Source of the DNA: Rhizobium sp. Q54
GTDB taxonomy: Bacteria; Pseudomonadota; Alphaproteobacteria; Rhizobiales; Xanthobacteraceae
NCBI GenBank assembly: GCA_945861265.1
Contig: CAMAUC010000001.1
Span: 124,001-188,000, forward strand
DNA: 64,000 nucleotides
Reading direction: 5' to 3'
Positions 1 to 64,000 of the stretch are shown in pieces. A program made the position numbers and the translations under genes. The notes below the pieces were generated by a model. That model saw only the letters and a list, made by a program, of their open reading frames with translations. It had not been told where the DNA came from and did no database searches. Numbering within the stretch: the stretch's first letter is position 1; each line of letters begins with the position of its first letter.

Positions 1-1
1 G

Positions 2-697
2 GCGCATATTTCGGTCAAGAGCCACGACAACGGCGCCCGCAATCCAAAGGCGCACCTGCGTAATCGCATCACCATCGATACCGTGCTGAAGGCACCGATG
101 ATCGCAGAGCCGCTCGGCCTTTACGACTGCTGCGGCGTCAGCGACGGCGCCGCCTGCGCCATCGTCACCACGCCGGACATCGCCCGCGGCCTCGGCAAAC
201 ACGATCTGATTTCCGTCAAGGCCATTCAACTGGCCGTATCGAACGGCCAGGAAGCGCAGCACAATTCATGGGACGGCAGCTATTTCGCCACCACGCGCAT
301 CGCGGCGACCCGCGCCTACCACGAAGCCGGCATTCAGAAGCCGCGCGATGAAATTGGCCTGATCGAAGTGCATGATTGCTTCTCCGTCACCGAACTTGTG
401 ACCATGGAAGACCTTCACATATCGCCGGAGGGCGGCGCCATCCGCGACGTCCTCGATGGCTTCTACGACGCCGCCGGCACCATTCCCTGCCAGATCGACG
501 GCGGCCTGAAATGCTTCGGTCACCCGATCGGCGCATCGGGCCTGCGCATGATCTACGAAATGTACTTGCAGATGCTCGGACGCGCCGGCGAGCGGCAGCG
601 CAGCGACCTTCCCCGTATCGGACTGACTCACAACCTTGGCGGATTCCCGCACCAGAACGTCTGTTCGATTTCGATCGTCGGACATCTCGGCACATAG
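2..697 (+). CDS. Thiolase-family protein (acetyl-CoA acetyltransferase / SCP2-thiolase-like), 5' truncated by window edge
   Basis: The reading frame is open from the window edge and runs 231 codons to a TAG, so only the C-terminal part of a roughly 390-residue enzyme is present. The segment HDCFSVTELV fits the catalytic loop of the lipid-transfer-protein-type thiolases. GGLKCFGHPIGASGLRM fits the conserved glycine-rich C-terminal block, and LTHNLGG also fits. The family condenses or cleaves acyl-CoA thioesters. The substrate cannot be told. It is followed after 24 bases by a solute-binding protein gene and then an enoyl-CoA hydratase on the same strand. This suggests an acyl-CoA catabolic operon with its own uptake component. 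Confidence 0.85.
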   Translation, partial: AHISVKSHDNGARNPKAHLRNRITIDTVLKAPMIAEPLGLYDCCGVSDGAACAIVTTPDIARGLGKHDLISVKAIQLAVSNGQEAQHNSWDGSYFATTRIAATRAYHEAGIQKPRDEIGLIEVHDCFSVTELVTMEDLHISPEGGAIRDVLDGFYDAAGTIPCQIDGGLKCFGHPIGASGLRMIYEMYLQMLGRAGERQRSDLPRIGLTHNLGGFPHQNVCSISIVGHLGT

Positions 698-721
698 AAT
701 TTTTCGGCCCAATAAAGGACC

Positions 722-2371
722 ATGAATATGAAAACGGTTTCTCCCTCCTCCGCCGCCCGCATGACCCGGCGCAAGGCCCTGCTGACCGGCGGCACTGCGC
801 TCGCCGCCGCCATCGCCCTGCCGCATATGAGTCTGGCGCAGACGCCAAAGCGCGGCGGCACGCTGCGCGTCAGCAATGGCGGCGATCCGCCGGATTTCGA
901 TCTGCATCAGGCGGTGACCTATCTCACCCAGTTCATCGGCGCGCCCTGCTACTCGACGCTGCTGCGCATCGATCCGAAGGACTACAACAAGCTGCTGCCC
1001 GATCTCGCCGAAAGCTACGAGGTCTCCGCCGACTCCAAGGTGGTGACGTTCAAGATGCGCGCCGGCGTCACTTTCCACAACGGCATGACGCTGACAGCCG
1101 AGGACGTCGTCTACAGCCTGGAGCGCATCCGCAAGCCGCCCGCGGGCATCGTCAGCGTGCGCAAGGGCATGCTCGGCAATGTCGCCAGCATCACCGCCGC
1201 CGATGACCGCACCGTTGTCATCCGGCTCACCGAACCGCAGGCGGATTTTCCATCGCTCGTCAGTAATCCCTTCAACGTGATCTATCCGAAGAAGGTGGTC
1301 GAGCCGCTCGACACACAAGGCCAGGGCATGAAGCGGCAGATCGTCGGCACCGGCCCGTTCCGTCTCATCCAGGCCGTGGATGGGCAGATCTACGAGCTTG
1401 AGCGCTTTGACAAATATTTCGGCGCCCCCGCCTATCTCGACAAGATCCAGTTCTTCCCGATAAAGGGCGAGATCGAGCGCGGCGTGGCGTTGCAGGGCGG
1501 GCGCATCGATGCCTGCTTTTTCTTCCCCAATGAATCGGTCCTCGCCAATCTGCGCAAGCAGCCGAACCTTACGGAGTTGCGCCGGCCGACGCCGACATCG
1601 ATCAACCTGATTCCCAATATCAAGGTGAAGCCATTCGACGACATCAGGGTCCGCCAGGCGCTATCGCTGGCGATCGACCGCGACGCCTTCATCAAGACCG
1701 TCGGTCCGCTGGCCGGCGCCTCCTACCACAGCGTCGGACTGATGCCTCCGGGAAGCCCCTATGCGCTCACCACGGAAGAGATCACGCAGTTCGGCGGCTA
1801 CGACACCTTGCCGGGTGTCGGCGGCAATGTCGCGGCCAACCGCGCTAAGGCTATGGCGCTGCTGGAAGAGGCCGGCGTGCCGAAGGGCTTCAAGATCGTC
1901 ATGCCCGCCCGCGGCGACGTCCCGGCCTTCCGTGATGCCTCGATCAACGTCGCAGCACAGCTCAAGACCATCGGCCTCGACGTGACCGTCGATATCCGCG
2001 ACGCCGGCGCATTCTTCGCGCTGGAGAACAAAGGCGAGTTTCAGCTCCTCATCCACTCGATCGGCCTGAGCGGTTCGCTACCCGACCAGATTCTCGGCGA
2101 GGGCTATACCAGCTTCGGCGGCCGCAACTACGGAAGCTGGAAGGATGACGCGATCGACGACATCTTCCGCGCTCAATCCCGCGAAGCCGATCCGCAGAAG
2201 CGCAAGGCGCTGATCCGTCAGTTCCAGCTCACCTTCCTGAAGACCTTCTATCACATGAACCTGGCATGGGTCGGCTACGGCGCGGCCTATTCGACGAAAA
2301 TGAAGGGCTGGACGGCGATGCCGGACATCTACGCCAACATGCAGATGGAAAGCATCTGGCTCGACGCCTGA
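722..2371 (+). CDS. ABC transporter solute-binding protein, family 5 (DppA/OppA-like), Tat-exported
   Basis: 549 residues, the usual size for SBP_bac_5 proteins that bind peptides, opines, nickel or other small solutes in the periplasm. The N-terminus has a twin-arginine motif (MTRRKALLTGG) followed by a hydrophobic stretch ending at SLAQ, so export by Tat is likely. The mature protein begins near KRGGTLRVSNGG, which is the typical first strand, and VVTFKMRAGVTFHNG is a family hallmark. No permease or ATPase gene follows, so partner subunits must be encoded elsewhere or upstream. It lies between thiolase and enoyl-CoA hydratase genes, which hints at uptake of an acyl or aromatic substrate. 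Confidence 0.88.
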   Translation: MNMKTVSPSSAARMTRRKALLTGGTALAAAIALPHMSLAQTPKRGGTLRVSNGGDPPDFDLHQAVTYLTQFIGAPCYSTLLRIDPKDYNKLLPDLAESYEVSADSKVVTFKMRAGVTFHNGMTLTAEDVVYSLERIRKPPAGIVSVRKGMLGNVASITAADDRTVVIRLTEPQADFPSLVSNPFNVIYPKKVVEPLDTQGQGMKRQIVGTGPFRLIQAVDGQIYELERFDKYFGAPAYLDKIQFFPIKGEIERGVALQGGRIDACFFFPNESVLANLRKQPNLTELRRPTPTSINLIPNIKVKPFDDIRVRQALSLAIDRDAFIKTVGPLAGASYHSVGLMPPGSPYALTTEEITQFGGYDTLPGVGGNVAANRAKAMALLEEAGVPKGFKIVMPARGDVPAFRDASINVAAQLKTIGLDVTVDIRDAGAFFALENKGEFQLLIHSIGLSGSLPDQILGEGYTSFGGRNYGSWKDDAIDDIFRAQSREADPQKRKALIRQFQLTFLKTFYHMNLAWVGYGAAYSTKMKGWTAMPDIYANMQMESIWLDA

Positions 2372-2395
2372 CGCGCATTGAGGGAGAGAACGACC

Positions 2396-3160
2396 ATGGC
2401 CAATGAAGTGCTTTACGAAACCGACGGCCAGGTTGTCGTCATCACCCTCAATCGCGTCGAGAAACGCAACGCGCTGAACGCCGCGATGCGGGAAGGCCTG
2501 TGGCAGGCATGGCGCGACTTCGAAGCCGATGACGGGCTTCGGGTCGCGATCCTCACCGGTGCCGGCGACAAGGCGTTTTGCGCCGGTATCGATCTGGTCG
2601 AGTTCGCCGATACCAAGCTCGGCGTGCCGCCGCCGAATTTTCTGCCTGTCCTCGGGCAGAATGTGAAGGTTCGAAAACCGGTCATCGCCGCGGTCAACGG
2701 CTTTGCTTATGCCGGCGGCTGGCGCCTCGCCCAAATGTGCGACCTGTGTGTCGCCAGCGACACCGCGACATTCGCTATTACCGAGGCGCGGGTCGGCCGC
2801 GGCGTGCCATGGGCGGCGCCGCTCATTCATATGATACCGCAGCGGATCATGACAGAATTGCTGATGACGGGAAATCCGATTTCGGCGCAGCGCGCCTACG
2901 ACATCGGCTTCGTCAACCATGTGGTGGCTCCCGACCAGCTCATGGCAAAGGCCCGCGCCCTTGCCGACGACATCCTAGCCGGCGCGCCGATCTTCATGGA
3001 AACCACCAAGGAGATGATGGCGATGGTCACCGAGGTCGGCGCCAGCGACGCTGTCGTCGCCGCCGACCGGCTGTTCGAACGTGTCTACCGCAGCGAGGAC
3101 GCGATCGAGGGCCCTCTTGCATTCCGCGAGAAGCGCAAGCCGGTCTGGCGCGGCCGCTAG
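2396..3160 (+). CDS. Enoyl-CoA hydratase/isomerase (crotonase) family protein
   Basis: 254 residues from the ATG at 2396, chosen over a TTG at 2378 because GGGAGAGA lies just upstream of the ATG. The crotonase fold is shown by VVVITLNRVEKRNALN near the N-terminus and by the oxyanion-hole segment LTGAGDKAFCAGIDL. A second block is AAVNGFAYAGGWRLAQMCDL, followed by the EARVGRGVPW region. In canonical enoyl-CoA hydratases two glutamates act in catalysis. The second-Glu position is not obvious here, so a hydratase, isomerase or hydrolase role stays open. It begins 24 bases after the solute-binding protein gene and probably shares its transcript. Confidence 0.88.
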   Translation: MANEVLYETDGQVVVITLNRVEKRNALNAAMREGLWQAWRDFEADDGLRVAILTGAGDKAFCAGIDLVEFADTKLGVPPPNFLPVLGQNVKVRKPVIAAVNGFAYAGGWRLAQMCDLCVASDTATFAITEARVGRGVPWAAPLIHMIPQRIMTELLMTGNPISAQRAYDIGFVNHVVAPDQLMAKARALADDILAGAPIFMETTKEMMAMVTEVGASDAVVAADRLFERVYRSEDAIEGPLAFREKRKPVWRGR

Positions 3161-3206
3161 CGCGGAAAGCCTCGTTTGCGCCGACGGTTTTTTTCTATGA
3201 GGTCAC

Positions 3207-3233
3207 GCTGCCGCATGCTGTGGCATCGGCAGC
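3207..3233. terminator. Stem-loop after the enoyl-CoA hydratase gene
   Basis: GCTGCCG at 3207-3213 pairs with CGGCAGC at 3227-3233 around a 13-base loop region that can pair further. It lies 46 bases after the stop codon of the crotonase gene. There is no T-run directly after it, although a run of seven T occurs before it (3188-3194). A terminator role is only a guess. Confidence 0.25.
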
Positions 3234-3350
3234 ATCGCCCTTTTCGCACTATGCTTCCGCAGCCGTATGAACCCAAGCGATTGAGCCTAGATTGCTAAGT
3301 TTGAATGCCTCGGGAGCCGACAGCGTTGCACCCATGTGGCAATGCAGAAA

Positions 3351-3550
3351 GTACGCCGAGCGGTACAACATAGCATTCACGCACACACGTTAAGTGCATA
3401 GAAAATATACGAAATCTCGCTTTGGCCGCCCTCTCCATCATCGGGGCGATAGAGAATTGTCTATTTATATCAGGCATTTATTGACTTGTTCGGCGTGCGC
3501 TGAGAATGATGGATCAAACAACCATATTCAATCGCAATCAGCAAACAAGG
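3351..3550 (-). repeat. Dispersed repeat copy A with a dusA 5'-end fragment (att-like)
   Basis: First of four same-orientation copies. It starts at GTACGCCGAGCGGTACAACA (3351-3370), contains TTAAGTGCATAGAAAAT, then CTCTCCATCATCGGGGCGA, and ends past 3480. Read on the minus strand from the ATG at 3477 it encodes MPDINRQFSIAPMME. This matches the N-terminus of DusA (consensus RFS[I/V]APMMDWTDRHCR) up to APMM and then diverges. To the right a short stretch (AATCGCAA at 3530-3537, CAAACAAGG at 3542-3550) matches copies B and C, with an internal deletion. It lies between the tail-to-tail ends of the crotonase and GcvH-like genes. The att-site role is inferred from the dusA similarity. Confidence 0.7.
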
Positions 3551-3599
3551 CGCGAAAGATTGCCGGCAGCAAGGCTCCTCGAATGTCGCTTTGTGCCAG

Positions 3600-4040
3600 C
3601 TAGCCCGCGCGGTCTTTGTATGACCCGCCGGCGACCCAGTGCTGCATTGCTGGCCCGATGTCGGCGCCGGTCACCAGTCCCGCACGCCAGTCATCATTCG
3701 CCGGCCGCACAATGCACATCCAGCCTTGTCCGAAAGGGTCGTCGTTCAGCAGTCCCGGCTTGTCGACCAGCGCATCGTTTTGCGCAAGCATCGTGCCGTC
3801 GAATGCCGCGCGCGCGGCGCCCACCCATTTGCCACCCTCGACCATGGCAAACCAGCGCTCCTTCTCGAAATCGTGGCCAAGCCGCTTGGGTGTGAACACC
3901 AGCACATCGCCCATCAGCGAGACGGCCCACGGCGTGAATCCGTTGCGCAATGTGCCGTCCGGCAATGGCTCATACCAGATCTGGTTTTCGACATCGTAGA
4001 ACAGGTGCTCGGGAAATTCGTAGTCCTGAACCTTTGCCAC
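3600..4040 (-). CDS. GcvH-like lipoyl-carrier protein
   Basis: 146 residues from GTG at 4040 (GGAAGG seven bases upstream); a TTG at 4055 is an alternative. The fold is that of glycine-cleavage H proteins. The segment around residues 67-80 (MVEGGKWVGAARAAFDG) aligns with the lipoylation loop VESVKA, placing the lipoyl lysine at about K71. The later NDDPFGQGWM matches the NEDPYGEGW block. No gcvT or gcvP is nearby, so it is unlikely to serve glycine cleavage. H-like carriers beside DsrE-type proteins occur in sulfur-transfer systems, and the next gene upstream is DsrE-like. A lipoate-bound sulfur carrier role is inferred, not shown. Confidence 0.75.
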   Translation of the reverse strand: MAKVQDYEFPEHLFYDVENQIWYEPLPDGTLRNGFTPWAVSLMGDVLVFTPKRLGHDFEKERWFAMVEGGKWVGAARAAFDGTMLAQNDALVDKPGLLNDDPFGQGWMCIVRPANDDWRAGLVTGADIGPAMQHWVAGGSYKDRAG

Positions 4041-4062
4041 GGCCAAGCCTTCCAAGATGCCT

Positions 4063-4440
4063 TTAAAAAGTGAGGACGCGGCATTCGCCGTCCATGACGT
4101 CCTGAATCATGGCGGCAGCACCCATAACACCTTTGCATTCGGGGATGAAATCGGCTTCGGTCTTGTCAAACAAATCGAGATTAGCCGGACAAGCCCAAAA
4201 CGTCGCGCCCTGGCCGTGCGCCTCCTTGATCCAGTCATAGACGGTCATCGGATCGCCAGGCTTGACGTGAATAGCTTGCGCGACACCCTGGAGTATGAGC
4301 TTGCCGGCCGTCGCCGTGCATAAAACGTCGACAGTGTGGTCCATCGCGGCGGCGACCGCGGCATAATAGAACGGTGCACCGAGCTCTTCCGGATTACGCG
4401 GATCGGTGTTCATCAGCACGATCAGCAGGCGGCGGGTCAC
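4063..4440 (-). CDS. DsrE-family protein
   Basis: 125 residues starting with GTG at 4440. The N-terminal strand RLLIVLMNTDPRNPEELGAP, the following AVAAAMDHTVDVLCT and the later ATFWACPANLDLF block are typical of the small DsrE/DsrF/TusD fold. Members relay persulfide sulfur or act as scaffold proteins. C98 in FWACPANL is a candidate sulfur-carrying cysteine. The gene ends 22 bases before the start of the GcvH-like gene on the same strand, so the two are probably translated from one mRNA. No full dsr or shdr cluster is visible here. Confidence 0.7.
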   Translation of the reverse strand: MTRRLLIVLMNTDPRNPEELGAPFYYAAVAAAMDHTVDVLCTATAGKLILQGVAQAIHVKPGDPMTVYDWIKEAHGQGATFWACPANLDLFDKTEADFIPECKGVMGAAAMIQDVMDGECRVLTF

Positions 4441-4540
4441 AACGAATGCGCTTCCCGCGTCCGGGATGCTGTGCGGCTTTCAAGACTATCGCCGACGACA
4501 AACGAGTCGGTGCCGATCTCATCGGCAAACAGGCGCTCTG

Positions 4541-4768
4541 CTAAAGAACGCTCTTGATCGCCCAAAATGCCGGGCCGACGGACCGGCGCAATACATTCGA
4601 CAGCTGAGCAATAAGCGTCAACAGCCAGCGATCCAATTCGTCTTTAGGAAACAGCCATTTCCCGGTAACCTTCGTGCATGGGATGGCGCCTTCTGCCACC
4701 AGTTCATAGACTTTTCGCTCTTTCAGCCGGAGATACTCGGCTGCCTCAGCGGTCGTAAAAAGCATCAT
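4541..4768 (-). pseudogene. Excisionase-type helix-turn-helix regulator, N-terminal fragment
   Basis: 75 codons. Residues 1-50 (MMLFTTAEAAEYLRLKERKV, then VTGKWLFPKDELDRWL) form a clean MerR/excisionase-like HTH_17 domain. From established knowledge, this domain usually heads a roughly 300-residue regulator with a periplasmic-binding-protein-like sensor, often encoded beside NAD-dependent formate dehydrogenase genes. Here similarity stops near residue 52 and the rest (LTLIAQLSNVLRRSVGPAFW) is not recognisable, so the gene seems truncated. The presence of fdsD and a piece of fdhD just upstream on the same strand supports the formate dehydrogenase link. It could also be a genuine small DNA-binding protein. 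The 100 bases between 4441 and 4540 contain no complete gene. Confidence 0.6.
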
Positions 4769-4874
4769 GGAAGGTCTGCCCAGCGCGCGGAATGTCGCAC
4801 TCTGGCAGAACAGACATTAAATACAACGGCACAATCGAAGGGCGCCGGGCCCTTGCTGCGGCCGAGTAAGCCGC

Positions 4875-5135
4875 TCAGGCTTTCGCTTCCGCCCGCTTAA
4901 GGCGACTGACGGCCTCGAAGACCGCCGGATCCAGCCCGCTCCCTCCGCCGTCCAGATGCTCGTAGATGGCATGGCGCATGCGAGGATCCCAGAATTTCCT
5001 GATGTGCGCGGCGGTACCCGGAATCGCCATAGCCGATCCCTGGCTTGCGAAGAACTTGCCGATATGGTTCGCCATATAGACCAGCCTGTCAGGCGAGGAT
5101 ATGCACGCTCCTGTCTGCCTTGATGCGGCCGCCAT
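4875..5135 (-). CDS. fdsD: NAD-dependent formate dehydrogenase delta subunit (FdsD)
   Basis: 86 residues from ATG at 5135; the upstream limit is uncertain. LVYMANHIGKFFASQG and HIRKFWDPRMRHAIYEHLDG are signatures of the small delta subunit of soluble molybdenum formate dehydrogenases. It overlaps the end of the fdhD remnant, which matches the known order fdsG-fdsB-fdsA-fdhD-fdsD. The large subunits are missing from the window, so this is an orphan left after loss of the rest of the operon. It may no longer be expressed because the operon promoter is gone, unless it is read through from the ABC transporter genes upstream. Confidence 0.8.
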   Translation of the reverse strand: MAAASRQTGACISSPDRLVYMANHIGKFFASQGSAMAIPGTAAHIRKFWDPRMRHAIYEHLDGGGSGLDPAVFEAVSRLKRAEAKA

Positions 5136-5247
5136 GCGTGACGATTTCAAAGCCGACGCTGCGCGCGACTGCAATCAATGTAATGCCCGCCGCTTCCGCA
5201 ACGCGGACCGCCAGCGCGGTCGGCGCCGAGATTGCGACCAGAACCGA
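5089..5247 (-). pseudogene. fdhD: FdhD (formate dehydrogenase sulfurtransferase) C-terminal remnant
   Basis: Reading the minus strand to the TGA at 5089-5091 gives about 52 residues, including VLVAISAPTALAVRVAEAA and ITLIAVARSVGFEIVTHGGR. These match the final segment of FdhD, which passes sulfur to the molybdenum cofactor of formate dehydrogenase. The first roughly 220 residues are absent: upstream of 5247 the frame runs into the 3' end of an unrelated solute-binding protein gene (stop at 5270). The break therefore lies at about 5247-5270. Together with fdsD this marks a formate dehydrogenase operon cut by an insertion or deletion. Confidence 0.75.
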
Positions 5248-5269
5248 CAGGCAGCTATTTCCCCACCCA

Positions 5270-6316
5270 TTATTTGCCGAACGGTTTTTCCTTATCAAGC
5301 CGGGCCTTAGCCTCTTTGGCAATGCTCAGGTCGAACAGCTTGTCTTCCGCCACCGGATTTTCGACATAGGTGAAATAGCTCGACCAGTAATCCTGCATTG
5401 CCATCACCGATTTGACGTTCGGGATGCCGTCTTCGTTCGACGACGACCAGTTCGGCGCAATGGCCCGCACCAGTTCAGGCTTCTGCAGGGCGGTGCTGCG
5501 GGCAAGAATATCGACGATCTCCGGATATTTCGCCGGGTCGGCGGCGGCGGCGTTGAATTCCTTGACACCCTGTAGGTAAGCCATGGCGAAGCGCACCAAT
5601 ACATCGCGCTTGCTCTTGATGAAATCCGTACGCGCGGCATAGAGGCCGACCGCGCCATCCGGGTCGATCTGGTCGTCAACGGCGACGATCGGGCCCCATT
5701 TGTTGTTCTGCGCGAAATAGCCAAACTGATAGGCCAGATCGGTAGCGTCGACCTGTTTCTGGCCGAGCATCTTCATCAGGTCCGGCTGCGGCACATTGGT
5801 GACCCACTGCACGTCTTTGCGCGGATCAAGCCCGGCATTCTGCAAAGCTCGCGCAAAGAGATACTGGTTGATACTGCCGGTCGCTGACAGACCGACGCGC
5901 TTGCCCTTGAGCTTGGCGAAGTCCGCGAGCGACTTGACGCCCCCGTCATACATATCCTGCGTCACATTTATCACAGTATAGCCGCGGCCCTTCTTGTTGT
6001 TGCCGCGGTCAAGAACGAACACCAACGGCGCGCCCTTGGAGATGCTGTTGAACAGGCCGGCATTGGCCGTCATGAAGGAGATGTCGAGTTCACCCGAGAT
6101 CAGCGACGGCACCGCTAGCGCGCCGTCAATGAAGGACTTGGTCTCGACGGTGATGCCGACTTTGTCGAAATAGCCTTTCTCCTTGGCGATAAAGAAGCCG
6201 CCACCGGTGATGAAAGGCCCCTCACCGACCCGGATCAGGTCCGCGGCGCTGGCGGGCGAGATGGCGAGTGCCGACGCCATAATGGCGAGGGTTGCAAGCG
6301 AACGAACGAACTTCAT
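5270..6316 (-). CDS. ABC transporter solute-binding protein, NitT/TauT (NMT1/SsuA-like) family
   Basis: 348 residues with a Sec signal peptide (MKFVRSLATLAIMASALAIS, cleavage after ASA near residue 24). The mature part shows the SsuA/NMT1 pattern: an early strand, then GGGFFIAKEKGYFDKVGITV and GELDISFMTANAG. The later KGKRVGLSATGSINQYLFAR is also typical. This class binds nitrate, sulfonates, pyrimidine precursors, aromatic acids and similar solutes; the ligand cannot be deduced. It is the last gene of an operon with a RidA-like protein, ATPase and permease (8377 to 5270). It abuts the broken formate dehydrogenase remnant. Confidence 0.88.
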   Translation of the reverse strand: MKFVRSLATLAIMASALAISPASAADLIRVGEGPFITGGGFFIAKEKGYFDKVGITVETKSFIDGALAVPSLISGELDISFMTANAGLFNSISKGAPLVFVLDRGNNKKGRGYTVINVTQDMYDGGVKSLADFAKLKGKRVGLSATGSINQYLFARALQNAGLDPRKDVQWVTNVPQPDLMKMLGQKQVDATDLAYQFGYFAQNNKWGPIVAVDDQIDPDGAVGLYAARTDFIKSKRDVLVRFAMAYLQGVKEFNAAAADPAKYPEIVDILARSTALQKPELVRAIAPNWSSSNEDGIPNVKSVMAMQDYWSSYFTYVENPVAEDKLFDLSIAKEAKARLDKEKPFGK

Positions 6317-6349
6317 TTTGCTTCTCCATGAAAAACAATAACCGGCGTT

Positions 6350-7147
6350 TCAGTGCTCCCGATGCGCCCAGGGAGCGATAAGATGGTCGATGCGCTTCTG
6401 CGCGCTGGTAATCACGGCGCCGAAAATGGCTAGCACGATCAACCCGGCGAATACCTTTTCAGTCTCCAGTACCTGTCCGGCGTGAATGAGCAGATAGCCC
6501 ATGCCGCTGTCGCTGGTGCCGCCGATCATTTCGGCCGCCACGATCATAATCATGGTCACACCCATGCCAAGCTGCAGGCCGGAGAAAATGCCGGGCAGCG
6601 CCGCGGGAATCACAACGTTGTATTGAATCTGGCGCGTATTGGCGCCGAGATCCTTAGCGGCTTTCATCAGGCCTGTGTCGACCTGCCGGATCGCCGCAAA
6701 TGTACTAATGACGACCGGAAAGAACGCAGTCACCGCGCTGATAACGATCTTGTAGGATTCGCCGGTACCGAGCCAGATGATCAGCAGCGGGATCAGCGAG
6801 ATCTTCGGCAGCGGATACAAGGCGCCGATCCACGGCTCAAAGATGCGGGCGGTCAAAGGCGACATGCCCATGGCAATGCCAACCAGAACGCCGGCAATTG
6901 CCGCGACACTAAAGCCGACAAGGATGCGAAGAAACGTGACCGACAGGTGATAAGGCATAGAGCCATCAACCGTCATGGCGAATAAATATTTCAGGATGAC
7001 ACTTGGCGCCGGCAGGAAGATCGGCGCGATGCCATTGAGGCGCACCGCGAGTTCCCAGGCCACCAGCACGGCAGCGATCACCAGATAGGGCGCGGCCCAG
7101 TAAATCACCGCCTTTGTCCTGCTCTGGCGCTGCGCTCCGGCGTTCAT
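6350..7147 (-). CDS. ABC transporter permease, NitT/TauT (SsuC/TauC-like) family
   Basis: 265 residues with about six membrane segments. The first is near residues 15-35 (VIYWAAPYLVIAAVLVAWEL). The cytoplasmic EAA-type coupling loop reads AAKDLGANTRQIQYNVVIPA, followed by ALPGIFSGLQLGMG. The inner-membrane subunit pairs with the ATPase encoded upstream, whose stop overlaps this start by four bases (7144-7147), and with the binding protein encoded 33 bases downstream. Confidence 0.9.
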   Translation of the reverse strand: MNAGAQRQSRTKAVIYWAAPYLVIAAVLVAWELAVRLNGIAPIFLPAPSVILKYLFAMTVDGSMPYHLSVTFLRILVGFSVAAIAGVLVGIAMGMSPLTARIFEPWIGALYPLPKISLIPLLIIWLGTGESYKIVISAVTAFFPVVISTFAAIRQVDTGLMKAAKDLGANTRQIQYNVVIPAALPGIFSGLQLGMGVTMIMIVAAEMIGGTSDSGMGYLLIHAGQVLETEKVFAGLIVLAIFGAVITSAQKRIDHLIAPWAHREH

Positions 7148-7950
7148 GTCGATCCCGCCGTCGCTTCTTGTTGCTGGCGCATGCTCAGGAGGACTTCCTC
7201 GCGAATGAGATGCAGGGCGCGGTCGTAGAGCCTGCCGAATTCAGGCGTGTTGATCATTTCCTGCGACCTCGGCCGCGGAAGGTTGACCGGGATGACCTCC
7301 TTGATGCGCCCAGGCCGCGCCGTCATTACCACGACCTCGTCGCCGAGCAAGATCGCTTCGTCAATGGCATGCGTCACGAAAAGTATGGTCATCTTCGAGC
7401 GCTCGTAGATGCGAACCAATTCTTCCTGCATCACGATCTTGGTCTGGGCGTCGAGCGCCGCAAAGGGCTCATCCATCAGCATGATCGGTCGTTCCATGAT
7501 CAGCGCGCGTGCCAGAGCAACACGCTGCCGCATTCCGCCGGACAATTGCGGTGGCCGATGCTGCTCGAAACCGCGCAAGCCAACTGAAGTCAGAAGAGCG
7601 TCGGCGCGCTGGTGTCGCTCGGCCGTCGGCACGCCCTGCATCTCAAGCCCGAAGGCAACGTTGTCGATCACCGTGCGCCAGGGAAAGAGATTGAGGTGCT
7701 GCCAGACCATGACCGAATGGGTACCGAGCGGCTGCGCGGCACTGCCCTTCCCGCCAATGGTCACGGAACCGCTGGTAAACGGCTCAATGCCGCCAACGAT
7801 CTGCGCCAAGGTGCTTTTGCCACAGCCGCTTGGCCCGAGAATGCAGGTGAAGCGTTGCGAGGGAAAAGTATGCGTTACGCGGTCGAGCGCGACCACTGGA
7901 CGGGAAGCGGCGCCGAAGACCTGGGTCAAGTTCGCGACGACGATGTCCAT
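7144..7950 (-). CDS. ABC transporter ATP-binding protein, NitT/TauT (SsuB/TauB-like) family
   Basis: 268 residues. Walker A is GPSGCGKST near residues 39-47, the ABC signature LSGGMRQRVALARAL lies near 136-150, and Walker B is PIMLMDEPFAALD near 155-167. An H-loop follows (ILFVTHAIDEAI). It energises the adjoining permease. It starts 40 bases after the RidA-like gene, so all four genes likely share the promoter at about 8455-8482. Confidence 0.92.
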   Translation of the reverse strand: MDIVVANLTQVFGAASRPVVALDRVTHTFPSQRFTCILGPSGCGKSTLAQIVGGIEPFTSGSVTIGGKGSAAQPLGTHSVMVWQHLNLFPWRTVIDNVAFGLEMQGVPTAERHQRADALLTSVGLRGFEQHRPPQLSGGMRQRVALARALIMERPIMLMDEPFAALDAQTKIVMQEELVRIYERSKMTILFVTHAIDEAILLGDEVVVMTARPGRIKEVIPVNLPRPRSQEMINTPEFGRLYDRALHLIREEVLLSMRQQQEATAGST

Positions 7951-7990
7951 CAGCCTGGCTCACATCGGAAATGGGGTGATCGGCTGCGTG

Positions 7991-8377
7991 TCATGGGATG
8001 ACCGCGATGCCCTGGATCTCAATCAGGATTTCCGGCTGGGCAAAGCCGGTGACGGTGAGAGCTGCGCTGGCCGGAAAATCCTTGCCGAAGATCTCGTCGC
8101 GAATTTCAGTCATCGCCGTGGTGTGGCGCACGTCGGTGAGAAACACGGTCATCGTGACCAAGTCGGACAATTTCGCACCCGCTTCGGCCAATGTCACTTC
8201 GATGTTGCGGAAAGTTCGGCGGCACTGCGCGGCGAAATCAGCGATCGGCGAACCGTCTTCCGCCTTCTGGCCGGTATGGCCAGCGACGTAGATCGTCCTG
8301 GCGGCGCCGGTAATAATGACCGCCGGGGAAAACGCGCGCTTCTGTTGCCAAGTGCCGCGAACAAATGTCTTTTGCAC
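7991..8377 (-). CDS. RidA (YjgF/YER057c/UK114) family enamine/imine deaminase-like protein
   Basis: 128 residues, standard length for the trimeric RidA family. AARTIYVAGHTGQ near the N-terminus, FRNIEVTLAEAGAKLSDLVT in the middle, and RDEIFGKDFPASAALTVTGF followed by ILIEIQGIAV are family blocks. The usual substrate-binding arginine position near the end of this region (PARTxV) reads PASAAL, so the canonical Arg is not visible. Deaminase activity is therefore doubtful and it may belong to a different RidA subgroup. It is the first gene of the NitT-type ABC operon and is divergent from a MarR regulator, suggesting a catabolic role for the imported solute. Confidence 0.82.
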   Translation of the reverse strand: MQKTFVRGTWQQKRAFSPAVIITGAARTIYVAGHTGQKAEDGSPIADFAAQCRRTFRNIEVTLAEAGAKLSDLVTMTVFLTDVRHTTAMTEIRDEIFGKDFPASAALTVTGFAQPEILIEIQGIAVIP

Positions 8378-8444
8378 GAAGGGCTCCCGGTATTGCCGGC
8401 GTTGACACCGGGAAGAATTCCGCTCGCGTCCAGCCGCTCAGCCT

Positions 8445-8482
8445 GATAGAAACTATCATGACATCGAGTATCTTAATGTCAA
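8445..8482 (-). promoter_or_regulatory. Minus-strand promoter with GATAG-AAA-CTATC palindrome (MarR operator candidate)
   Basis: On the minus strand TTGACA (8477-8482) and CATGAT (8455-8460) are separated by 16 bases, a good sigma70-like promoter aimed at the RidA/ABC operon. A perfect inverted repeat GATAG-AAA-CTATC (8445-8457) sits at the expected transcription start. The divergent MarR gene begins at 8458, directly beside it. Repression by that MarR protein, relieved by the transported ligand, is inferred. Confidence 0.5.
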
Positions 8483-9075
8483 GACAGTTAGCCGCCCGCG
8501 GCAAAAGCGGCAGGGCCTCGAACAGGGCGTCCCCGGCTGCTGCGCCTGCTGCGGACTCGATCGAGCCGTTTGTTCATGCCTGGCACCGCGAACGCCCCGA
8601 TCTCGAGTCATGGCCGTTCGCCATCTTCGGCCGCATCTGGCGTCTCTCAACAAGCCTTGTCAGCGACGCCGAGCGCTGGCTGGCGCCGATCGGCCTCACC
8701 TTTGAATCCTTCAGCGTCATCGTGACGTTGAGGCGCGCCGGCGCGCCGTTTGAAATGAATCCGACCGCGCTCTATCGCGAGTCGCTGTTGTCCTCCGGCG
8801 CAATCACCAATCGGATCGACCGCGTCGAAGCCGCGGGCCTGGTCAAGCGCCTGCCCGATCGGAACGATCGGCGCGGCACCATCGTGCGTCTTACGCCTAA
8901 GGGCCGAGCATTGGCCGATCGCGCCATCAAGCTGCATTTCGAGGCGCTGGCGGAATCGCTTGGCGGCATCAACAAAGCCGAACACGCGCAGCTCACTGCT
9001 CTGCTATCAAAGCTTTTGCTTTCGGTGGAGCAAAACAGGCCGACTACCCCTAAAACGCGAAGCCGGCGGGGCTGA
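8458..9075 (+). CDS. MarR-family transcriptional regulator
   Basis: 205 residues from ATG 8458; a second in-frame ATG at 8476 is possible and neither has a strong ribosome site. A low-complexity Ala/Ser stretch precedes the winged-helix domain. This runs from about residue 50 (WPFAIFGRIWRLSTSLV) through the DNA-recognition segment (LYRESLLSSGAITNRIDRVE) to the wing (LVKRLPDRNDRRGTIVRLTP). The protein probably controls the divergent RidA/ABC operon, given the palindrome at its start. The C-terminal tail is rich in Lys/Arg. Confidence 0.85.
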   Translation: MTSSILMSRQLAARGKSGRASNRASPAAAPAADSIEPFVHAWHRERPDLESWPFAIFGRIWRLSTSLVSDAERWLAPIGLTFESFSVIVTLRRAGAPFEMNPTALYRESLLSSGAITNRIDRVEAAGLVKRLPDRNDRRGTIVRLTPKGRALADRAIKLHFEALAESLGGINKAEHAQLTALLSKLLLSVEQNRPTTPKTRSRRG

Positions 9076-9264
9076 CGTGTAATGAAGCCCAGCACGTCCA
9101 CTTTGATATTCGGATTTCTAAAACCCGGATACCGCTACAATTCGGCGCCTGGACGGACGATGAATGAAGCTTATTTTTTTGCGGCCGCTCTCGCATCAGA
9201 GATCGCTTGTCGGAAGCCGGATGCGTCCAAGACTCCCGGCACCCGGAAAGTCCCTATAATGAAC

Positions 9265-9462
9265 GCTGGAGTTCCTCGCTGGCGCCAGAACGCCACCCTC
9301 GGTGACTTGCTGCTGAATGACAGAGCGTTCAGCGGTACGCGACTTCAACGCGTTGGAAGCCACATTGAAAGCCGTGCGTGCCTCGTCAAGGCGCGCCTTG
9401 GGAATAGTGCCACGGCTAAAAAGGTATTCACCGCGCGTAAGGCCGGTGCCAATAGCGGACAA
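9265..9462 (-). pseudogene. Fragment of a periplasmic adaptor (HlyD/membrane-fusion) protein
   Basis: About 66 codons on the minus strand resemble the alpha-helical hairpin of RND/ABC efflux adaptor proteins: TRGEYLFSRGTIPKARLDEA, then a coiled-coil-like stretch ending in EGGVLAPA. In intact proteins the last motif continues into a beta-barrel domain (LAPADGRV). Here it goes to RNSSVHYRDF and stops. The N-terminal and C-terminal domains and any pump gene are missing, so this is a relic. The surrounding 9076-9584 stretch holds no other recognisable gene. Confidence 0.5.
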
Positions 9463-9584
9463 TTGCGCTGACGCGCAGGTGGCGCGCAGAAGAACAATGC
9501 CCGCTCTTCAATGAAAACGTAAGTCTTCATTGAGATCAAAGCGCAATAAGGCACTCGGGCGGTGCATACGAGACCGCCGCGGTG

Positions 9585-10625
9585 TCACTGGCGCTTTCTC
9601 GTCTTTATCAACTCGTGCAGCAAACCAAGATTTTCCGGCCCCGGCTTCAGGAGACCCTGCTCTATCCGGTGCGCCAGTTCGACGATCGCGGAATTGACCG
9701 GCAGCGAAAGGCCCAGCCGCATGGCTTCATCGACGACTTGACCATTGAGGTTGTCGACCTCGCTGCGGCGACCCTTCATCCAATCCTGCAACACAGTCGT
9801 CAGCGTACTCTCGATGGTGAAGCCCTTGACCAAAGTGTCGAGCAGCGTTTCCACCAGCCGGTTGGACTGGCGAATGTCGTCAGGTTTCATCCCAAAAATA
9901 GGCACCGCCGGATGGCCCAGGGCCTTACCCGTGTCGAACGCCTCCTGGCCGGACATAAGCATGATTTCACACATGGCCGGTGTCGTCGCCGCGCTATGGA
10001 TCGACTGGCCAAGGATCGCGGTCGTCACCAAAGTGGTGCAATTGCTCACCAGCTTCATCCATTTGCTGGCGCGAATGTCGCTGACATATTCAACCGTGCC
10101 GGCGTGCTTCAGCAAATCACCGACCTCCGCCTCGCGGCCCACGACGCGCTTGTCAATACCGCCGACGGCGAACCAGGACCGCGACGGCGGTGAGTCACGC
10201 TGCACGACACCGGGGTCGAACATGGTCGACGAAATTTCGATCACGCAACCCATCGTGCGCTGCGGCCCGACGACGTCGGCGATAACATCGGTGGTCATAC
10301 CATTCTGCACACCGGCGACAAGACCGCTTGCCTTCAGATATGGCTCGATTAATTGGCAGGCCCACCGCGTATCGTAGGCCTTCATCAGCAGCAGAACGAC
10401 GTCAAAAGGTTGGGTAAAAGTGCAGACGTCGCAAAGATTATAGGCGCGAACCGCGGTCGTTTGCGTCTCCCCGGGCATGTCGATACGGATGCCGTTCTGG
10501 CGCATGGCCGCGACGTGTTCCGGCCATTGGTCGATCAGCACGACATCGGCGCCGGCGCGCGTAAGATCGGCGCCGATAGACGCGCCATTCGCGCCGCTGC
10601 CGAGGACTGCTATTCTCTTGGACAT
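9585..10625 (-). CDS. Ketopantoate reductase-like (ApbA/PanE family) NADP-dependent oxidoreductase
   Basis: 346 residues. The Rossmann N-terminus has RIAVLGSGANGASIGADL. The C-terminal helical domain includes the lysine region RASKWMKLVSNCTTL and the late RRSEVDNLNGQVV with GLSLPVNSAIV, all family hallmarks. PanE reduces 2-dehydropantoate to pantoate, but many paralogues act on other 2-keto or 3-hydroxy acids. The context (broken GMC oxidoreductase upstream, 2-hydroxy-acid dehydrogenase and sugar transporter further on) suggests a catabolic paralogue rather than pantothenate synthesis. Confidence 0.85.
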   Translation of the reverse strand: MSKRIAVLGSGANGASIGADLTRAGADVVLIDQWPEHVAAMRQNGIRIDMPGETQTTAVRAYNLCDVCTFTQPFDVVLLLMKAYDTRWACQLIEPYLKASGLVAGVQNGMTTDVIADVVGPQRTMGCVIEISSTMFDPGVVQRDSPPSRSWFAVGGIDKRVVGREAEVGDLLKHAGTVEYVSDIRASKWMKLVSNCTTLVTTAILGQSIHSAATTPAMCEIMLMSGQEAFDTGKALGHPAVPIFGMKPDDIRQSNRLVETLLDTLVKGFTIESTLTTVLQDWMKGRRSEVDNLNGQVVDEAMRLGLSLPVNSAIVELAHRIEQGLLKPGPENLGLLHELIKTRKRQ

Positions 10626-10637
10626 TGTCGAAATCCC

Positions 10638-10957
10638 TTAGCCCGCGTCTGTCGAAATCAGGTCGGCGGCACGTTCCGCGATCATGATGGCGGTGAGGTT
10701 GGTTTTGGCGCTCGGCACGTTTGGCATGATCGAGGCATCGATCGCCTCACCCGCAGCGCGGGCCAGAAATAACCGGGGTTGAGTGTGGAGCTGTGAAATG
10801 TATCGGCAAGCTCTTCGGGAACGGCATCCGGCGGCGCGTCGGGCCCCGCCTCGACGAGGAGGACGCGCGTCTTCGAATTCTCCGATAGCCGGGACGCCAG
10901 CACGGCGCCTGCGCTACCGACCCCGACAATCAGGCGATCTGGAACGCCGACGCTCAC
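10638..10957 (-). pseudogene. GMC-family FAD oxidoreductase, internally deleted
   Basis: The start encodes the FAD-binding motif RLIVGVGSAGAVLASRLSE followed by VLLVEAGPDAP, typical of the first 40 residues of glucose-methanol-choline oxidoreductases. After about residue 70 (NPGYFWP) the frame changes. A different frame encodes the family's C-terminal end (AIDASIMPNVPSAKTN, then MIAERAADLI) up to TAA at 10638-10640. Some 430 central residues, including the catalytic histidines, are missing. The length (320 bases) is not a multiple of three, so the deletion also shifts frame. The gene is non-functional. Confidence 0.8.
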
Positions 10958-11036
10958 GCTGCACCCTCAAACATTGCGGCGGTGCTTTCCCGACCGGTGA
11001 GCACCGCCGCCATGATTTTGTCCGTCGCGAGCCGCG

Positions 11037-11996
11037 TTACTTCGCCGCGACGTCTTCGATCTTCGGGCACACGCGCGACGTCACCGGCACGTCGTACTGC
11101 TTCAGGTTGCTGCTATCGATGATCACCGGCGTCACCATCAGTTCCTTCTGCACCGGCATCTTGCGCAACGCGCGCACGGTGGTCAGAAGGCCGAGGCAGC
11201 CCTGCATGAACGGATCGGACGAACCTGTCGCATGCATCTTGCCGGCCTTGATCAGATCGATCGCTTCCTGGCTGCCGTTGATGCCGACAACGAAAGCCTT
11301 GCGGTTGGCGGCGGCCATCGCCTCTACCGCGCCGGTCGCCATCGCGTCATTGGCGGTGTAGACGCCGTCGATCTGCGGATGGGTCTGCATGATGTTCTCC
11401 ATGACCTGGAGCGCCTGCAGACGCTGATAGTTCGCCGGCTGGGTGGTCAGCAGCTTGACGTTCGGGAAATCCTTCAGCGCGTCGTTGAAGCCCTTCATGC
11501 GGTCGGTGTTGCTGATCGAGCCCTTGACGCCTTCCAGAGCGACGACGTTGCCCTTGCCGCCCATCGCCTTGAGCAGGCTTTGCCCGGTCTCAAAACCGAG
11601 GCGGTAATCCTCGGCGCCGATGAACGACACCACTTGTCCGCCGGCCAGCCTGTCGGTCAGGCCGGTCACCGGGATGCCAGCGGCGTTCGCCTTCTCGATG
11701 GCCGGCACCATGGCCTTGTAGTCGACCGGGATGAACAGCAGCGCATTCGGCTTCTTGACGATGGCGTCTTCAACCTGGCTCGTCTGTTCTGGGATGCTGT
11801 CGGGCTTGATCGGCACATATTGAATGAGCTTTACGCCGACGGCTTTCGCGGCGTTGGCCGTGCCTACGCGAACCGACTCAAAGAATGGATTGGTCTGGTT
11901 CTTGGTGAAGACGGCAATTGTCTCGTCGGCGGCGGTTGCCGGGCCGGCAAAGCCTGCAACGGTCAGTATCGAGATCAATACGACTGCATTTTTCAT
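11037..11996 (-). CDS. Sugar ABC transporter solute-binding protein, ribose type (RbsB-like)
   Basis: 319 residues with a signal peptide (first about 22 residues, ending at ATA). The mature region shows the type-I periplasmic fold: ETIAVFTKNQTNPFFESVRV, NALLFIPVDYKAMVPAIEKA and IDGVYTANDAMATGAVEAMA. It heads a four-gene operon with two permeases and a double ATPase on the minus strand. The sugar is unknown. The nearby LacI regulator and FMN-dependent hydroxy-acid dehydrogenase suggest that the imported sugar or polyol is converted to hydroxy acids. Confidence 0.9.
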   Translation of the reverse strand: MKNAVVLISILTVAGFAGPATAADETIAVFTKNQTNPFFESVRVGTANAAKAVGVKLIQYVPIKPDSIPEQTSQVEDAIVKKPNALLFIPVDYKAMVPAIEKANAAGIPVTGLTDRLAGGQVVSFIGAEDYRLGFETGQSLLKAMGGKGNVVALEGVKGSISNTDRMKGFNDALKDFPNVKLLTTQPANYQRLQALQVMENIMQTHPQIDGVYTANDAMATGAVEAMAAANRKAFVVGINGSQEAIDLIKAGKMHATGSSDPFMQGCLGLLTTVRALRKMPVQKELMVTPVIIDSSNLKQYDVPVTSRVCPKIEDVAAK

Positions 11997-12033
11997 GTTT
12001 CACTCCCATTTGTATCGTTCAGTTTTGGTTGTC

Positions 12034-13014
12034 TTAGTTGCTGTCAGTTTTGGACCGCGTCTTCATGTCCAGCCACACAGCGAGCAGCACGATCAGGCCC
12101 GTCACCAACGGCTGCCAGTTGGCGTTGAGATTGAGCAAATTCATGCCGTTAAGAATCAGCGTCAGGATCAATCCGCCGATGAAGGTGCCGAACAGCGAGC
12201 CGACGCCGCCGAACAGCGACGTGCCGCCGATCACCACCGCGGCGATGGTCGGCAGCGTCAGCGTTTCGCCGATGTCGCCTTCCGCCGAGTTCAGGCGCGC
12301 CAGATAGATCAGCGATGCCAGCCCGGCCATGGCGCCGGAAAGCACGAAAACCAGGTTGAGACGGCTGTTGACCGGGATGCCGGACAGCCGCGCCGCGACC
12401 GTGTTGGCGCCGATGGCATAAATCTGCTGGCCATAGGTTGTGCGCTTGGTGAAGAAATATCCAATCGCCAGAAACGCGACCATCAGATAAATCGGAATCG
12501 GAATGCCGAGCAGATAGCCGCTGCCGAGCGCCCGGAATCCGGCCGGAAAGCCGTAAACCGATTGGCCGCTCATGTAATAGTAAGTCGCGCCCTGCGCGAC
12601 CCAGAGCATGCCATAGGTGGCGATGAAGGACGGGATGCGCAATTTGGTCACCATCAGCCCGTTGCCCAGGCCGACGATGCTGCCAACGCCGATGGCCGCG
12701 GCGGCGCCAAGCCAGGACGAGCCTGTCGATTTGATCATGGTTGCCGCGACGCAGGCGCTGAGGCCGACGGTCGCGCCGATCGACAGGTCGATCTTGCCGG
12801 TCAGAATGACCAAAGTCAGACCCGATGCCATAAAGAAAACCAGGCTCGCCTGCCGCAACACGTTCAGCAGGTTGTTGGCCGTCAGGAACGCATCGCTGAC
12901 CAGCGACAACGCAATGCAGATCAGAGCGACGGCCAGTAATCGATAGGCGACATCGGTGACGTCTCGCGACACCGTCAGCTTGAATTTTGGAGCGGCAGCT
13001 TCAATCTGGCTCAT
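12034..13014 (-). CDS. Sugar ABC transporter permease (RbsC-like), first of two
   Basis: 326 residues from ATG 13014, which overlaps the stop of the preceding permease as ATGA. Longer open frame upstream only reads through that other gene. About eight to ten membrane segments. The BPD_transp_2 signature is visible as SGLTLVILTGKIDLSIGATV and IYAIGANTVAARLSGIPVN. It probably forms a heterodimeric channel with the second permease. Confidence 0.9.
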   Translation of the reverse strand: MSQIEAAAPKFKLTVSRDVTDVAYRLLAVALICIALSLVSDAFLTANNLLNVLRQASLVFFMASGLTLVILTGKIDLSIGATVGLSACVAATMIKSTGSSWLGAAAAIGVGSIVGLGNGLMVTKLRIPSFIATYGMLWVAQGATYYYMSGQSVYGFPAGFRALGSGYLLGIPIPIYLMVAFLAIGYFFTKRTTYGQQIYAIGANTVAARLSGIPVNSRLNLVFVLSGAMAGLASLIYLARLNSAEGDIGETLTLPTIAAVVIGGTSLFGGVGSLFGTFIGGLILTLILNGMNLLNLNANWQPLVTGLIVLLAVWLDMKTRSKTDSN

Positions 13015-13964
13015 TCGTGTGCCTTCCGCATGCCATCGAAGAAAAGCGCCACGATCACCAGCAGTCCGACGCAGATGACCTGAATCGACGACGGCATCGC
13101 CAGCAGATTGAGCCCATTGCGCAGGACACCGATGGTGATGACGCCGAGCAGCGTGCCCAGCAGCCAGCCCTCGCCGCGTTCGAATTGCGTGCCGCCCACC
13201 GCGACGGCGGCAATGGCGTCGAACTCCATGCCGATGGCGGCGGTCGGATGCGCCGAACTGATGCGTGAGGTCAGCAGCAAGGCGGCGATGCCCGCCATCA
13301 AGCCGCCAATCCCGTAGATCACGGCGAGCACCACGCGGTCGTTGACGCCGGCGTGCCGCAGCGCCTCGCGGTTGCCGCCAAGCGCCGGCACATAAGTGCC
13401 GAGGCGCGTATGGTAGAGGATGCCGTGCATGACGGCGTATGCGATCGCGGCGATGACCAGCGGAAACGGAATGCCGAGGAAATAGCCGGAATAGAAAAAC
13501 TGCAACCCGCTCGGCAGGCCGACGATGCTTGTGCCGTCGGTGATGACGAGGCACAGGCCCTGCGCGATACCCAATGTGCCGAGCGTCGTGACAAAGGGCG
13601 GGATATCGAGCCAGGCGATCAGCCAGCCGTTCAGCAGGCCGAAGGTGAGACCGATGGCGAGGGCGGCGATGAATCCCACGGTGAGCGATCCGGTCGCAAG
13701 GGCGACCGCGGCCAGCGCCACCGAACCCAGCGTCAACACCGCGCCGATCGACAGATCAAGACCCTCGGTCATGATGATGAAGGTCATCGGCAAGGCCAGC
13801 AGCAACAGGATCGACGACTGCAAGAGGATATTAGTCAAATTCGGCGCGGTCGAAAAGCCGGGGCTCATGCTGGCGAAGACCGCGACCAATGCCACCAGCA
13901 CGAAAGCGACGCCCGGAACACGTCCGAGCACCGACATGCTTTGCGCCAGACCGCGTTCACTCAT
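13011..13964 (-). CDS. Sugar ABC transporter permease (RbsC-like), second of two
   Basis: 317 residues, multi-span. The family segment ALPMTFIIMTEGLDLSIGAV and the cytoplasmic loop YVPALGGNREALRHAGVNDR are present. It is translationally coupled at both ends: its start overlaps the end of the ATPase gene by eight bases and its stop overlaps the next permease start. Two different permeases in one operon are common for ribose/xylose-class systems in Hyphomicrobiales. Confidence 0.9.
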   Translation of the reverse strand: MSERGLAQSMSVLGRVPGVAFVLVALVAVFASMSPGFSTAPNLTNILLQSSILLLLALPMTFIIMTEGLDLSIGAVLTLGSVALAAVALATGSLTVGFIAALAIGLTFGLLNGWLIAWLDIPPFVTTLGTLGIAQGLCLVITDGTSIVGLPSGLQFFYSGYFLGIPFPLVIAAIAYAVMHGILYHTRLGTYVPALGGNREALRHAGVNDRVVLAVIYGIGGLMAGIAALLLTSRISSAHPTAAIGMEFDAIAAVAVGGTQFERGEGWLLGTLLGVITIGVLRNGLNLLAMPSSIQVICVGLLVIVALFFDGMRKAHE

Positions 13965-15495
13965 GGTGCATCCCTAGCTGCAGGATATTTTCTTCGTTCA
14001 GCCGCTCGCGCGACAATTCGCCGGCAATGATGCCCTCGCGCATGACATAGGCGCGATCGCAGACATTAACGATCTCGCTGAGTTCGGAACTGATCATCAG
14101 AATGGCCGCACCGTTTTCGACAAGGTCATACATCAGCGCGAAAATTTCCGCCTTGGCGCCGACGTCGATGCCGCGCGTCGGTTCGTCGAAGATGAAAAGC
14201 CGCGCATCGGCGGTGAGCCACTTGCCGATGACGACCTTCTGCTGGTTGCCGCCCGACAGAACCTGAACGGCGCGCCGCGCCGACGGCGTCGAAATTCGCA
14301 GCTTCTTGATCATCGCCTGCGCGACTTTGCCGGCCTTCGCCGGGTGAAACAGATGCGAGGGAAACAGTCTGTCGAGCGCAGCCACGACGATGTTGTCGCC
14401 AACCGAGCGGATCAGCGCCAGGCCTTGCGCCTTGCGGCTTTCCGGGATCAGGGCGACGCCCCTGCGGGTGGCCTCGTCCGGCCCGCCGGTGAAGCGCTTG
14501 CCAAAAAAGGTCACCTCGCCGCCGGTCACCCTATCGGCGCCGAAAATGGCGCGCGCCACCTCGGTGCGGCCCGAACCGACCAGGCCGCATAGGCCGACGA
14601 TTTCGCCGGCGCGCACGTTGAGATGAATATCGGATATGCCGCTCGGTCCCGTCAGCCCTTTGACGTCGAGCGTATCCTCGCCGGCCTTGATGTTGGCGCC
14701 GCGGCGATGAATGGCGTCGACCTTGCGGCCGACCATTTTCTGCACGAGGTCGCCTGGCGACGTTTCGTCCGGCAGCAAGGTGGCGACCTTCTTGCCGTCG
14801 CGCAGAATGGTGATGCGGTCGCCGAGGAGGAACACTTCGGCCATGCGGTGCGAAATATAGACGATCGCGACGCCGGCGGCTTTCAGCCGGCGCATCATGC
14901 CGAACAGATGCTCCGTCTCGGTGTCGGACAAGGCCGATGTCGGCTCGTCCATCACCAGGATGCGGGCATTCTGCGACAGTGCCTTCGCGATTTCGACGAT
15001 CTGCTGCTGCGCCACGCCGAGAGTATGGACCGGCGCGTCGATGTCGATATCGGAGCCGATCATGCCAAGCACGCGCTGGGCTTCGCTCCTGATCTTCTGG
15101 CGATCGATCGTGCCGGGGATTTTTCCGGGGAATTCGCGGCCGAGATAGATGTTCTGCGCGACGCTCAAATACGGTACCAGCGAGAATTCCTGGAAGATAA
15201 CGGCAATGCCGAACTTGCGCGCATCCAGCGTCGACTTGATCTCGACCTTCTCGCCGCGATGAAACAGGTCGCCTTCGTCGGCAACGTAAGCGCCGCACAG
15301 CACCTTCATCAGCGAAGATTTTCCGGCGCCGTTCTCGCCGCACAGCATATGAATTTCGCCGGGCCAGATCGGAAACGATACGTCATCGAGCGCGCGCACG
15401 CCGGGGAATGTCTTGCAGATGCCGCGCAGCTCAAGCAGCGGCGCGCTCGCGTCGCCTTCCGCCTTAGGAGGCGCCATGGGCGTGACGTCTACCAT
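13957..15495 (-). CDS. Sugar ABC transporter ATP-binding protein, double-domain (RbsA/MglA-like)
   Basis: 512 residues from ATG 15495 (alternative ATG 15477). The frame is open far upstream but that region is antisense to the LacI gene and shows no homology. The first ABC domain has Walker A CGENGAGKSSLMKVL and Walker B LVMDEPTSALSDTE with signature-like LGVAQQQIVEIAKAL. The second has the degenerate Walker A region CGLVGSGRTEVARAI and signature LSGGNQQKVVIGKWL with Walker B FIFDEPTRGIDVGA. This duplication is typical of carbohydrate importers of the CUT2 class. Confidence 0.9.
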   Translation of the reverse strand: MVDVTPMAPPKAEGDASAPLLELRGICKTFPGVRALDDVSFPIWPGEIHMLCGENGAGKSSLMKVLCGAYVADEGDLFHRGEKVEIKSTLDARKFGIAVIFQEFSLVPYLSVAQNIYLGREFPGKIPGTIDRQKIRSEAQRVLGMIGSDIDIDAPVHTLGVAQQQIVEIAKALSQNARILVMDEPTSALSDTETEHLFGMMRRLKAAGVAIVYISHRMAEVFLLGDRITILRDGKKVATLLPDETSPGDLVQKMVGRKVDAIHRRGANIKAGEDTLDVKGLTGPSGISDIHLNVRAGEIVGLCGLVGSGRTEVARAIFGADRVTGGEVTFFGKRFTGGPDEATRRGVALIPESRKAQGLALIRSVGDNIVVAALDRLFPSHLFHPAKAGKVAQAMIKKLRISTPSARRAVQVLSGGNQQKVVIGKWLTADARLFIFDEPTRGIDVGAKAEIFALMYDLVENGAAILMISSELSEIVNVCDRAYVMREGIIAGELSRERLNEENILQLGMHHE

Positions 15496-15645
15496 GCGCG
15501 CAACTGGGCATGTAGCGAACGGCGGCACAGCCACGCCGCGCCGGTACTCAGGCAGATGATCGTCACTAAGCCGTCCTCGTTTCTTCCCGACACAGAATTC
15601 CAGGGTGGATCTTGCCGTCCACATTGCCGGGGTTTCCCGCCCGTG

Positions 15646-15659
15646 GTAAAACGATTTAC
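15646..15659. promoter_or_regulatory. LacI-type operator candidate
   Basis: GTAAAACGATTTAC is a near-perfect palindrome centred on CG (six of seven pairs), the usual form for LacI/GalR-family operators. It lies in the 285-base divergent region between the sugar ABC operon (start 15495, minus) and the LacI gene (start 15781, plus). This placement would allow control of the transporter and autoregulation. Confidence 0.5.
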
Positions 15660-15780
15660 GAACTAGCCGATGAATGCAAGTGAAATTGCGTCGCAGCCTG
15701 AAAACGCGCCGCTGCCGTCTGTTCTGGACATTTGTGCATAGCAGCAATTGCGACCCGGTCATTCGGCAGCAAGGAACGCG

Positions 15781-16821
15781 ATGGGAGGAAAGCGCCGGAA
15801 ACCACCAGCAGGCCGTTCGTCGCCGACCATCCGCGACGTGGCACGGCGCGCCGGCGTCTCGCCCGGCACCGTTTCCAATGTGCTGATCGGCGTGCGCGGC
15901 GTCCGCTCCGACAGCCGCCTCTCGGTCATGAAGGCGGCCGAGGCGCTCGGCTACAAGTCCAATCACATGGCGTCGAGCCTGCGGCGCGGCCACACGCGGA
16001 CCATCGGCGTCGTGGTGCCCGATCTGTCGAACGAGTTCTTCTCCGGCCTGGTCATGCATTGGGAAGCGCAGGCCGCAAAGGCCGGCTATGAAATCCTCGT
16101 CGTTTCGAGCGGCGACAATCCGGACATCGAATCGCGGCGCATTCAGTCGCTGATCGCTCGGCGCGTCGATGGTCTGCTGATCGCCGCGGCCCGCGACGAT
16201 TTTGGCGCGGCGCCCGGCTTTCCGGTCACCCTGCCGCCGGCCGTTCTCGTCGATCGCGCCTCGGGCCACAAACGCTTCGATACTGTGTCGTCCGACAATG
16301 TCGCCGCCGGCTACGAAGGCACGTCGCACCTGATCAAGCTCGGCCATCGCGATATCGCCTGCCTTACCTCGGACGACAGCCACATCCACCTGCGCGACCG
16401 CGTTCAAGGCTATCGCAAGGCGCTCAAGGAAAACGGATTCGCGGGACGCGAACGTCTGGTCATCGGCGGCCGCAGCGTCGATGCGTGCCGTGTTGCGATT
16501 GAACGGGAATTCCGGCTGCCGACCCGGCCAACGGCGATATTCGCGACCACATTCTTTTCGACCCTCGGCGCAATCAAGGCCATACACGCACTCAACATCG
16601 CGCTGCCAAAAGACATCTCGCTCGTCGCCTTCGAACATTCCGAATGGATGACGGTGTTCCAGCCCTATTTGACGGCGGTGGCGCAACGCCGCGACGAACT
16701 GGCGGCAAACTCCTGGAGCGTACTGATCGACCGCATCGCCAGTCCGCACGCCACATTCCGGCGCCTGAAGATTCCGATCACGCTGAGTATCCGGGAATCG
16801 GCGCAGCCGGTCAGCGATTAA
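15781..16821 (+). CDS. LacI-family transcriptional regulator
   Basis: 346 residues from ATG 15781, preceded by AAGGA at proper spacing. The frame is open to 15748 but that start lacks a ribosome site. The N-terminal HTH reads SPTIRDVARRAGVSPGTVSN, followed by the hinge RSLRRGHTRTIGVVVPDL-like segment and a type-I periplasmic sensor domain. It is divergent from the sugar ABC operon, so it likely senses that sugar or its phosphate. Its TAA overlaps the TAA of the convergent hydroxy-acid dehydrogenase gene (16818-16821). Confidence 0.92.
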   Translation: MGGKRRKPPAGRSSPTIRDVARRAGVSPGTVSNVLIGVRGVRSDSRLSVMKAAEALGYKSNHMASSLRRGHTRTIGVVVPDLSNEFFSGLVMHWEAQAAKAGYEILVVSSGDNPDIESRRIQSLIARRVDGLLIAAARDDFGAAPGFPVTLPPAVLVDRASGHKRFDTVSSDNVAAGYEGTSHLIKLGHRDIACLTSDDSHIHLRDRVQGYRKALKENGFAGRERLVIGGRSVDACRVAIEREFRLPTRPTAIFATTFFSTLGAIKAIHALNIALPKDISLVAFEHSEWMTVFQPYLTAVAQRRDELAANSWSVLIDRIASPHATFRRLKIPITLSIRESAQPVSD

Positions 16822-17987
16822 AGCTGCGCGGGGCCTAAATAGTCGTGCGTGATGTCGGGCACCGTTCGGCATCCAATCATTGCCATCGTGTAAGCAAGAT
16901 CTGACTGCAGGATTTCGATGGCGCGCCGCGCGCCGCGCAAGCCGCCTGCCGTCACACCATAGATCGTGGCGCGACCGGTAAAGCAGAAATCGGCACCGAG
17001 CGCCTTGGCGACGACCAGATCGCTGCCGCGCCTGATGCCGCCATCAAAGAACAGCCGAGCATCACGGCCAACCGACGCCCTCACCTGCGCCAGCGAATCC
17101 AGCGCGCCCTGCATGCAATCGAGCTTATTGCCGCCGTGATTGGAGATCGTCACGGCATCGGCGCCGGCTTCGAACGCGCGCGCGGCGTCGCCGGCATGGA
17201 CCAGGCCCTTGATGACGAGCTTGTCCTTCCAGAGCGAACGGATTTTATCGAGGTCGCGCCAGGTCTGCGCGTTATTCCAATGTTTGACGTAATACGCCGC
17301 CACCTGGCTGGCGTTGCTGCCGGCCGGCGCATAGGCGGTCCAGCTTTCCAGTTTCGGCAGGCCGCCGCCGCGCAAGTATTCGGCGGTCCAGGACGGATGC
17401 CGCAGAGCGTTGAGAAACAGTCTGGGAAATGTGCGCAGCGTCGGGCCGGTCGCCATCGACACGCCGGTGCGCGCGGACACTTCTGATCGTGGCGCCAAGG
17501 GATAGTCGACGGTGTACACCAGCACCTTGACGCCGGCGTCGCGTGCCCGTGTCAGCATTGCCTCCGTCACTTGCGGCGTATGCGCGCCGTAGAGCTGATA
17601 CCAAGCGTGGTCCGGCGCAATGCGCCCGATCGTCTCTATCGTCGCATGCGAGGCGCCCGACAAAATGAAGGGAATGTTGGCGTCGCGCGCGGCTTGCGCC
17701 AGCAACTCGTCCGCATGGCGGCGGTAAATGCCGGCAATGCCGACCGCCGAGATGCCGAACAGGCTGGCATATTTTCTTCCGAACAGTTCGACGCCGGTGT
17801 CCACCGGCGTGACGTCGGCTAGGCCGCGAGGGATAAATTGATATTTGCGGAACGCATCGACGTTTCGCCGAATCCCACCGCCATCGCCGGCGCCGCCTTC
17901 GAGATAGCCGCTGACAAAGTGCGGCAAGCGCCGCAATGCGAGGCGGCGCAAATCCTCGATGCTCACCGCCCGATCAACCGCCACCAT
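16818..17987 (-). CDS. FMN-dependent alpha-hydroxy-acid dehydrogenase/oxidase (L-lactate dehydrogenase-like)
   Basis: 389 residues from ATG 17987 (MVAVDRAVSIEDLRRLALRR). The open frame extends to 18239, but that extension runs into dispersed repeat B and has no family similarity. The FMN/active-site blocks ILSGASHATIE, WYQLYGA, VIKGLVH, AVTISNHGGNKLD (catalytic His) and RLFFDGGIRRGSDLVVAKAL are intact. It oxidises an L-2-hydroxy acid such as lactate or glycolate. The true substrate and electron acceptor are not evident. The convergent LacI gene and sugar transporter suggest shared catabolism. Confidence 0.88.
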   Translation of the reverse strand: MVAVDRAVSIEDLRRLALRRLPHFVSGYLEGGAGDGGGIRRNVDAFRKYQFIPRGLADVTPVDTGVELFGRKYASLFGISAVGIAGIYRRHADELLAQAARDANIPFILSGASHATIETIGRIAPDHAWYQLYGAHTPQVTEAMLTRARDAGVKVLVYTVDYPLAPRSEVSARTGVSMATGPTLRTFPRLFLNALRHPSWTAEYLRGGGLPKLESWTAYAPAGSNASQVAAYYVKHWNNAQTWRDLDKIRSLWKDKLVIKGLVHAGDAARAFEAGADAVTISNHGGNKLDCMQGALDSLAQVRASVGRDARLFFDGGIRRGSDLVVAKALGADFCFTGRATIYGVTAGGLRGARRAIEILQSDLAYTMAMIGCRTVPDITHDYLGPAQL

Positions 17988-18218
17988 TGTCCCGTGCCCC
18001 CGTCCGACCAGACATCGCGCCATAACTTGTTCCACCGAGCCTCGCAATACTGCGCCCAAACGATCGGAGCCTGGCATATATTTATCGAGATACTTGGCGG
18101 CGGCGGGAACGGCTGCAATTGCCGAAACGGCGCCAGCAACTGGCGGCGAAGTAAACATCAACGCTATTCGCTGCGTATCCTTCGTTTTCGCAATTCCTCC
18201 GTACCAAGGCGAAAATCG

Positions 18219-18590
18219 GTACGCCGAGCGGTACAACATCGAATTCTCATACCCGTCCTAAGTATATAGAAAACAATAAATATTCCCCGATCGACCGCCC
18301 CCTCCATCATCGGGGCGATTGAGAATTGCCTATTCATATCAACTCTTTACGAGGCTTTTTGAATTGCATGTCGTACCATAAAGCACAAGACATCTTCCAA
18401 TCGCAATGACGACTTTTAGACCTATGCGTGCTCCGCACAGCATCAAACAAGGAGAATATTGCCGCTTCGACGTTCGACGCGGCGCTTGTAGCCGCACTTG
18501 CGCGAAACGTCGGCGGCACGACCGCGCTACGACAAGTTGACAAGTGCATGCATATACACTTGCAAACCCGTCGCCGGCGACTGGGATGGT
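18219..18590 (-). repeat. Dispersed repeat copy B with dusA 5'-end fragment (att-like), long form
   Basis: Begins GTACGCCGAGCGGTACAACA at 18219 and carries CTAAGTATATAGAAAA and CCTCCATCATCGGGGCGA. The minus strand from ATG 18337 reads MNRQFSIAPMMEG. To the right the match to copy C continues for about 250 bases: AATCGCAA at 18399, CTCCGCAC at 18431, CATCAAACAAGG at 18441, CTACGACAAG near 18528, and the ATATACACTTGCAAACCCG region near 18552. It separates the 2-hydroxy-acid dehydrogenase gene from the nitrate module. Confidence 0.72.
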
Positions 18591-18944
18591 CCCCTCATTA
18601 ACTGCAGGACGCTGGCGACCGGTACCGTGTATCGACCTTGATGGGGTTGATTCCGCCGGAGACCCAAATCGTTAACGCAGCCTTGTCCCGCACAATCCAT
18701 CGTCGCGCTGATGAGTTCCATATTTACCGAAGACACGGCTACTTCAAAACCATGTTCCGTGCTCAGACCAACCATCCGCGGTTGATCGGCGGGAAAGACC
18801 AGCACTGCACTGCGCACGCCTTGACGTTTACTGATTCAGTTGCTGCAACAGCCGGGACTAAAGATCATGATGGAGCATCGGCAAGTCGATCAGGCTAATT
18901 TGTTCTATGGGTTCTCACTTGAGGCCCACGTTCCCGGCGATCAT
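18591..18944. other. Intergenic stretch without recognisable gene
   Basis: 354 bases between repeat B and the 3' end of the carbonic anhydrase gene. A minus-strand frame of 96 codons (18527-18817) exists but overlaps the repeat and has no recognised family. I see no RNA gene or clear terminator. Confidence 0.4.
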
Positions 18945-19670
18945 CTATTGTGGTCGGTCGATAGGTTCGTCGAGATTGGCCCCGAATGCCTCTAAGGCAT
19001 GTCGGCGCACGCCGCTGGTCGGCTCGACCGGCTGGCGCACGCGGTCGTCAATGCTGATCAAAGCGTCACGCTCTGCCGCCGAGGCGATGGTCGGCCCAAG
19101 ATCGCGCAACAGTCCATCGTCGACACCGTAAATCCAGCCGTGCAATTGCAGTTTCTGGCCGCGGTTCCACGCGTTCTCCACAATCGGAATTGATGCCACC
19201 CGACGAACTTGCATTTCGATATTCAACTCACACATACGGTTGACGCGCGCCTCGACGTCGCCAATCGCATCGAACAGTGCGCGATGCTTACGATACAGCA
19301 TGACAATCGGTTGCAGCCAATGATCGACCAAGGCTGAACGATCGCCTCCTAAAGCGCGCTGTATACCGCCGCAGCCATAGTGGCCGCAGACAATCAGGTG
19401 CTCGATCTTGAGGATTTCGATGGCGTATTCCATCACCGCCAGCAGGTTCATGTCACTGGTGTGCACGACATTGGCGATGTTACGCTGAACGAAGACCTCG
19501 CCGGGATCGAGACCAAGCACATCGTTGGCTGTCACGCGGCTATCCGAGCAACCGATCCACATCAGGCGGGGCAATTGTTGACCAGCCATGCGCGAGAAGA
19601 AGTTGGGATCGTCGCGGGTCTTAGCCTGCGCCCAGGCGACATTGCGATCGAAAAGCTTATCGAGACTCAT
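18945..19670 (-). CDS. Beta-carbonic anhydrase
   Basis: 241 residues, close to E. coli Can. Zinc and catalytic residues are visible: C41, D43 and R45 in GCSDSRV, and H97 and C100 in VCGHYGCGG. It interconverts CO2 and bicarbonate in the cytoplasm. It is the last gene of the nitrate module, starting 17 bases after the DUF2478 gene. A link to nitrate respiration could be pH or bicarbonate balance. This is inference from co-location only. Confidence 0.93.
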   Translation of the reverse strand: MSLDKLFDRNVAWAQAKTRDDPNFFSRMAGQQLPRLMWIGCSDSRVTANDVLGLDPGEVFVQRNIANVVHTSDMNLLAVMEYAIEILKIEHLIVCGHYGCGGIQRALGGDRSALVDHWLQPIVMLYRKHRALFDAIGDVEARVNRMCELNIEMQVRRVASIPIVENAWNRGQKLQLHGWIYGVDDGLLRDLGPTIASAAERDALISIDDRVRQPVEPTSGVRRHALEAFGANLDEPIDRPQ

Positions 19671-19687
19671 GGCCTACCCAGTGCGAT

Positions 19688-20266
19688 CTAGTGAGCCGCC
19701 AGCCTGCTGACCGCGATATCCCCAATCAGTCTCTGATAGCCCGGTAAAAGGTCATGCGTTAACAGCCAGCGCTGTAGGTACATCGAATCGATCGAGCATT
19801 CCTCCGCCATATCGCCGGCAAAGATGCGCCACTGATCGAGATTGCGGAACGGAACGCCGACGACGATCGGTACTTCAAGTTCGACAGCCTTGGCAAGCGC
19901 TTCGCGCAGGCCATCGCCTTCCGCTTCGACCTTGCCGAACTTGTTCAGAACCAGGATGTCGGGCATTTCTTCGAGCGCCGACAGCAGTAGACCGGCAGCT
20001 TCGGTTAATACGCGCCGATCCAGGCGGCAACCTTGAGCCTCCTTGCCGCGATCTTCCGATAGTTGCAGCACGGTTCCAGAAAAAAGCTCCTCGACCGCCA
20101 TGTCGCATTTGCCAGGATTGCGCTCGAAGGTATTGAGCTGCACGAGGCCGGCAACACTCAATCCGGCGCCGCGCAGCGCGTACCCCCAAGCGGCGATAAA
20201 CTTGTCGGCGGCGAGCCCGTCTGTATAAACGACGGCCAGTATATTCGACAGGGGCAGAGCGGACAT
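19688..20266 (-). CDS. DUF2478-family protein
   Basis: 192 residues. The sequence starts NILAVVYTDGLAADKFIAAW and contains DILVLNKFGKVEAEGDGLRE, resembling the DUF2478 family. From general knowledge this family is P-loop-like and often encoded near molybdenum uptake or nitrate reductase genes. No clear Walker A is visible (the N-terminal loop is YTDGLAADK). The function is unknown; a molybdenum-related role is plausible because NarG needs a molybdenum cofactor. It lies between nnrS and carbonic anhydrase in the nar operon with 27- and 17-base gaps. Confidence 0.7.
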   Translation of the reverse strand: MSALPLSNILAVVYTDGLAADKFIAAWGYALRGAGLSVAGLVQLNTFERNPGKCDMAVEELFSGTVLQLSEDRGKEAQGCRLDRRVLTEAAGLLLSALEEMPDILVLNKFGKVEAEGDGLREALAKAVELEVPIVVGVPFRNLDQWRIFAGDMAEECSIDSMYLQRWLLTHDLLPGYQRLIGDIAVSRLAAH

Positions 20267-20293
20267 TCATATCTCCTTGCGCAACATAGTCGA

Positions 20294-21487
20294 TCAATGG
20301 ACAATGGCGGCGCGCCGCTTCGTCCCTATGAGCAGTGGACCGAACGACAGAGAAAAGCCGAAAAATGCAACGCACCACGCGAGCACAGTGAGGTGCAACA
20401 GCACTCCACTCCAGTCCGGAAATAGCGAAGCGCTGATGCGCGAAAGCGCGGCGATAACGACAGCAGCATAGAGCACTTGCGTCATAGCGGACGCGACTAG
20501 CGCGTGACCGGTGTGGCCGAGGCTGGCGCGCGTCATCACCGCCAATGTCATTGTGCCGGCGGCGCCAACAGTCCAGGCATGGACGGCCGCGCTTGGAAGA
20601 ATGAGGCCGAACGCAGCCGCGCTGGACAGCAGAAAGCCAAGTGGCACGAAGGCGTAGCCAACATGCAGGATGAGAACGAGACGGTCGCGAACGGTGCGGT
20701 CGCCGGCCCAGCGCGCCAGCCGCAATAGTTGCGCCAAACCGGCGGCGCCGAGCGCGGCGGCGGTGTCCGGCCCCACGGGCCGGAAGACCCATAGTGCCAA
20801 CGCGGCAGCGCTGAACGCGATCACGCTCAGGTCGATATTCCCCATCGGCGCCGGCAGCCGGCCGGGATTTTCGCGCACCAGCCAGTTGCGCGTGAAGCTC
20901 GGCACGACGCGGCCGCCGATCACCGAGATTAGCAGCACCATGGCAGCGATGCCGATGCGGATGCCGTAGTCGGCGTTGCCGCTAAAATGGGATTCAATGT
21001 GGAAGGCGATGTTGCCGACAAGCAGCAGCGCGACCACGGCGACGACACGCAGGTTGCGCCAGTTCTTGCCGGCGATAATCTCGCGGCCGATCGCCCCAAT
21101 CAACAAAGTCAGAAATCCGGCGTCGATGACCGCGGCTGTCAGCCAGCCGATCTCGGCGGAAAGCGTGACAGCGACGCGGCCGGCCAGCCACAGCACGACC
21201 AGCACCAGCAGCGGCGCTCCTTGAATCGGCAGGCGTCCGGTCCAGTTCGGAATGGCAGTGAGCAGAAAGCCGGTCACAACCGCCGGCAGATAGCCGTACA
21301 GCATCTCGTGCACGTGCCAATCGATCGCGCCGAAGGCGGTGCGCAATTGCAGTTCGCCTTGGAAGATCGGCAGCCAGGCCAGCACCGCGAGACCGGCATA
21401 GATCGCGCCGAGCAGAAAGAACGGCCGGAAGCCGTAAGACAACAGTATCGGACCGGCGTAGGGCTTCAAGCGGGGGACTGCATTCAT
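20294..21487 (-). CDS. nnrS: NnrS family protein
   Basis: 397 residues, polytopic with about twelve membrane segments. ILLSYGFRPFFLLGAIYAGL at the N-terminus, and DWHVHEMLYGYLPAVVTGFL with its conserved histidines, are hallmarks of NnrS. This heme- and copper-containing membrane protein protects cells from nitric-oxide stress during denitrification. Its place behind narGHJI fits a need to handle NO made as a by-product of nitrate or nitrite reduction. Confidence 0.9.
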   Translation of the reverse strand: MNAVPRLKPYAGPILLSYGFRPFFLLGAIYAGLAVLAWLPIFQGELQLRTAFGAIDWHVHEMLYGYLPAVVTGFLLTAIPNWTGRLPIQGAPLLVLVVLWLAGRVAVTLSAEIGWLTAAVIDAGFLTLLIGAIGREIIAGKNWRNLRVVAVVALLLVGNIAFHIESHFSGNADYGIRIGIAAMVLLISVIGGRVVPSFTRNWLVRENPGRLPAPMGNIDLSVIAFSAAALALWVFRPVGPDTAAALGAAGLAQLLRLARWAGDRTVRDRLVLILHVGYAFVPLGFLLSSAAAFGLILPSAAVHAWTVGAAGTMTLAVMTRASLGHTGHALVASAMTQVLYAAVVIAALSRISASLFPDWSGVLLHLTVLAWCVAFFGFSLSFGPLLIGTKRRAAIVH

Positions 21488-21518
21488 GATGATGCCGCGT
21501 CTTGTCTGCCCTGTTGCA

Positions 21519-21794
21519 TTAGCCGTGCAGCGCGTGCTCGAAGGCGCGCTTCAGGCAAACCGCGCCGGGATCGGGCGAGCGGTTCAAAAGCCCCATCAAG
21601 GTGATCCATTCCTCATCGCTGGCTTCCAAGGCGTAACGCCGCACCGTGCCGGCGACATAGGCCGGCAGGTCGAGACCGTCGGCTTCGGCCTGTTGCTGCA
21701 TCGCCGCCAGCATCGACAGATCGTTGACGCTGAGAATGGCCTCGGTGGCGGCGGTTTCGTCGCTCAGTGAGGCCAACAGATCGCCCAGCAGCAT
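21519..21794 (-). CDS. Small protein of unknown function in the nar operon
   Basis: 91 residues, acidic, predicted mostly helical, with no signal peptide or membrane segment. It includes TAATEAILSVNDLSMLAAMQ and RRYALEASDEEWITLMGLLN. I do not recognise a characterised family. It starts 79 bases after the parvulin gene, a gap occupied by a palindromic repeat, and ends 31 bases before nnrS. Codon use resembles the neighbours, so it is likely real and tied to the nitrate module. Confidence 0.6.
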   Translation of the reverse strand: MLLGDLLASLSDETAATEAILSVNDLSMLAAMQQQAEADGLDLPAYVAGTVRRYALEASDEEWITLMGLLNRSPDPGAVCLKRAFEHALHG

Positions 21795-21825
21795 TCTCTT
21801 ACTCCGCTTCGCTCATATTCTGTTT

Positions 21826-21874
21826 GCGCATGATCTGATCCGAAAACCAGTTCCCACTTTTCGGGATCATGCGC
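21826..21874. repeat. Palindromic intergenic repeat, copy 1
   Basis: GCGCATGATC (21826-21835) pairs with GATCATGCGC (21865-21874), and the inner CCGAAAA pairs with TTTTCGG, giving a strong hairpin of about 49 bases. A second copy is at 62435-62483. On the minus strand it directly touches the parvulin stop codon (TAG followed by CGCATGATC). It may work as a terminator or mRNA stabiliser inside the operon. Confidence 0.8.
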
Positions 21875-22704
21875 TAATGCACACGATGCGCGTCGGCATC
21901 GGCAAGGTCGATGCCCTCGATCTTCGCCGCCGAAATCAGCCGCGCGATGTATTGCGCGTCGGCGCGCCGCCGAACGCTTTCATTCAGGTAGTCCGCAATG
22001 CGTCCGGCGACCAGTTCGTAAGGCAGCAACTGGCCCTGGTGTTTGCGGTCGAGCCGGATAATGTGAAAGCCGTAGCGCGTCGCCACCGGCGTGGCGCACA
22101 ACTCACCGGGCGCCAACGCGACCAGCGCCTGTTCGAATTCCGGCGTGGTCTGCCCCGTGGTGATCTGGCCGAGATTACCGCCGTGCGCCGCCGACGAACA
22201 GGCCGAATAGGCCTCCGCCATGGTTGCAAACGACTCCGGCCGTTCGATCAACGCCGCCAACACGCCCTCGGCTTCGGCGCGCGCCGCCGCATAGGCGTCC
22301 TTGTCGGCGGGCCGGACCGCGAACAGGATATGCGCAGCTTCGTAGATGTCGGGCGAGCGAAACTGCGACGTATGTCTCTCGTAATAGCGCCGACAGGTTT
22401 CCTCATCAGCTTGCGGCACCACGACTTCGCGGTCGATCAGGCCGCGCATGATTGCTTCCTCGTCGGTTTCGCGGCGGCCGTCTTCGGTGAGCGGCTGCGG
22501 CTCGATATCGAGGCGACGCGCCTCCTGCATCAGCAGTTCGCGGATGACCAGCGCGCGCGCCGCCTGTTGCCAGGCCGCGATCGGCTTGCCGGCCGGATGA
22601 TGCTGCATCTCGCGGACGATCTCGTCGCGGGCGATCGATACGCCATTGACGATGACATTGACCGGACGTCCGGTGGGCAGTTGTGCATGGACCGAACAGC
22701 TCAT
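21874..22704 (-). CDS. Parvulin-type peptidyl-prolyl cis-trans isomerase (PpiC family)
   Basis: 276 residues from ATG 22704, which overlaps the narI stop as ATGA. The longer open frame upstream is antisense to narI. The N-terminal half is helical and SurA/NifM-like. The PpiC domain from about residue 125 shows YEAAHILFAVRPADKDAY, GGNLGQITTGQTTPEFEQAL and TRYGFHIIRLDRK. It lacks a clear signal peptide, so it may act in the cytoplasm. Such isomerases recur in nar operons and are thought to help folding or maturation of the nitrate reductase. Confidence 0.85.
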   Translation of the reverse strand: MSCSVHAQLPTGRPVNVIVNGVSIARDEIVREMQHHPAGKPIAAWQQAARALVIRELLMQEARRLDIEPQPLTEDGRRETDEEAIMRGLIDREVVVPQADEETCRRYYERHTSQFRSPDIYEAAHILFAVRPADKDAYAAARAEAEGVLAALIERPESFATMAEAYSACSSAAHGGNLGQITTGQTTPEFEQALVALAPGELCATPVATRYGFHIIRLDRKHQGQLLPYELVAGRIADYLNESVRRRADAQYIARLISAAKIEGIDLADADAHRVH

Positions 22705-23459
22705 CGGGGATACTCCGCGGAAATGGTGCGCGCCGCGCCGCGACGCTGGCTCGACGTAGCGGAAGCGCTGAGGCGGCCCTGGCTGCGCACGATCTGATAG
22801 CCGCGACGGCCGAGATACCAGACCGGCGCGCTCCAGACGTGGACGAGGCGTGTGAACGGAAACACGAGAAAGATCGTCATGCCGAGGAACAGATGCGCTT
22901 TGAAGATCGGATGCACATCGGCGATCAGCGCCGAGACGCCCGGCTGCAACGTCAGAATGCCCTGCGCCCACGTCATGAACTTCACCATTTCATAGCCATC
23001 GAGATGCTGGAGCGAAACGAAAATGGTGCCGAGCCCCAAGACAAGTTGGGCGTAGAGCAACAGCAGGATGGCGATGTCGCCGAACGACGACGTGGTGCGG
23101 ATGCGCGCGTCGAACAGCCGGCGATGCACCAGAAGCGTGATGCCGACGAAGCACATCACCCCGGCGACGCCGCCGGCGATGATGGCGAGCCACTGCTTGA
23201 AGGTGTGCGAGATGCCGAGCGTGTCGAACACCGCGATCGGCGTCAGCAGGCCGACGAAGTGGCCGAGGAAGATGATCAGGATGCCGACATGGAACAGATT
23301 GGAGCCCCAGGTCAGTTGCCGGCGGCGCAGAAGCTGGCTCGATCCGCTACGCCAGGTGTATTGCTCGCGGTCGAAGCGGACCCAACTGCCGAGCAGGAAG
23401 ACGGTCAGGCAGAGATAGGGATACCAGCCGAACACGATGTAGGTGATGAGATCGCGCAT
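22701..23459 (-). CDS. narI: Respiratory nitrate reductase gamma subunit (cytochrome b)
   Basis: 252 residues from ATG 23459 (MRDLITYIVFGWYPYLCLTV). Five membrane spans are evident, with the heme-ligating histidines in LFHVGILIIFLGHFVGLL and in the later IFKAHLFLGMTIFLVFPFTR. NarI takes electrons from quinol at the periplasmic side and feeds NarH. The start lies 10 bases after the narJ stop. The last residues run into the start of the parvulin gene. Confidence 0.93.
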   Translation of the reverse strand: MRDLITYIVFGWYPYLCLTVFLLGSWVRFDREQYTWRSGSSQLLRRRQLTWGSNLFHVGILIIFLGHFVGLLTPIAVFDTLGISHTFKQWLAIIAGGVAGVMCFVGITLLVHRRLFDARIRTTSSFGDIAILLLLYAQLVLGLGTIFVSLQHLDGYEMVKFMTWAQGILTLQPGVSALIADVHPIFKAHLFLGMTIFLVFPFTRLVHVWSAPVWYLGRRGYQIVRSQGRLSASATSSQRRGAARTISAEYPR

Positions 23460-23469
23460 GATGAGGCCC

Positions 23470-24189
23470 TCAATGACGCGGCGGGATGGGACGGGACGCC
23501 GGCATGCCGGGCGCGGGACGTAGCGCGCCGCGGACATGGGCCATCAGCCCGTCTTTGCAACTGTCGGAAGCGCCGGGGCCGAACTGGACCGCCTCGTCTT
23601 CCCAGGCGGCATCGAGCGCGGCGAGGTCGAGCGGATCGGGATCGGGCAAGGCCAGCAGCGCGGAGACTTCCTCGCCTGTCGGCTTGACCGATGACAGCGC
23701 GACCAGCGCGCGCAGCACCGCCTCGTAAGGCGAGCCGCGCTTGCGCAACCGTTCGGCGAGCGCGCCGAGGATATGCGCCGGCTGGCCCAGCAGGTCGCAG
23801 GCCTCGGCCTGCGGCAGCGTGGCAAGAAACTCGAGAAACAGCGGCAGATAATCCGGCAGTTCGTTCTTGACCGCCGCCAAACCCTTGTCCTCGTACATCG
23901 CCAACAGATCGACCATTGCCTGGCCGCGATCGCGGCTTTCGCCGTGGACGTGCTCGAACAGATGCAGTGACAGCGAGCGGGTGCGGTCGAATAGCAGGCC
24001 GTAGCGTTCCTGCAGATCGTAAATCTCGCCGTCGGCGATGTCGGTCATCAGCACGTCGAGCTGCCGGCGGATCGCCGCCGGCACCAGCGCTTCGGTCTCA
24101 ATGACGGCGCGCAACTCGCCGGTCGCCTGCTGCAACTCCACGGTCGGATAGCTCAACAGCGCCGAGAGCGCCTTAAAGGTCTTGGCCAT
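23470..24189 (-). CDS. narJ: Nitrate reductase assembly chaperone
   Basis: 239 residues, all-helical TorD/DmsD/NarJ family. The conserved motif YLPLFLEFLATLPQAEACDL is present, preceded by the LFEHVHGESRDRGQAMVDLL block. NarJ binds apo-NarG and helps molybdenum cofactor insertion and membrane attachment; it is not part of the final enzyme. Its ATG overlaps the narH stop (TAATG at 24187-24191 on the minus strand), so the two are translationally coupled. Confidence 0.92.
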   Translation of the reverse strand: MAKTFKALSALLSYPTVELQQATGELRAVIETEALVPAAIRRQLDVLMTDIADGEIYDLQERYGLLFDRTRSLSLHLFEHVHGESRDRGQAMVDLLAMYEDKGLAAVKNELPDYLPLFLEFLATLPQAEACDLLGQPAHILGALAERLRKRGSPYEAVLRALVALSSVKPTGEEVSALLALPDPDPLDLAALDAAWEDEAVQFGPGASDSCKDGLMAHVRGALRPAPGMPASRPIPPRH

Positions 24190-25709
24190 TACACGACCTC
24201 CATCGGGTTCTTGGCGCGCTTCGGCGAGCCGAACAGGTTGGTCTCGGTCGCGCCGGTGGCGCAGCCATTGCCGAACGAGAAGCCGCAGGAGCCGCGCAGT
24301 TCGAGCGCATCTTCGGTGGTTTCGCGATGCGACGTTGGGATGACGAAGCGATCCTCGTAATTGGCGATTGCCATATACTTGTACATGTCCTCGATCGCCG
24401 CCCCGGTCAGGCCGACGCGCTTGGCGATGTTCTCGTCGATCAGGCCGTCGACCGTTTTCGCCCGCATATAAGCGCGCATGGCGAGCATGCGCTCCAGGCC
24501 GAGCGCCACCGGCTCTTCCTTGCCGGCGGTCAGCAGGTTGGCGAGATATTTGAGCGGGATGCGCAAGGAACGCACGTCCGGCATCTCGCCATCATGGCCG
24601 ATCTTGCCGGCAGCGGCCGCCGATTGAATCGGCGACAGCGGCGGCACGTACCAGACCATCGGCAGCGTGCGGTATTCCGGATGCAGCGGAAACGCGACCT
24701 TCCATTCCATCGCCATCTTGTAGACCGGCGACCGGCGCGCGCCTTCCAGCCAATTCTCCGAAATGCCGTCGGCCCGCGCCTGCTCGATCACTTTCGGATC
24801 GTGCGGATTGAGAAAGACGCCGAGCTGGGCTTCGTACAGGTCCTGCTCGTTCGGCGTGCTGGCGGCTTCCTCAATGCGGTCGGCGTCATAGAGCACGACG
24901 CCGAGATACCGGATACGGCCGACGCAGGTTTCCGAACACACAGTCGGCTGGCCGGCCTCGATGCGCGGATAGCAGAAGATGCACTTCTCGGATTTGCCGC
25001 TCGACCAGTTGTAATAGATCTTCTTGTACGGGCAGCCGGACACGCACATGCGCCAGCCGCGGCACTTGTCCTGATCGATCAGGACGATGCCGTCCTCCTC
25101 GCGCTTGTAGATCGCGCCCGACGGACAGGCGGCGACGCAGGTCGGGTTGAGGCAGTGCTCGCACAACCGCGGCAGATACATCATGAAGGTGTTTTCGAAC
25201 TGGCCGTACATTTCCTTCTGCACGCCTTCGAAATTGTAGTCCTTAGAGCGCTTGGCGAATTCGCCGCCAAGGATTTCCTCCCAGTTCGGACCCCACTCGA
25301 TCTTCTCCATGCGTTCGCCGGAGATCAGCGAACGCGGCCGCGCCGTCGGCATCGCCGGCATTTCCGGCGACTTCTGCAAATGTTCGTAATCGAAGGTGAA
25401 GGGCTCGTAGTAATCGTCGATCTCCGGCAGGTCTGGATTGGCAAAGATGTTGGCGAGCACGCGCCATTTCGAACCGATGCGCGGCTCGATCTTGCCGTTC
25501 TTCTTGCGCCGCCAGCCGCCGTTCCAGCGCTTCTGGTTTTCCCAATCCTTCGGATAGCCGATGCCGGGCTTGGTTTCGACGTTGTTGAACCAGGCGTATT
25601 CCATGCCTTCGCGGCTGGTCCAGACGTTCTTGCAGGTGACGGAACAGGTGTGACAGCCGATGCACTTATCGAGATTCAGCACCATGGCAATCTGCGCACG
25701 GATCTTCAT
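24189..25709 (-). CDS. narH: Respiratory nitrate reductase beta subunit (iron-sulfur)
   Basis: 506 residues from ATG 25709 (MKIRAQIAMVLNLDKCIGCH); the open frame continues upstream only inside narG. It carries the cysteine sets for one [3Fe-4S] and three [4Fe-4S] clusters: CIGCHTCSVTCKNVW, CEHCLNPTCVAACP, CRGWRMCVSGCPYKK (the Trp marks the 3Fe cluster) and KCIFCYPRIEAGQ with SETCVGRIRYLG. It wires electrons from NarI to NarG on the cytoplasmic face. The start overlaps the narG stop by four bases. Confidence 0.95.
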   Translation of the reverse strand: MKIRAQIAMVLNLDKCIGCHTCSVTCKNVWTSREGMEYAWFNNVETKPGIGYPKDWENQKRWNGGWRRKKNGKIEPRIGSKWRVLANIFANPDLPEIDDYYEPFTFDYEHLQKSPEMPAMPTARPRSLISGERMEKIEWGPNWEEILGGEFAKRSKDYNFEGVQKEMYGQFENTFMMYLPRLCEHCLNPTCVAACPSGAIYKREEDGIVLIDQDKCRGWRMCVSGCPYKKIYYNWSSGKSEKCIFCYPRIEAGQPTVCSETCVGRIRYLGVVLYDADRIEEAASTPNEQDLYEAQLGVFLNPHDPKVIEQARADGISENWLEGARRSPVYKMAMEWKVAFPLHPEYRTLPMVWYVPPLSPIQSAAAAGKIGHDGEMPDVRSLRIPLKYLANLLTAGKEEPVALGLERMLAMRAYMRAKTVDGLIDENIAKRVGLTGAAIEDMYKYMAIANYEDRFVIPTSHRETTEDALELRGSCGFSFGNGCATGATETNLFGSPKRAKNPMEVV

Positions 25710-28700
25710 TCTGCGGCCTCCAAGTTGGGCGCGACGGCCAGAGCGGTGGGTTGATCGGCAGTCGGGGTATCGAGCCAGTCGACTTTCGACATTTTGCGGA
25801 CGATGACGAATTCGTCGCGGTTGGTGCCGATCGTGCCGTAATAATTGAAGCCGTAGGACTGCTGGGCATAGCCGCCGATCATGTGGGTCGGCTTCACCAC
25901 CGCACGCGTTACCGAATTGTGAATGCCGCCGCGGTGACCGGTCTGTTCGGAACCGGGCACATTCACAATCTTTTCCTGCGCGTGATACATCATGCACATG
26001 CCCTGCTTGACCCGTTGCGAGACCACCGCGCGCGCCACCAGCGCGCCGTTGGTGTTGAACGCCTCGATCCAGTCATTGTCGACGATGCCGGCCTTCTTGG
26101 CGTCGGTCTCGCTGATCCACACGCAAGGCCCGCCGCGCGACAGGGTAAGCATCAGCAGGTTGTCGGTATAGGTGGAGTGGATGCCCCACTTCTGATGCGG
26201 CGTGATGAAGTTGAGCACGACCGCGTCATTGCCGTTCGGCTTGCGGTCGATCACCGGGTTGACCGACTTGGTGTCGATCGGCGGGCGATAGACGCAGAAG
26301 CCTTCGCCGAAGGCGCGCATCCACAGATGATCCTGATAGAGCTGCTGACGGCCGGTCAGGGTGCGCCACGGGATCAGCTCATGCACGTTGGTGTAGCCGG
26401 CGTTGTAACAGACCTTCTCCGACTCCAGGCCGGACCAGATTGGCGACGAAATGATCTTGCGCGGCTGCGCCACGACATCACGGAAGCGGATCTTCTCGTC
26501 TTCCTTAGGGATCGCGAGGTGCTTGTGATCGAGGCCGGTGAAGCCGCCGAGCGAAGCCCAGGCCTTGACCGCGACCTCGCCATTGGTTTCCGGCGCCAGG
26601 CTGAGAATGACCTCGCAGGCGTCGATATCGCTATCGATGCGGGCAAAGCCCTTGGTCGCCCCCTCCTCCAGCACCACGCCGTTAAGGCTCTTGAGGAAGT
26701 CGACCTCATGTTCGGTGTTCCAGGCCATGCCCTTGCCGCCATTGCCGAGCTTGGCCATCAGCGGTCCGAGCGACGTGAAACGCTTGTAGAGGCCGGGATA
26801 GTCGCGATCGACCACCGTGACCGCCGGCATGGTCTTGCCGGGGATCGGATCGATCTCGCCCTTCTTCCAGTCCTTGACGTCGAAGGGCTGCGCAATTTCG
26901 CCGGGGGAGTCGTGCATGATCGGCGTCAGCACGACGTCCTTTTCGACGCCGAGCACTTCCGGCGCGACCGCCGAGAATGCCTTGGCGATGCCCTTGTAGA
27001 TATCCCAGTCGCTGCGCGCTTCCCACACCGGGTCCACCGCCGCGGTCAGTGGATGGATAAACGGATGCATGTCAGAGGTATTGAGATCGTTCTTCTCGTA
27101 CCAGCTCGCGGTCGGCAGAACGATGTCCGAATACATGCAGGTGGTCGACATGCGGAAGTCGAGCGTGACCAAGAGGTCGAGCTTTCCTTCTGGCGCCTTG
27201 TCGTGCCAGACGACGTCGGACGGCTTCTTCTTGCCGTCCTGGCCAAGATCCTTGCCCATCACGCCATGCTGGGTGCCGAGCAGATGCTTGAGGAAATATT
27301 CGTGGCCCTTGCCGGAGGCGCCCAGGAGGTTCGAGCGCCAGATGAACATGTTGCGCGGCCAGTTGGCCGGATTGTCGGGATCGTCGCAGGACAGCTTGAG
27401 CTTGCCGGACTTGAGATTCGCTGCGACGTAATCCTTGGCTTCCATGCCGGCGGCGGCGGCCTGTTTTGAGACCTCCAACGGATTGGTCTGCAATTGCGGC
27501 GCTGACGGCAGCCAGCCCATGCGCTCGGCCCGCACGTTGTAATCGATCAGCGCACCATCCCACGGACCGGCCGGCGCGGTCGGCGACAGAATTTCCGAAA
27601 CGTTGAGCGTCTCGTAACGCCACTGATCGGTATGCGCATAGAACGCCGACGTCGAATTCATCTGGCGCGGCGGGCGGCCCCAATCGAGACCGAAGGCGAG
27701 CGGCAGCCAGCCTGATTGCGGGCGCAGCTTTTCCTGGCCGACATAGTGTGACCAGCCGCCGCCCGACTGGCCAACGCAGCCGCACATCACCAGCATGTTG
27801 ATGACGCCGCGGTAGTTCATGTCGGCGTGGTACCAATGGTTCATCGCCGCGCCGATGATGACCATTGAGCGCCCTTTGGTCTTCTCGGCGTTCAGTGCGA
27901 ATTCGCGCGCCGTGGTGATGATCTGATCGCGCGGCACGCCGGTGATCTTTTCCGCCCAGGCCGGCGTATAAGGCTGCATGTCGTCGTAGTTCTTGGCGAG
28001 ATGCTCGCCGCCGAGGCCGCAGTCGACGCCGTAATTGGCGACGAACAGGTCATAGACCGAGGCGACAATCGTCTCGCCTTCGACCAGTTGCAGCGTCTTG
28101 GTCGGCACATTGCGCACCAGCACGCTCGGGTGATCGGTGCCCTGGAAGTGGTCGTGCTCGCGATTGCCGAAATAGGGGAAGCCGACGGCGGCGACGCCGT
28201 CCTTCACGTCCTTCAGCGACAGGCGGAGCTTGGTGTCCTTGCCGTCGGACGCCTGCTCCTGCAGGTTCCACTTGCCCTTCTCACCCCAGCGGAAGCCGAC
28301 CGAGCCTTTCGGCACGACGACGGCGCCGGTGGTCTCGTCATAGGCAACCGTCTTCCATTCCGGATTGTTGTCTTCGCCACAGCCCTTGATGAAGTCAGAG
28401 GCGCGCAGGAAGCGCTCCGGCACATAGTGGCCGCCCTGCTTCACCAGCCGCACCAGCATCGGCATGTCGGTGTACTGCCGGGCGTAATCCTGGAAATATT
28501 TCGCCTGCCGGTCGATATGGAATTCGCGCAGGATAACGTGGCCCATGGCCATGCCGAGCGCCGCGTCGGTGCCCTGTTTCGGTGACATCCACAGATCGGC
28601 GAATTTCGACGCTTCTGAATAGTCCGGGCAGATGACGACGCTCTTGGCGCCGCGATAGCGGGCTTCGGTGTAGAAGTGCGCATCGGGCGTGCGCGTCTGC

Positions 28701-29470
28701 GGCACATTCGAGCCCCACAGGATCAGGAATCCAGAATTGTACCAGTCGGCCGACTCCGGCACGTCGGTCTGCTCGCCCCAGGTCTGCGGCGACGCCGGCG
28801 GTAGATCGCAATACCAATCGTAGAACGACATGCAGACGCCGCCGAGCAGCGACAGATAGCGGGAACCGGCGGCGTAGCTGACCATCGACATCGCCGGGAT
28901 CGGCGAGAAGCCGAAGATGCGGTCCGGGCCGTAAGTCTTGGCGGTATAGGCATTTGCCGCAGCGATTAGCTCATTGACCTCGTCCCAGGTCGAGCGGACG
29001 AAACCGCCGAGGCCGCGCTTCTCGACGTAAGCGGCGCGCTTGGCCGGATTTTCGACGATCGACTTCCAAGCCGCGACCGGCGTCATCAGCACGCGCGCTT
29101 CGCGCCACAGCTTGAGCAGCCGCGACCGCACCAGCGGATACTTCACGCGATTGCCGGAATAGAGATACCAGCTATAGCTCGCGCCGCGCGCACAGCCGCG
29201 CGGCTCATGGTTCGGCAGATCGGGCCGCGTGCGCGGATAATCGGTCTGCTGCGTTTCCCAGGTGACGATGCCGCCCTTGACGTAGATTTTCCAAGAACAC
29301 GACCCGGTGCAGTTCACGCCGTGCGTCGAGCGTACGATCTTGTCGTGCTGCCAGCGCTTGCGGTAGCCGTCCTCCCAGCGCCGGTCCTCGCTGGTGGTTA
29401 TGCCATGACCGTCCGAGAACGTGTCGTTGCCGCGGCTGAAGAACGTCAAGCGGTCGAGAAAGTGACTCAT
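25706..29470 (-). CDS. narG: Respiratory nitrate reductase alpha subunit (molybdenum catalytic)
   Basis: 1254 residues, full length for membrane-bound NarG. The FS0 cluster ligands are H50, C54, C58 and C93 (STHGVNCTGSCSWKIYV and HEPRGCARG). The molybdenum-coordinating aspartate is in DWYCDLPPASPQTWG. VPESADWYNSGFLILWGSNV is also characteristic. It reduces nitrate to nitrite in the cytoplasm using bis-MGD. Long antisense frames over this gene (for example 25751-27469) are shadows caused by high GC. The start lies 12 bases after narK. Confidence 0.96.
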   Translation of the reverse strand: MSHFLDRLTFFSRGNDTFSDGHGITTSEDRRWEDGYRKRWQHDKIVRSTHGVNCTGSCSWKIYVKGGIVTWETQQTDYPRTRPDLPNHEPRGCARGASYSWYLYSGNRVKYPLVRSRLLKLWREARVLMTPVAAWKSIVENPAKRAAYVEKRGLGGFVRSTWDEVNELIAAANAYTAKTYGPDRIFGFSPIPAMSMVSYAAGSRYLSLLGGVCMSFYDWYCDLPPASPQTWGEQTDVPESADWYNSGFLILWGSNVPQTRTPDAHFYTEARYRGAKSVVICPDYSEASKFADLWMSPKQGTDAALGMAMGHVILREFHIDRQAKYFQDYARQYTDMPMLVRLVKQGGHYVPERFLRASDFIKGCGEDNNPEWKTVAYDETTGAVVVPKGSVGFRWGEKGKWNLQEQASDGKDTKLRLSLKDVKDGVAAVGFPYFGNREHDHFQGTDHPSVLVRNVPTKTLQLVEGETIVASVYDLFVANYGVDCGLGGEHLAKNYDDMQPYTPAWAEKITGVPRDQIITTAREFALNAEKTKGRSMVIIGAAMNHWYHADMNYRGVINMLVMCGCVGQSGGGWSHYVGQEKLRPQSGWLPLAFGLDWGRPPRQMNSTSAFYAHTDQWRYETLNVSEILSPTAPAGPWDGALIDYNVRAERMGWLPSAPQLQTNPLEVSKQAAAAGMEAKDYVAANLKSGKLKLSCDDPDNPANWPRNMFIWRSNLLGASGKGHEYFLKHLLGTQHGVMGKDLGQDGKKKPSDVVWHDKAPEGKLDLLVTLDFRMSTTCMYSDIVLPTASWYEKNDLNTSDMHPFIHPLTAAVDPVWEARSDWDIYKGIAKAFSAVAPEVLGVEKDVVLTPIMHDSPGEIAQPFDVKDWKKGEIDPIPGKTMPAVTVVDRDYPGLYKRFTSLGPLMAKLGNGGKGMAWNTEHEVDFLKSLNGVVLEEGATKGFARIDSDIDACEVILSLAPETNGEVAVKAWASLGGFTGLDHKHLAIPKEDEKIRFRDVVAQPRKIISSPIWSGLESEKVCYNAGYTNVHELIPWRTLTGRQQLYQDHLWMRAFGEGFCVYRPPIDTKSVNPVIDRKPNGNDAVVLNFITPHQKWGIHSTYTDNLLMLTLSRGGPCVWISETDAKKAGIVDNDWIEAFNTNGALVARAVVSQRVKQGMCMMYHAQEKIVNVPGSEQTGHRGGIHNSVTRAVVKPTHMIGGYAQQSYGFNYYGTIGTNRDEFVIVRKMSKVDWLDTPTADQPTALAVAPNLEAAE

Positions 29471-29482
29471 GTTATTCTTCCC

Positions 29483-32224
29483 TTATTCGGCCGGTTGCAT
29501 GGCGGTAGGCGGCAGCGAACCGCCACGCTCGATGTCGCGCAGCAAGCCGCCGCGCCGGGTGTAGAACCACCAGGTGATGGCGACGCAGGTGACGTAGAAA
29601 CCCATGAAGCCCCACAACGCCATCTCCGGTCCGCCAGTCAGCGAGATCGAGGTGCCGTAGCTTTTCGGGATGAAGAAGGCTCCGTAGGCCGCGACCGCGG
29701 AGGTGAAGCCGATGATCGCCGCCGATTCCATTTCGGCTTGCTTCTGGCGGACGTCGATGCTCATGCCCGGCTCTAGCCGGATGAGTTCGGCGCGCATGAT
29801 CGCCGGGATCATCTGGAAGGTCGATGCATTGCCGACGCCGGCGGCGAAGAACAACAGCATGAACATCGCAAAGAAGCCCCAGAACGCGTGCGGCTGATCC
29901 TTGATGCCGAGGAAGTACAGCACGCCGCCGACCGCTACGATCATCAGGGTGAAGACCCAGAAGGTGACGCGGCCGCCGCCGTAGCGATCCGACAGCCAGC
30001 CGGTCGCCGAGCGCGACAGCGCGCCGACCAGCGGTCCGAGGAAGATGAACTTCAGCGAGTCGACCTGCGGGAACATGGTCTTGGCCAAGAGCGGGAAACC
30101 CGCCGAATAGCCGATGAAAGAGCCGAAGGTGCCGGTATAGAGCCAGCACATCAGCCAGTTATGCTTGCGCTTGAAGATCACCGCCTGATCGGCGAACGAC
30201 GCCTTCATATCGGCGATGTCGTTCATGCCGAACCAGGCCGCGGTGGCCGAGATGGCGATGAACGGCACCCAGATGAAGCCGGCGTTCTGCAGCCAGAGCT
30301 TGGTGGCGCCGGTGGCAACCTGCGGCTCGCCGCCGAGCCAGCCGAACACGCCGGTGGTGATGACCAGCGGGATGACGAATTGCACGACGCTGACGCCGAG
30401 ATTGCCGAGACCGGCATTGAGCGCCAGCGCGTTGCCCTTCTCCGCCTTGCGGAAGAAGAAGCTGATATTCGCCATCGACGAGGCGAAGTTGCCACCGCCG
30501 AAACCGCATAGCAGCGAAAGCGCCAGGAAGAAGATGTAAGGCGTGTCCGGGCTCTGCACCACGAGCCCGATGCCGACCGCCGGGATCATCAGCGACCAGG
30601 TCGAGATCGACGTCCACAGCCGGCCGCCGAAGATCGGCGGCATGAAGGAATAGAAAATGCGCAAGGTAGCACCGGACAGACCCGGCATGGCGGCGAGCCA
30701 GAACAATTGGTCGGTCGAGAACTTAAATCCGACCGCCGGCAGCTTGGCGACGACCACCGACCACACCATCCAGACCGCGAAGGCAAGCAGCAAACAAGGG
30801 ATCGAGATCCACAGATTGCGGCGCGCGATGGCACTCCCCTTCTCCTTCCAGAAAGCCGGATCCTCCGGCTTCCATTCCTCCAGGGTGTGACCTGACAGCG
30901 CACCGACGTGCTTCTCCTCGTGGATTGGCTGCATTTCTGGGAACTGCGGCAGCTTACGCAATGTCGGCTCGAAGGCTTCGCGCTCCATGCGGCGGATGGC
31001 GATGTGCATCCAGGCCAACGAGACGGCGGCGACCAGGAACAGCAGCATGAAGCAGCTGGTCCAGATGCCGGTAAGATCGTTGAGTACGCCGAAGGTGATC
31101 GGCAGCACGAAGCCACCGAGACCGCCGATCATGCCGACCAGGCCGCCAACCGCGCCGACGTTCTTCGGGTAATAGACCGGGATGTGCTTGTAGACGGCCG
31201 CCTTGCCGAGACTCATGAAGAATCCGAGCACGAACATCAACGCTGTGAAGGTGACGACGCCGGTCGCCATATGGAAGGTGATCGGCCCCTTGATGCCCTC
31301 GACCGTGTAGGTGGTCGGCGGATAGGCCAGGATGAAGGTGATCAGCACCGAGACGCCGAACATCCAGTACATGATGCGGCGGGCGCCATATTTGTCCGAC
31401 AAATGACCGCCATAGGCGCGGAACAGGCTGCCCGGGATCGAATAGGCCGCGCCGATCATGCCGGCAGTCGTGATGTCGAGCCCATAGACGCCGATCAAAT
31501 AGCGCGGCAGCCATAATGACAGCGCAACGAAAGCGCCGAAAGCGAAGAAGTAATACAGCGAGAAGCGCCAGACCTGGACATTCTTGAGCGATTCAAGCTC
31601 AAGCCAGCCGCTGAGCGGACGGGCCCCTTTGGCGCGGCGCGCCATCTCGACAGGGTCTTCCTTCGTGGTGAACCAGAAGACGAGCCCCATCAGCGCGATG
31701 CCGATCGCCCAGACCTGCGCGGTAGCCTGCCAACCATAAGCCACCATGACGAAGGGCGCGCAGAACTTGGTCACCGCCGCGCCGACATTGCCGGCGCCGA
31801 AAATGCCCAGCGCGGTGCCCTGCTTTTCCGGCGGATACCAACGCGAGACGTAGGCGATGCCGACTGCGAAAGAGCCGCCGGCGATGCCGACGCCGAGCGC
31901 GGCGATCAGGAACTGGGTGTAGGTGTGCGCATAGGTCAAAAGGAAGGTCGCAAGCGCCGCCGCCAGCATAACCACCGTGTAGACGCGGCGGCCGCCATAT
32001 TGGTCGGTCCAGATACCAAGGAAGATCCGGACCAGCGAACCGGTGAGGATGGGGGTGCCGACCAGCAGCCCAAACTGCGTTTCGTTCAGGCCCAGATCTT
32101 TTTTGATCTGGATGCCGATGATCGCGAAGAGGGTCCACACCGCGAAGCAGACGGTGAAGGCAATGGTTGACATCCAAAGCGCGCGGCCTTGGCCCTCGAC
32201 GCTAGCTACCGGTTGGTCATGCAT
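29483..32224 (-). CDS. narK: Fused nitrate/nitrite transporter NarK1-NarK2
   Basis: 913 residues holding two full major-facilitator domains. The first (about 15-430) includes FGLLVGTPILTGSLVRIFLG and GGSFAVGIAYVSRWYPPEKQ. The second starts near 475 (NLWISIPCLLLAFAVWMVWS) and includes LLCGFGGGNFASSMANISFF, a nitrate-signature-type segment. NarK1-like domains act as nitrate/proton symporters and NarK2-like domains as nitrate/nitrite antiporters. Fusions are known from other proteobacteria. AAGGGGGG precedes the ATG. It is the first gene of the nar operon, downstream of an FNR-type box at 32294-32307. Confidence 0.93.
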   Translation of the reverse strand: MHDQPVASVEGQGRALWMSTIAFTVCFAVWTLFAIIGIQIKKDLGLNETQFGLLVGTPILTGSLVRIFLGIWTDQYGGRRVYTVVMLAAALATFLLTYAHTYTQFLIAALGVGIAGGSFAVGIAYVSRWYPPEKQGTALGIFGAGNVGAAVTKFCAPFVMVAYGWQATAQVWAIGIALMGLVFWFTTKEDPVEMARRAKGARPLSGWLELESLKNVQVWRFSLYYFFAFGAFVALSLWLPRYLIGVYGLDITTAGMIGAAYSIPGSLFRAYGGHLSDKYGARRIMYWMFGVSVLITFILAYPPTTYTVEGIKGPITFHMATGVVTFTALMFVLGFFMSLGKAAVYKHIPVYYPKNVGAVGGLVGMIGGLGGFVLPITFGVLNDLTGIWTSCFMLLFLVAAVSLAWMHIAIRRMEREAFEPTLRKLPQFPEMQPIHEEKHVGALSGHTLEEWKPEDPAFWKEKGSAIARRNLWISIPCLLLAFAVWMVWSVVVAKLPAVGFKFSTDQLFWLAAMPGLSGATLRIFYSFMPPIFGGRLWTSISTWSLMIPAVGIGLVVQSPDTPYIFFLALSLLCGFGGGNFASSMANISFFFRKAEKGNALALNAGLGNLGVSVVQFVIPLVITTGVFGWLGGEPQVATGATKLWLQNAGFIWVPFIAISATAAWFGMNDIADMKASFADQAVIFKRKHNWLMCWLYTGTFGSFIGYSAGFPLLAKTMFPQVDSLKFIFLGPLVGALSRSATGWLSDRYGGGRVTFWVFTLMIVAVGGVLYFLGIKDQPHAFWGFFAMFMLLFFAAGVGNASTFQMIPAIMRAELIRLEPGMSIDVRQKQAEMESAAIIGFTSAVAAYGAFFIPKSYGTSISLTGGPEMALWGFMGFYVTCVAITWWFYTRRGGLLRDIERGGSLPPTAMQPAE

Positions 32225-32293
32225 AGATCAGCCCCCCTTTTTCGTCCGATGACGACGCTGCAGGGACCAAAGCGCGGCGGCGGTATCTAAGCT

Positions 32294-32307
32294 TTGAGGT
32301 TGATCAA
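32294..32307. promoter_or_regulatory. FNR/DNR-type box for the narK operon
   Basis: TTGAGGTTGATCAA matches the TTGAT-N4-ATCAA consensus at nine of ten positions. It lies 69 bases upstream of the narK ATG on the minus strand, a distance compatible with class II activation. The divergent Crp/Fnr protein is the obvious candidate binder. The region 32310-32400 is AT-rich. Confidence 0.6.
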
Positions 32308-32402
32308 TTTTCTGCTGCTATACTGCCATTTTATTGATTATGCAAAAATGCATAAGTATTGATAAATAATAATGCAAGTATTGCTTTTTGCATTACTATG
32401 GC

Positions 32403-32416
32403 TTGATAATTATCAA
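32403..32416. promoter_or_regulatory. Perfect FNR/DNR-type box upstream of the regulator gene
   Basis: TTGATAATTATCAA is a perfect 14-base palindrome matching TTGAT-N4-ATCAA. It lies 60 bases before the ATG of the Crp/Fnr regulator and about 180 bases from narK. It may mediate autoregulation or control by a global FixK/FnrN. Confidence 0.7.
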
Positions 32417-32476
32417 TTCAATTACCCACGCATTCAGTCTAAGCTATAGGTATTCTGCCCTTATTGGAGTTAAGCG

Positions 32477-33166
32477 ATGCGCCAGGCCGAACATCACCTC
32501 GTCCGCTCACTACCGCTGTTCCTAAGCGTCAGCGAAAAGCATTTCGACGAATTGATGAACACGGCGCTCCTGCAACGGTTCCCGCAGGGCGTTACGCTGA
32601 TCCGCGAGGGCGACTTGCCCGACTTCCTGCATATCGTGGTCGAAGGCACGGTCGAGTTGTTCGCAAACCACGACGGACACGAGACCGTCCTCGACATTCT
32701 GCAGCCCGTGACGACCTTCATCCTGGCCGCGGTCATCCGCGACGAAGTTTATCTCAAATCCGCCCGCAGCCTGACGCCGGCGCAGATTCTCATGATCCCG
32801 GCACAAGCGGTGCGCGACGTGTTCGACCGCGATGCCGCATTCGCCCGCGCTCTGGTGAACGAACTTGCCGCCCGTTATCGCTGTCTCGTGCGCTCGCTCA
32901 AGAACGAGAAGTTGCGCAACAGTACCGAACGGCTGGCAAACTGGATCTTGCAGGAGGACGCGCACCAGGGAAGAAAAGGACGGATTGCGCTCGACATCGA
33001 CAAGCGCACACTAGCCTCAAGGCTTGGCATGACGCCGGAAAATTTTTCGCGCAACTTGGCGCAGCTATCGAAGCACGGTGTTATTACTTCTGGACCGCAA
33101 TTCATCATCGAGGATTTCGCCGCACTACAGCAATTTGCCAAACCCAACAACCTAATCGATCAATAA
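32477..33166 (+). CDS. Crp/Fnr-family transcriptional regulator (DNR/NarR-like)
   Basis: 229 residues: a cyclic-nucleotide-type beta-roll (about 15-125; RFPQGVTLIREGDLPDFLHI, HIVVEGTVELFANHDG) and a C-terminal winged helix with recognition segment TLASRLGMTPENFSRNLAQL. The E-x-x-S-R pattern fits recognition of TTGAT half-sites. There is no N-terminal cysteine cluster (only one Cys, in YRCLVRS), so it is not a 4Fe-4S FNR but closer to DNR/NNR/NarR, which sense NO or nitrite. It is divergent from narK, with two matching boxes in between. Confidence 0.88.
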   Translation: MRQAEHHLVRSLPLFLSVSEKHFDELMNTALLQRFPQGVTLIREGDLPDFLHIVVEGTVELFANHDGHETVLDILQPVTTFILAAVIRDEVYLKSARSLTPAQILMIPAQAVRDVFDRDAAFARALVNELAARYRCLVRSLKNEKLRNSTERLANWILQEDAHQGRKGRIALDIDKRTLASRLGMTPENFSRNLAQLSKHGVITSGPQFIIEDFAALQQFAKPNNLIDQ

Positions 33167-33360
33167 GCTTTCAGGCGCACATTTTAAATTAATCGCAAGT
33201 ACGGCAGGACGGAGCTGCCTACACCCGCTGTCGAAAATGGTTCGGCATCCGATGCCGCCACGACAACGCCTTCACCAAATTTATCGCGGATCGGTCCGAT
33301 GCACTCTGGATTTGGGGGTGGCCTATTGTTCGCGCTCGTCATTTCAGGTCGCCGGCAAGA

Positions 33361-33727
33361 GTACGCCGAGCGGTACAACATCGGCTTCACGCCGCCAAGC
33401 TAAGTACATAGAAAATCATTGATATTCCTGTTCAGCCTACCCTGTCCATCATCGGGGCGACAGAGAATTGTCTATTAATCTCAAGCATTTAGTGTATTTG
33501 CATTCCAAGTCGTGCGTTGGAAGTCCAGACACGATGCAATCGCAAGGACGACTTTAAGGCCTATACGGCTCCGCACGGCATCAAACAAGGCGGAGGTTAC
33601 CGGGGTTTAGACGCGGTGCTCAGTGCCGGGCTCGTGCGCAACGGCTGCGGTACGACCACAGTACGACAAGATGGCGAGTGCACCCATTTACATTTGGAAA
33701 CCCGGCGCCGGCGACCGGGTCGGTGCC
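33361..33727 (-). repeat. Dispersed repeat copy C with dusA 5'-end fragment (att-like), long form
   Basis: Starts GTACGCCGAGCGGTACAACA at 33361 and includes CTAAGTACATAGAAAAT and CTGTCCATCATCGGGGCGA. The minus strand from ATG 33488 encodes MLEINRQFSVAPMMD, then leaves the dusA frame. To the right the similarity with copy B extends to about 33727: AATCGCAAGGACGACTTT at 33539, CTCCGCACGGCATCAAACAA near 33569, GTACGACAAG at 33661, CATTTACATTTGGAAACCCG near 33684. It sits between the Crp/Fnr gene and the MetE-like gene. Bases 33167-33360 and 33728-33893 show no gene. Confidence 0.72.
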
Positions 33728-33893
33728 AAAATCAAAAAACGCAATATTCGCTATGTCCGCTCTGTGCCATCAGCAGAAATTCCACGGATCAACTCGCCAT
33801 GGCGCGGGTCAGGCGCGACAGATGATTAATTGTGAGGCGGGATTACCGACCGGAATCCGGCCCATACCGACGCAGCAGGTGCACGCTTATTGA

Positions 33894-35006
33894 TCAACCC
33901 CAAATCGCGTCAGCCGCCTCGACCACAAGCGCAAGCTTTGCCCGCTCGTCCGCTTCGGTGAGAGGATTACCCGCGACAGTACTGGCGAAGCCGCATTGCG
34001 GGCTGATCGCCAACCGATCGAGGTCGATATAGTGCGTCGCTTCCTCAGTCCGGCGCTTCAATAGATCGAGGCTCTCCAGCACCGGCGTTTTCGAGCTGAC
34101 AAGACCGAGGACGACGCCGCGATCCTTCGGCACAAAGCGCAGTGGCGCGAAGTCGCCGGCGCGGGCGGTATCGTACTCAAGCAGGAAGTGATTGACCTTG
34201 GTGTTGGCGAAAAACCGCTCGGCGACCGATTCATAGCCGCCAGCCCCAAGGTAATGCCCTTTGAAATTGCCGCGGCACATGTGGACGCCGAAGATCACGT
34301 CTGCCGGCGCGCCGGCAACGGCTTCGTTGATACTGTCAATATAGAGGTCGACCAGTTTATCGGGATCGCTGCCCGAGGCGGCGATTTGCTGTCGGATTCC
34401 AGGGTCACACAGCAGAGCGACAGCGACTTCGTCGAGTTGGATATAGCGGCAGCCCGCCTTCGCAAGTTCGTCGATCTCCTGTTTGAAGACATTGGCGAGG
34501 TCGGCAAAAAACTCTTTAACGTCTGGATAGACGGCGGTGTCGGCATAGTCGTTGCAGCGGTAGAAATGCATGGTCGACGGCGCCGGCAGCGTGATCTTGC
34601 CGGTTAATTTGGTGACACTGTGCAGGAATTGATATTCGTCGAGCGCCAGCGGCTGCTTGCGCTTGATCGCGGCGTTCGCATAAGGCGCGGTAAATTCGAC
34701 TTCGTGGCCCTGATCGTTGCGAAATTTGAATGAGGCGGTCTTTATCTCAAACCCCTCGACCCGCTCGACGAAGCGACCCCAGTACGAGCCGCGGCGGAAT
34801 TCTCCGTCGGTGACCACTTGCAAGCCAACTTCGGCTTGCAGGGCGACCACATCACGGATGCATTGATCCTGCAGTTTGTCGAATTCGGCGTCGCCGATTT
34901 CCTTGGTGGCGTGGCGGCGAAACGCCTGACGCAAAGCCGGCGGGCGCAACAGGCTGCCAACATGATCGGCGCGGAATGGGGGGCGGCCTTTCGTCGACGT
35001 AGCCAT
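33894..35006 (-). CDS. Cobalamin-independent methionine synthase C-domain-like protein (MetE/YxjG family)
   Basis: 370 residues. RADHVGSLLRPPALRQAF at the start, VTDGEFRRGSYWGRFVERV, IQLDEVAVALLCDP, GVHMCRGNFKGHYLGAGGYE and ISPQCGFASTVAGNPLT fit the stand-alone C-terminal domain of MetE. The zinc ligands (His, Cys and late Cys) appear present in VHMCRGN and SPQCGF. The N-terminal folate-binding domain is absent, so methyl donor and acceptor may differ from MetE. It is divergent from a TetR regulator across a palindrome (35031-35054), so it seems part of that regulon, which also covers an acyl-CoA ligase. Confidence 0.85.
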   Translation of the reverse strand: MATSTKGRPPFRADHVGSLLRPPALRQAFRRHATKEIGDAEFDKLQDQCIRDVVALQAEVGLQVVTDGEFRRGSYWGRFVERVEGFEIKTASFKFRNDQGHEVEFTAPYANAAIKRKQPLALDEYQFLHSVTKLTGKITLPAPSTMHFYRCNDYADTAVYPDVKEFFADLANVFKQEIDELAKAGCRYIQLDEVAVALLCDPGIRQQIAASGSDPDKLVDLYIDSINEAVAGAPADVIFGVHMCRGNFKGHYLGAGGYESVAERFFANTKVNHFLLEYDTARAGDFAPLRFVPKDRGVVLGLVSSKTPVLESLDLLKRRTEEATHYIDLDRLAISPQCGFASTVAGNPLTEADERAKLALVVEAADAIWG

Positions 35007-35030
35007 GGCGAATTCTCCCTCGGGCGACTT

Positions 35031-35054
35031 ATTCTATAGGTCGATAGATAGAAT
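35031..35054. promoter_or_regulatory. TetR operator candidate between the MetE-like and tetR genes
   Basis: ATTCTAT (35031-35037) and ATAGAAT (35048-35054) form a perfect 7-base inverted repeat with a 10-base spacer. It lies 24 bases upstream of the MetE-like gene and 98 bases before the TetR ATG. Two related half-sites occur again before the acyl-CoA ligase gene. Confidence 0.5.
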
Positions 35055-35152
35055 TTAGATTGGTATCGTGGCAGAACACAATGGCCAAAAGAACGGCCGG
35101 AAGCTTTTTAGCCGGCTTCCCGGTAATTTGCTGCAGGAGCGAAGTGATCGGC

Positions 35153-35791
35153 ATGACAGTCGCCACTCTCCCAACTTCCCGCCGCAGCGCCAGCCCGCGC
35201 CGCCGCGCACCCCAGATTATTGAAGCCACGGCCATGGTCTTTGCCGAACGCGGTTTCCATGGCGCGACGACCCAGGACATCGCCGACGTGCTCGGCATCC
35301 GCCAGGCAAGTCTGTACTATTATTTCTCCTCCAAGGAAGCAGCGCTGGAATTGGTTTGCCTGCGCGGCGTGGAAGGCTTCTTCGAGACAGGCAAGGCGAT
35401 TGCCGCGCGGCCCGAGTCCGCTCAAAAAAGACTGTCATTGTTGATCAGTTCGCATCTTTCGCCGATGCTGGATCGGGGTAATTTCGTCAAGGTCTTCCTC
35501 AACGAACGCCAGCATCTGCCGGCCGAAAGCCGGCGGCGGATCGGTCGCTGGTCACGCGGGCTGGAGCGCATTTTCGAACAGGTCATCGAGGAAGGAGTTG
35601 CCGCCGGTGAATTCCGGGCCGGCCTTGACGCACGGTTGGTCACACTCGCCGTCCTCGGCATGTGCAATGCAGCATCGAGCTGGTACTTGAAGGAAAACAA
35701 GGGCGTGCCAGCCATCGCTGCGGAATTTTCGAACCTCGTTATCGATGGCCTGGCCATACGGCCCGCCAAGCGACGACCCAGCCGCCGCTGA
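35153..35791 (+). CDS. TetR-family transcriptional regulator
   Basis: 212 residues from ATG 35153; the upstream frame to 35060 covers the operator and is not likely coding. The HTH region is IIEATAMVFAERGFHGATTQ followed by DIADVLGIRQASLYYYFSSK, a textbook TetR N-terminus. The C-terminal domain resembles the TetR_C regulators of acyl-CoA genes. It is 88 bases upstream of the acyl-CoA ligase on the same strand. The repeated CTATAGAAT-type half-sites suggest it controls the MetE-like gene, itself and the ligase operon. Confidence 0.9.
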   Translation: MTVATLPTSRRSASPRRRAPQIIEATAMVFAERGFHGATTQDIADVLGIRQASLYYYFSSKEAALELVCLRGVEGFFETGKAIAARPESAQKRLSLLISSHLSPMLDRGNFVKVFLNERQHLPAESRRRIGRWSRGLERIFEQVIEEGVAAGEFRAGLDARLVTLAVLGMCNAASSWYLKENKGVPAIAAEFSNLVIDGLAIRPAKRRPSRR

Positions 35792-35812
35792 GCGCACCGG
35801 CCGGTCGATTGG

Positions 35813-35848
35813 CTATGGAATTTAAAATTCGATTGAGCTATAGAATTA
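35813..35848. promoter_or_regulatory. Direct half-sites before the acyl-CoA ligase gene
   Basis: CTATGGAATTT at 35813-35823 and CTATAGAATTA at 35838-35848 are direct repeats 25 bases apart. The core matches the half-sites of the 35031-35054 palindrome (CTATAGAAT on the minus strand). They lie 32-67 bases upstream of the ligase ATG, a fitting place for repression by the adjacent TetR. Confidence 0.45.
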
Positions 35849-35879
35849 GATCAGAGGAAACACGCGAGAAGAGCGCCGT

Positions 35880-37766
35880 ATGACCGCGTCCGCCACGGTC
35901 TATCGAGAACGCTTGCGCCGCACCACCGCTCCGCATTTGTTGTGTGAGCGTGCGCGCGTGACGCCGGATTCCGTTGCCTTCCGTTCAAAGCATTTCGGTA
36001 TCTATCGCGAACGGCGCTGGCGCGACTATGCCGCGCTGGTGACGCACGCCGCGCGCGCCCTGCAATCGCTCGGCATCGGGCGCGGCGAACGAGTCGCCAT
36101 CATGGGCGATGTTTGCGAAGAATGGATGATTTGCGATCTTGCCGCCCAATCGCTCGGCGCCATCGTCTACGGCATCTATCCGACCGCGTCGGCGGCTGAG
36201 GTCGAGTATCAGATGCGCGATGGCGGCGCCTGCGTGTTCATTGCCGAAGACCAGGAATATGTCGATCGCATCTTGCCTTTCGCCGATCAGTTGCCGGATC
36301 TGCGCACGATCGTGGTGCTCGACGATTCGGCCATGTTTGGATACGAACACCCGAAATTGCGCCGGTTTGGTGAACTTCTCGACGCCGTGGCAAAAGCCGA
36401 TCTCGGCTGGCTCGAAGCGCAGGTTGCATTGGTTTCAGCCGATGATCCCGCTTTCATCGTCTACACCTCCGGCACCACCGGCCACCCGAAAGGCGCGCTG
36501 GTCAGCCACGGCAAACATCTCGCCGCGACCGACACCGTGGTTTCGCACTATCCGACCCTTCGCGAGAAGCCGCACCGGACCGTGGTGTTCCTGCCAATGT
36601 GCCACGTGCTCGGCCGCGACGTCGCCATCACGCTGCCGCTGATTTCGCAGCTTGTGCCGCATTTCGGCGAGGACCCCGAGGATTTTGCCGTCACCTTGTT
36701 CGAAGTGGCGCCGACCGTGCTGTTCATGGTGCCGCGCTATCTGCAAAAATTTGCCTCACACGTACTGGTCGGCATTCTCAATTCGAGCCGGATCAAGCGC
36801 GCCGCCCATGACTCCGCCATGCGCTTTGCCCGCCCCTATGCCACCCGACGCTGGAATGGCGGCTCCAATATCGTGCAGGACGCGATCTATCGGCTTGTTC
36901 GATTGGCGGTGTTCAAGCCGATCCTCAACAAGCTCGGCTTCGACCGGCTGGAACTGGTGGTGAGCGGCGGCGCTTCGCTGCCGGCCGAAACCATGGCGCT
37001 TTGGCATGTCTACGGCGTCAATGTCGTCGAGATGTACGGCCAGACCGAGGAAGCTGGCGGCATCATCGCCGGTCAGCGCGGTCCCTTCCCGCGGCCCGGC
37101 AATGTCGGCACGGCGATCGATGGCATCGACGTCCGGCTCGCCGAAGACGGTGAGGTACTGGTGCGCAGTCCCGACCTGTTCGACGGCTATTGGCGCAACG
37201 ACGAGGCGACGCGGGAGGTCAAGGGCGCCGACGGCTGGCTGCGCACCGGCGATGTCGGCGAATGGCGCGGCGGCGCCTTGCGGCTGATCGATCGCGCGCG
37301 CGATTTCATGGTCACCGCCGGCGGCAAGACCATTTCGCCCTCCTTCATCGAGAATACCCTGCGCGCCAGCCCCTATGTGGCGGAAGCAGTGGTCTTCGGA
37401 CACGGCCGAAAATATCTTACTGCGATTATCGAGATCGACTTCGACACCGTCGCCGACTGGGCGCGCGCCAACGACGTCGCCTATACGGGCTTCACCAGCC
37501 TGACGGCGCACCCGCGTATCGCGCGGCTGATCGAGATCGAAATCGACAAGGCCAATGCATCGCTGGCGCGGGTCGAGCAGATCAAATCTTTCCGCATTCT
37601 GCCCAAGGCGCTCGATCCGGAAGAAGAAGGCGAGCCGGTGACCCCGACCCGCAAGGTCAAGCGCAAGCTGATGTACGAGCGCTTCAAGGTGCTGATCGAG
37701 GGAATGTATGACGACAGCGACGAACGCCTGATCGCCGCCGGCGTCGGCGGCGTTCTGGCGGGATAA
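35880..37766 (+). CDS. Long-chain acyl-CoA synthetase (AMP-forming)
   Basis: 628 residues. The AMP-binding P-loop YTSGTTGHPKGALVSHGKH lies near residues 194-212, the A5-type motif VEMYGQTEEAGG near 382, and the hinge region with LRTGDVGEWRGGALRLIDRA near 453. The C-terminal lysine region is present. Overall layout resembles the FAD15-like long-chain fatty-acid or aryl-acid ligases of about 600 residues. It activates a carboxylic acid to its CoA thioester. Following genes encode a branched-chain-type ABC importer, so the ligase probably activates the imported acid. Confidence 0.9.
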   Translation: MTASATVYRERLRRTTAPHLLCERARVTPDSVAFRSKHFGIYRERRWRDYAALVTHAARALQSLGIGRGERVAIMGDVCEEWMICDLAAQSLGAIVYGIYPTASAAEVEYQMRDGGACVFIAEDQEYVDRILPFADQLPDLRTIVVLDDSAMFGYEHPKLRRFGELLDAVAKADLGWLEAQVALVSADDPAFIVYTSGTTGHPKGALVSHGKHLAATDTVVSHYPTLREKPHRTVVFLPMCHVLGRDVAITLPLISQLVPHFGEDPEDFAVTLFEVAPTVLFMVPRYLQKFASHVLVGILNSSRIKRAAHDSAMRFARPYATRRWNGGSNIVQDAIYRLVRLAVFKPILNKLGFDRLELVVSGGASLPAETMALWHVYGVNVVEMYGQTEEAGGIIAGQRGPFPRPGNVGTAIDGIDVRLAEDGEVLVRSPDLFDGYWRNDEATREVKGADGWLRTGDVGEWRGGALRLIDRARDFMVTAGGKTISPSFIENTLRASPYVAEAVVFGHGRKYLTAIIEIDFDTVADWARANDVAYTGFTSLTAHPRIARLIEIEIDKANASLARVEQIKSFRILPKALDPEEEGEPVTPTRKVKRKLMYERFKVLIEGMYDDSDERLIAAGVGGVLAG

Positions 37767-37812
37767 TGCGGCAATGAAAAAGCTCAACAAGACGAAAACG
37801 GGAGGAATGAAA

Positions 37813-38967
37813 ATGCTCAAGAGGACCCTGCTCGGCGCAATAGCGATTTGCGCCTTGACGATTCCGGCGTCCGCTCAGGATGCCTATGTAGTCGGCCTGA
37901 CCGGTGCGCTCACCGGCCCGCCCTCCAGCACCTATGCGCCCGCGGTCGATGCCCTCGGCCTCTACATCGACCGCGTCAACGCGGCCGGCGGCGTCAACGG
38001 CAAGAAGATCCAGCTCATTCTCGAAGACGACGGCGCGCAGCCGTCAAAGGCGGCGGCCAACACCAAGAAGCTGATCACGCAGGACAAGGCGGTGCTGATC
38101 CTCAACGCCAGCCTGTCCTCGACCTACGCACCGGTCATCGCGGAGACCCAGGCCGCCGGTGTGCCGTTGCTGTTTGCAAGCTCGGTCTGCCCGAAGAGCG
38201 TCTATCCGCCGGCCGAACCGTTGCAGTTCTGCACCACCGGCTTTGCCGCGAACTACGACAGTCAGGCGACGCTCGACTTCATCAAGGCGCGCGCGAAAGG
38301 CCCGGTGAAGATCGGCTTCTCGGCGATGGCTATCCCGTTGTCGCGGGGCGAGATCGACTATGCCGAAAATCTGTCGAAAGAGATGGGCATGACCCCGGTC
38401 GACAAGGAAGTGATCCCGCCGCCGACGGCTGACTACACATCGTTCGCCACCAAGCTCAAGGACGCGGGCCCTAATTGGGTCTATTCGTGGGCACCGTGGG
38501 TGACGCAGGTGCGCACGCTGGAAGCCCTGCGCAAACTCGGCTGGCAGGACGATTACGTCGCTTGGGGCCATCTCGAAGCGGAAAGCGAATTGTCGCGGCT
38601 CAAGGACGGCAAATTCTTTGTCGTCAACTCGAACGCGCTTTTCCAGGAAGCCTTGCCGATCCACAAGGAAATCGAAGAAGCCGCCAAAAAGGCCGGCTCG
38701 AAATATCCAGCCGCCACCATGGCCGAAGGCTGGATCGCCGGCATGGCGATCGAAGCCGCGCTCAAAGGCGCGGGTTGGCCGGCGGATCCGGCCAAGCTGA
38801 AGGCTTCGATGGAGAACCTCAAGGTTGACACCAAGGGTCTGCGCGGCGGGCCGATCGAATGGACCAAGGACAACCACTTCCGCACCAAGCTTTACTACCG
38901 GGTTTACACCTGGTCGGGCGACAAGATTTCCCGGGTTCAGGATTGGAAGTCATACGACGTGAAGTGA
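37813..38967 (+). CDS. Branched-chain-type ABC transporter solute-binding protein (LivJ/LivK-like)
   Basis: 384 residues from ATG 37813, chosen because GGAGGA lies six bases upstream; ATGs at 37774 and 37807 are less well placed. The signal peptide is MLKRTLLGAIAICALTIPAS with cleavage after ASA. The mature part has the type-I fold: YVVGLTGALTGPPSS, VNGKKIQLILEDDGAQPSKA. Such proteins in Hyphomicrobiales often bind aromatic or fatty acids rather than amino acids. It lies 46 bases after the acyl-CoA ligase gene. Confidence 0.88.
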   Translation: MLKRTLLGAIAICALTIPASAQDAYVVGLTGALTGPPSSTYAPAVDALGLYIDRVNAAGGVNGKKIQLILEDDGAQPSKAAANTKKLITQDKAVLILNASLSSTYAPVIAETQAAGVPLLFASSVCPKSVYPPAEPLQFCTTGFAANYDSQATLDFIKARAKGPVKIGFSAMAIPLSRGEIDYAENLSKEMGMTPVDKEVIPPPTADYTSFATKLKDAGPNWVYSWAPWVTQVRTLEALRKLGWQDDYVAWGHLEAESELSRLKDGKFFVVNSNALFQEALPIHKEIEEAAKKAGSKYPAATMAEGWIAGMAIEAALKGAGWPADPAKLKASMENLKVDTKGLRGGPIEWTKDNHFRTKLYYRVYTWSGDKISRVQDWKSYDVK

Positions 38968-38994
38968 AGAACGCCGCAGCGCATCACTAACTTT

Positions 38995-39016
38995 CCCTCC
39001 CCCTAAAGGGGGAGGG
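38995..39016. terminator. Perfect GC-rich hairpin between binding-protein and permease genes
   Basis: CCCTCCCCC (38995-39003) pairs with GGGGGAGGG (39008-39016) around a TAAA loop. There is no following T-run. It lies 28 bases after the binding-protein stop, where a partial terminator or a 3' stabilising hairpin would give higher expression of the binding protein than of the membrane subunits. Confidence 0.5.
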
Positions 39017-39075
39017 TTCAATCCGCCGCCGCTTCAAATTTATCCGATTTTTAGCGCCATTCGGAAGCCCTCTCT

Positions 39076-39948
39076 TTGCAACTCCTCATCAACATCGTCG
39101 TCCTCGCCTCGATCTACGCCCTGATCGCCTGCGGTTACGTCTTGATCTATCGCGTCAGCCGCGTGCTCAATCTCGCGCACGGCGAACTGATGATGTTCGG
39201 CGCCTATCTGGTGCTGGCCTGCTCCTCTTTGTTTGCCGGCCATCCCGTCATGGCGCTCTGCGCTGCCGTGATCTTGAGCCTCGTTACCGGCGCGCTGGTC
39301 TATATCTTTCTGATGCGCAAGATGACTGGCGAGATGGTGCTGGCCGCCATTCTCACCACGGTCGCGCTCGGCATTCTGGTCCGCGGCGTTGTCGTCCTGG
39401 TCTGGTCGTCGCAGCAGCAGTACCCGGCGCAGGCACTGGGTATCTCCAACCCGACCTTCACCCTGCCCGGCGACGGGCACATCTCCCTGTGGTCGCTGGT
39501 GCTGGTGCTCACCAACCTTGCCGCTTACGGCGCGCTGTTCGGCTTCCTGCGCTTCGGCCGTTGGGGCATGCGCATGCGCGCCGCCGGGCAAAATCCGCTG
39601 CTCGCCGCGCAGCGCGGCATTAATCTCCATGGCGTCTATGCCTTGGCCTGGAGCCTGTCGACGCTGACGGGCGCGCTTGCCGGTATTTTGATGGCGCTGG
39701 ATTCCGGCGTGACCGGCAGCATGCCGGTGATCGCGCTCAAAGCCTTCCCGGCTGCGTTGGTTGGCGGGCTCGACAGCCTGGGCGGCGCATTGATCGGCGC
39801 GCTGATCGTCGCCGGCGCCGAGGTGCTGCTTATCTATTACGTCGACCCGCTCTTGTCGGACGTGGTGCCCTTCCTGGTGCTGGTCGCCATGCTGTTCGTG
39901 CGGCCCTGGGGCCTGTTCGGTACGCGCGAGGAACTTGACCGTGTTTAG
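39076..39948 (+). CDS. Branched-chain-type ABC transporter permease (LivH-like)
   Basis: 290 residues with a TTG start at 39076; no better start is visible upstream. About eight membrane segments. The segments YVLIYRVSRVLNLAHGELMM and MRAAGQNPLLAAQRGINLHG (EAA-like loop), and the later ALKAFPAALVGGLDSLGGAL, are family signatures. The gene overlaps the next permease gene by eight bases. Confidence 0.9.
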   Translation: MQLLINIVVLASIYALIACGYVLIYRVSRVLNLAHGELMMFGAYLVLACSSLFAGHPVMALCAAVILSLVTGALVYIFLMRKMTGEMVLAAILTTVALGILVRGVVVLVWSSQQQYPAQALGISNPTFTLPGDGHISLWSLVLVLTNLAAYGALFGFLRFGRWGMRMRAAGQNPLLAAQRGINLHGVYALAWSLSTLTGALAGILMALDSGVTGSMPVIALKAFPAALVGGLDSLGGALIGALIVAGAEVLLIYYVDPLLSDVVPFLVLVAMLFVRPWGLFGTREELDRV

Positions 39949-41023
39949 GCCGACACCGCGCGCCAGCGGCTATTTCCGTACCGATTATGCGCAGGACCTT
40001 GCGCTGCTGCAGACGCGCGCCGAGCGCATCGGCCTTGCCGCATTGGTCGCCATACTGGTGACATTGCCTTTCGTCGCAACGCCCTTCTTGCTCGATCTCG
40101 CCTGCCAGGTATTTCTGGCCTCGATCGGCGCGTTGTCGCTGATGCTGCTCACTGGATATGCCGGCCAGATCTCGCTCGGGCACGCCGGACTGATCGCCGC
40201 CGGCGCCTTCACAACAGGCATCCTGACGCGCGAAATTCATGCACCCTTCTGGGTCACCTTGCCAGCTTCGGCTCTGACCGGCGTTGTCCTGGGCCTCGTC
40301 TTTGGCCTGCCGTCGCTACGTCTGCGCGGGCTCTATCTCGCCGTCAGCACGCTGGCACTGCATTTCATCGTCATCTATCTCGGTGGCGAATACGAAACCA
40401 AGCGCGGCTTCTCGACCGGCATCCTGATCGAGAAGCCCAGCCTCGGCGGCTTCAAGCTGACCGACGGCCGCGCCTGGTACTTCGTTCTGCTGATATTTGC
40501 GGCTGCGACGTTGCTGATCTGCATCAATCTGCTGCGCAGCCGCAGCGGACGCGCCTGGCGCGCCATCCATGCGCGCGAAACGGTCGCCGAAGCCCTTGGC
40601 ATCAGCATCTCCGGCTACAAGCTACTCGCCTTCGTGATCTCGTCGGCGATGACATCCGTCGCAGGGTGCCTGTTCGCCTACTACCGTGGTTTCGTCTCGA
40701 TCGAAGCCTTCGACCTGTTCCTGTCGATCCAGTACGTCGCCATGATCATCATCGGCGGCATGGGGTCTCTCCTGGGAGCCTTGCTCGGCGCCGCCTTCGT
40801 AACCGTTTTTCCCTATGCAATTGAGGCCCTCCTCAAGCTGCTGCCAAATGTGCAAAAGCTCGCCGGGGATATTTTCGCCGTCAACTACGCCTCATTCGGC
40901 GTAGTGATGATCCTGTTCCTTATCCTGGAGCCACTGGGCCTGGTCGGCATCTGGCGGCGGCTGCAGAATTACTTTCTGCTGTGGCCATTCAAATACAAGC
41001 CGCTGGCGGGCACGCGCAAATGA
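39941..41023 (+). CDS. Branched-chain-type ABC transporter permease (LivM-like)
   Basis: 360 residues from GTG 39941, preceded by GAGGAA at seven-base spacing (a TTG at 39935 is too close to that site). Hydrophobic throughout; LTGYAGQISLGHAGLIAAGA and WRAIHARETVAEALGISISG are LivM hallmarks, as is YVAMIIIGGMGSLLGALLGA. Partner of the LivH-like permease. Its TGA overlaps the ATG of the following ATPase gene. Confidence 0.9.
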   Translation: MFRPTPRASGYFRTDYAQDLALLQTRAERIGLAALVAILVTLPFVATPFLLDLACQVFLASIGALSLMLLTGYAGQISLGHAGLIAAGAFTTGILTREIHAPFWVTLPASALTGVVLGLVFGLPSLRLRGLYLAVSTLALHFIVIYLGGEYETKRGFSTGILIEKPSLGGFKLTDGRAWYFVLLIFAAATLLICINLLRSRSGRAWRAIHARETVAEALGISISGYKLLAFVISSAMTSVAGCLFAYYRGFVSIEAFDLFLSIQYVAMIIIGGMGSLLGALLGAAFVTVFPYAIEALLKLLPNVQKLAGDIFAVNYASFGVVMILFLILEPLGLVGIWRRLQNYFLLWPFKYKPLAGTRK

Positions 41024-41832
41024 ACGCTCCCCTGCTCCAGGTCGAACAGATCGAAGTGGTCTACAAGCGCGTCATCACGGCCGTGCAGGGCGTGACTTTG
41101 GCCGTGCCGCAAGGACAGATCGTGGCGCTGCTCGGCACCAACGGCGCCGGCAAGTCGACGACGCTGCGGGCGATTTCCGGCTTCCTCGGACTCGACGACG
41201 CCGTCGTAACCGAAGGTAGCATAACGTTTGATGGTGCGGCGTTGCAGAACCGCCCGCCGCATGAAATTGCCGGGCGCGGTGTTGTGCTGGTGCCCGAGCG
41301 CGAAAAGGTGTTCCCCAACCTCACCGTGGCCGAAAACCTCGCCGCCCCGGTTGCCCGCGGCACGAAGGCGCGCGATCGGCGACCGCACGAAGAGCACATC
41401 TATCATTTCTTTCCCCGCCTCGCCGAACTGCGCGACCGTACCGGCGGGCTGCTCTCCGGCGGCGAACGCCAGATGCTCGCGATCGCCAGCGCCTTGATGT
41501 GCCGTCCGAAGCTGCTGCTGATCGACGAACTGTCGCTTGGCCTTGCGCCGGTCGTGGTCGGCGACCTCGTCCGCAGGCTTTGCGCGATCCGCGACGAACT
41601 CGGTATCGCCATCTTGCTGGTCGAGCAGAGTGCCGCCGTGGCGCTGGAAATCGCCGACTATGCCTATGTGATGGAAAACGGCCGCATCGTGCTCGATGGC
41701 GACCGCCAGCGCCTCAAAGGCCACAAGGACGTGCAGGAGTTTTACCTCGGCAAAGGAAGTGCCGAAGACGGCGCGCGCCGCTCCTACCGCGACATCAAGC
41801 AATATCGCCGATCGCGGAGGTGGTATGGCTGA
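41020..41832 (+). CDS. Branched-chain-type ABC transporter ATP-binding protein (LivF-like)
   Basis: 270 residues from ATG 41020. Walker A is LGTNGAGKSTTLRAI, the signature region LLSGGERQMLAIASALM and Walker B LLLIDELSLGLAPVVV. The short form and LivF-type ending place it as the LivF-like subunit. Gene order here is permease, permease, LivF, LivG, the last two swapped relative to E. coli livHMGF. Its stop overlaps the next start. Confidence 0.9.
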   Translation: MNAPLLQVEQIEVVYKRVITAVQGVTLAVPQGQIVALLGTNGAGKSTTLRAISGFLGLDDAVVTEGSITFDGAALQNRPPHEIAGRGVVLVPEREKVFPNLTVAENLAAPVARGTKARDRRPHEEHIYHFFPRLAELRDRTGGLLSGGERQMLAIASALMCRPKLLLIDELSLGLAPVVVGDLVRRLCAIRDELGIAILLVEQSAAVALEIADYAYVMENGRIVLDGDRQRLKGHKDVQEFYLGKGSAEDGARRSYRDIKQYRRSRRWYG

Positions 41833-42622
41833 ACTCGCGATCGAAAATCTGAGCCTGCGCTTCGGCGGTCTCACCGTGCTGGACAACGTGTCGTTTACGG
41901 TGGAGCCCGGCGAGTTGATGGCGCTGATAGGACCAAACGGTGCCGGCAAGACCAGCGCGCTTAATTGCATCAGCGGCATCTATCGTGGCAGTGGCGCAAT
42001 CCGCTTGCGCGGCAAAGATATTGCGGGCCTTGCTCCGCACGATATCGCTCGCCTTGGAGTCGCCCGCACCTTTCAGCACGGGGAACTGTTCCCGCAGATG
42101 AGCGTGCTGGAAAACCTCCTCACCGGCCGCCATGCCCGCATCGGCACAAATCCGCTGGCGGAGATGCTGTTCCTGCCGAGCGTGCGGCGCGCCGAAGTTG
42201 CCCACCGCGGGGAGATCGAGCGCATCATTGATCTGGTCGAACTGGAGCGCTTTCGTCACGCGCAAGTCGGCGCCTTGCCGTTCGGCGTGCAGAAAATCGT
42301 CGGCTTCGCCCGCGCGCTGGCTCTCGAGCCCACCGTGATGTTGCTGGACGAGCCTTCCGCCGGACTCAACCGCGAGGAACGCGAAGACCTCGCTCGCTTT
42401 ATTCTCCGCATCAAGCAAGAACTGAAGATGACTATCGTCTGGATCGAACACGATATGCAGATGATCGCAGACCTCGCCGACCGTATTCATGTGCTCGATT
42501 ACGGGCGCACTATCGCAGACGGCAAGCCTGACGCTGTCCTTTCCGATCCGAACGTTCTGGTCGCATATTTGGGAACGGAGACCGTTCAGAGCACAATCGT
42601 ACAGGCTACTCCCCTTCCGTAG
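41825..42622 (+). CDS. Branched-chain-type ABC transporter ATP-binding protein (LivG-like)
   Basis: 265 residues from ATG 41825. Walker A is IGPNGAGKTSALNCI, Walker B VMLLDEPSAGLNREE, H-loop MTIVWIEHDMQMIADLA. The ABC signature is non-canonical: the usual LSxGQ position reads ALPFGVQKIVGFARALA, still keeping the aligned Gly and Gln. It is the last gene before dispersed repeat D, which starts seven bases after the stop. Confidence 0.9.
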   Translation: MAELAIENLSLRFGGLTVLDNVSFTVEPGELMALIGPNGAGKTSALNCISGIYRGSGAIRLRGKDIAGLAPHDIARLGVARTFQHGELFPQMSVLENLLTGRHARIGTNPLAEMLFLPSVRRAEVAHRGEIERIIDLVELERFRHAQVGALPFGVQKIVGFARALALEPTVMLLDEPSAGLNREEREDLARFILRIKQELKMTIVWIEHDMQMIADLADRIHVLDYGRTIADGKPDAVLSDPNVLVAYLGTETVQSTIVQATPLP

Positions 42623-42628
42623 TGAAAA

Positions 42629-42755
42629 TTACGCCGAGCGGCACGACATCGAATTCGTGCACCCACGTTAAGCAATTATATAATAATAGAAATTTCCGTT
42701 CAACCCACCCTCTCCATCATCGGGGCGACTGAGAATTGTCGTGCGAGTATTGCCA
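42629..42755 (-). repeat. Dispersed repeat copy D with dusA 5'-end fragment (att-like), short form
   Basis: TACGCCGAGCGGCACGACAT at 42629 and CCTCTCCATCATCGGGGCGA near 42707 match copies A-C. The minus strand from ATG 42755 reads MAILARQFSVAPMMERVG, then a stop. The right-hand extension seen in B and C is absent. It marks the junction between the Liv-type transporter and the pteridine-like cluster and sits immediately after the livG-like stop codon. Confidence 0.68.
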
Positions 42756-42799
42756 TTACATGCCTGTCGCCTGCCAATAGCAGCCACCAGACCGAACGC

Positions 42800-44572
42800 C
42801 TATAACCCCTTCACCAGGCCGGCATCGATGAGCAGCCGGTTGAACCGACGCGCCTCCGCGCCGCCCGCGCAGCGATAGAATTGACCGCGGCAGCGCTGCA
42901 GAATTCGTTTCTGTTCGGAAAAGCTTGGGTCAAGCGGGACCCCCGCCGCGTCCTGGACAATTAGCGGCAGGTACGGCGCCTCAAGCGTATCGAGCGCGGA
43001 GGTCAAATCGACCGGCGTGAAATTTACGGCGTCGATCGCATAATAAGTCGTGAAGTAGCGCGGGTCCTGCGCTTTGAGACGGCGCGCAAGCTCCATTTCG
43101 CTTATGGTCGAATCCATGATGCGCAGTCCGAAGTGCGGCAGATGATCGCCGTACCGCACGATCAAAAATGACTCGCCTGGATTCTCGCGCGTCAGCCGCT
43201 CCAGAAACGCGCTATAGTCGTGCGCCGTCATCCCCTGACGGCGGATATATTCTTCAGATTCCGGCGCATTGCCGAGGTCCCGCCAATCCGGGGTCAATTC
43301 GGGACGCAGCCGCGTGTCCCACGGAAAATGATTGGCAACGGTGTAAACGTACAGAAAGAGCGGGCCGTTCGCGCGCTCGCGGCCGACGATGTCGGCGGCC
43401 TGGTTGAAATAAAAGCTGTCCGCTTCAAAATTGCGCGTGCCGAGGTCGCTCATGTCCAGATAGCGATCGACCCCCGCCGTCTTCTGGAAGGCTCGCGAAC
43501 CGAGAAATGCGCCATAGAACGGATAAAGCGTGAAGGTCTTGTAGCCGCAACGGCTCAATGACAACGGCAAGCCTCGGCCGACGCGACCGGCGGCGATCCG
43601 CGTCACCGAGGTGGCGAAGCGGCCATAGGAACGGGACGCCAAACCGGTAAGCACGTTGTATTCGGTAAACCAGCTTGGGCCACCGGCACCTTCAACGACA
43701 AGCTTGCGCGCTTTGCCATCCAGTGACTGAAAATGACGATGATAGCCGGCCGGCACTTTCATGCCGGCGACCGCGGTGATGTCAAAGTTCGATTCATCGT
43801 GCAGCAGAATGATGTGCGGCAGCTTGGCCGCAGGATTGCAGGCCGCGGACGGCATCGCCTTCAGGCTTTCGCTCGCAACGGCGTCGGATTCAAAATACCC
43901 GTGCGTAATGAGCTCGTGCAAGGACTCGACGCCAGTGCGCGCGATTTTTGAAATATATCGTTCGCCGTTGAAGTCCTCGGTGAGACCGGTCGGAAAGGTT
44001 AGCGACAGGAGAACGAGCCCGCTCATGCCCGCCGAACCACCAACAATGCAATTGCGTACGCGCAAGCGAAGTGGATCGAGCTTCCAGGCCGCGACCAACA
44101 GCGCGGCCGTCACCACGGCGCCTAACGCAATCCAGCCCTTCAGCGACGGAATCGCTTTCAACAGAAATTCGGAAGTGTCCGTGTCGATGATCATCAAGTC
44201 GACGAAATCGGCGGTCATCCAGAGCATGTCGTATTTGAATCGGGACAGCAAAATAAGCGTGATGACAAGTTCGATCGAGATGATCGCCGCCACCACCGGA
44301 CGCCGCAACAGTGCGAGCCAAAACAGGTTGAGCAGTATCCACGCGAGCAGGAATGCTGTCTTGGCGACAAGATCGCCCTCGGTATCGGCCATGATCATCA
44401 CGGCCGCCACATGAACGGCGGTGACGGTCCAGAGCGCCACCATATGGCGACGGGAAATCGCTCCGCCGGGCGCAAAACGGCCGACCCAATCGGCGGCCGT
44501 CGCGGACCAAGCGTCCAGATGCCGCCTGCCGGAGGCAAACCTCGTGACTTGTCCCGGCGTGCCGTCCGTCAA
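42800..44572 (-). CDS. Membrane sulfatase-fold transferase (LTA synthase/OpgB/EptA-like)
   Basis: 590 residues from a TTG at 44572 (GGAAG just upstream); the exact start is uncertain. About five membrane segments occupy roughly residues 30-210. The C-terminal domain resembles alkaline-phosphatase-superfamily transferases: LPHIILLHDESNFDI near the usual metal-site strand, WFTEYNVLTGL, FLYVYTVANHFPWD and FLIVRYGDHLPHFGL. Such enzymes move phosphoglycerol or phosphoethanolamine onto periplasmic glycans or lipids. The usual nucleophile Thr in this context is not obvious (HDESNFD). The nearby OpgH-like glucosyltransferase gene makes a glucan-decorating role attractive. Confidence 0.7.
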   Translation of the reverse strand: MTDGTPGQVTRFASGRRHLDAWSATAADWVGRFAPGGAISRRHMVALWTVTAVHVAAVMIMADTEGDLVAKTAFLLAWILLNLFWLALLRRPVVAAIISIELVITLILLSRFKYDMLWMTADFVDLMIIDTDTSEFLLKAIPSLKGWIALGAVVTAALLVAAWKLDPLRLRVRNCIVGGSAGMSGLVLLSLTFPTGLTEDFNGERYISKIARTGVESLHELITHGYFESDAVASESLKAMPSAACNPAAKLPHIILLHDESNFDITAVAGMKVPAGYHRHFQSLDGKARKLVVEGAGGPSWFTEYNVLTGLASRSYGRFATSVTRIAAGRVGRGLPLSLSRCGYKTFTLYPFYGAFLGSRAFQKTAGVDRYLDMSDLGTRNFEADSFYFNQAADIVGRERANGPLFLYVYTVANHFPWDTRLRPELTPDWRDLGNAPESEEYIRRQGMTAHDYSAFLERLTRENPGESFLIVRYGDHLPHFGLRIMDSTISEMELARRLKAQDPRYFTTYYAIDAVNFTPVDLTSALDTLEAPYLPLIVQDAAGVPLDPSFSEQKRILQRCRGQFYRCAGGAEARRFNRLLIDAGLVKGL

Positions 44573-44636
44573 TTTCTTCCTACCCCCCGGTAGAATGTTG
44601 TTATCGCGTCCGCCGCGCTTCGCGCATGCGGAATAT

Positions 44637-45428
44637 CTAGTGGCCCGGCAATCGCTGATTGTCCAGTAGTTGTTTGAGAACCCCGCCGGCGGTCTCAACG
44701 ACATGATCGATGATACGTTGCCCGAACGCCGCCGAAGCGGCCTGCGCATCCCCGATGACGCCGATGTCGGCGAGGCGCCGATCGTCGGTCGTCCAAGGCC
44801 ACGTCACCCCCTTCTGCAGGATAGCCATGGCGACGGCCTCGCCATCGGGCGGATTTTTCAGCTGGGCGATGCAAACCTGCCGAACCAAATGCGGTGCGAT
44901 CGCCAACATCACCGACGTTTCGTTTTTGCCTCCGTGTATTTCCGGAACCGCCGCATTCGCATCCACCGGCACCAATTCAGCCGGATGAAAGACGCAGGCA
45001 TTAAGGCCGAAGTCGGCACGCAGGTCCTGAATAAGGGCCTCCAGAATTCCCCTGTTGCCGCCGTGGCCATTGATGATCATTAGATTGCGCGCCGGCAGTG
45101 AGCGCGCGATTTCGCGCGCAAGATCACGCATGAGGGCCGTCAAGGTCTGGATCGACAACGACATCGTGCCGGACGCCCATTCGTGCTCGCGGGCGAGGCT
45201 AATTGACACCGTTGGAAGTTGCCAAAGATCGAAGCTTCCCCCCCAACGGGAAACAATGTGGCGAGTAAAGCCCTCAGCCAATACGACGTCGGTGTTGAGC
45301 GGCAAGTGGGGCCCATGCTGCTCGATGGAGCCGATCGGCAGACATAATATCGATTTCTCGCTAACCCGTTTGGAGATTTCCAAGAAGGTAAGCTCTCCGA
45401 TCAAACGACCCGGAACAGCGTCTGGCAT
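44637..45428 (-). CDS. Creatininase-family amidohydrolase
   Basis: 263 residues, the usual size. Metal ligands are visible: E36 and H38 in LPIGSIEQHGPHLPLNTD with D47, H122 in INGHGGNRG, and E170 in HGGKNETSVML. The family includes creatininase, the archaeal FAPy deformylase ArfB of flavin/F420 synthesis, and MftE. Beside a GTP cyclohydrolase II and a RibD-type reductase, an ArfB-like or ring-opening step on a pyrimidine intermediate is the best guess. It lies 73 bases after the GTP cyclohydrolase gene on the same strand. Confidence 0.85.
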   Translation of the reverse strand: MPDAVPGRLIGELTFLEISKRVSEKSILCLPIGSIEQHGPHLPLNTDVVLAEGFTRHIVSRWGGSFDLWQLPTVSISLAREHEWASGTMSLSIQTLTALMRDLAREIARSLPARNLMIINGHGGNRGILEALIQDLRADFGLNACVFHPAELVPVDANAAVPEIHGGKNETSVMLAIAPHLVRQVCIAQLKNPPDGEAVAMAILQKGVTWPWTTDDRRLADIGVIGDAQAASAAFGQRIIDHVVETAGGVLKQLLDNQRLPGH

Positions 45429-45501
45429 GATCGTTACCGGCCCCTAGTCCCGGAGAATTCCAACCGCGGCAGTTGGCACGCCGCCGCCGCACCTGTCGAT
45501 A

Positions 45502-46662
45502 TTAAGGTGCTAAGGCCGTCGCGTCACGTTCGGCGTCCGACGGCTCGGCCGGAGAATTTGCAAGATGATTGAGGCGGTGCCCGGCCCGGGCGGCCTTGGC
45601 GGTCAAATATCGACGATTGTCGGAATTGACAGGCGCCTCGATTGCCATTCTTCCCGTGATTTTAATTCCGGACTTGGCAAGACCGTCGAGCTTGGTTGGA
45701 TTATTCGTCAACAGGACCACGCGATCGCAATTGAGCATCTGAAGCATGCGGGCGGCGACGCGATAGTCCCGTTCATCGTCATCGAAACCAAGCGTCGTAT
45801 TGGCATCGACTGTGTCGAGCCCATCGTCTTGCATCTGATAAGTTCGCATTTTGTTGGCGAGGCCAAGCCCGCGCCCCTCTTGCGCCAGATAGAGGACGAT
45901 GCCGCCACCCATTTCTTCCAGATATTTGAGCGCGAGATTGAGTTGATCGCCGCAGTCGCATCGCCGCGAGCCGAAGACGTCGCCGGTCAGACAGGCGGAG
46001 TGCAGGCGCACCAGAACAGGTTCGGAAAAATCGGGCTTCCCAACGATGATTGCAACCTGACTGCCACCCATGGCGTCGCGGAACACGACAAAATCAGCGC
46101 GGGCGCCGGAATTGAGCGGCACGGCGGCTTTGCTGGCGATCGCAAGAGACTGGATGATATCGTCGCCCAATCGCGCGATGGCCTTCGCCTCGACGGTGAC
46201 GATGCGATGATCGAGCACTCGCCCCGCGAAAATTTCGGCGACCAATACGGCAGGCAGACCTTGCGAAACTTTCGCAAGCTCGATCGCGGCCGCGGCGAGC
46301 GGACCTGCCGGCTTGGCGCCATCGGGATGATCGGCCTTGGCGTCGGCCACAAGCGCAAGAACCATCTTCACGTCGAGGTCCGCGCCCAAATTCAGGGCCA
46401 CTGGCGTCGCTCCCTTTAGACCGAGCGCCTGCGCGCGACGCGCGGTGATGATCACGCGCGGAACGACCGGGGCGCAGAGCGCAACAAATTCGGCAAGCCG
46501 CTGGGAATCGAGCCCTTCGACCGGCAACGCAAGGAGACGCCCGCCCTCACCCGCGATCAGCACCGGCCTTCGCGCGAAGAATTCTGCGACCGCTCGGTCG
46601 GCGCCGCTCTGTTCGCTCAACCCGAAAAGTGCGGAAATCGGGTCCCTGTTTTTCGCGCTCAT
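45502..46662 (-). CDS. GTP cyclohydrolase II (RibA-like) with N-terminal extension
   Basis: 386 residues. The C-terminal 200 residues are RibA: zinc ligands C224, C235 and C237 in SACLTGDVFGSRRCDCGDQL, catalytic loop LAQEGRGLGLANKMRTYQMQ, and LLTNNPTKLDGLAKSGI. The first about 180 residues do not show the RibB motifs (for example the acidic REDEGD loop), so this is not a standard bifunctional RibBA. It converts GTP to the 2,5-diaminopyrimidine nucleotide plus formate. Its neighbours suggest a dedicated pathway rather than housekeeping riboflavin synthesis. It is divergent from the RibD-reductase-like gene (150-base gap). Confidence 0.88.
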   Translation of the reverse strand: MSAKNRDPISALFGLSEQSGADRAVAEFFARRPVLIAGEGGRLLALPVEGLDSQRLAEFVALCAPVVPRVIITARRAQALGLKGATPVALNLGADLDVKMVLALVADAKADHPDGAKPAGPLAAAAIELAKVSQGLPAVLVAEIFAGRVLDHRIVTVEAKAIARLGDDIIQSLAIASKAAVPLNSGARADFVVFRDAMGGSQVAIIVGKPDFSEPVLVRLHSACLTGDVFGSRRCDCGDQLNLALKYLEEMGGGIVLYLAQEGRGLGLANKMRTYQMQDDGLDTVDANTTLGFDDDERDYRVAARMLQMLNCDRVVLLTNNPTKLDGLAKSGIKITGRMAIEAPVNSDNRRYLTAKAARAGHRLNHLANSPAEPSDAERDATALAP

Positions 46663-46812
46663 TTAGCCAACTTCCACGCAAAGTTCTTCAATGGCGCTGG
46701 GCCATATGCTCTCATGGTAGAACACCGCAGCCCCTGTGACCATTCCGGTCGTAATGCCCAATATTTTGTGCCAGCCTATTCTCAAGATCGATTATTTTAA
46801 TAAGGCGCGCCG

Positions 46813-47637
46813 ATGCCGTTTGAGCCGATGTATAGACTAACGGCGGAGGCCAATCCCGATGAAAGTGCCGATTCCTGGGGCAATTTCACGCAGTCTTTCC
46901 GGAACCCGGCCCAGGCCCTGCCCGCGCCCTGGGCCGAACTGTTCGAGCCGCTGCGAACCGGGACGGTCGATAGCCTGGTCGTCATCGCGCAGATCGGCCA
47001 ATCGCTCGACGGGCGCATCGCGACCGAAAGCGGACACTCGAAATACATCAATGGGCCTTCGGGTCTTGCTCATCTCCATCGTCTGCGTGCGCTGGTCGAC
47101 GCAGTCGTCATCGGTGTCGGAACGGCGCTCGCCGATGACCCGCTGCTGACGGTGCGGCGGGTTGCCGGACCGCATCCGGCGCGCGTCGTGCTCGACCCGA
47201 ACGGGCGGCTTCCGGCAAGCGCCAAGGTGTTCGCCAATGACGGCGTCCGCCGCCTCCTGATCACGGCGCAAGGAACGACATGCGCGCTTTCCCCTGACGT
47301 GGAAGTTGTCACGTTGCCCGCCGCCGGCGGGCGTATCAATCCGCCCGCCGTCCTTGCCGCACTCGCCGAACGTGGGTTGCGCCGCATCCTTGTCGAAGGC
47401 GGGGCCGATACGATGTCCCGCTTCCTCGCGGCCGGATACCTCGACCGCCTGCATGTCATCGTCGCGCCGATCATTCTCGGCAGCGGCCGCCCGGGTTTTG
47501 TCCTGCCACCGGTCGAGCGCGCCGATCAGTCGTTGCGCGCGCCAATGCGGACGTACCGGCTCGGCGATGAGGTCTTGTTCGACTGCGATCTGTCGGCTCA
47601 GCGGCTGCCGGTCGGCCGCGCGAAAAGGTCGACGTGA
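46813..47637 (+). CDS. Stand-alone RibD C-terminal (pyrimidine reductase / DHFR-fold) protein
   Basis: 274 residues. From about residue 57 the RibD_C domain is clear: VIAQIGQSLDGRIATESG, AVVIGVGTALADDPLLTVRR, GLRRILVEGGADTMSRFL and HVIVAPIILGSGRPGF. The deaminase domain with its zinc motif is missing. RibD_C uses NADPH to reduce the ribosylamino group of the GTP cyclohydrolase II product line to a ribityl chain. Here it is paired with the adjacent divergent GTP cyclohydrolase II. Its 3' end overlaps the 3' end of the convergent methyltransferase gene by 40 bases. Confidence 0.85.
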   Translation: MPFEPMYRLTAEANPDESADSWGNFTQSFRNPAQALPAPWAELFEPLRTGTVDSLVVIAQIGQSLDGRIATESGHSKYINGPSGLAHLHRLRALVDAVVIGVGTALADDPLLTVRRVAGPHPARVVLDPNGRLPASAKVFANDGVRRLLITAQGTTCALSPDVEVVTLPAAGGRINPPAVLAALAERGLRRILVEGGADTMSRFLAAGYLDRLHVIVAPIILGSGRPGFVLPPVERADQSLRAPMRTYRLGDEVLFDCDLSAQRLPVGRAKRST

Positions 47638-48407
47638 CCGATTCGTAACGAGGAACGCCCGGCGGCAACCGCATCGCGCCGGAATGTCAGCCATTCGACC
47701 GTATCGGCAAGCGATATGGTCGGCATGTCGCGCGCCGCACTCGCCCAACCGGCGAAGATTTCCAGTTGAAACTCCCGGTCGGACGGCCCGGCGACCCAAT
47801 CGGCCGTTCCATGAGCGACGGTGCAACCCAAGGATTCAAATCGCGCAATCGCAGCGCTCGCTGCCATCGGCCCGAGCGCGGGTCCAAATCCCTTATCGCC
47901 GCGTTGATGCGCATTGACTGCCGCTATGATCGCCGCATCGAATTGACTGAATGGACCGACCTCAATCCGGCCGTCATAGCTCAAAGCCGCATAAATCGGG
48001 ATCGACCGCGCAAGGGTTTCGACTGCCAACCGATCGAGCCAAGGCTCCGATACGAGATCGAGCAACGCCGAAGTGGTGACCAGATCGATCGGCCCATCGA
48101 GCGCGGCTTCAAGATCGCGGTTGAGATCGAGCGGGACCGCCGTGACGGTGACCCCCGCAGGTCGGGCGGTGGCAGACGCGCGCGCCAGCAGGCTAAGATC
48201 GTTGTCGGTCAGTCGCCAATTCTGCCGCGCTGAAAACCGCGGCGCCAGTGCCCGCAAAGTCGAACCGGTACCGCAGGCGAGATCGACGATCCGGATTGCG
48301 TTATTGCCAGCCTGCGAGGCGACGACCGCATCGAGCACCGCCGGATTGCGCGCACGCCGATCATGCGGCTCACGCAGCTCCAGCCAATCGGCGGAAAAGG
48401 CGGTCAT
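47598..48407 (-). CDS. Class I SAM-dependent methyltransferase
   Basis: 269 residues. The SAM-binding motif I reads IRIVDLACGTGSTLRALAPR and the post-I acidic residue lies in WRLTDNDLSLL. The N-terminus FSADWLELREPHDRRARNPA is typical of a small-molecule methyltransferase set often annotated as hypothetical in alphaproteobacteria. The acceptor is unknown. It is translated together with the glycosyltransferase gene upstream (ATGA overlap at 48404-48407). Confidence 0.82.
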   Translation of the reverse strand: MTAFSADWLELREPHDRRARNPAVLDAVVASQAGNNAIRIVDLACGTGSTLRALAPRFSARQNWRLTDNDLSLLARASATARPAGVTVTAVPLDLNRDLEAALDGPIDLVTTSALLDLVSEPWLDRLAVETLARSIPIYAALSYDGRIEVGPFSQFDAAIIAAVNAHQRGDKGFGPALGPMAASAAIARFESLGCTVAHGTADWVAGPSDREFQLEIFAGWASAARDMPTISLADTVEWLTFRRDAVAAGRSSLRIGHVDLFARPTGSR

Positions 48408-49456
48408 GCGGCGGCCTCGAGCGCACCCGCAAACAGCTGCGCAGAATCCCGCCAGTTCGGAAGCGCAAGTGCCGCCGCGCGTGCGGACATCGCCATGCGG
48501 CCTCTCTCTTCCGGATGTTCAATGACTCGGCGTAACGCTGTCGCGAGCGCGGTCGCATCGTCGGATGGAACGAGGATACCTGCCCCCGCCGGTACCGTTT
48601 CCGGGATAGCACCCGCTGTGGTCGCAATGATCGGCAGGCCATGGGCAATCGCTTCGGAAAAAACCATGCCGTAGCCCTCGTAGCGAGAAGCCAGCGTAAA
48701 CAGATCGGCGCCGGCGTAGAGTTCGGCGAGACGCTCATGCGAAACGGCACCGAGCACGGCGACCCGGCCGCCAAGTCCGAAGCGCACAATATCGGCATCC
48801 AGTTGCGCAGCCGCTTCAGGATCGCGGCCGCGGTCGCCGGCGATTGTTAATTGCCAAAGCAGGTCGGTAAGCGTCGCGAGCGCGCCAATCAACACGTCAA
48901 ACCCCTTGCGGGGCACGATCGCGCCGACGGCCAGTAAACGCACGATGCCATCATTGCTTCCGTGCGCCGCCGCGACGGCATCGGTTCCCGGACATGCGAC
49001 GACGATGCGATCTTCCGGCACGCCGTACTCGGCAACAAGAAGCCGCGCGGTCGTTGCACTAGTAGCAACAACACGGGTTGCAGCCGCCAGCGCAACGCGT
49101 TCGCTGGCGAGCAAGTCGCTGGCTTGCGCTGCCGATAGTCCCGTCTCCATCGCCAGCGGGTGATGCACGAGCGCGATCAGCGGATGACGCGGACTGAGTT
49201 GCTTGGCCAGTTCGGGAAGAATACCAAACGCGAGCCCGTCGATGACGATGGGGCGACCCGTGGGAATGGCTGCCAGCCGTTGCTGCGCGGCTTCGAGTTG
49301 CTGCTGGCTTGGGCGCGGAAAGCCGTCACCGAGATTGACGAGATCGATCGTCCAACCGAGTTTCTCAAGCTCCAAAATCATGCGCCGATCGTAGGCATAG
49401 CCCCCGGTCAGAGTCGCGAGATCGCCCGGCACCGCGAACGCGACGCGTCCTACCAC
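48404..49456 (-). CDS. Glycosyltransferase family 4 protein
   Basis: 350 residues with the GT-B layout. The C-terminal nucleotide-sugar region has LLAVGAIVPRKGFDVLIGAL and ASRYEGYGMVFSEAIAHGLP, with the E-x7-E pattern of retaining GT4 enzymes, and GAIPETVPAGAGILVPSDD. There is no membrane segment. In this cluster the sugar acceptor could be a pterin or pyrimidine product, as in glycosylated pterins of cyanobacteria. This is inference. Its start overlaps the stop of the PTPS-like gene by seven bases. Confidence 0.85.
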   Translation of the reverse strand: MVGRVAFAVPGDLATLTGGYAYDRRMILELEKLGWTIDLVNLGDGFPRPSQQQLEAAQQRLAAIPTGRPIVIDGLAFGILPELAKQLSPRHPLIALVHHPLAMETGLSAAQASDLLASERVALAAATRVVATSATTARLLVAEYGVPEDRIVVACPGTDAVAAAHGSNDGIVRLLAVGAIVPRKGFDVLIGALATLTDLLWQLTIAGDRGRDPEAAAQLDADIVRFGLGGRVAVLGAVSHERLAELYAGADLFTLASRYEGYGMVFSEAIAHGLPIIATTAGAIPETVPAGAGILVPSDDATALATALRRVIEHPEERGRMAMSARAAALALPNWRDSAQLFAGALEAAA

Positions 49457-49857
49457 AATCCCGCCTCGTACCAGGCACGCGCGACGTGCGACTCCGAAAG
49501 CGTGACGCGGATCGCCTTGAGTTCGCGGCCATCGCGGCCGAGCGAACTCGCGCGTGCGGCGTCCGCCAGTCGGTCGTAGATATATTTGGTGAGAAATTCG
49601 GTGGTGGTGTTGACTCCCTTAAATTCCGGCAGCGTATCGAGATTGCCATAGTTAAGCGGTGCAAGCGTGGCCTTGAGCGCTTCATGCGCCCGTCCGATAT
49701 CGATGACGATGCCGTTCACGTCGAGCGTGTCGGCGATGAATGCCGCGTCAATAACAAAGGTCGCGCCATGCAACGCCTGGGCCGGGCCAAACACGGCCCC
49801 GCGAAAAGAATGAGCGATCATGATATGGTCGCGAACTTCGACGGCGAACAAGGGCAA
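49450..49857 (-). CDS. 6-pyruvoyl-tetrahydropterin synthase / QueD-family protein, divergent metal site
   Basis: 135 residues, right size for the T-fold PTPS/QueD family. HIMIAHSFRGAVFGPAQALH supplies the first His (H16) and LHGATFVIDAAF the second (H30). The third ligand, normally the second His of HGH, is Ala32, and the catalytic Cys usually before LHGH is absent. The rest (VIDIGRAHEALKATLAPLNY, NTTTEFLTKYIYDRL, VTLSESHVARAWYE) keeps the family pattern, including the late catalytic Glu-Ser-His region. It probably acts on a pterin-like or pyrimidine substrate with altered chemistry. Confidence 0.8.
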   Translation of the reverse strand: MPLFAVEVRDHIMIAHSFRGAVFGPAQALHGATFVIDAAFIADTLDVNGIVIDIGRAHEALKATLAPLNYGNLDTLPEFKGVNTTTEFLTKYIYDRLADAARASSLGRDGRELKAIRVTLSESHVARAWYEAGLW

Positions 49858-49869
49858 ACCTCTTTTGGT

Positions 49870-50865
49870 TCAGGCGGCCGTTTCGGCCGCGGGGTAAGTA
49901 ACGAGTTGGCAAAGCACGCCGCTGCGTGGCGCGAGTATATCGGGTAGCCGCGTTGGAAGATCGTGGAATTTGATCGCGGGCGCGATCAGCGCATCGAGCC
50001 GGGCGTCCGCGAGCAAGTCAAGCGCCGCGGCAAGCCTGCGGCCGAAGGTCCAGCGTGGCCGGTGCGATGGTGCGACCCGGCCGACCTGGCTGGATACGAG
50101 CTTGAGGCGGCGGCTATGGAATGCCCCACCCAGCGGTACCGAGACCTCGTCCGCGCCGTACCAGCTCATCTCCAGCACGGTTGCCTCCTCTCCGGCAAGA
50201 TCGATAGCGACAGCAAGGCCGGCGGCGGTCGCGCTGGCATGGACGACGAGATCGCACTCGCCCGGCGCCTGATCCGGCGTCGCAAAGCTAACACCGAGAG
50301 CACGCGCCAATTCCGCGCGCGATGGCAGAATATCCACCAAGGTGACCGCGGCGCCAGGGAGCTGGCCGCACAGCCAGGCGACCAGCGAGCCGACCACGCC
50401 CGCCCCGACCACCGCGATACGGTCGGCCGCCGCCGGCCGCGCGTCCCACATGGCATTAAGTGCCGTCTCCATATTGGCGGCGAGAACGGCGCGGGTGGGA
50501 GGCACGAAGTCGGGTATGGGTACGACGGCGTCGGCGGGGATGTTGAAGACGCTTTGATGGGGATGGAGCGCGAAGACGAGGCGATCGTGAAGTCCTGCCG
50601 GTCCGCTCTCGACCCGCCCGACGGTCGCGTAGCCATATTTGACCGGAAACGGGAAACTGCCGGCCATGAACGGGGCACGCATGCGCTCAAATTCGCTCGG
50701 CGGCACGCGGCCGGCCAGCACCAGACTTTCCGTGCCGCGACTGATGGCACTATACAGCGCGCGGACCCGAACTTCACCCGGCCCAGGCTCGGCAAGCGGC
50801 TCATTGCGGATTTCGGCGCGCCCGGGGCCAACATACCAAAGCGCGTCGGTGGCTCTGTCGGACAC
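49870..50865 (-). CDS. Medium-chain dehydrogenase/reductase without zinc site (BchC-like)
   Basis: 331 residues. The coenzyme-binding motif RIAVVGAGVVGSLVAWLCGQ lies near residue 147. The N-terminal catalytic-domain region reads ALYSAISRGTESLVLAGRVP, where zinc-dependent alcohol dehydrogenases have Cys-x-Ile-Cys-Gly-Thr-Asp, so the catalytic zinc Cys is missing. The four-Cys structural zinc loop is also absent. It resembles the BchC/theta-type branch. It likely reduces or oxidises a side-chain carbonyl in the product of this cluster. It is the first gene of the run PTPS-GT4-methyltransferase, 12 bases upstream of the PTPS gene. Confidence 0.8.
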   Translation of the reverse strand: MSDRATDALWYVGPGRAEIRNEPLAEPGPGEVRVRALYSAISRGTESLVLAGRVPPSEFERMRAPFMAGSFPFPVKYGYATVGRVESGPAGLHDRLVFALHPHQSVFNIPADAVVPIPDFVPPTRAVLAANMETALNAMWDARPAAADRIAVVGAGVVGSLVAWLCGQLPGAAVTLVDILPSRAELARALGVSFATPDQAPGECDLVVHASATAAGLAVAIDLAGEEATVLEMSWYGADEVSVPLGGAFHSRRLKLVSSQVGRVAPSHRPRWTFGRRLAAALDLLADARLDALIAPAIKFHDLPTRLPDILAPRSGVLCQLVTYPAAETAA

Positions 50866-50948
50866 TTTTCTGATCCCGCCTTGGACTTTGTGATCGCGCT
50901 ACGGGTATATCCTGAAAGGGACAAGAATGCAGGGGGACGGCAAAAGTT

Positions 50949-52754
50949 ATGCTTGATCGTGTGGACACGCTCTCGGCTACGGCGGAAGGCCCTGTGATGA
51001 CCGTACTTGCGCGCCGCCGGGCGCTGTTTGCCGTGCTGGTTGCCGCCACCATGGTCGCGGTTTTGTGGCTGGCGACCGTGGCCGTTCCGCCGCGCAGTTT
51101 CGGCGCCATCGCCTTCATTTTGCTATTCACCGTTACTCTGCCCTGGTCGGTGGTCGGATTCTGGAACGCCACTATCGGCTTCCTGATCATGCGCTTTGCC
51201 CGCGACCCGGCGGCGGCCGTGAATCCGCTCGCGACCAGCATTCGAGGCGACGAACCGTTGACCGAGTCGACGGCAATCCTGATGTGTATCCGCAACGAAA
51301 GTCCGGATCAGGTTACGCGCAACCTCGAGCCGCTGATGGCCGGCCTTGTGGAAGCGCGCGTCGCACATCTATTTCATGTCTATCTGCTCAGCGACAGCAG
51401 CGACCCCGGCATCATCGCCGTCGAGACGTCCTGCTTCGACGCCTTTATCGCCGAATGGCAAGGCACCGTCCCGGTCACCTATCGTCGGCGCGCCGTCAAC
51501 ACCGCCTTCAAGTCCGGCAATATCCGCGACTTTTGCGACCGCTGGGGCAACGATCATGACTTTGCCATCACACTGGATGCCGACAGCTTCATGCCGGCGG
51601 ATGCTGTGCTGCGGCTGATACGGATCGCACAGGCGAACCCGACTCTCGGCATACTTCAGACATTGATTGTCGGCATGCCGTCGGTGAGCGCATTCGCGCG
51701 CGTGTTTCAGTTCGGCATGCGGCTCGGCATGCGCTCGTACACGCTGGGCGCCACCTGGTGGCAGGGCGATTGCGGGCCTTATTGGGGCCATAACGCGATC
51801 ATCCGCCTCGCACCCTTCATCGCTCATTGTCATATGCCAGTTCTGCCCGGCAATGGACCGCTCAGCGGTTATGTTCTCAGTCACGACCAGGTCGAGGCCG
51901 TGCTGATGCGCCGGGCCGGCTACGAGGTTTGGGTCCTGCCGGAAGAAGGACTGAGCTGGGAAGAGAACCCACCAACGCTGTTGGAATTCGCCCGCCGCGA
52001 TCTGCGCTGGTGCCAGGGCAATATGCAATATTGGCAGCTCCTGCGCATGCCCGGTTTAAAGCCCGTGAGCCGGTTCCAATTGCTGTTTGCGATCTGGATG
52101 TATCTCGGCTCGCCGGCGTGGATGGCGATGGTGGCGCTCGGCACCGTCATGCTCGCCCTTTCCGACACACCGTCGGCACCCGCCATTCCGGTCAAGCCGG
52201 GCGCAGGCACCGCCCTGTTCGCCATCGTCATGCTGATGACGTTCGCACCAAAAATCGCGAGCATCGTCGATCTGATGTGTCGGCGTCCCGCTCGCCGGTC
52301 CTATGGCGGCACCGTCCGGTTCGTCCTGAACGTCGCCTGCGAAACTCTGTTCATGGCTTTGCTGTCGCCGATCGTCGCACTTGCGCACACGCTTTTCCTC
52401 ACCCGCCTGCTTGTGTTTCGCCGGGCCGGTACCTGGAACAGCCAGACGCGCGAAAGTCATTCGGTGCCCTGGAGTCTCGCCTTCGCAAAGCTGTGGCCGC
52501 AGATGCTGGTTGGCTCTGTCGTCCTTGCCATCGTCGTCAACAAGGCGCCAAACGATATCGGGTGGGCGCTGCTGGGCACGGTGGGACTCATTCTAGCGGC
52601 GCCGTTTGCCGTTGCGACCGCCTCGCCGGTTATCGGACGTCTGTTCGCGCGAATCGGCATCTGCCGCCTTCCTGAAGAAACGAACGGGACGGCCGCGCTA
52701 GCGCCGTTGCATCTGCCTGCGATCGAGGTCAGCGCGCCGCCGGCGCGGGCTTAA
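50949..52754 (+). CDS. opgH: Glucan biosynthesis glucosyltransferase (OpgH/MdoH-like, GT2)
   Basis: 601 residues. Two membrane spans near the N-terminus, a cytoplasmic GT2 domain with DSSDPG (about 155) and DFAITLDADSFMPADAV, then WGHNAIIRLAPFIAHCHMPV, GYVLSHDQVEAVLMRRAGYE and RRDLRWCQGNMQYW, followed by about five C-terminal spans. These are MdoH signatures. MdoH builds beta-1,2-linked periplasmic glucans from UDP-glucose. The E. coli protein is longer (about 850 residues); short alphaproteobacterial forms exist. No opgG is seen in the window. Confidence 0.87.
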   Translation: MLDRVDTLSATAEGPVMTVLARRRALFAVLVAATMVAVLWLATVAVPPRSFGAIAFILLFTVTLPWSVVGFWNATIGFLIMRFARDPAAAVNPLATSIRGDEPLTESTAILMCIRNESPDQVTRNLEPLMAGLVEARVAHLFHVYLLSDSSDPGIIAVETSCFDAFIAEWQGTVPVTYRRRAVNTAFKSGNIRDFCDRWGNDHDFAITLDADSFMPADAVLRLIRIAQANPTLGILQTLIVGMPSVSAFARVFQFGMRLGMRSYTLGATWWQGDCGPYWGHNAIIRLAPFIAHCHMPVLPGNGPLSGYVLSHDQVEAVLMRRAGYEVWVLPEEGLSWEENPPTLLEFARRDLRWCQGNMQYWQLLRMPGLKPVSRFQLLFAIWMYLGSPAWMAMVALGTVMLALSDTPSAPAIPVKPGAGTALFAIVMLMTFAPKIASIVDLMCRRPARRSYGGTVRFVLNVACETLFMALLSPIVALAHTLFLTRLLVFRRAGTWNSQTRESHSVPWSLAFAKLWPQMLVGSVVLAIVVNKAPNDIGWALLGTVGLILAAPFAVATASPVIGRLFARIGICRLPEETNGTAALAPLHLPAIEVSAPPARA

Positions 52755-52766
52755 CCCAAGACCAAT

Positions 52767-53513
52767 ATGCTCGACGCACTCAGAACAGTACGAGGCATCG
52801 TCCGGTCTTTATGGATCTATTATGGCGACCGGCAGCATGGTCCGGCCATGGATCGGCTGTATCGTCAGTTCGTGCGGCCGGGCGAACTAGTCTTTGACAT
52901 CGGCGCGCATGTCGGCGACCGCATTGCCGCCTTCCGGCGGCTGGAAGCGCGGGTGATCGCGGTCGAGCCGCAGCCGGCGCTGATCAAGACGCTGCGCCTG
53001 CTCTATGGCCGCGACCGGAATGTGACCATCGAAGCCGCCGCGGTCGGACGTGAACCAGGCGTCGTCGAGCTTAATGTCAATATCGACAATCCGACCGTCT
53101 CAACCGTCTCACGCGACTTCATCGCGGCGGCGGCCGACGCGCCCGGCTGGGAGGCCCAAGCCTGGCCGAAACGAGTGCGCGTTCCGGTGACGACCCTCGA
53201 CGCATTGATCGCACGGCACGGCATACCGTGCTTTATCAAGATCGACGTCGAAGGCTTTGAAGCCGAGGCGCTGGCCGGCCTCGGGCGGCCGATTCAAGCT
53301 CTGTCGTTCGAGTTTACACTCATTCAACGCGATATTGCGCATGCCTGCCTCGTACGCTGCGGAGCGCTCGGCTACGCGCGGTTCAACGCAATATTGGGCG
53401 AAAGTCAGAAATTCGAGCATGACGAATGGATCGGCATGGACGGCATTGCGCGCTGGCTTGACGGATTGCCTCTCGACGCCAATTCCGGAGACATTTATGC
53501 GCGCATGGGCTGA
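52767..53513 (+). CDS. FkbM-family SAM-dependent methyltransferase
   Basis: 248 residues. The SAM-binding segment is LVFDIGAHVGDRIAAFRRLE, followed by VIAVEPQPALIKTLRLLYG, and the C-terminal KIDVEGFEAEALAGL is the FkbM signature. The family O-methylates sugars and other hydroxyl groups. It begins 13 bases after opgH and overlaps the following membrane-protein gene by 17 bases, suggesting modification of the glucan or another envelope glycan. Confidence 0.88.
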   Translation: MLDALRTVRGIVRSLWIYYGDRQHGPAMDRLYRQFVRPGELVFDIGAHVGDRIAAFRRLEARVIAVEPQPALIKTLRLLYGRDRNVTIEAAAVGREPGVVELNVNIDNPTVSTVSRDFIAAAADAPGWEAQAWPKRVRVPVTTLDALIARHGIPCFIKIDVEGFEAEALAGLGRPIQALSFEFTLIQRDIAHACLVRCGALGYARFNAILGESQKFEHDEWIGMDGIARWLDGLPLDANSGDIYARMG

Positions 53514-54816
53514 ACCCGTCCGGACCGCGCTGTTGATTGCCGCGATGACAGCCGCGGGCTTCGCGCTGACGCTTTACGTGTTCTATCCCGGCATTACGAC
53601 CTTTGACGCGCTCTACATTTACAAGGATATACGGAGCGGCTTTTTCGGCGACTGGCAATCGCCGGTGTTGATTGTGCTGTGGTCATTGGTCGATCCGATC
53701 GCGCCCGGAACAGGAAGCCTATTGATCCTGACCGTGGCGCTCTATTGGTCGGCTTTCGCGGTCATCGCTCTGAAAATAGCGCAACGGTCTTTTTGGCTTG
53801 CCGTCCTCGTGCCGGTGCTTGCCCTGTCGCCGCAGCTTTTCATTCTCGTCGGCATCATCTGGCGTGACATTCTATTTGGCGTGTTGTGGCTGTTGACGGC
53901 CGGTCTTGTCTATATCGTTGCCGATTGCCGCCGGCATGTGCGCATTCCGGTGCAGCTTTTTGCGTTCGCGCTGCTCGCTGTCGGCGTCCTGCTACGGCCG
54001 AATGCGCTCGCGGCGGCCCCTTTACTCGCGGCCTATGTGCTGTGGCCCGCGCGCTTTGCCTGGAGGCGTGCCGCGCTCCTTTACGTGCCCGCGGCTCTTG
54101 GCCTCTTCGGCCTCGTGCAGGTCGTCTATTACGACGTGCTGGGCGCAACGCGACAGCATCCGCTGCACTCGATTATGGTTTTCGATCTCGGCGGCATATC
54201 CCATTTTTCCAAACAGAATGTATTCCCCGGCGCCTGGACCGCGGATGAGAGCCGGCTCATCACGGATGGTTGTTACAAACCGCTCGCGTGGGACATATAT
54301 TGGACCCAGCAGCCATGCCTGTTCGTGATGGAGCACCTCGAAAAGCGCGACAAGATTTTCGCCTCGCCGGCTTTGACCGCGGCTTGGCAGCACGCAATCG
54401 CCGGTCACCCGCTCGCCTATCTCATGCATCGCGCCGACTTCATGTGGACATTCCTCTTCGGTGGCGAGAACATGACGATGTGGACGCGGGACCTCGACGA
54501 TGCCTCGATGATCATATTCGCGGATAAGCCCAGGCTGATGGCGCTCAAGACGCTGCACGATGCGCTCAAGCCAACGCCGCTGTTACGGCCCGGCACTTGG
54601 CTGATTATCGACGCCGCCGTGTGCTTGTTCGCCTGGCGGCGACGCAACACGCCGCTGGGCGCCTTTGCACTGGGCACCTGCGGATCGGCCATCCTGTATA
54701 TGCTGACGTTTTTCCTGGTCGGCGTCGCCACGGATTATCGCTATGCCTATTGGGCGGTACTCGCCGGCCTCACCGGCACGGTCGCCCTTGCGGCGGCCCG
54801 GCCGACAGCGCCATGA
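53497..54816 (+). CDS. Polytopic membrane protein, GT-C-like, unknown function
   Basis: 439 residues from ATG 53497 (MRAWAEPVRTALLIAAMTAA); frame upstream is antisense or overlapping to the FkbM gene. About ten membrane segments. The first periplasmic loop GITTFDALYIYKDIRSGFFG, with an Asp in the place typical of GT-C glycosyltransferases, followed by WQSPVLIVLWSLVDPI, suggests a lipid-linked-sugar-dependent transferase. Another conserved loop is QNVFPGAWTADESRLITDGC. I cannot name a characterised family. It is translationally coupled (ATGA) to the next gene. Confidence 0.65.
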   Translation: MRAWAEPVRTALLIAAMTAAGFALTLYVFYPGITTFDALYIYKDIRSGFFGDWQSPVLIVLWSLVDPIAPGTGSLLILTVALYWSAFAVIALKIAQRSFWLAVLVPVLALSPQLFILVGIIWRDILFGVLWLLTAGLVYIVADCRRHVRIPVQLFAFALLAVGVLLRPNALAAAPLLAAYVLWPARFAWRRAALLYVPAALGLFGLVQVVYYDVLGATRQHPLHSIMVFDLGGISHFSKQNVFPGAWTADESRLITDGCYKPLAWDIYWTQQPCLFVMEHLEKRDKIFASPALTAAWQHAIAGHPLAYLMHRADFMWTFLFGGENMTMWTRDLDDASMIIFADKPRLMALKTLHDALKPTPLLRPGTWLIIDAAVCLFAWRRRNTPLGAFALGTCGSAILYMLTFFLVGVATDYRYAYWAVLAGLTGTVALAAARPTAP

Positions 54817-56264
54817 ACTCCGTGTTTAAAACGCGTCAGACGCACGATTCCTTTCATATTCTTTGCGTCACCGCCGGGATCGCCGCGGCCATCCTCTATG
54901 TCGCGATCGGACTATCGGCGGGTTTGCAGATGTTCGGCGACGGGTCGATCTTCTCGTACGCCGTCGCGGCGCAGGATGCGTGGGCGTTTCACTGGCACAA
55001 CATTCCGGGCCGCCTGTTCACTTATATCTTTGCCTATGTTCCGGCCGAAACCGCGGTCGCCCTGACCGGCAACGCGCGCGCCGGCATCTTCATTTATGGA
55101 TTGCTGTTTTTCTCCGCGCCCCTGCTGGGCTTACTGGTGACGCTCTCAGTCGATTGCACGACCGACCGCGGCATTTTCGGCTATGCTTGTCTTTCGACCG
55201 CTTGCCTTCCGCCGCTGGTGTTCGGTGCACCGACGGAAATGTGGATGGCATATACGCTGTTCTGGCCGGTACTCGCGACCTGTCTTTGCACCCCGAACCG
55301 ACCGCGTGGCGCGGTCGCCGTGTTTGCCGGGCTGCTGGCGCTGGTGTTCACACACGAGGGCGCTATTGTTTTTGCAGGGGCGATACTTTTCGCATTATTT
55401 CTCCGCGGCTGGCGCGACCCGCTTTTTATAAGGGCGACCGCCGCATTTCTCGTCGCGATGACGATCTGGCTCGTCGTCAAGCTGACCGTGCGGCCCGACG
55501 ACTATATTGCCGGCGTTCTGGCCGCGGCCGCATTCAAATTCATCGACATCAAAAACCTCGACCAGCCTGCCTTCCTTGTCTTGCTCGCGGCGCTGGCCGG
55601 CTTTGGCGCTGCCGCCGCCGTGCTTCGGCTGATCGATCCGGCGAGAGCTACTATTTACTCTGCACTTGCCTGCGTCGCCGCCCTCGCCGTTTATTGGATC
55701 GCGTTCGACAGATCGCTCCTCGCCGAGGCGCGGTACGATTTGCGCACGGTCCTGCTGATCGCAACGCCCGTGCTGGGCGTTCTAGCCGCCGTATCTGTAA
55801 TGCCGGACGCGGCGCGGCAAAAGTCTCCCTTTCCCATCCTGGCGCCCGTCGCAGCGACACTTGAAAGGAATTTGAATGCGGGCCTGATCTCCGGCGCGAT
55901 AATGCTGATACTGCTCGTCCACGTCGTCGAGACTGCCAAATTTGTCCGGGCGTGGGCCGACTACAAAGTGGCGGTGCGCGCGCTGGCGACCGGCGCGGAG
56001 GCCGACCCGGTCCTCGGCGATCCGCAATTCGTCTCGGCGCAACGGGTGGGCTCAGGTCTCAACCGGCTCGCATGGAATTCCACGACGCCGTATTTGTCGG
56101 TGCTCGTCGCCCCCGACCTCAAACCGGGCCGTCTCGTGGTCGATCCGGGCGCGGGCTATTTCTGGCTTTCCTGCGGCACCGCCAAGGCGAGCAAAATGAC
56201 CAGCACCGCCATTCCGAAAGAGGCCTTGCGTCTCGTACGGACGCATGCCTGCCTGCACCGTTAG
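54813..56264 (+). CDS. Polytopic membrane protein, unknown function
   Basis: 483 residues from ATG 54813. About ten to twelve membrane segments, with a soluble C-terminal part of about 90 residues (after WADYKVAVRALATGAEAD) that holds SAQRVGSGLNRLAWNSTTPY. The loop SAGLQMFGDGSIFSYAVAAQ after the first span resembles the acidic first loop of GT-C-type proteins. It is the last gene of the opgH operon and ends convergently four bases from the cytochrome c gene. No specific function can be given. Confidence 0.65.
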   Translation: MNSVFKTRQTHDSFHILCVTAGIAAAILYVAIGLSAGLQMFGDGSIFSYAVAAQDAWAFHWHNIPGRLFTYIFAYVPAETAVALTGNARAGIFIYGLLFFSAPLLGLLVTLSVDCTTDRGIFGYACLSTACLPPLVFGAPTEMWMAYTLFWPVLATCLCTPNRPRGAVAVFAGLLALVFTHEGAIVFAGAILFALFLRGWRDPLFIRATAAFLVAMTIWLVVKLTVRPDDYIAGVLAAAAFKFIDIKNLDQPAFLVLLAALAGFGAAAAVLRLIDPARATIYSALACVAALAVYWIAFDRSLLAEARYDLRTVLLIATPVLGVLAAVSVMPDAARQKSPFPILAPVAATLERNLNAGLISGAIMLILLVHVVETAKFVRAWADYKVAVRALATGAEADPVLGDPQFVSAQRVGSGLNRLAWNSTTPYLSVLVAPDLKPGRLVVDPGAGYFWLSCGTAKASKMTSTAIPKEALRLVRTHACLHR

Positions 56265-56268
56265 CGCG

Positions 56269-56847
56269 TTATGGCTTAGATTCCGGCGCCGCCGGCGTGG
56301 CGGTTGGGGACGCTGGTTCCGAGGCCGCCGGTGCTGGTGCCGCCGGAGCGGTCCAGGTTTTAAAATCCGCATCGGATACGGACGGCAGTTGTTTCAGGAA
56401 CGCAACGATCTTCCACAGATCGTCATCCTTGACGCCGGCAAGTGCGAAGCTCGGCATGCCGGTCATGTTGATGCCATTCTTGATGACCCAGAACAGTTGC
56501 TGCGGTGTGCGCTCTTTAACCACGTCCTTGAGATCGGGCGGGTCGGGGTGCAAGCCTTCCGAATACTTCGCCCAGGTAACGCCCGGCCCGCCATGACAAT
56601 TCGCGCAGCCGTGCTCCAGAAACGCGCGCGCACCGGCCTGAACGTTTGCCGGCGCGGCAAAGTTGCCGGGCAGAGTATCCTTGGCATAGCGGTCGATCGA
56701 AGCGGTGCGAACCTGGATCAACGCCCATTTCACGATGGCCGGCTCCTCCGCCGTGCCCGCGACGCTGTAGAAACCGCCAAAGAAGAACGCCGCGGCAAAG
56801 GCCGCGCCGATGATTGCAAGTGCGCCAATGGCCGCCAATATCCGCAT
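56269..56847 (-). CDS. Class I cytochrome c, membrane-anchored or periplasmic
   Basis: 192 residues from ATG 56847, preceded by GGAGGG. An N-terminal hydrophobic segment (ILAAIGALAIIGAAFAAAFF) looks uncleaved or signal-like. The heme motif is GCANCHGGPG near residue 79, and the distal Met is in GINMTGMPSFALAGV. The C-terminus is an Ala/Pro-rich tail that may lie in the periplasm. It is a small electron carrier of unknown partner. It is divergent from paaX, with the tandem 23-base repeat between them. Confidence 0.85.
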   Translation of the reverse strand: MRILAAIGALAIIGAAFAAAFFFGGFYSVAGTAEEPAIVKWALIQVRTASIDRYAKDTLPGNFAAPANVQAGARAFLEHGCANCHGGPGVTWAKYSEGLHPDPPDLKDVVKERTPQQLFWVIKNGINMTGMPSFALAGVKDDDLWKIVAFLKQLPSVSDADFKTWTAPAAPAPAASEPASPTATPAAPESKP

Positions 56848-56980
56848 GACACCCTCCGTTGCGCCGCCTAATTTAGCACATAGGGAAACCAAGGGATATG
56901 CGTCTCGGCCTGGCCGCCGGTACCTTGGCTTTCGTCAGCTCGTCCAAAAGAAGACATATCTGCGCGCGTCAGGGCCGCGC

Positions 56981-57026
56981 ACGGGAATTCCCGTCTTGTA
57001 TCAACGGGAATTCCCGTCTTGTATCA
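56981..57026. repeat. Perfect tandem duplication of 23 bases with palindromic core
   Basis: The 23-base unit at 56981-57003 is repeated without change at 57004-57026. Each unit contains the perfect 12-base palindrome CGGGAATTCCCG followed by TCTTGTATCA. It lies between the divergent cytochrome c and paaX genes, ending 53 bases before the paaX ATG. It may be a double operator or a recent slip duplication. Confidence 0.75.
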
Positions 57027-57078
57027 AAAGAGGCCGCAACTGGCCCGCAATGGCTCCCTTGTGCTATTTGACAACGCC

Positions 57079-57954
57079 ATGACGATTTCCGCCGCCGTCT
57101 CCACGCTGCTCAATCAGTTTCACGCCAAGCGGCCGATGCGGGCATGGTCGCTCATCATCACGCTTTACGGCGATGCCATTGTGCCGCGCGGCGGTAGCCT
57201 GTGGCTCGGCTCGCTGAGCGAGATCATGGCGCTGTTCCGAGTCGATGCCGGTCATGTCCGCACCGCGATGTCGCGGCTGACCGCCGACGGCTGGCTCAAG
57301 CGCGTCAAGATCGGCCGCAACAGCTACTACAGGCTGACGCGGCGCGAGGAAGGTAGCTTCACCGCCGCGACCCGGCGCATCTATTTTGCCGACGAACCTG
57401 ATTTCGACGGCTGCCTCCGCCTTGCCTTGCTCGGTCCCGGCGTGGCCGCCTCAGTGCGGCCGGCGCTGGAGCGCGCCGGCTTTGCCGCGCTGACGCCGGC
57501 GACTTTCATCGCCTTCAACGGGCCGGCCGCGAAACTCCCGAAGACCGATGGGCTTTTCCTGCTGCGCGCCGACGTGGACGAAGCGGCCAGAACGCTCGCC
57601 GTGGCGGCGTGGAAGCTCGCGCCGATCGCGCAGCACTACCGCGACTTCATCGCACGCTTCGCGCCGCTCGATGCCACGCTCGACAAGCACAGCCGCATCG
57701 AAGCCGACGATGCGCTGGTGGCGCGCGTGCTGCTGATCCACGAATTCAGGCGCGTCGTGCTGCGCGAACCGGGGCTGCCGGCCGCCCTTTTGCCGGCGAA
57801 CTGGCCGGGCGCGACGGCACGGCAGCTCGCCGGCCGGCTCTATCGCAAGCTGGCGGCAGATTCCGAGCGTTATCTCGACGCCAACGCCCAGGACGAAAAA
57901 GGCCCGCTTCCAGCGGCCGAGCCAGCGTTCCGCGCACGTTTTGCCCCGAAATAG
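57079..57954 (+). CDS. paaX: PaaX-family transcriptional repressor of phenylacetate catabolism
   Basis: 291 residues from ATG 57079; the frame is open to 57019 but that part lies in the repeat. The N-terminal winged helix matches PaaX: MRAWSLIITLYGDAIVPRGG, then SLWLGSLSEIMALF and VRTAMSRLTADGWLKRVKIG with YRLTRREEG. The family represses paa genes and is released by phenylacetyl-CoA. It lies 158 bases upstream of paaA on the same strand. A TetR protein that may serve the same purpose is encoded downstream of paaE, so the locus seems to have two regulators. Confidence 0.9.
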   Translation: MTISAAVSTLLNQFHAKRPMRAWSLIITLYGDAIVPRGGSLWLGSLSEIMALFRVDAGHVRTAMSRLTADGWLKRVKIGRNSYYRLTRREEGSFTAATRRIYFADEPDFDGCLRLALLGPGVAASVRPALERAGFAALTPATFIAFNGPAAKLPKTDGLFLLRADVDEAARTLAVAAWKLAPIAQHYRDFIARFAPLDATLDKHSRIEADDALVARVLLIHEFRRVVLREPGLPAALLPANWPGATARQLAGRLYRKLAADSERYLDANAQDEKGPLPAAEPAFRARFAPK

Positions 57955-57996
57955 CGCGATTTTACGCTTTTCCGCGAACGGCGTGGCCCGCCGGAT

Positions 57997-58039
57997 GTTA
58001 CGAAATTACTTGACGATTAGAATTCTTGTAACGTATCAT
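57997..58039 (+). promoter_or_regulatory. paaABCDE promoter with overlapping inverted repeat
   Basis: TTGACG (58010-58015) and TATCAT (58034-58039) are spaced by 18 bases. GTTAC at 57997-58001 and GTAAC at 58028-58032 form an inverted repeat that brackets the -35 element, with flanking GAA and TTC extending it imperfectly. It is 74 bases upstream of the paaA ATG. Binding by PaaX or by the TetR regulator is inferred. Confidence 0.45.
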
Positions 58040-58112
58040 TTCACCAATCAAAAATCACGGTCCGGCGTCGGCAGTCGCGAGACGGCCAAGAAGCGTCCAG
58101 AGGAAAACGTCG

Positions 58113-59114
58113 ATGTACACGCAAGCCCTCAACACGCAGGACTCCGCGCCGGTCGCCAAGAGCGATCCGCAGGCCGATTCCCGCTTCCAGGCGCGCGTCG
58201 ATGCCGAGGAAAAAATCGAACCGAACGACGCGATGCCGGAAGCCTATCGGCGCACGCTGACGCGCCAGATCGCCCAGCACGCGCATTCGGAAATCGTCGG
58301 TATGCTGCCGGAAGGCAACTGGATCACCCGCGCGCCGTCGCTGAAGCGCAAGGCCGCGCTGCTCGCCAAGGTCCAGGACGAAGGCGGCCACGGCGCCTAT
58401 CTCTACGCCGCCGCCGAGACCCTCGGCACCTCGCGCGAGCAGATGGAAGAGCAGTTGCTGTCGGGCGCTGCCAAATATTCCTCGATCTTCAATTATCCGA
58501 CATTGACCTGGGCCGACATCGGCATCGTCGGCTGGCTGGTCGACGGCGCGGCGATCATGAACCAGATCCCGCTGTGCCGTTGCAGCTACGGGCCTTATGC
58601 GCGCGCCATGGTGCGCGTCTGCAAGGAAGAAAGCTTCCATCAGCGTCAGGGCTACGAGATCATGATCGCGCTGTGCAAAGGCACGCCGGCGCAGAAGCAG
58701 ATGGCGCAGGAAGCATTGAACCGCTGGTGGTGGCCGGTGCTGATGATGTTCGGCCCGCCCGACAAGGACAGCCTGCACACCGAAAGCGCCATGCGCTGGA
58801 AGATCAAGCGTTTCACCAATGACGAGCTGCGGCAGAAATTCGTCGATGCCACCGTGCCGCAGGGCCATTTCCTCGGCCTGACCTTCCCCGACCCGGCGCT
58901 CAAATTCGACACGACGACGCAGCACTGGAACTACGGCGAGATCGATTGGGCGGAATTCAAGCGCGTCGTCGCCGGCGATGGCCCGTGCAATCGGCAGCGC
59001 ATGAAGCAGATGCGCGCCAAGCACACCGACAATGCCTGGGTGCGCGAAGCTGCGAATGCCTACGCCAACAAGCGCCGGCAGCGCGCCGCCGCTATGCCGA
59101 TCGCGGCCGAATAG
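58113..59114 (+). CDS. paaA: 1,2-phenylacetyl-CoA epoxidase, subunit PaaA
   Basis: 333 residues. Catalytic di-iron subunit of the PaaABCE multicomponent monooxygenase, which epoxidises phenylacetyl-CoA. The carboxylate/His ligand helices are visible: [39 protein letters not shown] and [19 protein letters not shown]. The length matches E. coli PaaA (about 309) with a longer N-terminus. First gene of paaABCDE. Confidence 0.95.
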
Positions 59115-59152
59115 AATGGCCTGAACAGGCACACGCTAAAAGGGAACACGCC

Positions 59153-59440
59153 ATGAGCGACCAAAGCTGGCCTTTGTGGGAAGTCTTCATCCGCACGCGC
59201 AACGGCCTGGCGCATCGCCATGTCGGCAGCGTGCATGCCGTCGACGCCACGATGGCGCTGCACGCGGCGCGCGACACCTATACCCGGCGCGGCGAAGGCC
59301 TGTCGGTGTGGGTGGTGCCGTCGGCGTCGATCACCGCTTCCGATCCGGCCGACAAGGACATGATGTTCGAACCGACCGCGTCGAAGATCTACCGGCATCC
59401 GACCTTCTACGAAATCCCGGACGAAGTCGGACATATGTGA
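59153..59440 (+). CDS. paaB: 1,2-phenylacetyl-CoA epoxidase, subunit PaaB
   Basis: 95 residues from ATG 59153. SWPLWEVFIRTRNGLAHRHV and HAARDTYTRRGEGLSVWVVP are PaaB signatures. The small subunit bridges PaaAC dimers. It lies 38 bases after paaA and two bases before paaC. Confidence 0.95.
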   Translation: MSDQSWPLWEVFIRTRNGLAHRHVGSVHAVDATMALHAARDTYTRRGEGLSVWVVPSASITASDPADKDMMFEPTASKIYRHPTFYEIPDEVGHM

Positions 59441-59442
59441 CC

Positions 59443-60198
59443 ATGACCGATACGCCCCTGCTTCAATATACGCTGCGGCTGGCCGACACTGCGCTGGTGC
59501 TCGGCCATCGGCTGTCCGAATGGGTCGGGCATTCGCCAGTGATCGAAGAAGACTTGGCCTTCGGCAATATGGGTCTCGACCTGATCGGTCAGGCGCGCTC
59601 ACTGTACAGCTATGCCGGCGAGATCGAGGGCAAAGGCCGGGACGAGGACGCGCTGGCCTATCTGCGCGACGCGCCCGAGTATCGCAACATCCTGCTGGTC
59701 GAACAGCCGAACGGCGACTTCGCCGCCACCATGGTGCGGCAACTTCTCTATGCCGCCTTCGCGCATCCCTATTTCGAGGCGCTGGCGCGCTCGAAAGACG
59801 CCACGCTTGCAGCCATCGCCGCCAAGGCGGTCAAGGAAATGGCCTACCATCTGCGCCACAGCGCCGAGTGGAGCATCCGGCTCGGCGACGGCACTGAAGA
59901 AAGCCACCAGCGCACGCAGGCATCGCTGGATGAACTGTGGCCCTACACCGCCGAGACATTCGAAACCGATCAGGTCGAGCGCGCGCTGATCGAAGCCGGC
60001 GTCGCCATCGATCCGGCATCGTTGCGCGCGACCTGGGACAAGACGCTCGATCATGTGCTGAGCGAGGCGACGCTTGAGCGCCCGCACGACGGCTATATGC
60101 AGAGCGGCGGCCGTATCGGCCATCACAGCGAGCATCTCGGCCACATTCTGTCCGAATTGCAGTTCCTGCAGCGCGCCTATCCGGGCGCCACCTGGTGA
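59443..60198 (+). CDS. paaC: 1,2-phenylacetyl-CoA epoxidase, subunit PaaC
   Basis: 251 residues from ATG 59443. Ferritin-like fold without the full di-iron set; LGHRLSEWVGHSPVIEEDLA, MGLDLIGQARSLYSYAGEIE and VKEMAYHLRHSAEWSIRLGD match PaaC, the structural partner of PaaA. Its TGA overlaps the GTG start of paaD. Confidence 0.95.
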   Translation: MTDTPLLQYTLRLADTALVLGHRLSEWVGHSPVIEEDLAFGNMGLDLIGQARSLYSYAGEIEGKGRDEDALAYLRDAPEYRNILLVEQPNGDFAATMVRQLLYAAFAHPYFEALARSKDATLAAIAAKAVKEMAYHLRHSAEWSIRLGDGTEESHQRTQASLDELWPYTAETFETDQVERALIEAGVAIDPASLRATWDKTLDHVLSEATLERPHDGYMQSGGRIGHHSEHLGHILSELQFLQRAYPGATW

Positions 60199-60704
60199 AC
60201 GCGATGCCGACCACCGCCGCCGATCCGACGCCGCGTGAGCGCGCCTGGGCCGCGGCGGCGAGCGTCTGCGATCCTGAAATTCCGGTGCTTGGTATCGCCG
60301 ATCTCGGCGTGCTGCGCGACATCAGGATCGAGAACGGCGTCGTCGAGGCGATCATCACGCCGACCTATTCGGGCTGCCCGGCAATGAACATGATTGCACT
60401 TGAAATCGAAGTCGCGCTCGAGAATGCCGGCTTCGCCAGGCCGAAGGTCACCACCGTGCTGTCGCCGGCCTGGACCACCGACTGGATGACCGAAGCCGGC
60501 AAGGCCAAATTGCGCGAATACGGCATCGCGCCACCGGCGGCGAAGGCCGGACGCCGCGCTTTGTTCGGCGAGGACAAGGTCACCTGCCCGCATTGCGGCT
60601 CGGACGACACGACGCGCATCTCCGAATTCGGTTCGACCGCATGCAAGGCGCTGTGGCGCTGCAAGGCCTGCGCCGAGCCGTTCGATTATTTCAAATGCAT
60701 CTGA
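60195..60704 (+). CDS. paaD: Phenylacetate epoxidase assembly protein PaaD (MIP18/SufT-like)
   Basis: 169 residues from GTG 60195 (alternative ATG 60204). The N-terminal MIP18 domain shows SVCDPEIPVLGIADLGVLRD and PTYSGCPAMNMI. The C-terminal Cys-rich part has VTCPHCGSDDT and LWRCKACAEPFDYFKC. PaaD is thought to help iron-sulfur loading of the complex. Translationally coupled to paaC. Confidence 0.93.
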   Translation: MNAMPTTAADPTPRERAWAAAASVCDPEIPVLGIADLGVLRDIRIENGVVEAIITPTYSGCPAMNMIALEIEVALENAGFARPKVTTVLSPAWTTDWMTEAGKAKLREYGIAPPAAKAGRRALFGEDKVTCPHCGSDDTTRISEFGSTACKALWRCKACAEPFDYFKCI

Positions 60705-60711
60705 GGACGCC

Positions 60712-61782
60712 ATGGCTGTCGAATTCCACCGCTTGAAGATTGCCGATGTGCGGCGCGAGACGCCGGACGCGGTGTCGATCGCTTTCGCGGTGCCGCGCGA
60801 ATTGGCCGAGGCCTATCGCTTCACGCCGGGCCAGCACGTCACCATGCGCACGAAAATCGATGGCGCCGAAGTGCGGCGTTCCTATTCGATCTGCGTGTCT
60901 CCGGACGACGGCGAACTGCGCGTCGCGGTGAAGAAGGTCGATGGCGGCGCATTCTCGACGCTCGCCAACAGTTCGATCACGATTGGCGACGAGATCGACG
61001 TGATGACGCCGCAGGGCCGCTTCGGCGTCGCAATCGATCCGGACGCCGCGCGCACCTATGTCGCGATCGCCGCAGGCTCCGGAATCACGCCCTTGATGTC
61101 GATGCTGCGCACCATCCTGACGCACGAGAAAAAGAGCCGCGTCGTCCTGATCTACGGCAACCGCACCACCCAGAGCATCATCTTTCGCGAGGCGCTCGAG
61201 GATCTCAAGGACCGGTTCTTGTCCCGATTAACGATCCATCACGTCCTGTCGCGCGAACCGCAGGAAATCGCCCTGCTCGACGGCCGCATCGATGCCGACA
61301 AGATAGCGACACTGCTGCGCACGCTGCCGCAGGATTCCATCGACCACGCCTTCCTGTGCGGGCCCGGCGGGCTGATCGAAAGCGGCAAGGCGGCGCTTGC
61401 GCAAGTTGGCGTGCCGCCCGGACGCGTTCATGTTGAATACTTCTCGACCGACGGCATGCCGATCGAGACGCGCGCGGCCGTCCAGATGGCCGCGGATGGG
61501 CGCGAATCGACCGCCGAAATCATGCTCAACGGCGCCCGGCACACGATTGCGGTCCGTTCCGGCGAGACCATCGTCGATGCGGGTCTGCGCGCCGGGTTGG
61601 AAATGCCCTACTCCTGCCGCGGCGGAATGTGCTGTACCTGTCGGGCAAAAGTTACCGATGGCACGGTCAAGATGGACACCAATTATTCGCTGGAGCCGTG
61701 GGAGCTTGAGGCCGGCTACGTGCTGACCTGCCAGGCGCATCCGCTCACGCCCAAGGTCACGCTCGACTACGATCAGGTGTAG
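60712..61782 (+). CDS. paaE: 1,2-phenylacetyl-CoA epoxidase, reductase subunit PaaE
   Basis: 356 residues. The ferredoxin-NADP reductase module has RRSYSICVSPDDGELRVAVK (FAD), GSGITPLMSMLRTIL (NADPH) and DHAFLCGPGGLIES. The C-terminal plant-type [2Fe-2S] domain carries MPYSCRGGMCCTCRAKVTDG and the late VLTCQAHPL cysteine. It passes electrons from NADPH to PaaA. It starts eight bases after paaD. Confidence 0.95.
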   Translation: MAVEFHRLKIADVRRETPDAVSIAFAVPRELAEAYRFTPGQHVTMRTKIDGAEVRRSYSICVSPDDGELRVAVKKVDGGAFSTLANSSITIGDEIDVMTPQGRFGVAIDPDAARTYVAIAAGSGITPLMSMLRTILTHEKKSRVVLIYGNRTTQSIIFREALEDLKDRFLSRLTIHHVLSREPQEIALLDGRIDADKIATLLRTLPQDSIDHAFLCGPGGLIESGKAALAQVGVPPGRVHVEYFSTDGMPIETRAAVQMAADGRESTAEIMLNGARHTIAVRSGETIVDAGLRAGLEMPYSCRGGMCCTCRAKVTDGTVKMDTNYSLEPWELEAGYVLTCQAHPLTPKVTLDYDQV

Positions 61783-61787
61783 CGCGC

Positions 61788-62417
61788 TTATCCACGCGCC
61801 GCGCGCTTCGGCGATGCCTGCGCCGGCGTCAAAGCGGCGGCGCCCTCAACCAGCAAGGTCGTGACCAGATCGGCGTAATCCTCGCGCGTCAGCGGCTTGC
61901 CGTCGCGAAACCACATGAACTGCCAATTGATCATGCCGAACAGCGACATCGTCACCGGCTTGAGCAGCACCTTGTCGGCGCCGATGGCAGGATTGACGGC
62001 GGAGATCGCATCGGCGAACTCGCGCACCAGTTCGCGTTCCATCTCGGTGAGAATATTTTTTCGCTTGGCCGGCAGCTTGCCGAGTTCGTTGAGCTGAATT
62101 TTATGCTCGTCGTCGGCGTCGCGATAGACCTCGAGCAGCGCGCCGACCAGAGCGCGTAACCGCTGGCGCGGCGGCAAGGTGCGGCTGACCGCGGCGACCG
62201 CGTCGAGCAATTCCTGCAAATGAGCTTGCAGAATATCGAACAGCAGCTCCGCCTTGTTGACGTAATAATGATACAGCAGCGCCTTGGAGACACGGCAAGC
62301 CTTGGCGACCTGCGCCATCGAGGCGCGGTCATAGCCATGCTTGGCGAAGACGGCAGCGGATCGATCGAGGATCGCCTGCCGTTTGCCATCGTAGTCGGCA
62401 GCCCGTGGGCGCGCCAT
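61788..62417 (-). CDS. TetR-family regulator (PaaR-like)
   Basis: 209 residues. HTH: RQAILDRSAAVFAKHGYDRA, then MAQVAKACRVSKALLYHYYV. The C-terminal region with LRALVGALLEVYRDADDEHK resembles TetR proteins encoded beside paaK and paa genes, which respond to phenylacetyl-CoA in betaproteobacteria (PaaR). It lies tail to tail with paaE (five-base gap) and upstream of paaK on the minus strand. Confidence 0.88.
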   Translation of the reverse strand: MARPRAADYDGKRQAILDRSAAVFAKHGYDRASMAQVAKACRVSKALLYHYYVNKAELLFDILQAHLQELLDAVAAVSRTLPPRQRLRALVGALLEVYRDADDEHKIQLNELGKLPAKRKNILTEMERELVREFADAISAVNPAIGADKVLLKPVTMSLFGMINWQFMWFRDGKPLTREDYADLVTTLLVEGAAALTPAQASPKRAARG

Positions 62418-62434
62418 TAGCGTCCCTCTCCTTT

Positions 62435-62483
62435 GCGCATGATCTTGACCGAAAACCGGTACCTACTTTTCGGGATCATGCGC
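62435..62483. repeat. Palindromic intergenic repeat, copy 2
   Basis: GCGCATGATC (62435-62444) pairs with GATCATGCGC (62474-62483), inner arms CCGAAAACCGG and CTTTTCGGG. Same family as 21826-21874. As there, its right end touches the TAG stop codon of the minus-strand gene, here paaK. It lies between the TetR and paaK genes. Confidence 0.8.
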
Positions 62484-63793
62484 TACTCCTTCGGCCGCTT
62501 GTCGACGATGCGGCGGGCCTTGCCGCCCGACCGCTCGATACCGCCCGGATCGGCGACAACAATATCGACGCCGATGCCGACGACATTGCGGATGTGCGCC
62601 GCGAGCAGCGCCGCCTGCGCGGCACGCGAAGCCTCATCGGTATGGTCGGCGCGCGCTTCGACATGCAGGCGCACGACGTCGAGCCGCTGCTCGCGGTCAA
62701 GCTCGATCAGGAAATGCGGGCTCAAGCCGTCGCAGCGCAGCAGTTGCTCCTCGATCTGCGTTGGAAAAACATTGACCCCGCGCACGATCATCATGTCGTC
62801 GGAACGGCCTGTCACCTTCTCCATCCGCCGCATGCTGCGCGCGGTGCCAGGCAGCAGCCGCGTCAGGTCGCGGGTGCGATAGCGGATCACCGGCATCGCT
62901 TCCTTGCTTAGCGAGGTGAAAACCAGTTCGCCGCGCTCGCCGTCAGGCAGCACCTTGCCGGTCTCGGGATCGATCACCTCCGGATAGAAATGATCTTCCC
63001 ATATGTGCAGCCCGTCCTTGGTCTCGACGCATTCATTGGCAACGCCCGGCCCCATCACTTCCGATAGGCCGTAAATATCGACCGCGTCCATGTCGAATGC
63101 CTTCTCGATTTCCGATCGCATCGAATTGGTCCACGGCTCGGCGCCGAAGATGCCGATCTTGAGTGAGCAATTGCGTGGATCGATCTGCTTGGCGCGAAAC
63201 TCATCGAGGATCGCCAGCATGTATGACGGTGTGACCATGATGATGTCGGGCGCAAAATCGGTGATGAGAGAAACCTGACGCTCGGTCATGCCTCCCGACA
63301 CCGGGATGACCGTGCAGCCGAGCCGTTCCGCGCCGTAATGCGCGCCCAAACCGCCAGTAAACAGGCCGTAGCCGTAGGAAATATGCACCTTCATGCCCGG
63401 GCGGCCGCCGGAGGCGCGGATCGAGCGCGCCATCATGTCGGCCCAGATGTCGATGTCCTTTTGCGTATAACCGACCACGGTCGGCTTGCCGGTCGTCCCG
63501 GACGACGCATGAATGCGCGCAACTTTCTCCTGCGGCACCGCGAACATACCGAACGGATAATTATCGCGCAGGTCCTGCTTGGTGGTGAACGGGAAGCGGG
63601 CGAGATCGCTCAATGTCCTGAAGTCGTCCGGATGCACACCGGCCGCGTCGAACTTGCTGCGATAGGCGGCAACGTTGTCATAGGCGTGCTTGAGTGACCA
63701 TTTCAGACGCTGCGTCTGCAAGGCGGCGATCTCGTCGCGCGATGCCGTCTCGATAGGCTCGAGGCCGTAAGGCCGGTAGGACTTGTCGAGCAT
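62483..63793 (-). CDS. paaK: Phenylacetate-CoA ligase
   Basis: 436 residues. The P-loop reads RIHASSGTTGKPTVVGYT near residue 92, followed by VHISYGYGLFTGGLGAHYGA, and the later DIYGLSEVMGPGVANEC, EDHFYPEVIDPETGKVLPDG and RYRTRDLTRLLPG. It activates phenylacetate to phenylacetyl-CoA with ATP, providing the substrate for PaaABCE. The gene following the stop is a TetR regulator; upstream (17 bases) lies the paaI-like thioesterase gene. Confidence 0.95.
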   Translation of the reverse strand: MLDKSYRPYGLEPIETASRDEIAALQTQRLKWSLKHAYDNVAAYRSKFDAAGVHPDDFRTLSDLARFPFTTKQDLRDNYPFGMFAVPQEKVARIHASSGTTGKPTVVGYTQKDIDIWADMMARSIRASGGRPGMKVHISYGYGLFTGGLGAHYGAERLGCTVIPVSGGMTERQVSLITDFAPDIIMVTPSYMLAILDEFRAKQIDPRNCSLKIGIFGAEPWTNSMRSEIEKAFDMDAVDIYGLSEVMGPGVANECVETKDGLHIWEDHFYPEVIDPETGKVLPDGERGELVFTSLSKEAMPVIRYRTRDLTRLLPGTARSMRRMEKVTGRSDDMMIVRGVNVFPTQIEEQLLRCDGLSPHFLIELDREQRLDVVRLHVEARADHTDEASRAAQAALLAAHIRNVVGIGVDIVVADPGGIERSGGKARRIVDKRPKE

Positions 63794-63810
63794 TATTACC
63801 TCCTCCCCAC

Positions 63811-64000
63811 TCAGCCGGCCGCAAGGCCCGGCACGAGTTCGCCTTCGATAGTGCGCGAATGACCGCGGAATTCGGCGATCACAATGCCGTCCTGCCGCGT
63901 GACCGTGATGTCGTAGATGCCGGAACGGCCGGCGCGGTGGCGCTCGGCGGCGCGCGCGGTCAGCCGGTCGCCCAGTTTGCCGGCGACCAGAAAAGTGATC
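63811..64000 (-). CDS. paaI: Hydroxyphenylacetyl-CoA thioesterase (PaaI-like), 5' part outside the window
   Basis: About 62 C-terminal residues are visible, ending at TGA 63811-63813: LVAGKLGDRLTARAAERHRA, then GIYDITVTRQDGIVIAEFRG and a short tail. This matches the end of the hotdog-fold PaaI thioesterases, which rescue CoA from dead-end intermediates of phenylacetate breakdown. It is upstream of paaK on the same strand. The catalytic loop lies beyond the window. Confidence 0.85.
   Translation of the reverse strand, partial: ITFLVAGKLGDRLTARAAERHRAGRSGIYDITVTRQDGIVIAEFRGHSRTIEGELVPGLAAG

Follow-up and report, generated by a model that had tools for sequence, protein, structure and literature searches.

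Repeats derived from dusA as probable attachment sites of a stack of metabolic islands upstream of dusA

The window analysed, a stretch of 64,000 nucleotides of contig C1 of genome G000, carries four repeats with the 5' end of dusA, and these form part of a chain of six sites that lie on one contig, in the orientation of dusA and upstream of it. We consider it probable, at somewhat under four chances in five, that the repeats are the attachment sites of dusA-specific islands which were accreted by site-specific recombination and are now integrase-less, att-flanked modules similar to CIMEs. The chain delimits six units of 4.3-29 kb with 2 to 28 predicted genes each, one of which is found, nearly identical and with the same borders, in a second species.

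The four repeats lie at the positions given in the original prediction and share one orientation, and the two motifs that define them occur exactly four times in the window, on a single strand. Within each repeat, a 14-bp core separates the displaced dusA 5' end from an element end of 82-83 bp terminating in GTNCCGCTCGGCGTA; the stretch common to the sites on the non-dusA side of the core is the end of the inserted element, and not dusA. The sites located in the window are the following.

3344..3482, minus strand: third site from dusA (site 3); element end 3344-3433, core 3434-3447, displaced dusA 5' end MPDINRQFSIAPMME
18213..18351, minus strand: site 4; element end, core 18303-18316, displaced dusA 5' end MNRQFSIAPMME
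33352..33492, minus strand: site 5; element end, core 33445-33458, displaced dusA 5' end MLEINRQFSVAPMMD
42621..42759, minus strand: site 6, of those found the farthest from dusA; element end, core 42713-42726, dusA 5' end MAILARQFSVAPMME

All four copies encode R-Q-F-S-[I/V]-A-P-M-M-[D/E] on the minus strand and then diverge from DusA, with an in-frame ATG placed five codons ahead of the Arg at 3434, 33445 and 42713 and two codons ahead at 18303. An exact 15-mer of the repeat is present five times in the genome, every copy on the same contig and strand, and is absent when reversed, so that the repeats are not due to chance; a further displaced copy, the sixth, has a variant core and is located at C1:76664. 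Counting against the explanation that we favour, expected sites were absent at C1 ca. 94.7-95.0 kb and at window ca. 56.9-57.0 kb. The profile E-values of the window copies (1e-30 to 1e-34) are not independent, since these same copies were used to build the profile, and copies of relatives that were outside the training set score equally well (e.g. 1.7e-32 in G179).

The intact dusA, expected on the minus strand at lower coordinates, was found there, at C1:71410-72405 (to 72438 if an upstream ATG is used), ca. 52 kb to the left of the window. It starts with MQQRRFNIAPMMD and the displaced copies carry other 5' ends, a substitute dusA 5' end supplied by the island being found in G000. On the downstream side of dusA lies a gene block common to 15 of the 21 dusA regions compared with G000. 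The stretch upstream of the dusA 5' end of site 6 differs from that of the other sites, and this site may be the dusA start that the chromosome had originally. We tried without success to show that the region to the right of window position 42713 was at first the upstream flank of dusA: in the dusA regions of an initial set of relatives none of the genes of this region was found, save on G183:C1, and two blocks from it sit apart in G183.

Since the copies are found between unrelated gene clusters, they might be taken for an interspersed repeat that encodes a DusA-like peptide by coincidence, a reading to which we give next to no credence. Every exact copy lies within 95 kb of dusA, in one chain and one orientation upstream of it, and the chain terminates in the intact gene. 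In related Pseudolabrys genomes, whose chains hold other units, the sites are unit borders and, as foreseen, coincide with changes in gene content; they lie upstream of dusA and in its orientation in 14 of 14 cases (E up to 1e-4; six genomes with dusA and sites on one contig). Older correspondences of this kind link G183 121.0-150.8 kb to G110 62.3-92.0 kb, both bordered by sites at both ends, and G153 2975.2-2990.9 kb to G155, in which the dusA-side border alone is seen. Moreover, variation of coding type is restricted to the DusA part. Internal sites gave a mean entropy at codon positions 1/2/3 of 0.68/0.34/1.23 (displaced 5' ends, n = 25) and true dusA genes one of 0.77/0.40/1.13 (n = 18), each measured in the five codons that precede the core and leaving out four core codons largely fixed by the core search pattern; in the element end the entropy was flat, at 1.59/1.50/1.65. 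The codon changes noted in the original prediction thus resemble those of true dusA genes, and its reading of the repeats as att junctions is supported, the checks that it proposed having given, apart from the search for an integrase, the outcomes it anticipated. An unrelated or chance repeat was rejected on the single chain of exact copies and the confinement of coding-type variation to the DusA part. A tRNA gene was also considered as the target, and the window holds none.

The cargo of the six units consists of metabolic, respiratory and transport genes together with regulators, as judged from a Pfam scan. The units that lie wholly or partly in the window are listed here.

1..3447: unit 3, right end (whole unit C1:105900-127434); dipeptide ABC transporter, CoA transferases, acyl-CoA dehydrogenases, thiolase, enoyl-CoA hydratases, TetR
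3434..18316: unit 4; GcvH-like, DsrE, NMT1-type ABC, RidA-like, MarR, ketopantoate reductase-like, sugar ABC, LacI, FMN dehydrogenase
18303..33458: unit 5; respiratory nitrate reductase narGHJI, 913-aa MFS protein (NarK-like by context), PpiC-type isomerase, NnrS, DUF2478, carbonic anhydrase, Crp-type regulator
33445..42726: unit 6; Meth_synt_2, TetR, AMP-binding (acyl-CoA synthetase-like) enzyme, branched-chain amino-acid-type ABC transporter

Seven genes of unit 4 (9585-17987) match G183:C1:73271-81443 with a mean amino acid identity of 97%. No recombinase, phage or transfer family was detected among the 83 of 83 predicted genes of the six units (Pfam, three genes scanned in part, with E limits that varied by scan from 0.01 to 1e-8), and the same scans gave no phage structural, packaging or replication gene. 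Prophages, which the original prediction had named among the possible carried elements, do not describe the G000 units, which are metabolic clusters lacking an integrase, and prophage remnants were rejected for them on Pfam alone. The exact site pattern was found in no stretch of the viral contigs searched, and a search of 72,556 plasmid records with unit 6 gave two matches, of 78 and 53 bases.

A dusA-type integrase, whose presence would have been expected, was searched for and not found in G000 (95.7% complete): there was no match to PF00589 on C1, and no dusA-associated tyrosine integrase was found in the six units (serine recombinases were searched solely via the Pfam scan of the units of G000 itself). 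Nor was a dusA-type integrase found in G179, the genome that shares unit 6; the acting enzyme is thus putative, which counts against the explanation that we favour. Such integrases do occur in the genus, within ca. 0.3 kb of dusA or of a site in 7 of 43 genomes. Among 24 bounded units from nine genomes, one holds an intact dusA-type integrase (G174), two have remnants (in G176 a portion matching integrase residues 1-153, beside dusA; in G153, within a unit, a stretch of 90 residues containing a stop), and none was found for the other 21 (some integrase queries overlapped dusA in antisense, and matches in that part were disregarded). The integrase-bearing unit of G174 includes some genes of phage type and has an element end of the same kind, and its integrase is most similar to those of two Rhizobium phages (60%), followed by those of AH2, BcepIL02, BcepMigl, DC1 and H66 (48-57%).

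These observations bear on an alternative that we regard as possible, if rather doubtful, namely that complete integrase-bearing islands or prophages arrived at dusA, lost their integrase and transfer genes by deletion and are now immobile. Occupation of dusA by integrase-bearing elements in the genus and the decay visible in G176 and G153 are in its favour, and for most units integrase loss after arrival predicts the same picture as our preferred explanation. Against it, no integrase remnant was detected in the six units of G000 by the searches used, and unit 6 has the same length and gene set, without an integrase, in two species.

Unit 6 (window 33445-42713) corresponds to G179:C317:44655-53951 with 99.04% identity over 9,297 bp, while dusA of the two genomes is 86.7% identical over 943 bp. 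It measures 9,268 bp from site to site in both, the matches ending at the cores, and ranks sixth from dusA in G000 and first, adjoining dusA, in G179. Given this shared length and gene content without an integrase, in genomes whose dusA differs by 13%, the unit moved, or was received from a common source, after any integrase loss. This suggests that modules such as unit 6 move between species. G179 is a metagenome assembly, and the join of unit 6 to dusA in it could therefore be chimeric.

In G179 it is the 5' end of unit 6 that forms the dusA start. The 62 bp next to the dusA-facing core of the unit differ between the two genomes at eight positions, as compared to 0.83% for mid-unit sequence (p 5e-8, post hoc); this excess hints at homologous recombination or at a subsequent exchange between copies of the site. 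Recombination between the flanking site repeats (ca. 135 bp) after DNA uptake could in principle account for recent moves without a site-specific enzyme, and the sites are indeed alike, with 68-80% identity over 71-116 bp, ungapped in most comparisons (the alignment spans ca. 146 bp). We nevertheless consider this improbable, since the homology between sites is short and imperfect, and the distal border of unit 6 is at the core and not within the longer element end, which moved with the unit (three differences in 87 bp between G000 and G179). On the dusA side homology between both genomes also stops at the core; that border would be at the core under any mechanism, because the dusA body lies beyond it in G179.

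According to the site-specific accretion that we favour, islands would have piled up head to tail on the upstream side of dusA, every unit supplying on insertion a substitute dusA 5' end on the side facing dusA and a GTNCCGCTCGGCGTA-type end on the other. As a unit would carry both types of end, every internal junction would consist of a substitute 5' end, the core and an element end, which is the layout expected of the joint of an excised circle (attP). Insertion beside dusA would leave the gene working and displace outward the older units with their unused 5' ends. The six units of G000 would be non-autonomous, having kept sites and cargo, and recombination would most likely be carried out by a dusA-type tyrosine integrase brought in on another element, which might act on equivalent sites, excise or co-transfer adjacent units, and later be lost. 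The sites, their orientation and order, the cargo, the failure to find an integrase and the near-identical unit with equal borders in two species are observations, whereas this enzyme, its action in trans or in cis, its vehicle and a persisting function of the sites are inferred.

Tandem dusA islands and integrase-less metabolic islands at ssrA are already published. In the dusA-specific islands of Farrugia et al. (2015, PMC4482086), the main text of which does not contain the word "tandem", the integrase is the sole gene common to all 94 islands. The G000 units resemble them in the target (the dusA 5' end), in the direct repeats at both ends and in the new dusA 5' end supplied by the island, but are stacked six deep with an integrase found in none; the phages AH2, BcepIL02, BcepMigl, DC1 and H66, matched by the G174 integrase, are carriers named in that study. 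At the Vibrio dusA (PMC8409611), two distinct elements are in tandem, both with integrases, as opposed to six without any found in G000. The ssrA-specific tandem islands of Dehalococcoides (McMurdie et al. 2011, PMC3146451), 15 of 31 of which lack an integration module and were suggested to be mobilizable in cis, likewise form a stack with metabolic cargo, which lies less than 100 kb from a single target gene and in which repeats of that gene are the island borders; they differ in that the target is a tmRNA gene, a serine recombinase module is kept by 16 of 31, and the cargo includes reductive dehalogenases. CIMEs, as reviewed in PMC5704250, have lost integration and transfer genes, keep attL and attR and are accreted with incoming elements, mainly conjugative and mobilizable ones, in the target gene. 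The G000 units are CIME-like in that, by sequence, putative attachment sites are present at both ends of all six and no integration or transfer genes were found. The setting differs in that the G174 unit that bears an integrase has some genes of phage type, and in that the units of G000 showed no transfer family.

In integrons, integrase-less cassettes are arranged in one orientation beside an anchor site. The G000 units share these three traits, but each is a cluster of 2 to 28 genes and not a single-gene cassette, and no IntI integrase lies beside the array, C1 having no PF00589 match. It is conceivable, though rather unlikely, that the dusA locus of Pseudolabrys is an operon-scale analogue of an integron, that is, a fixed docking site where non-autonomous modules, made up solely of a split attachment site and entire regulated metabolic operons, join at the dusA end and pass between species by means of the integrase of visiting dusA-specific elements, a working dusA start being the entry ticket. 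In our main reading, one core gene serves much of the genus as the landing strip for whole metabolic traits, nitrate respiration among them. Our results point to units without a recombination gene that may cross species with exact borders, which makes the movement of integrase-less islands testable, and suggest that island searches requiring an integrase would overlook such stacks.

Sites with most of the element end were found in 17 of 43 genomes of the genus, and the exact site pattern in 2 of 149 genomes of the family, both within the genus. Of 296 family genomes, 34 were matched by the site profile: 19 belong to the genus and the other 15, with one match each, to eight other genera, and some of these matches may be the dusA gene itself. 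In a separate scan of named genomes, one Chloroflexi MAG gave a match.

The four repeat copies originally predicted to carry the 5' end of dusA were confirmed, all of them on one strand, and the intact dusA expected on the minus strand at lower coordinates was found there, with its 3' end at C1:71410 (C1 being the contig whose positions 124001-188000 form the window) and its start at MQQRRFNIAPMMDWTDRHCR (72405) or at an alternative in-frame ATG at 72438. Counted over the whole assembly of Rhizobium sp. Q54 (3.75 Mb, 133 contigs, 95.7% complete), the exact 15-mer is present five times, every copy on C1. The 14-bp core, GCMCCSATGATGGA in Q54, when searched with up to two mismatches, matches 74 places, the majority on other contigs. 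Among the 74 are the dusA gene, at C1:72368, and, on the same strand, one more displaced copy, the sixth, at C1:76664. Reading toward dusA, each displaced site consists of the DusA N-terminus, the core and an element end, the latter comprising the 82-83 bp from the core to the end of GTNCCGCTCGGCGTA, which was identical across the seven copies first aligned and past which little is in common. Together, dusA and the six sites are seven points delimiting the following units, numbered outward from dusA and described by their Pfam families:

Unit 1, 4,296 bp, 2 predicted genes: family-4 glycosidase and PEP-synthase-like enzyme
Unit 2, 29,236 bp, 28 genes: one block with Rieske oxygenase, TPP enzyme, aldehyde dehydrogenase, ABC and IclR genes; a second block with cyanuric-acid-type amidohydrolase, hydantoinases, amidase, ABC and LysR
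Unit 3, 21,534 bp, 20 genes: dipeptide ABC, acyl-CoA metabolism and TetR
Unit 4, 14,869 bp, 14 genes: two ABC systems, MarR, LacI and FMN dehydrogenase
Unit 5, 15,142 bp, 11 genes: narGHJI, MFS protein, NnrS, carbonic anhydrase and Crp-type regulator
Unit 6, 9,268 bp, 8 genes: AMP-binding enzyme, branched-chain-type ABC and TetR

The Pfam scans (E limits of 1e-3, 0.01, 1e-6 or 1e-8, depending on the scan) took in all 83 predicted genes, three as partial pieces, small uncalled genes lying outside them. Only two genes had no Pfam family, and no recombinase, phage or transfer family was found among the 83 (three scanned in part). One small protein within the oxygenase operon matched HTH_62 ('recombinase-like HTH') and was interpreted as having an accessory or regulatory role. 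The most widely shared blastp groups (E up to 1e-15) span four of the six units and are ABC ATPases. Beside narGHJI in unit 5, window positions 29483-32224 encode a protein of 913 aa in which MFS matches cover three stretches; it may be a fusion of two NarK-like transporters.

The original prediction also noted mostly synonymous or conservative codon changes among the copies, and coding-type variation was supported by the mean entropy at codon positions 1/2/3 over the five codons preceding the core, which was 0.68/0.34/1.23 for 25 internal sites, a set without five listed matches, all from relatives, that lack a regular core. The 19 sites from outside Q54 gave 0.69/0.33/1.31 and 18 dusA genes gave 0.77/0.40/1.13, compared with 1.59/1.50/1.65 in the element end. 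The coding-type variation of the DusA part thus fits displaced 5' ends that would each once have served as a working dusA start, which is support rather than proof.

An integrase of the dusA type, the family invoked in the original prediction, did not emerge from searches of Q54 with the enzymes of relatives G150, where a tyrosine integrase adjoins dusA, and G174: the best match was just 29%, on contig C30. No PF00589 match was found on C1, the nine in the genome (E up to 0.01) being all on other contigs. Among the 43 genomes of the genus, taken to be Pseudolabrys, the searches with these enzymes found seven (G150, G174, G175, G149, G172, G169 and G070) with a dusA-type integrase no more than about 0.3 kb away from dusA or from a site; one search flagged one stop in the G172 copy, and another saw none in the part that it aligned. 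In G176 a remnant (residues 1-153) is found next to dusA, and a unit of G153 contains another (90 residues, with a stop). In 24 bounded units from nine genomes, an intact integrase was present in one and remnants in two, and none was found in 21. In G150 (locus L046) and G174 (L104) the integrase is head to head with dusA, at most 0.3 kb from its start, so that both genes may share a control region.

The G174 integrase matched 152 records of a phage collection, the top ones being two Rhizobium phages (60%), followed, among others, by Burkholderia AH2, BcepIL02, BcepMigl and DC1 and Pseudomonas H66, five phages listed for dusA-type integrases by Farrugia et al. (PMC4482086). Among plasmids the enzyme matched 2,324 records, almost all at less than 60%. 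These similarities support its membership of the dusA-type family. Of nine proteins scanned in the 44.8-kb G174 element, whose far end has the element-end motif with two mismatches, one is the integrase and three belong to phage DNA-metabolism families (polymerase exonuclease subunit, endonuclease, Ku-like), with no capsid or tail family among the nine; the element would therefore be phage-like at most in part.

A site profile (E up to 1e-4) matched in 22 of the 43 genomes, Q54 counted. In 17 of these a match runs past profile position 120 and so covers the greater part of the element end; the remaining five have a shorter match, which in some of them is the dusA gene itself. At least three matches occur in eight of the 43 genomes, and local searches found chains of sites in G153, G175, G183, G070 and G179 and single bounded units in G174, G176 and G110. 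In the genomes with dusA on a site-bearing contig (Q54, G153, G179, G174, G176, G110), all 14 sites (E up to 1e-4) are upstream of dusA and in its orientation; a weaker partial G110 match outside this count has that orientation too. Downstream of dusA, 15 of 21 dusA regions have a block in common with Q54 (at least three genes), and the upstream side differs among the regions compared. A scan of named genomes with the exact two-part site pattern rendered eight stretches: four in Pseudolabrys (three MAGs), two in uncultured Rhizobiales, one in a Rhizobium MAG and one in a Chloroflexi MAG (L113, 6118-6197), the last of which could be a chance match, the result of a binning error or a sign that the sites are more widely distributed.

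Unit 6 (C1:157445-166740, window 33445-42740) is 99.04% identical over 9,297 bp to G179:C317 53951-44655, with a site-to-site length of 9,268 bp in both genomes, the dusA bodies being 86.7% identical over 943 bp. Beyond the unit the two sequences diverge at the cores. On the distal side the match takes in the element end, with 3 differences in 87 bp, and ends just beyond the core; on the dusA side there are 8 differences in the first 62 bp past the core, versus 0.83% mid-unit (post hoc p 5e-8), for which exchange between site copies is a guess and an incomplete explanation. Older correspondences link G183 and G110 (26 genes, 29 kb at 79.6% DNA identity, with a site at each end in the two genomes alike), G153 and G155 (12 genes, 78% at the amino acid level, G155 showing the dusA border only) and G070 and G183 (11 genes, 82% at the amino acid level, with a site on each side in G070 but not in G183). 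The shared unit adjoins dusA in G179, G110 and G155, and a site or further units intervene in the partner genome, five units in the case of unit 6 in Q54; this suggests that new units insert at the dusA end.

With a dusA start on one side of each unit and the element end on its other side, all internal junctions are arranged as the joint of an excised circle would be, and an integrase recognizing one junction should recognize the others. Units, singly or in runs, could then be excised, and a visiting element could carry its neighbours along. For dusA itself, cis-mobilization of integrase-less units is an inference; observed directly are the arrangement of the locus, the failure to detect an enzyme and a single near-identical unit whose borders agree in two species.

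Published work describes the integrase as the sole gene common to 94 dusA islands (Farrugia et al., PMC4482086), a tandem pair at dusA in Vibrio (PMC8409611) and cis-mobilization of integrase-less neighbours at other loci (PMC5704250). The closest parallel is found in Dehalococcoides, where metabolic islands stand in tandem at ssrA; 15 of the 31 have no integration module and were proposed to be cis-mobilizable (PMC3146451). Our search, largely outside of which subscription papers fell, found no literature combining dusA, tandem, Rhizobiales and integrase. Given the Vibrio pair and the ssrA islands, the Q54 stack therefore counts, within mostly open-access literature, as a variant of published types of tandem and integrase-less islands and not as a new kind.

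Some sites may have been lost. Block C1:76969-94696 recurs in G070 and G153 (19 genes, 79% at the amino acid level in each), and the site at the far end of the G070 counterpart was not found in Q54. To the left of the window, C1:94724-94888 (L010:19724-19888, minus strand) encodes a 55-residue piece weakly resembling the rve_3 IS integrase core (E 0.003, below the cut-off). It occupies the position of the G070 site, and a Q54 site may have been destroyed here by insertion. Two stretches beyond the last site, on its right, C1:166800-180847 (window 42800-56847) and C1:181061-197358 (from window 57061 to past the window's end), have their counterparts at different places in G183, and one of these ends near a G183 site. 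Their junction at window 56860-57060 (C1:180860-181060) has TGATACAAGACGGGAATTCCCGT twice in tandem, with a short palindrome inside, but no recognizable dusA site, despite the G183 site near the matching block end. The Q54 stack may therefore once have extended further right, so that the site at window 42713 is not necessarily the start that dusA originally had. A 54-nt repeat with inverted ends, starting with TTTGCGCATGATC and finishing with GGGATCATGCGCTA, is present at window 21823-21876 and 62432-62485, the two copies being 89% identical.
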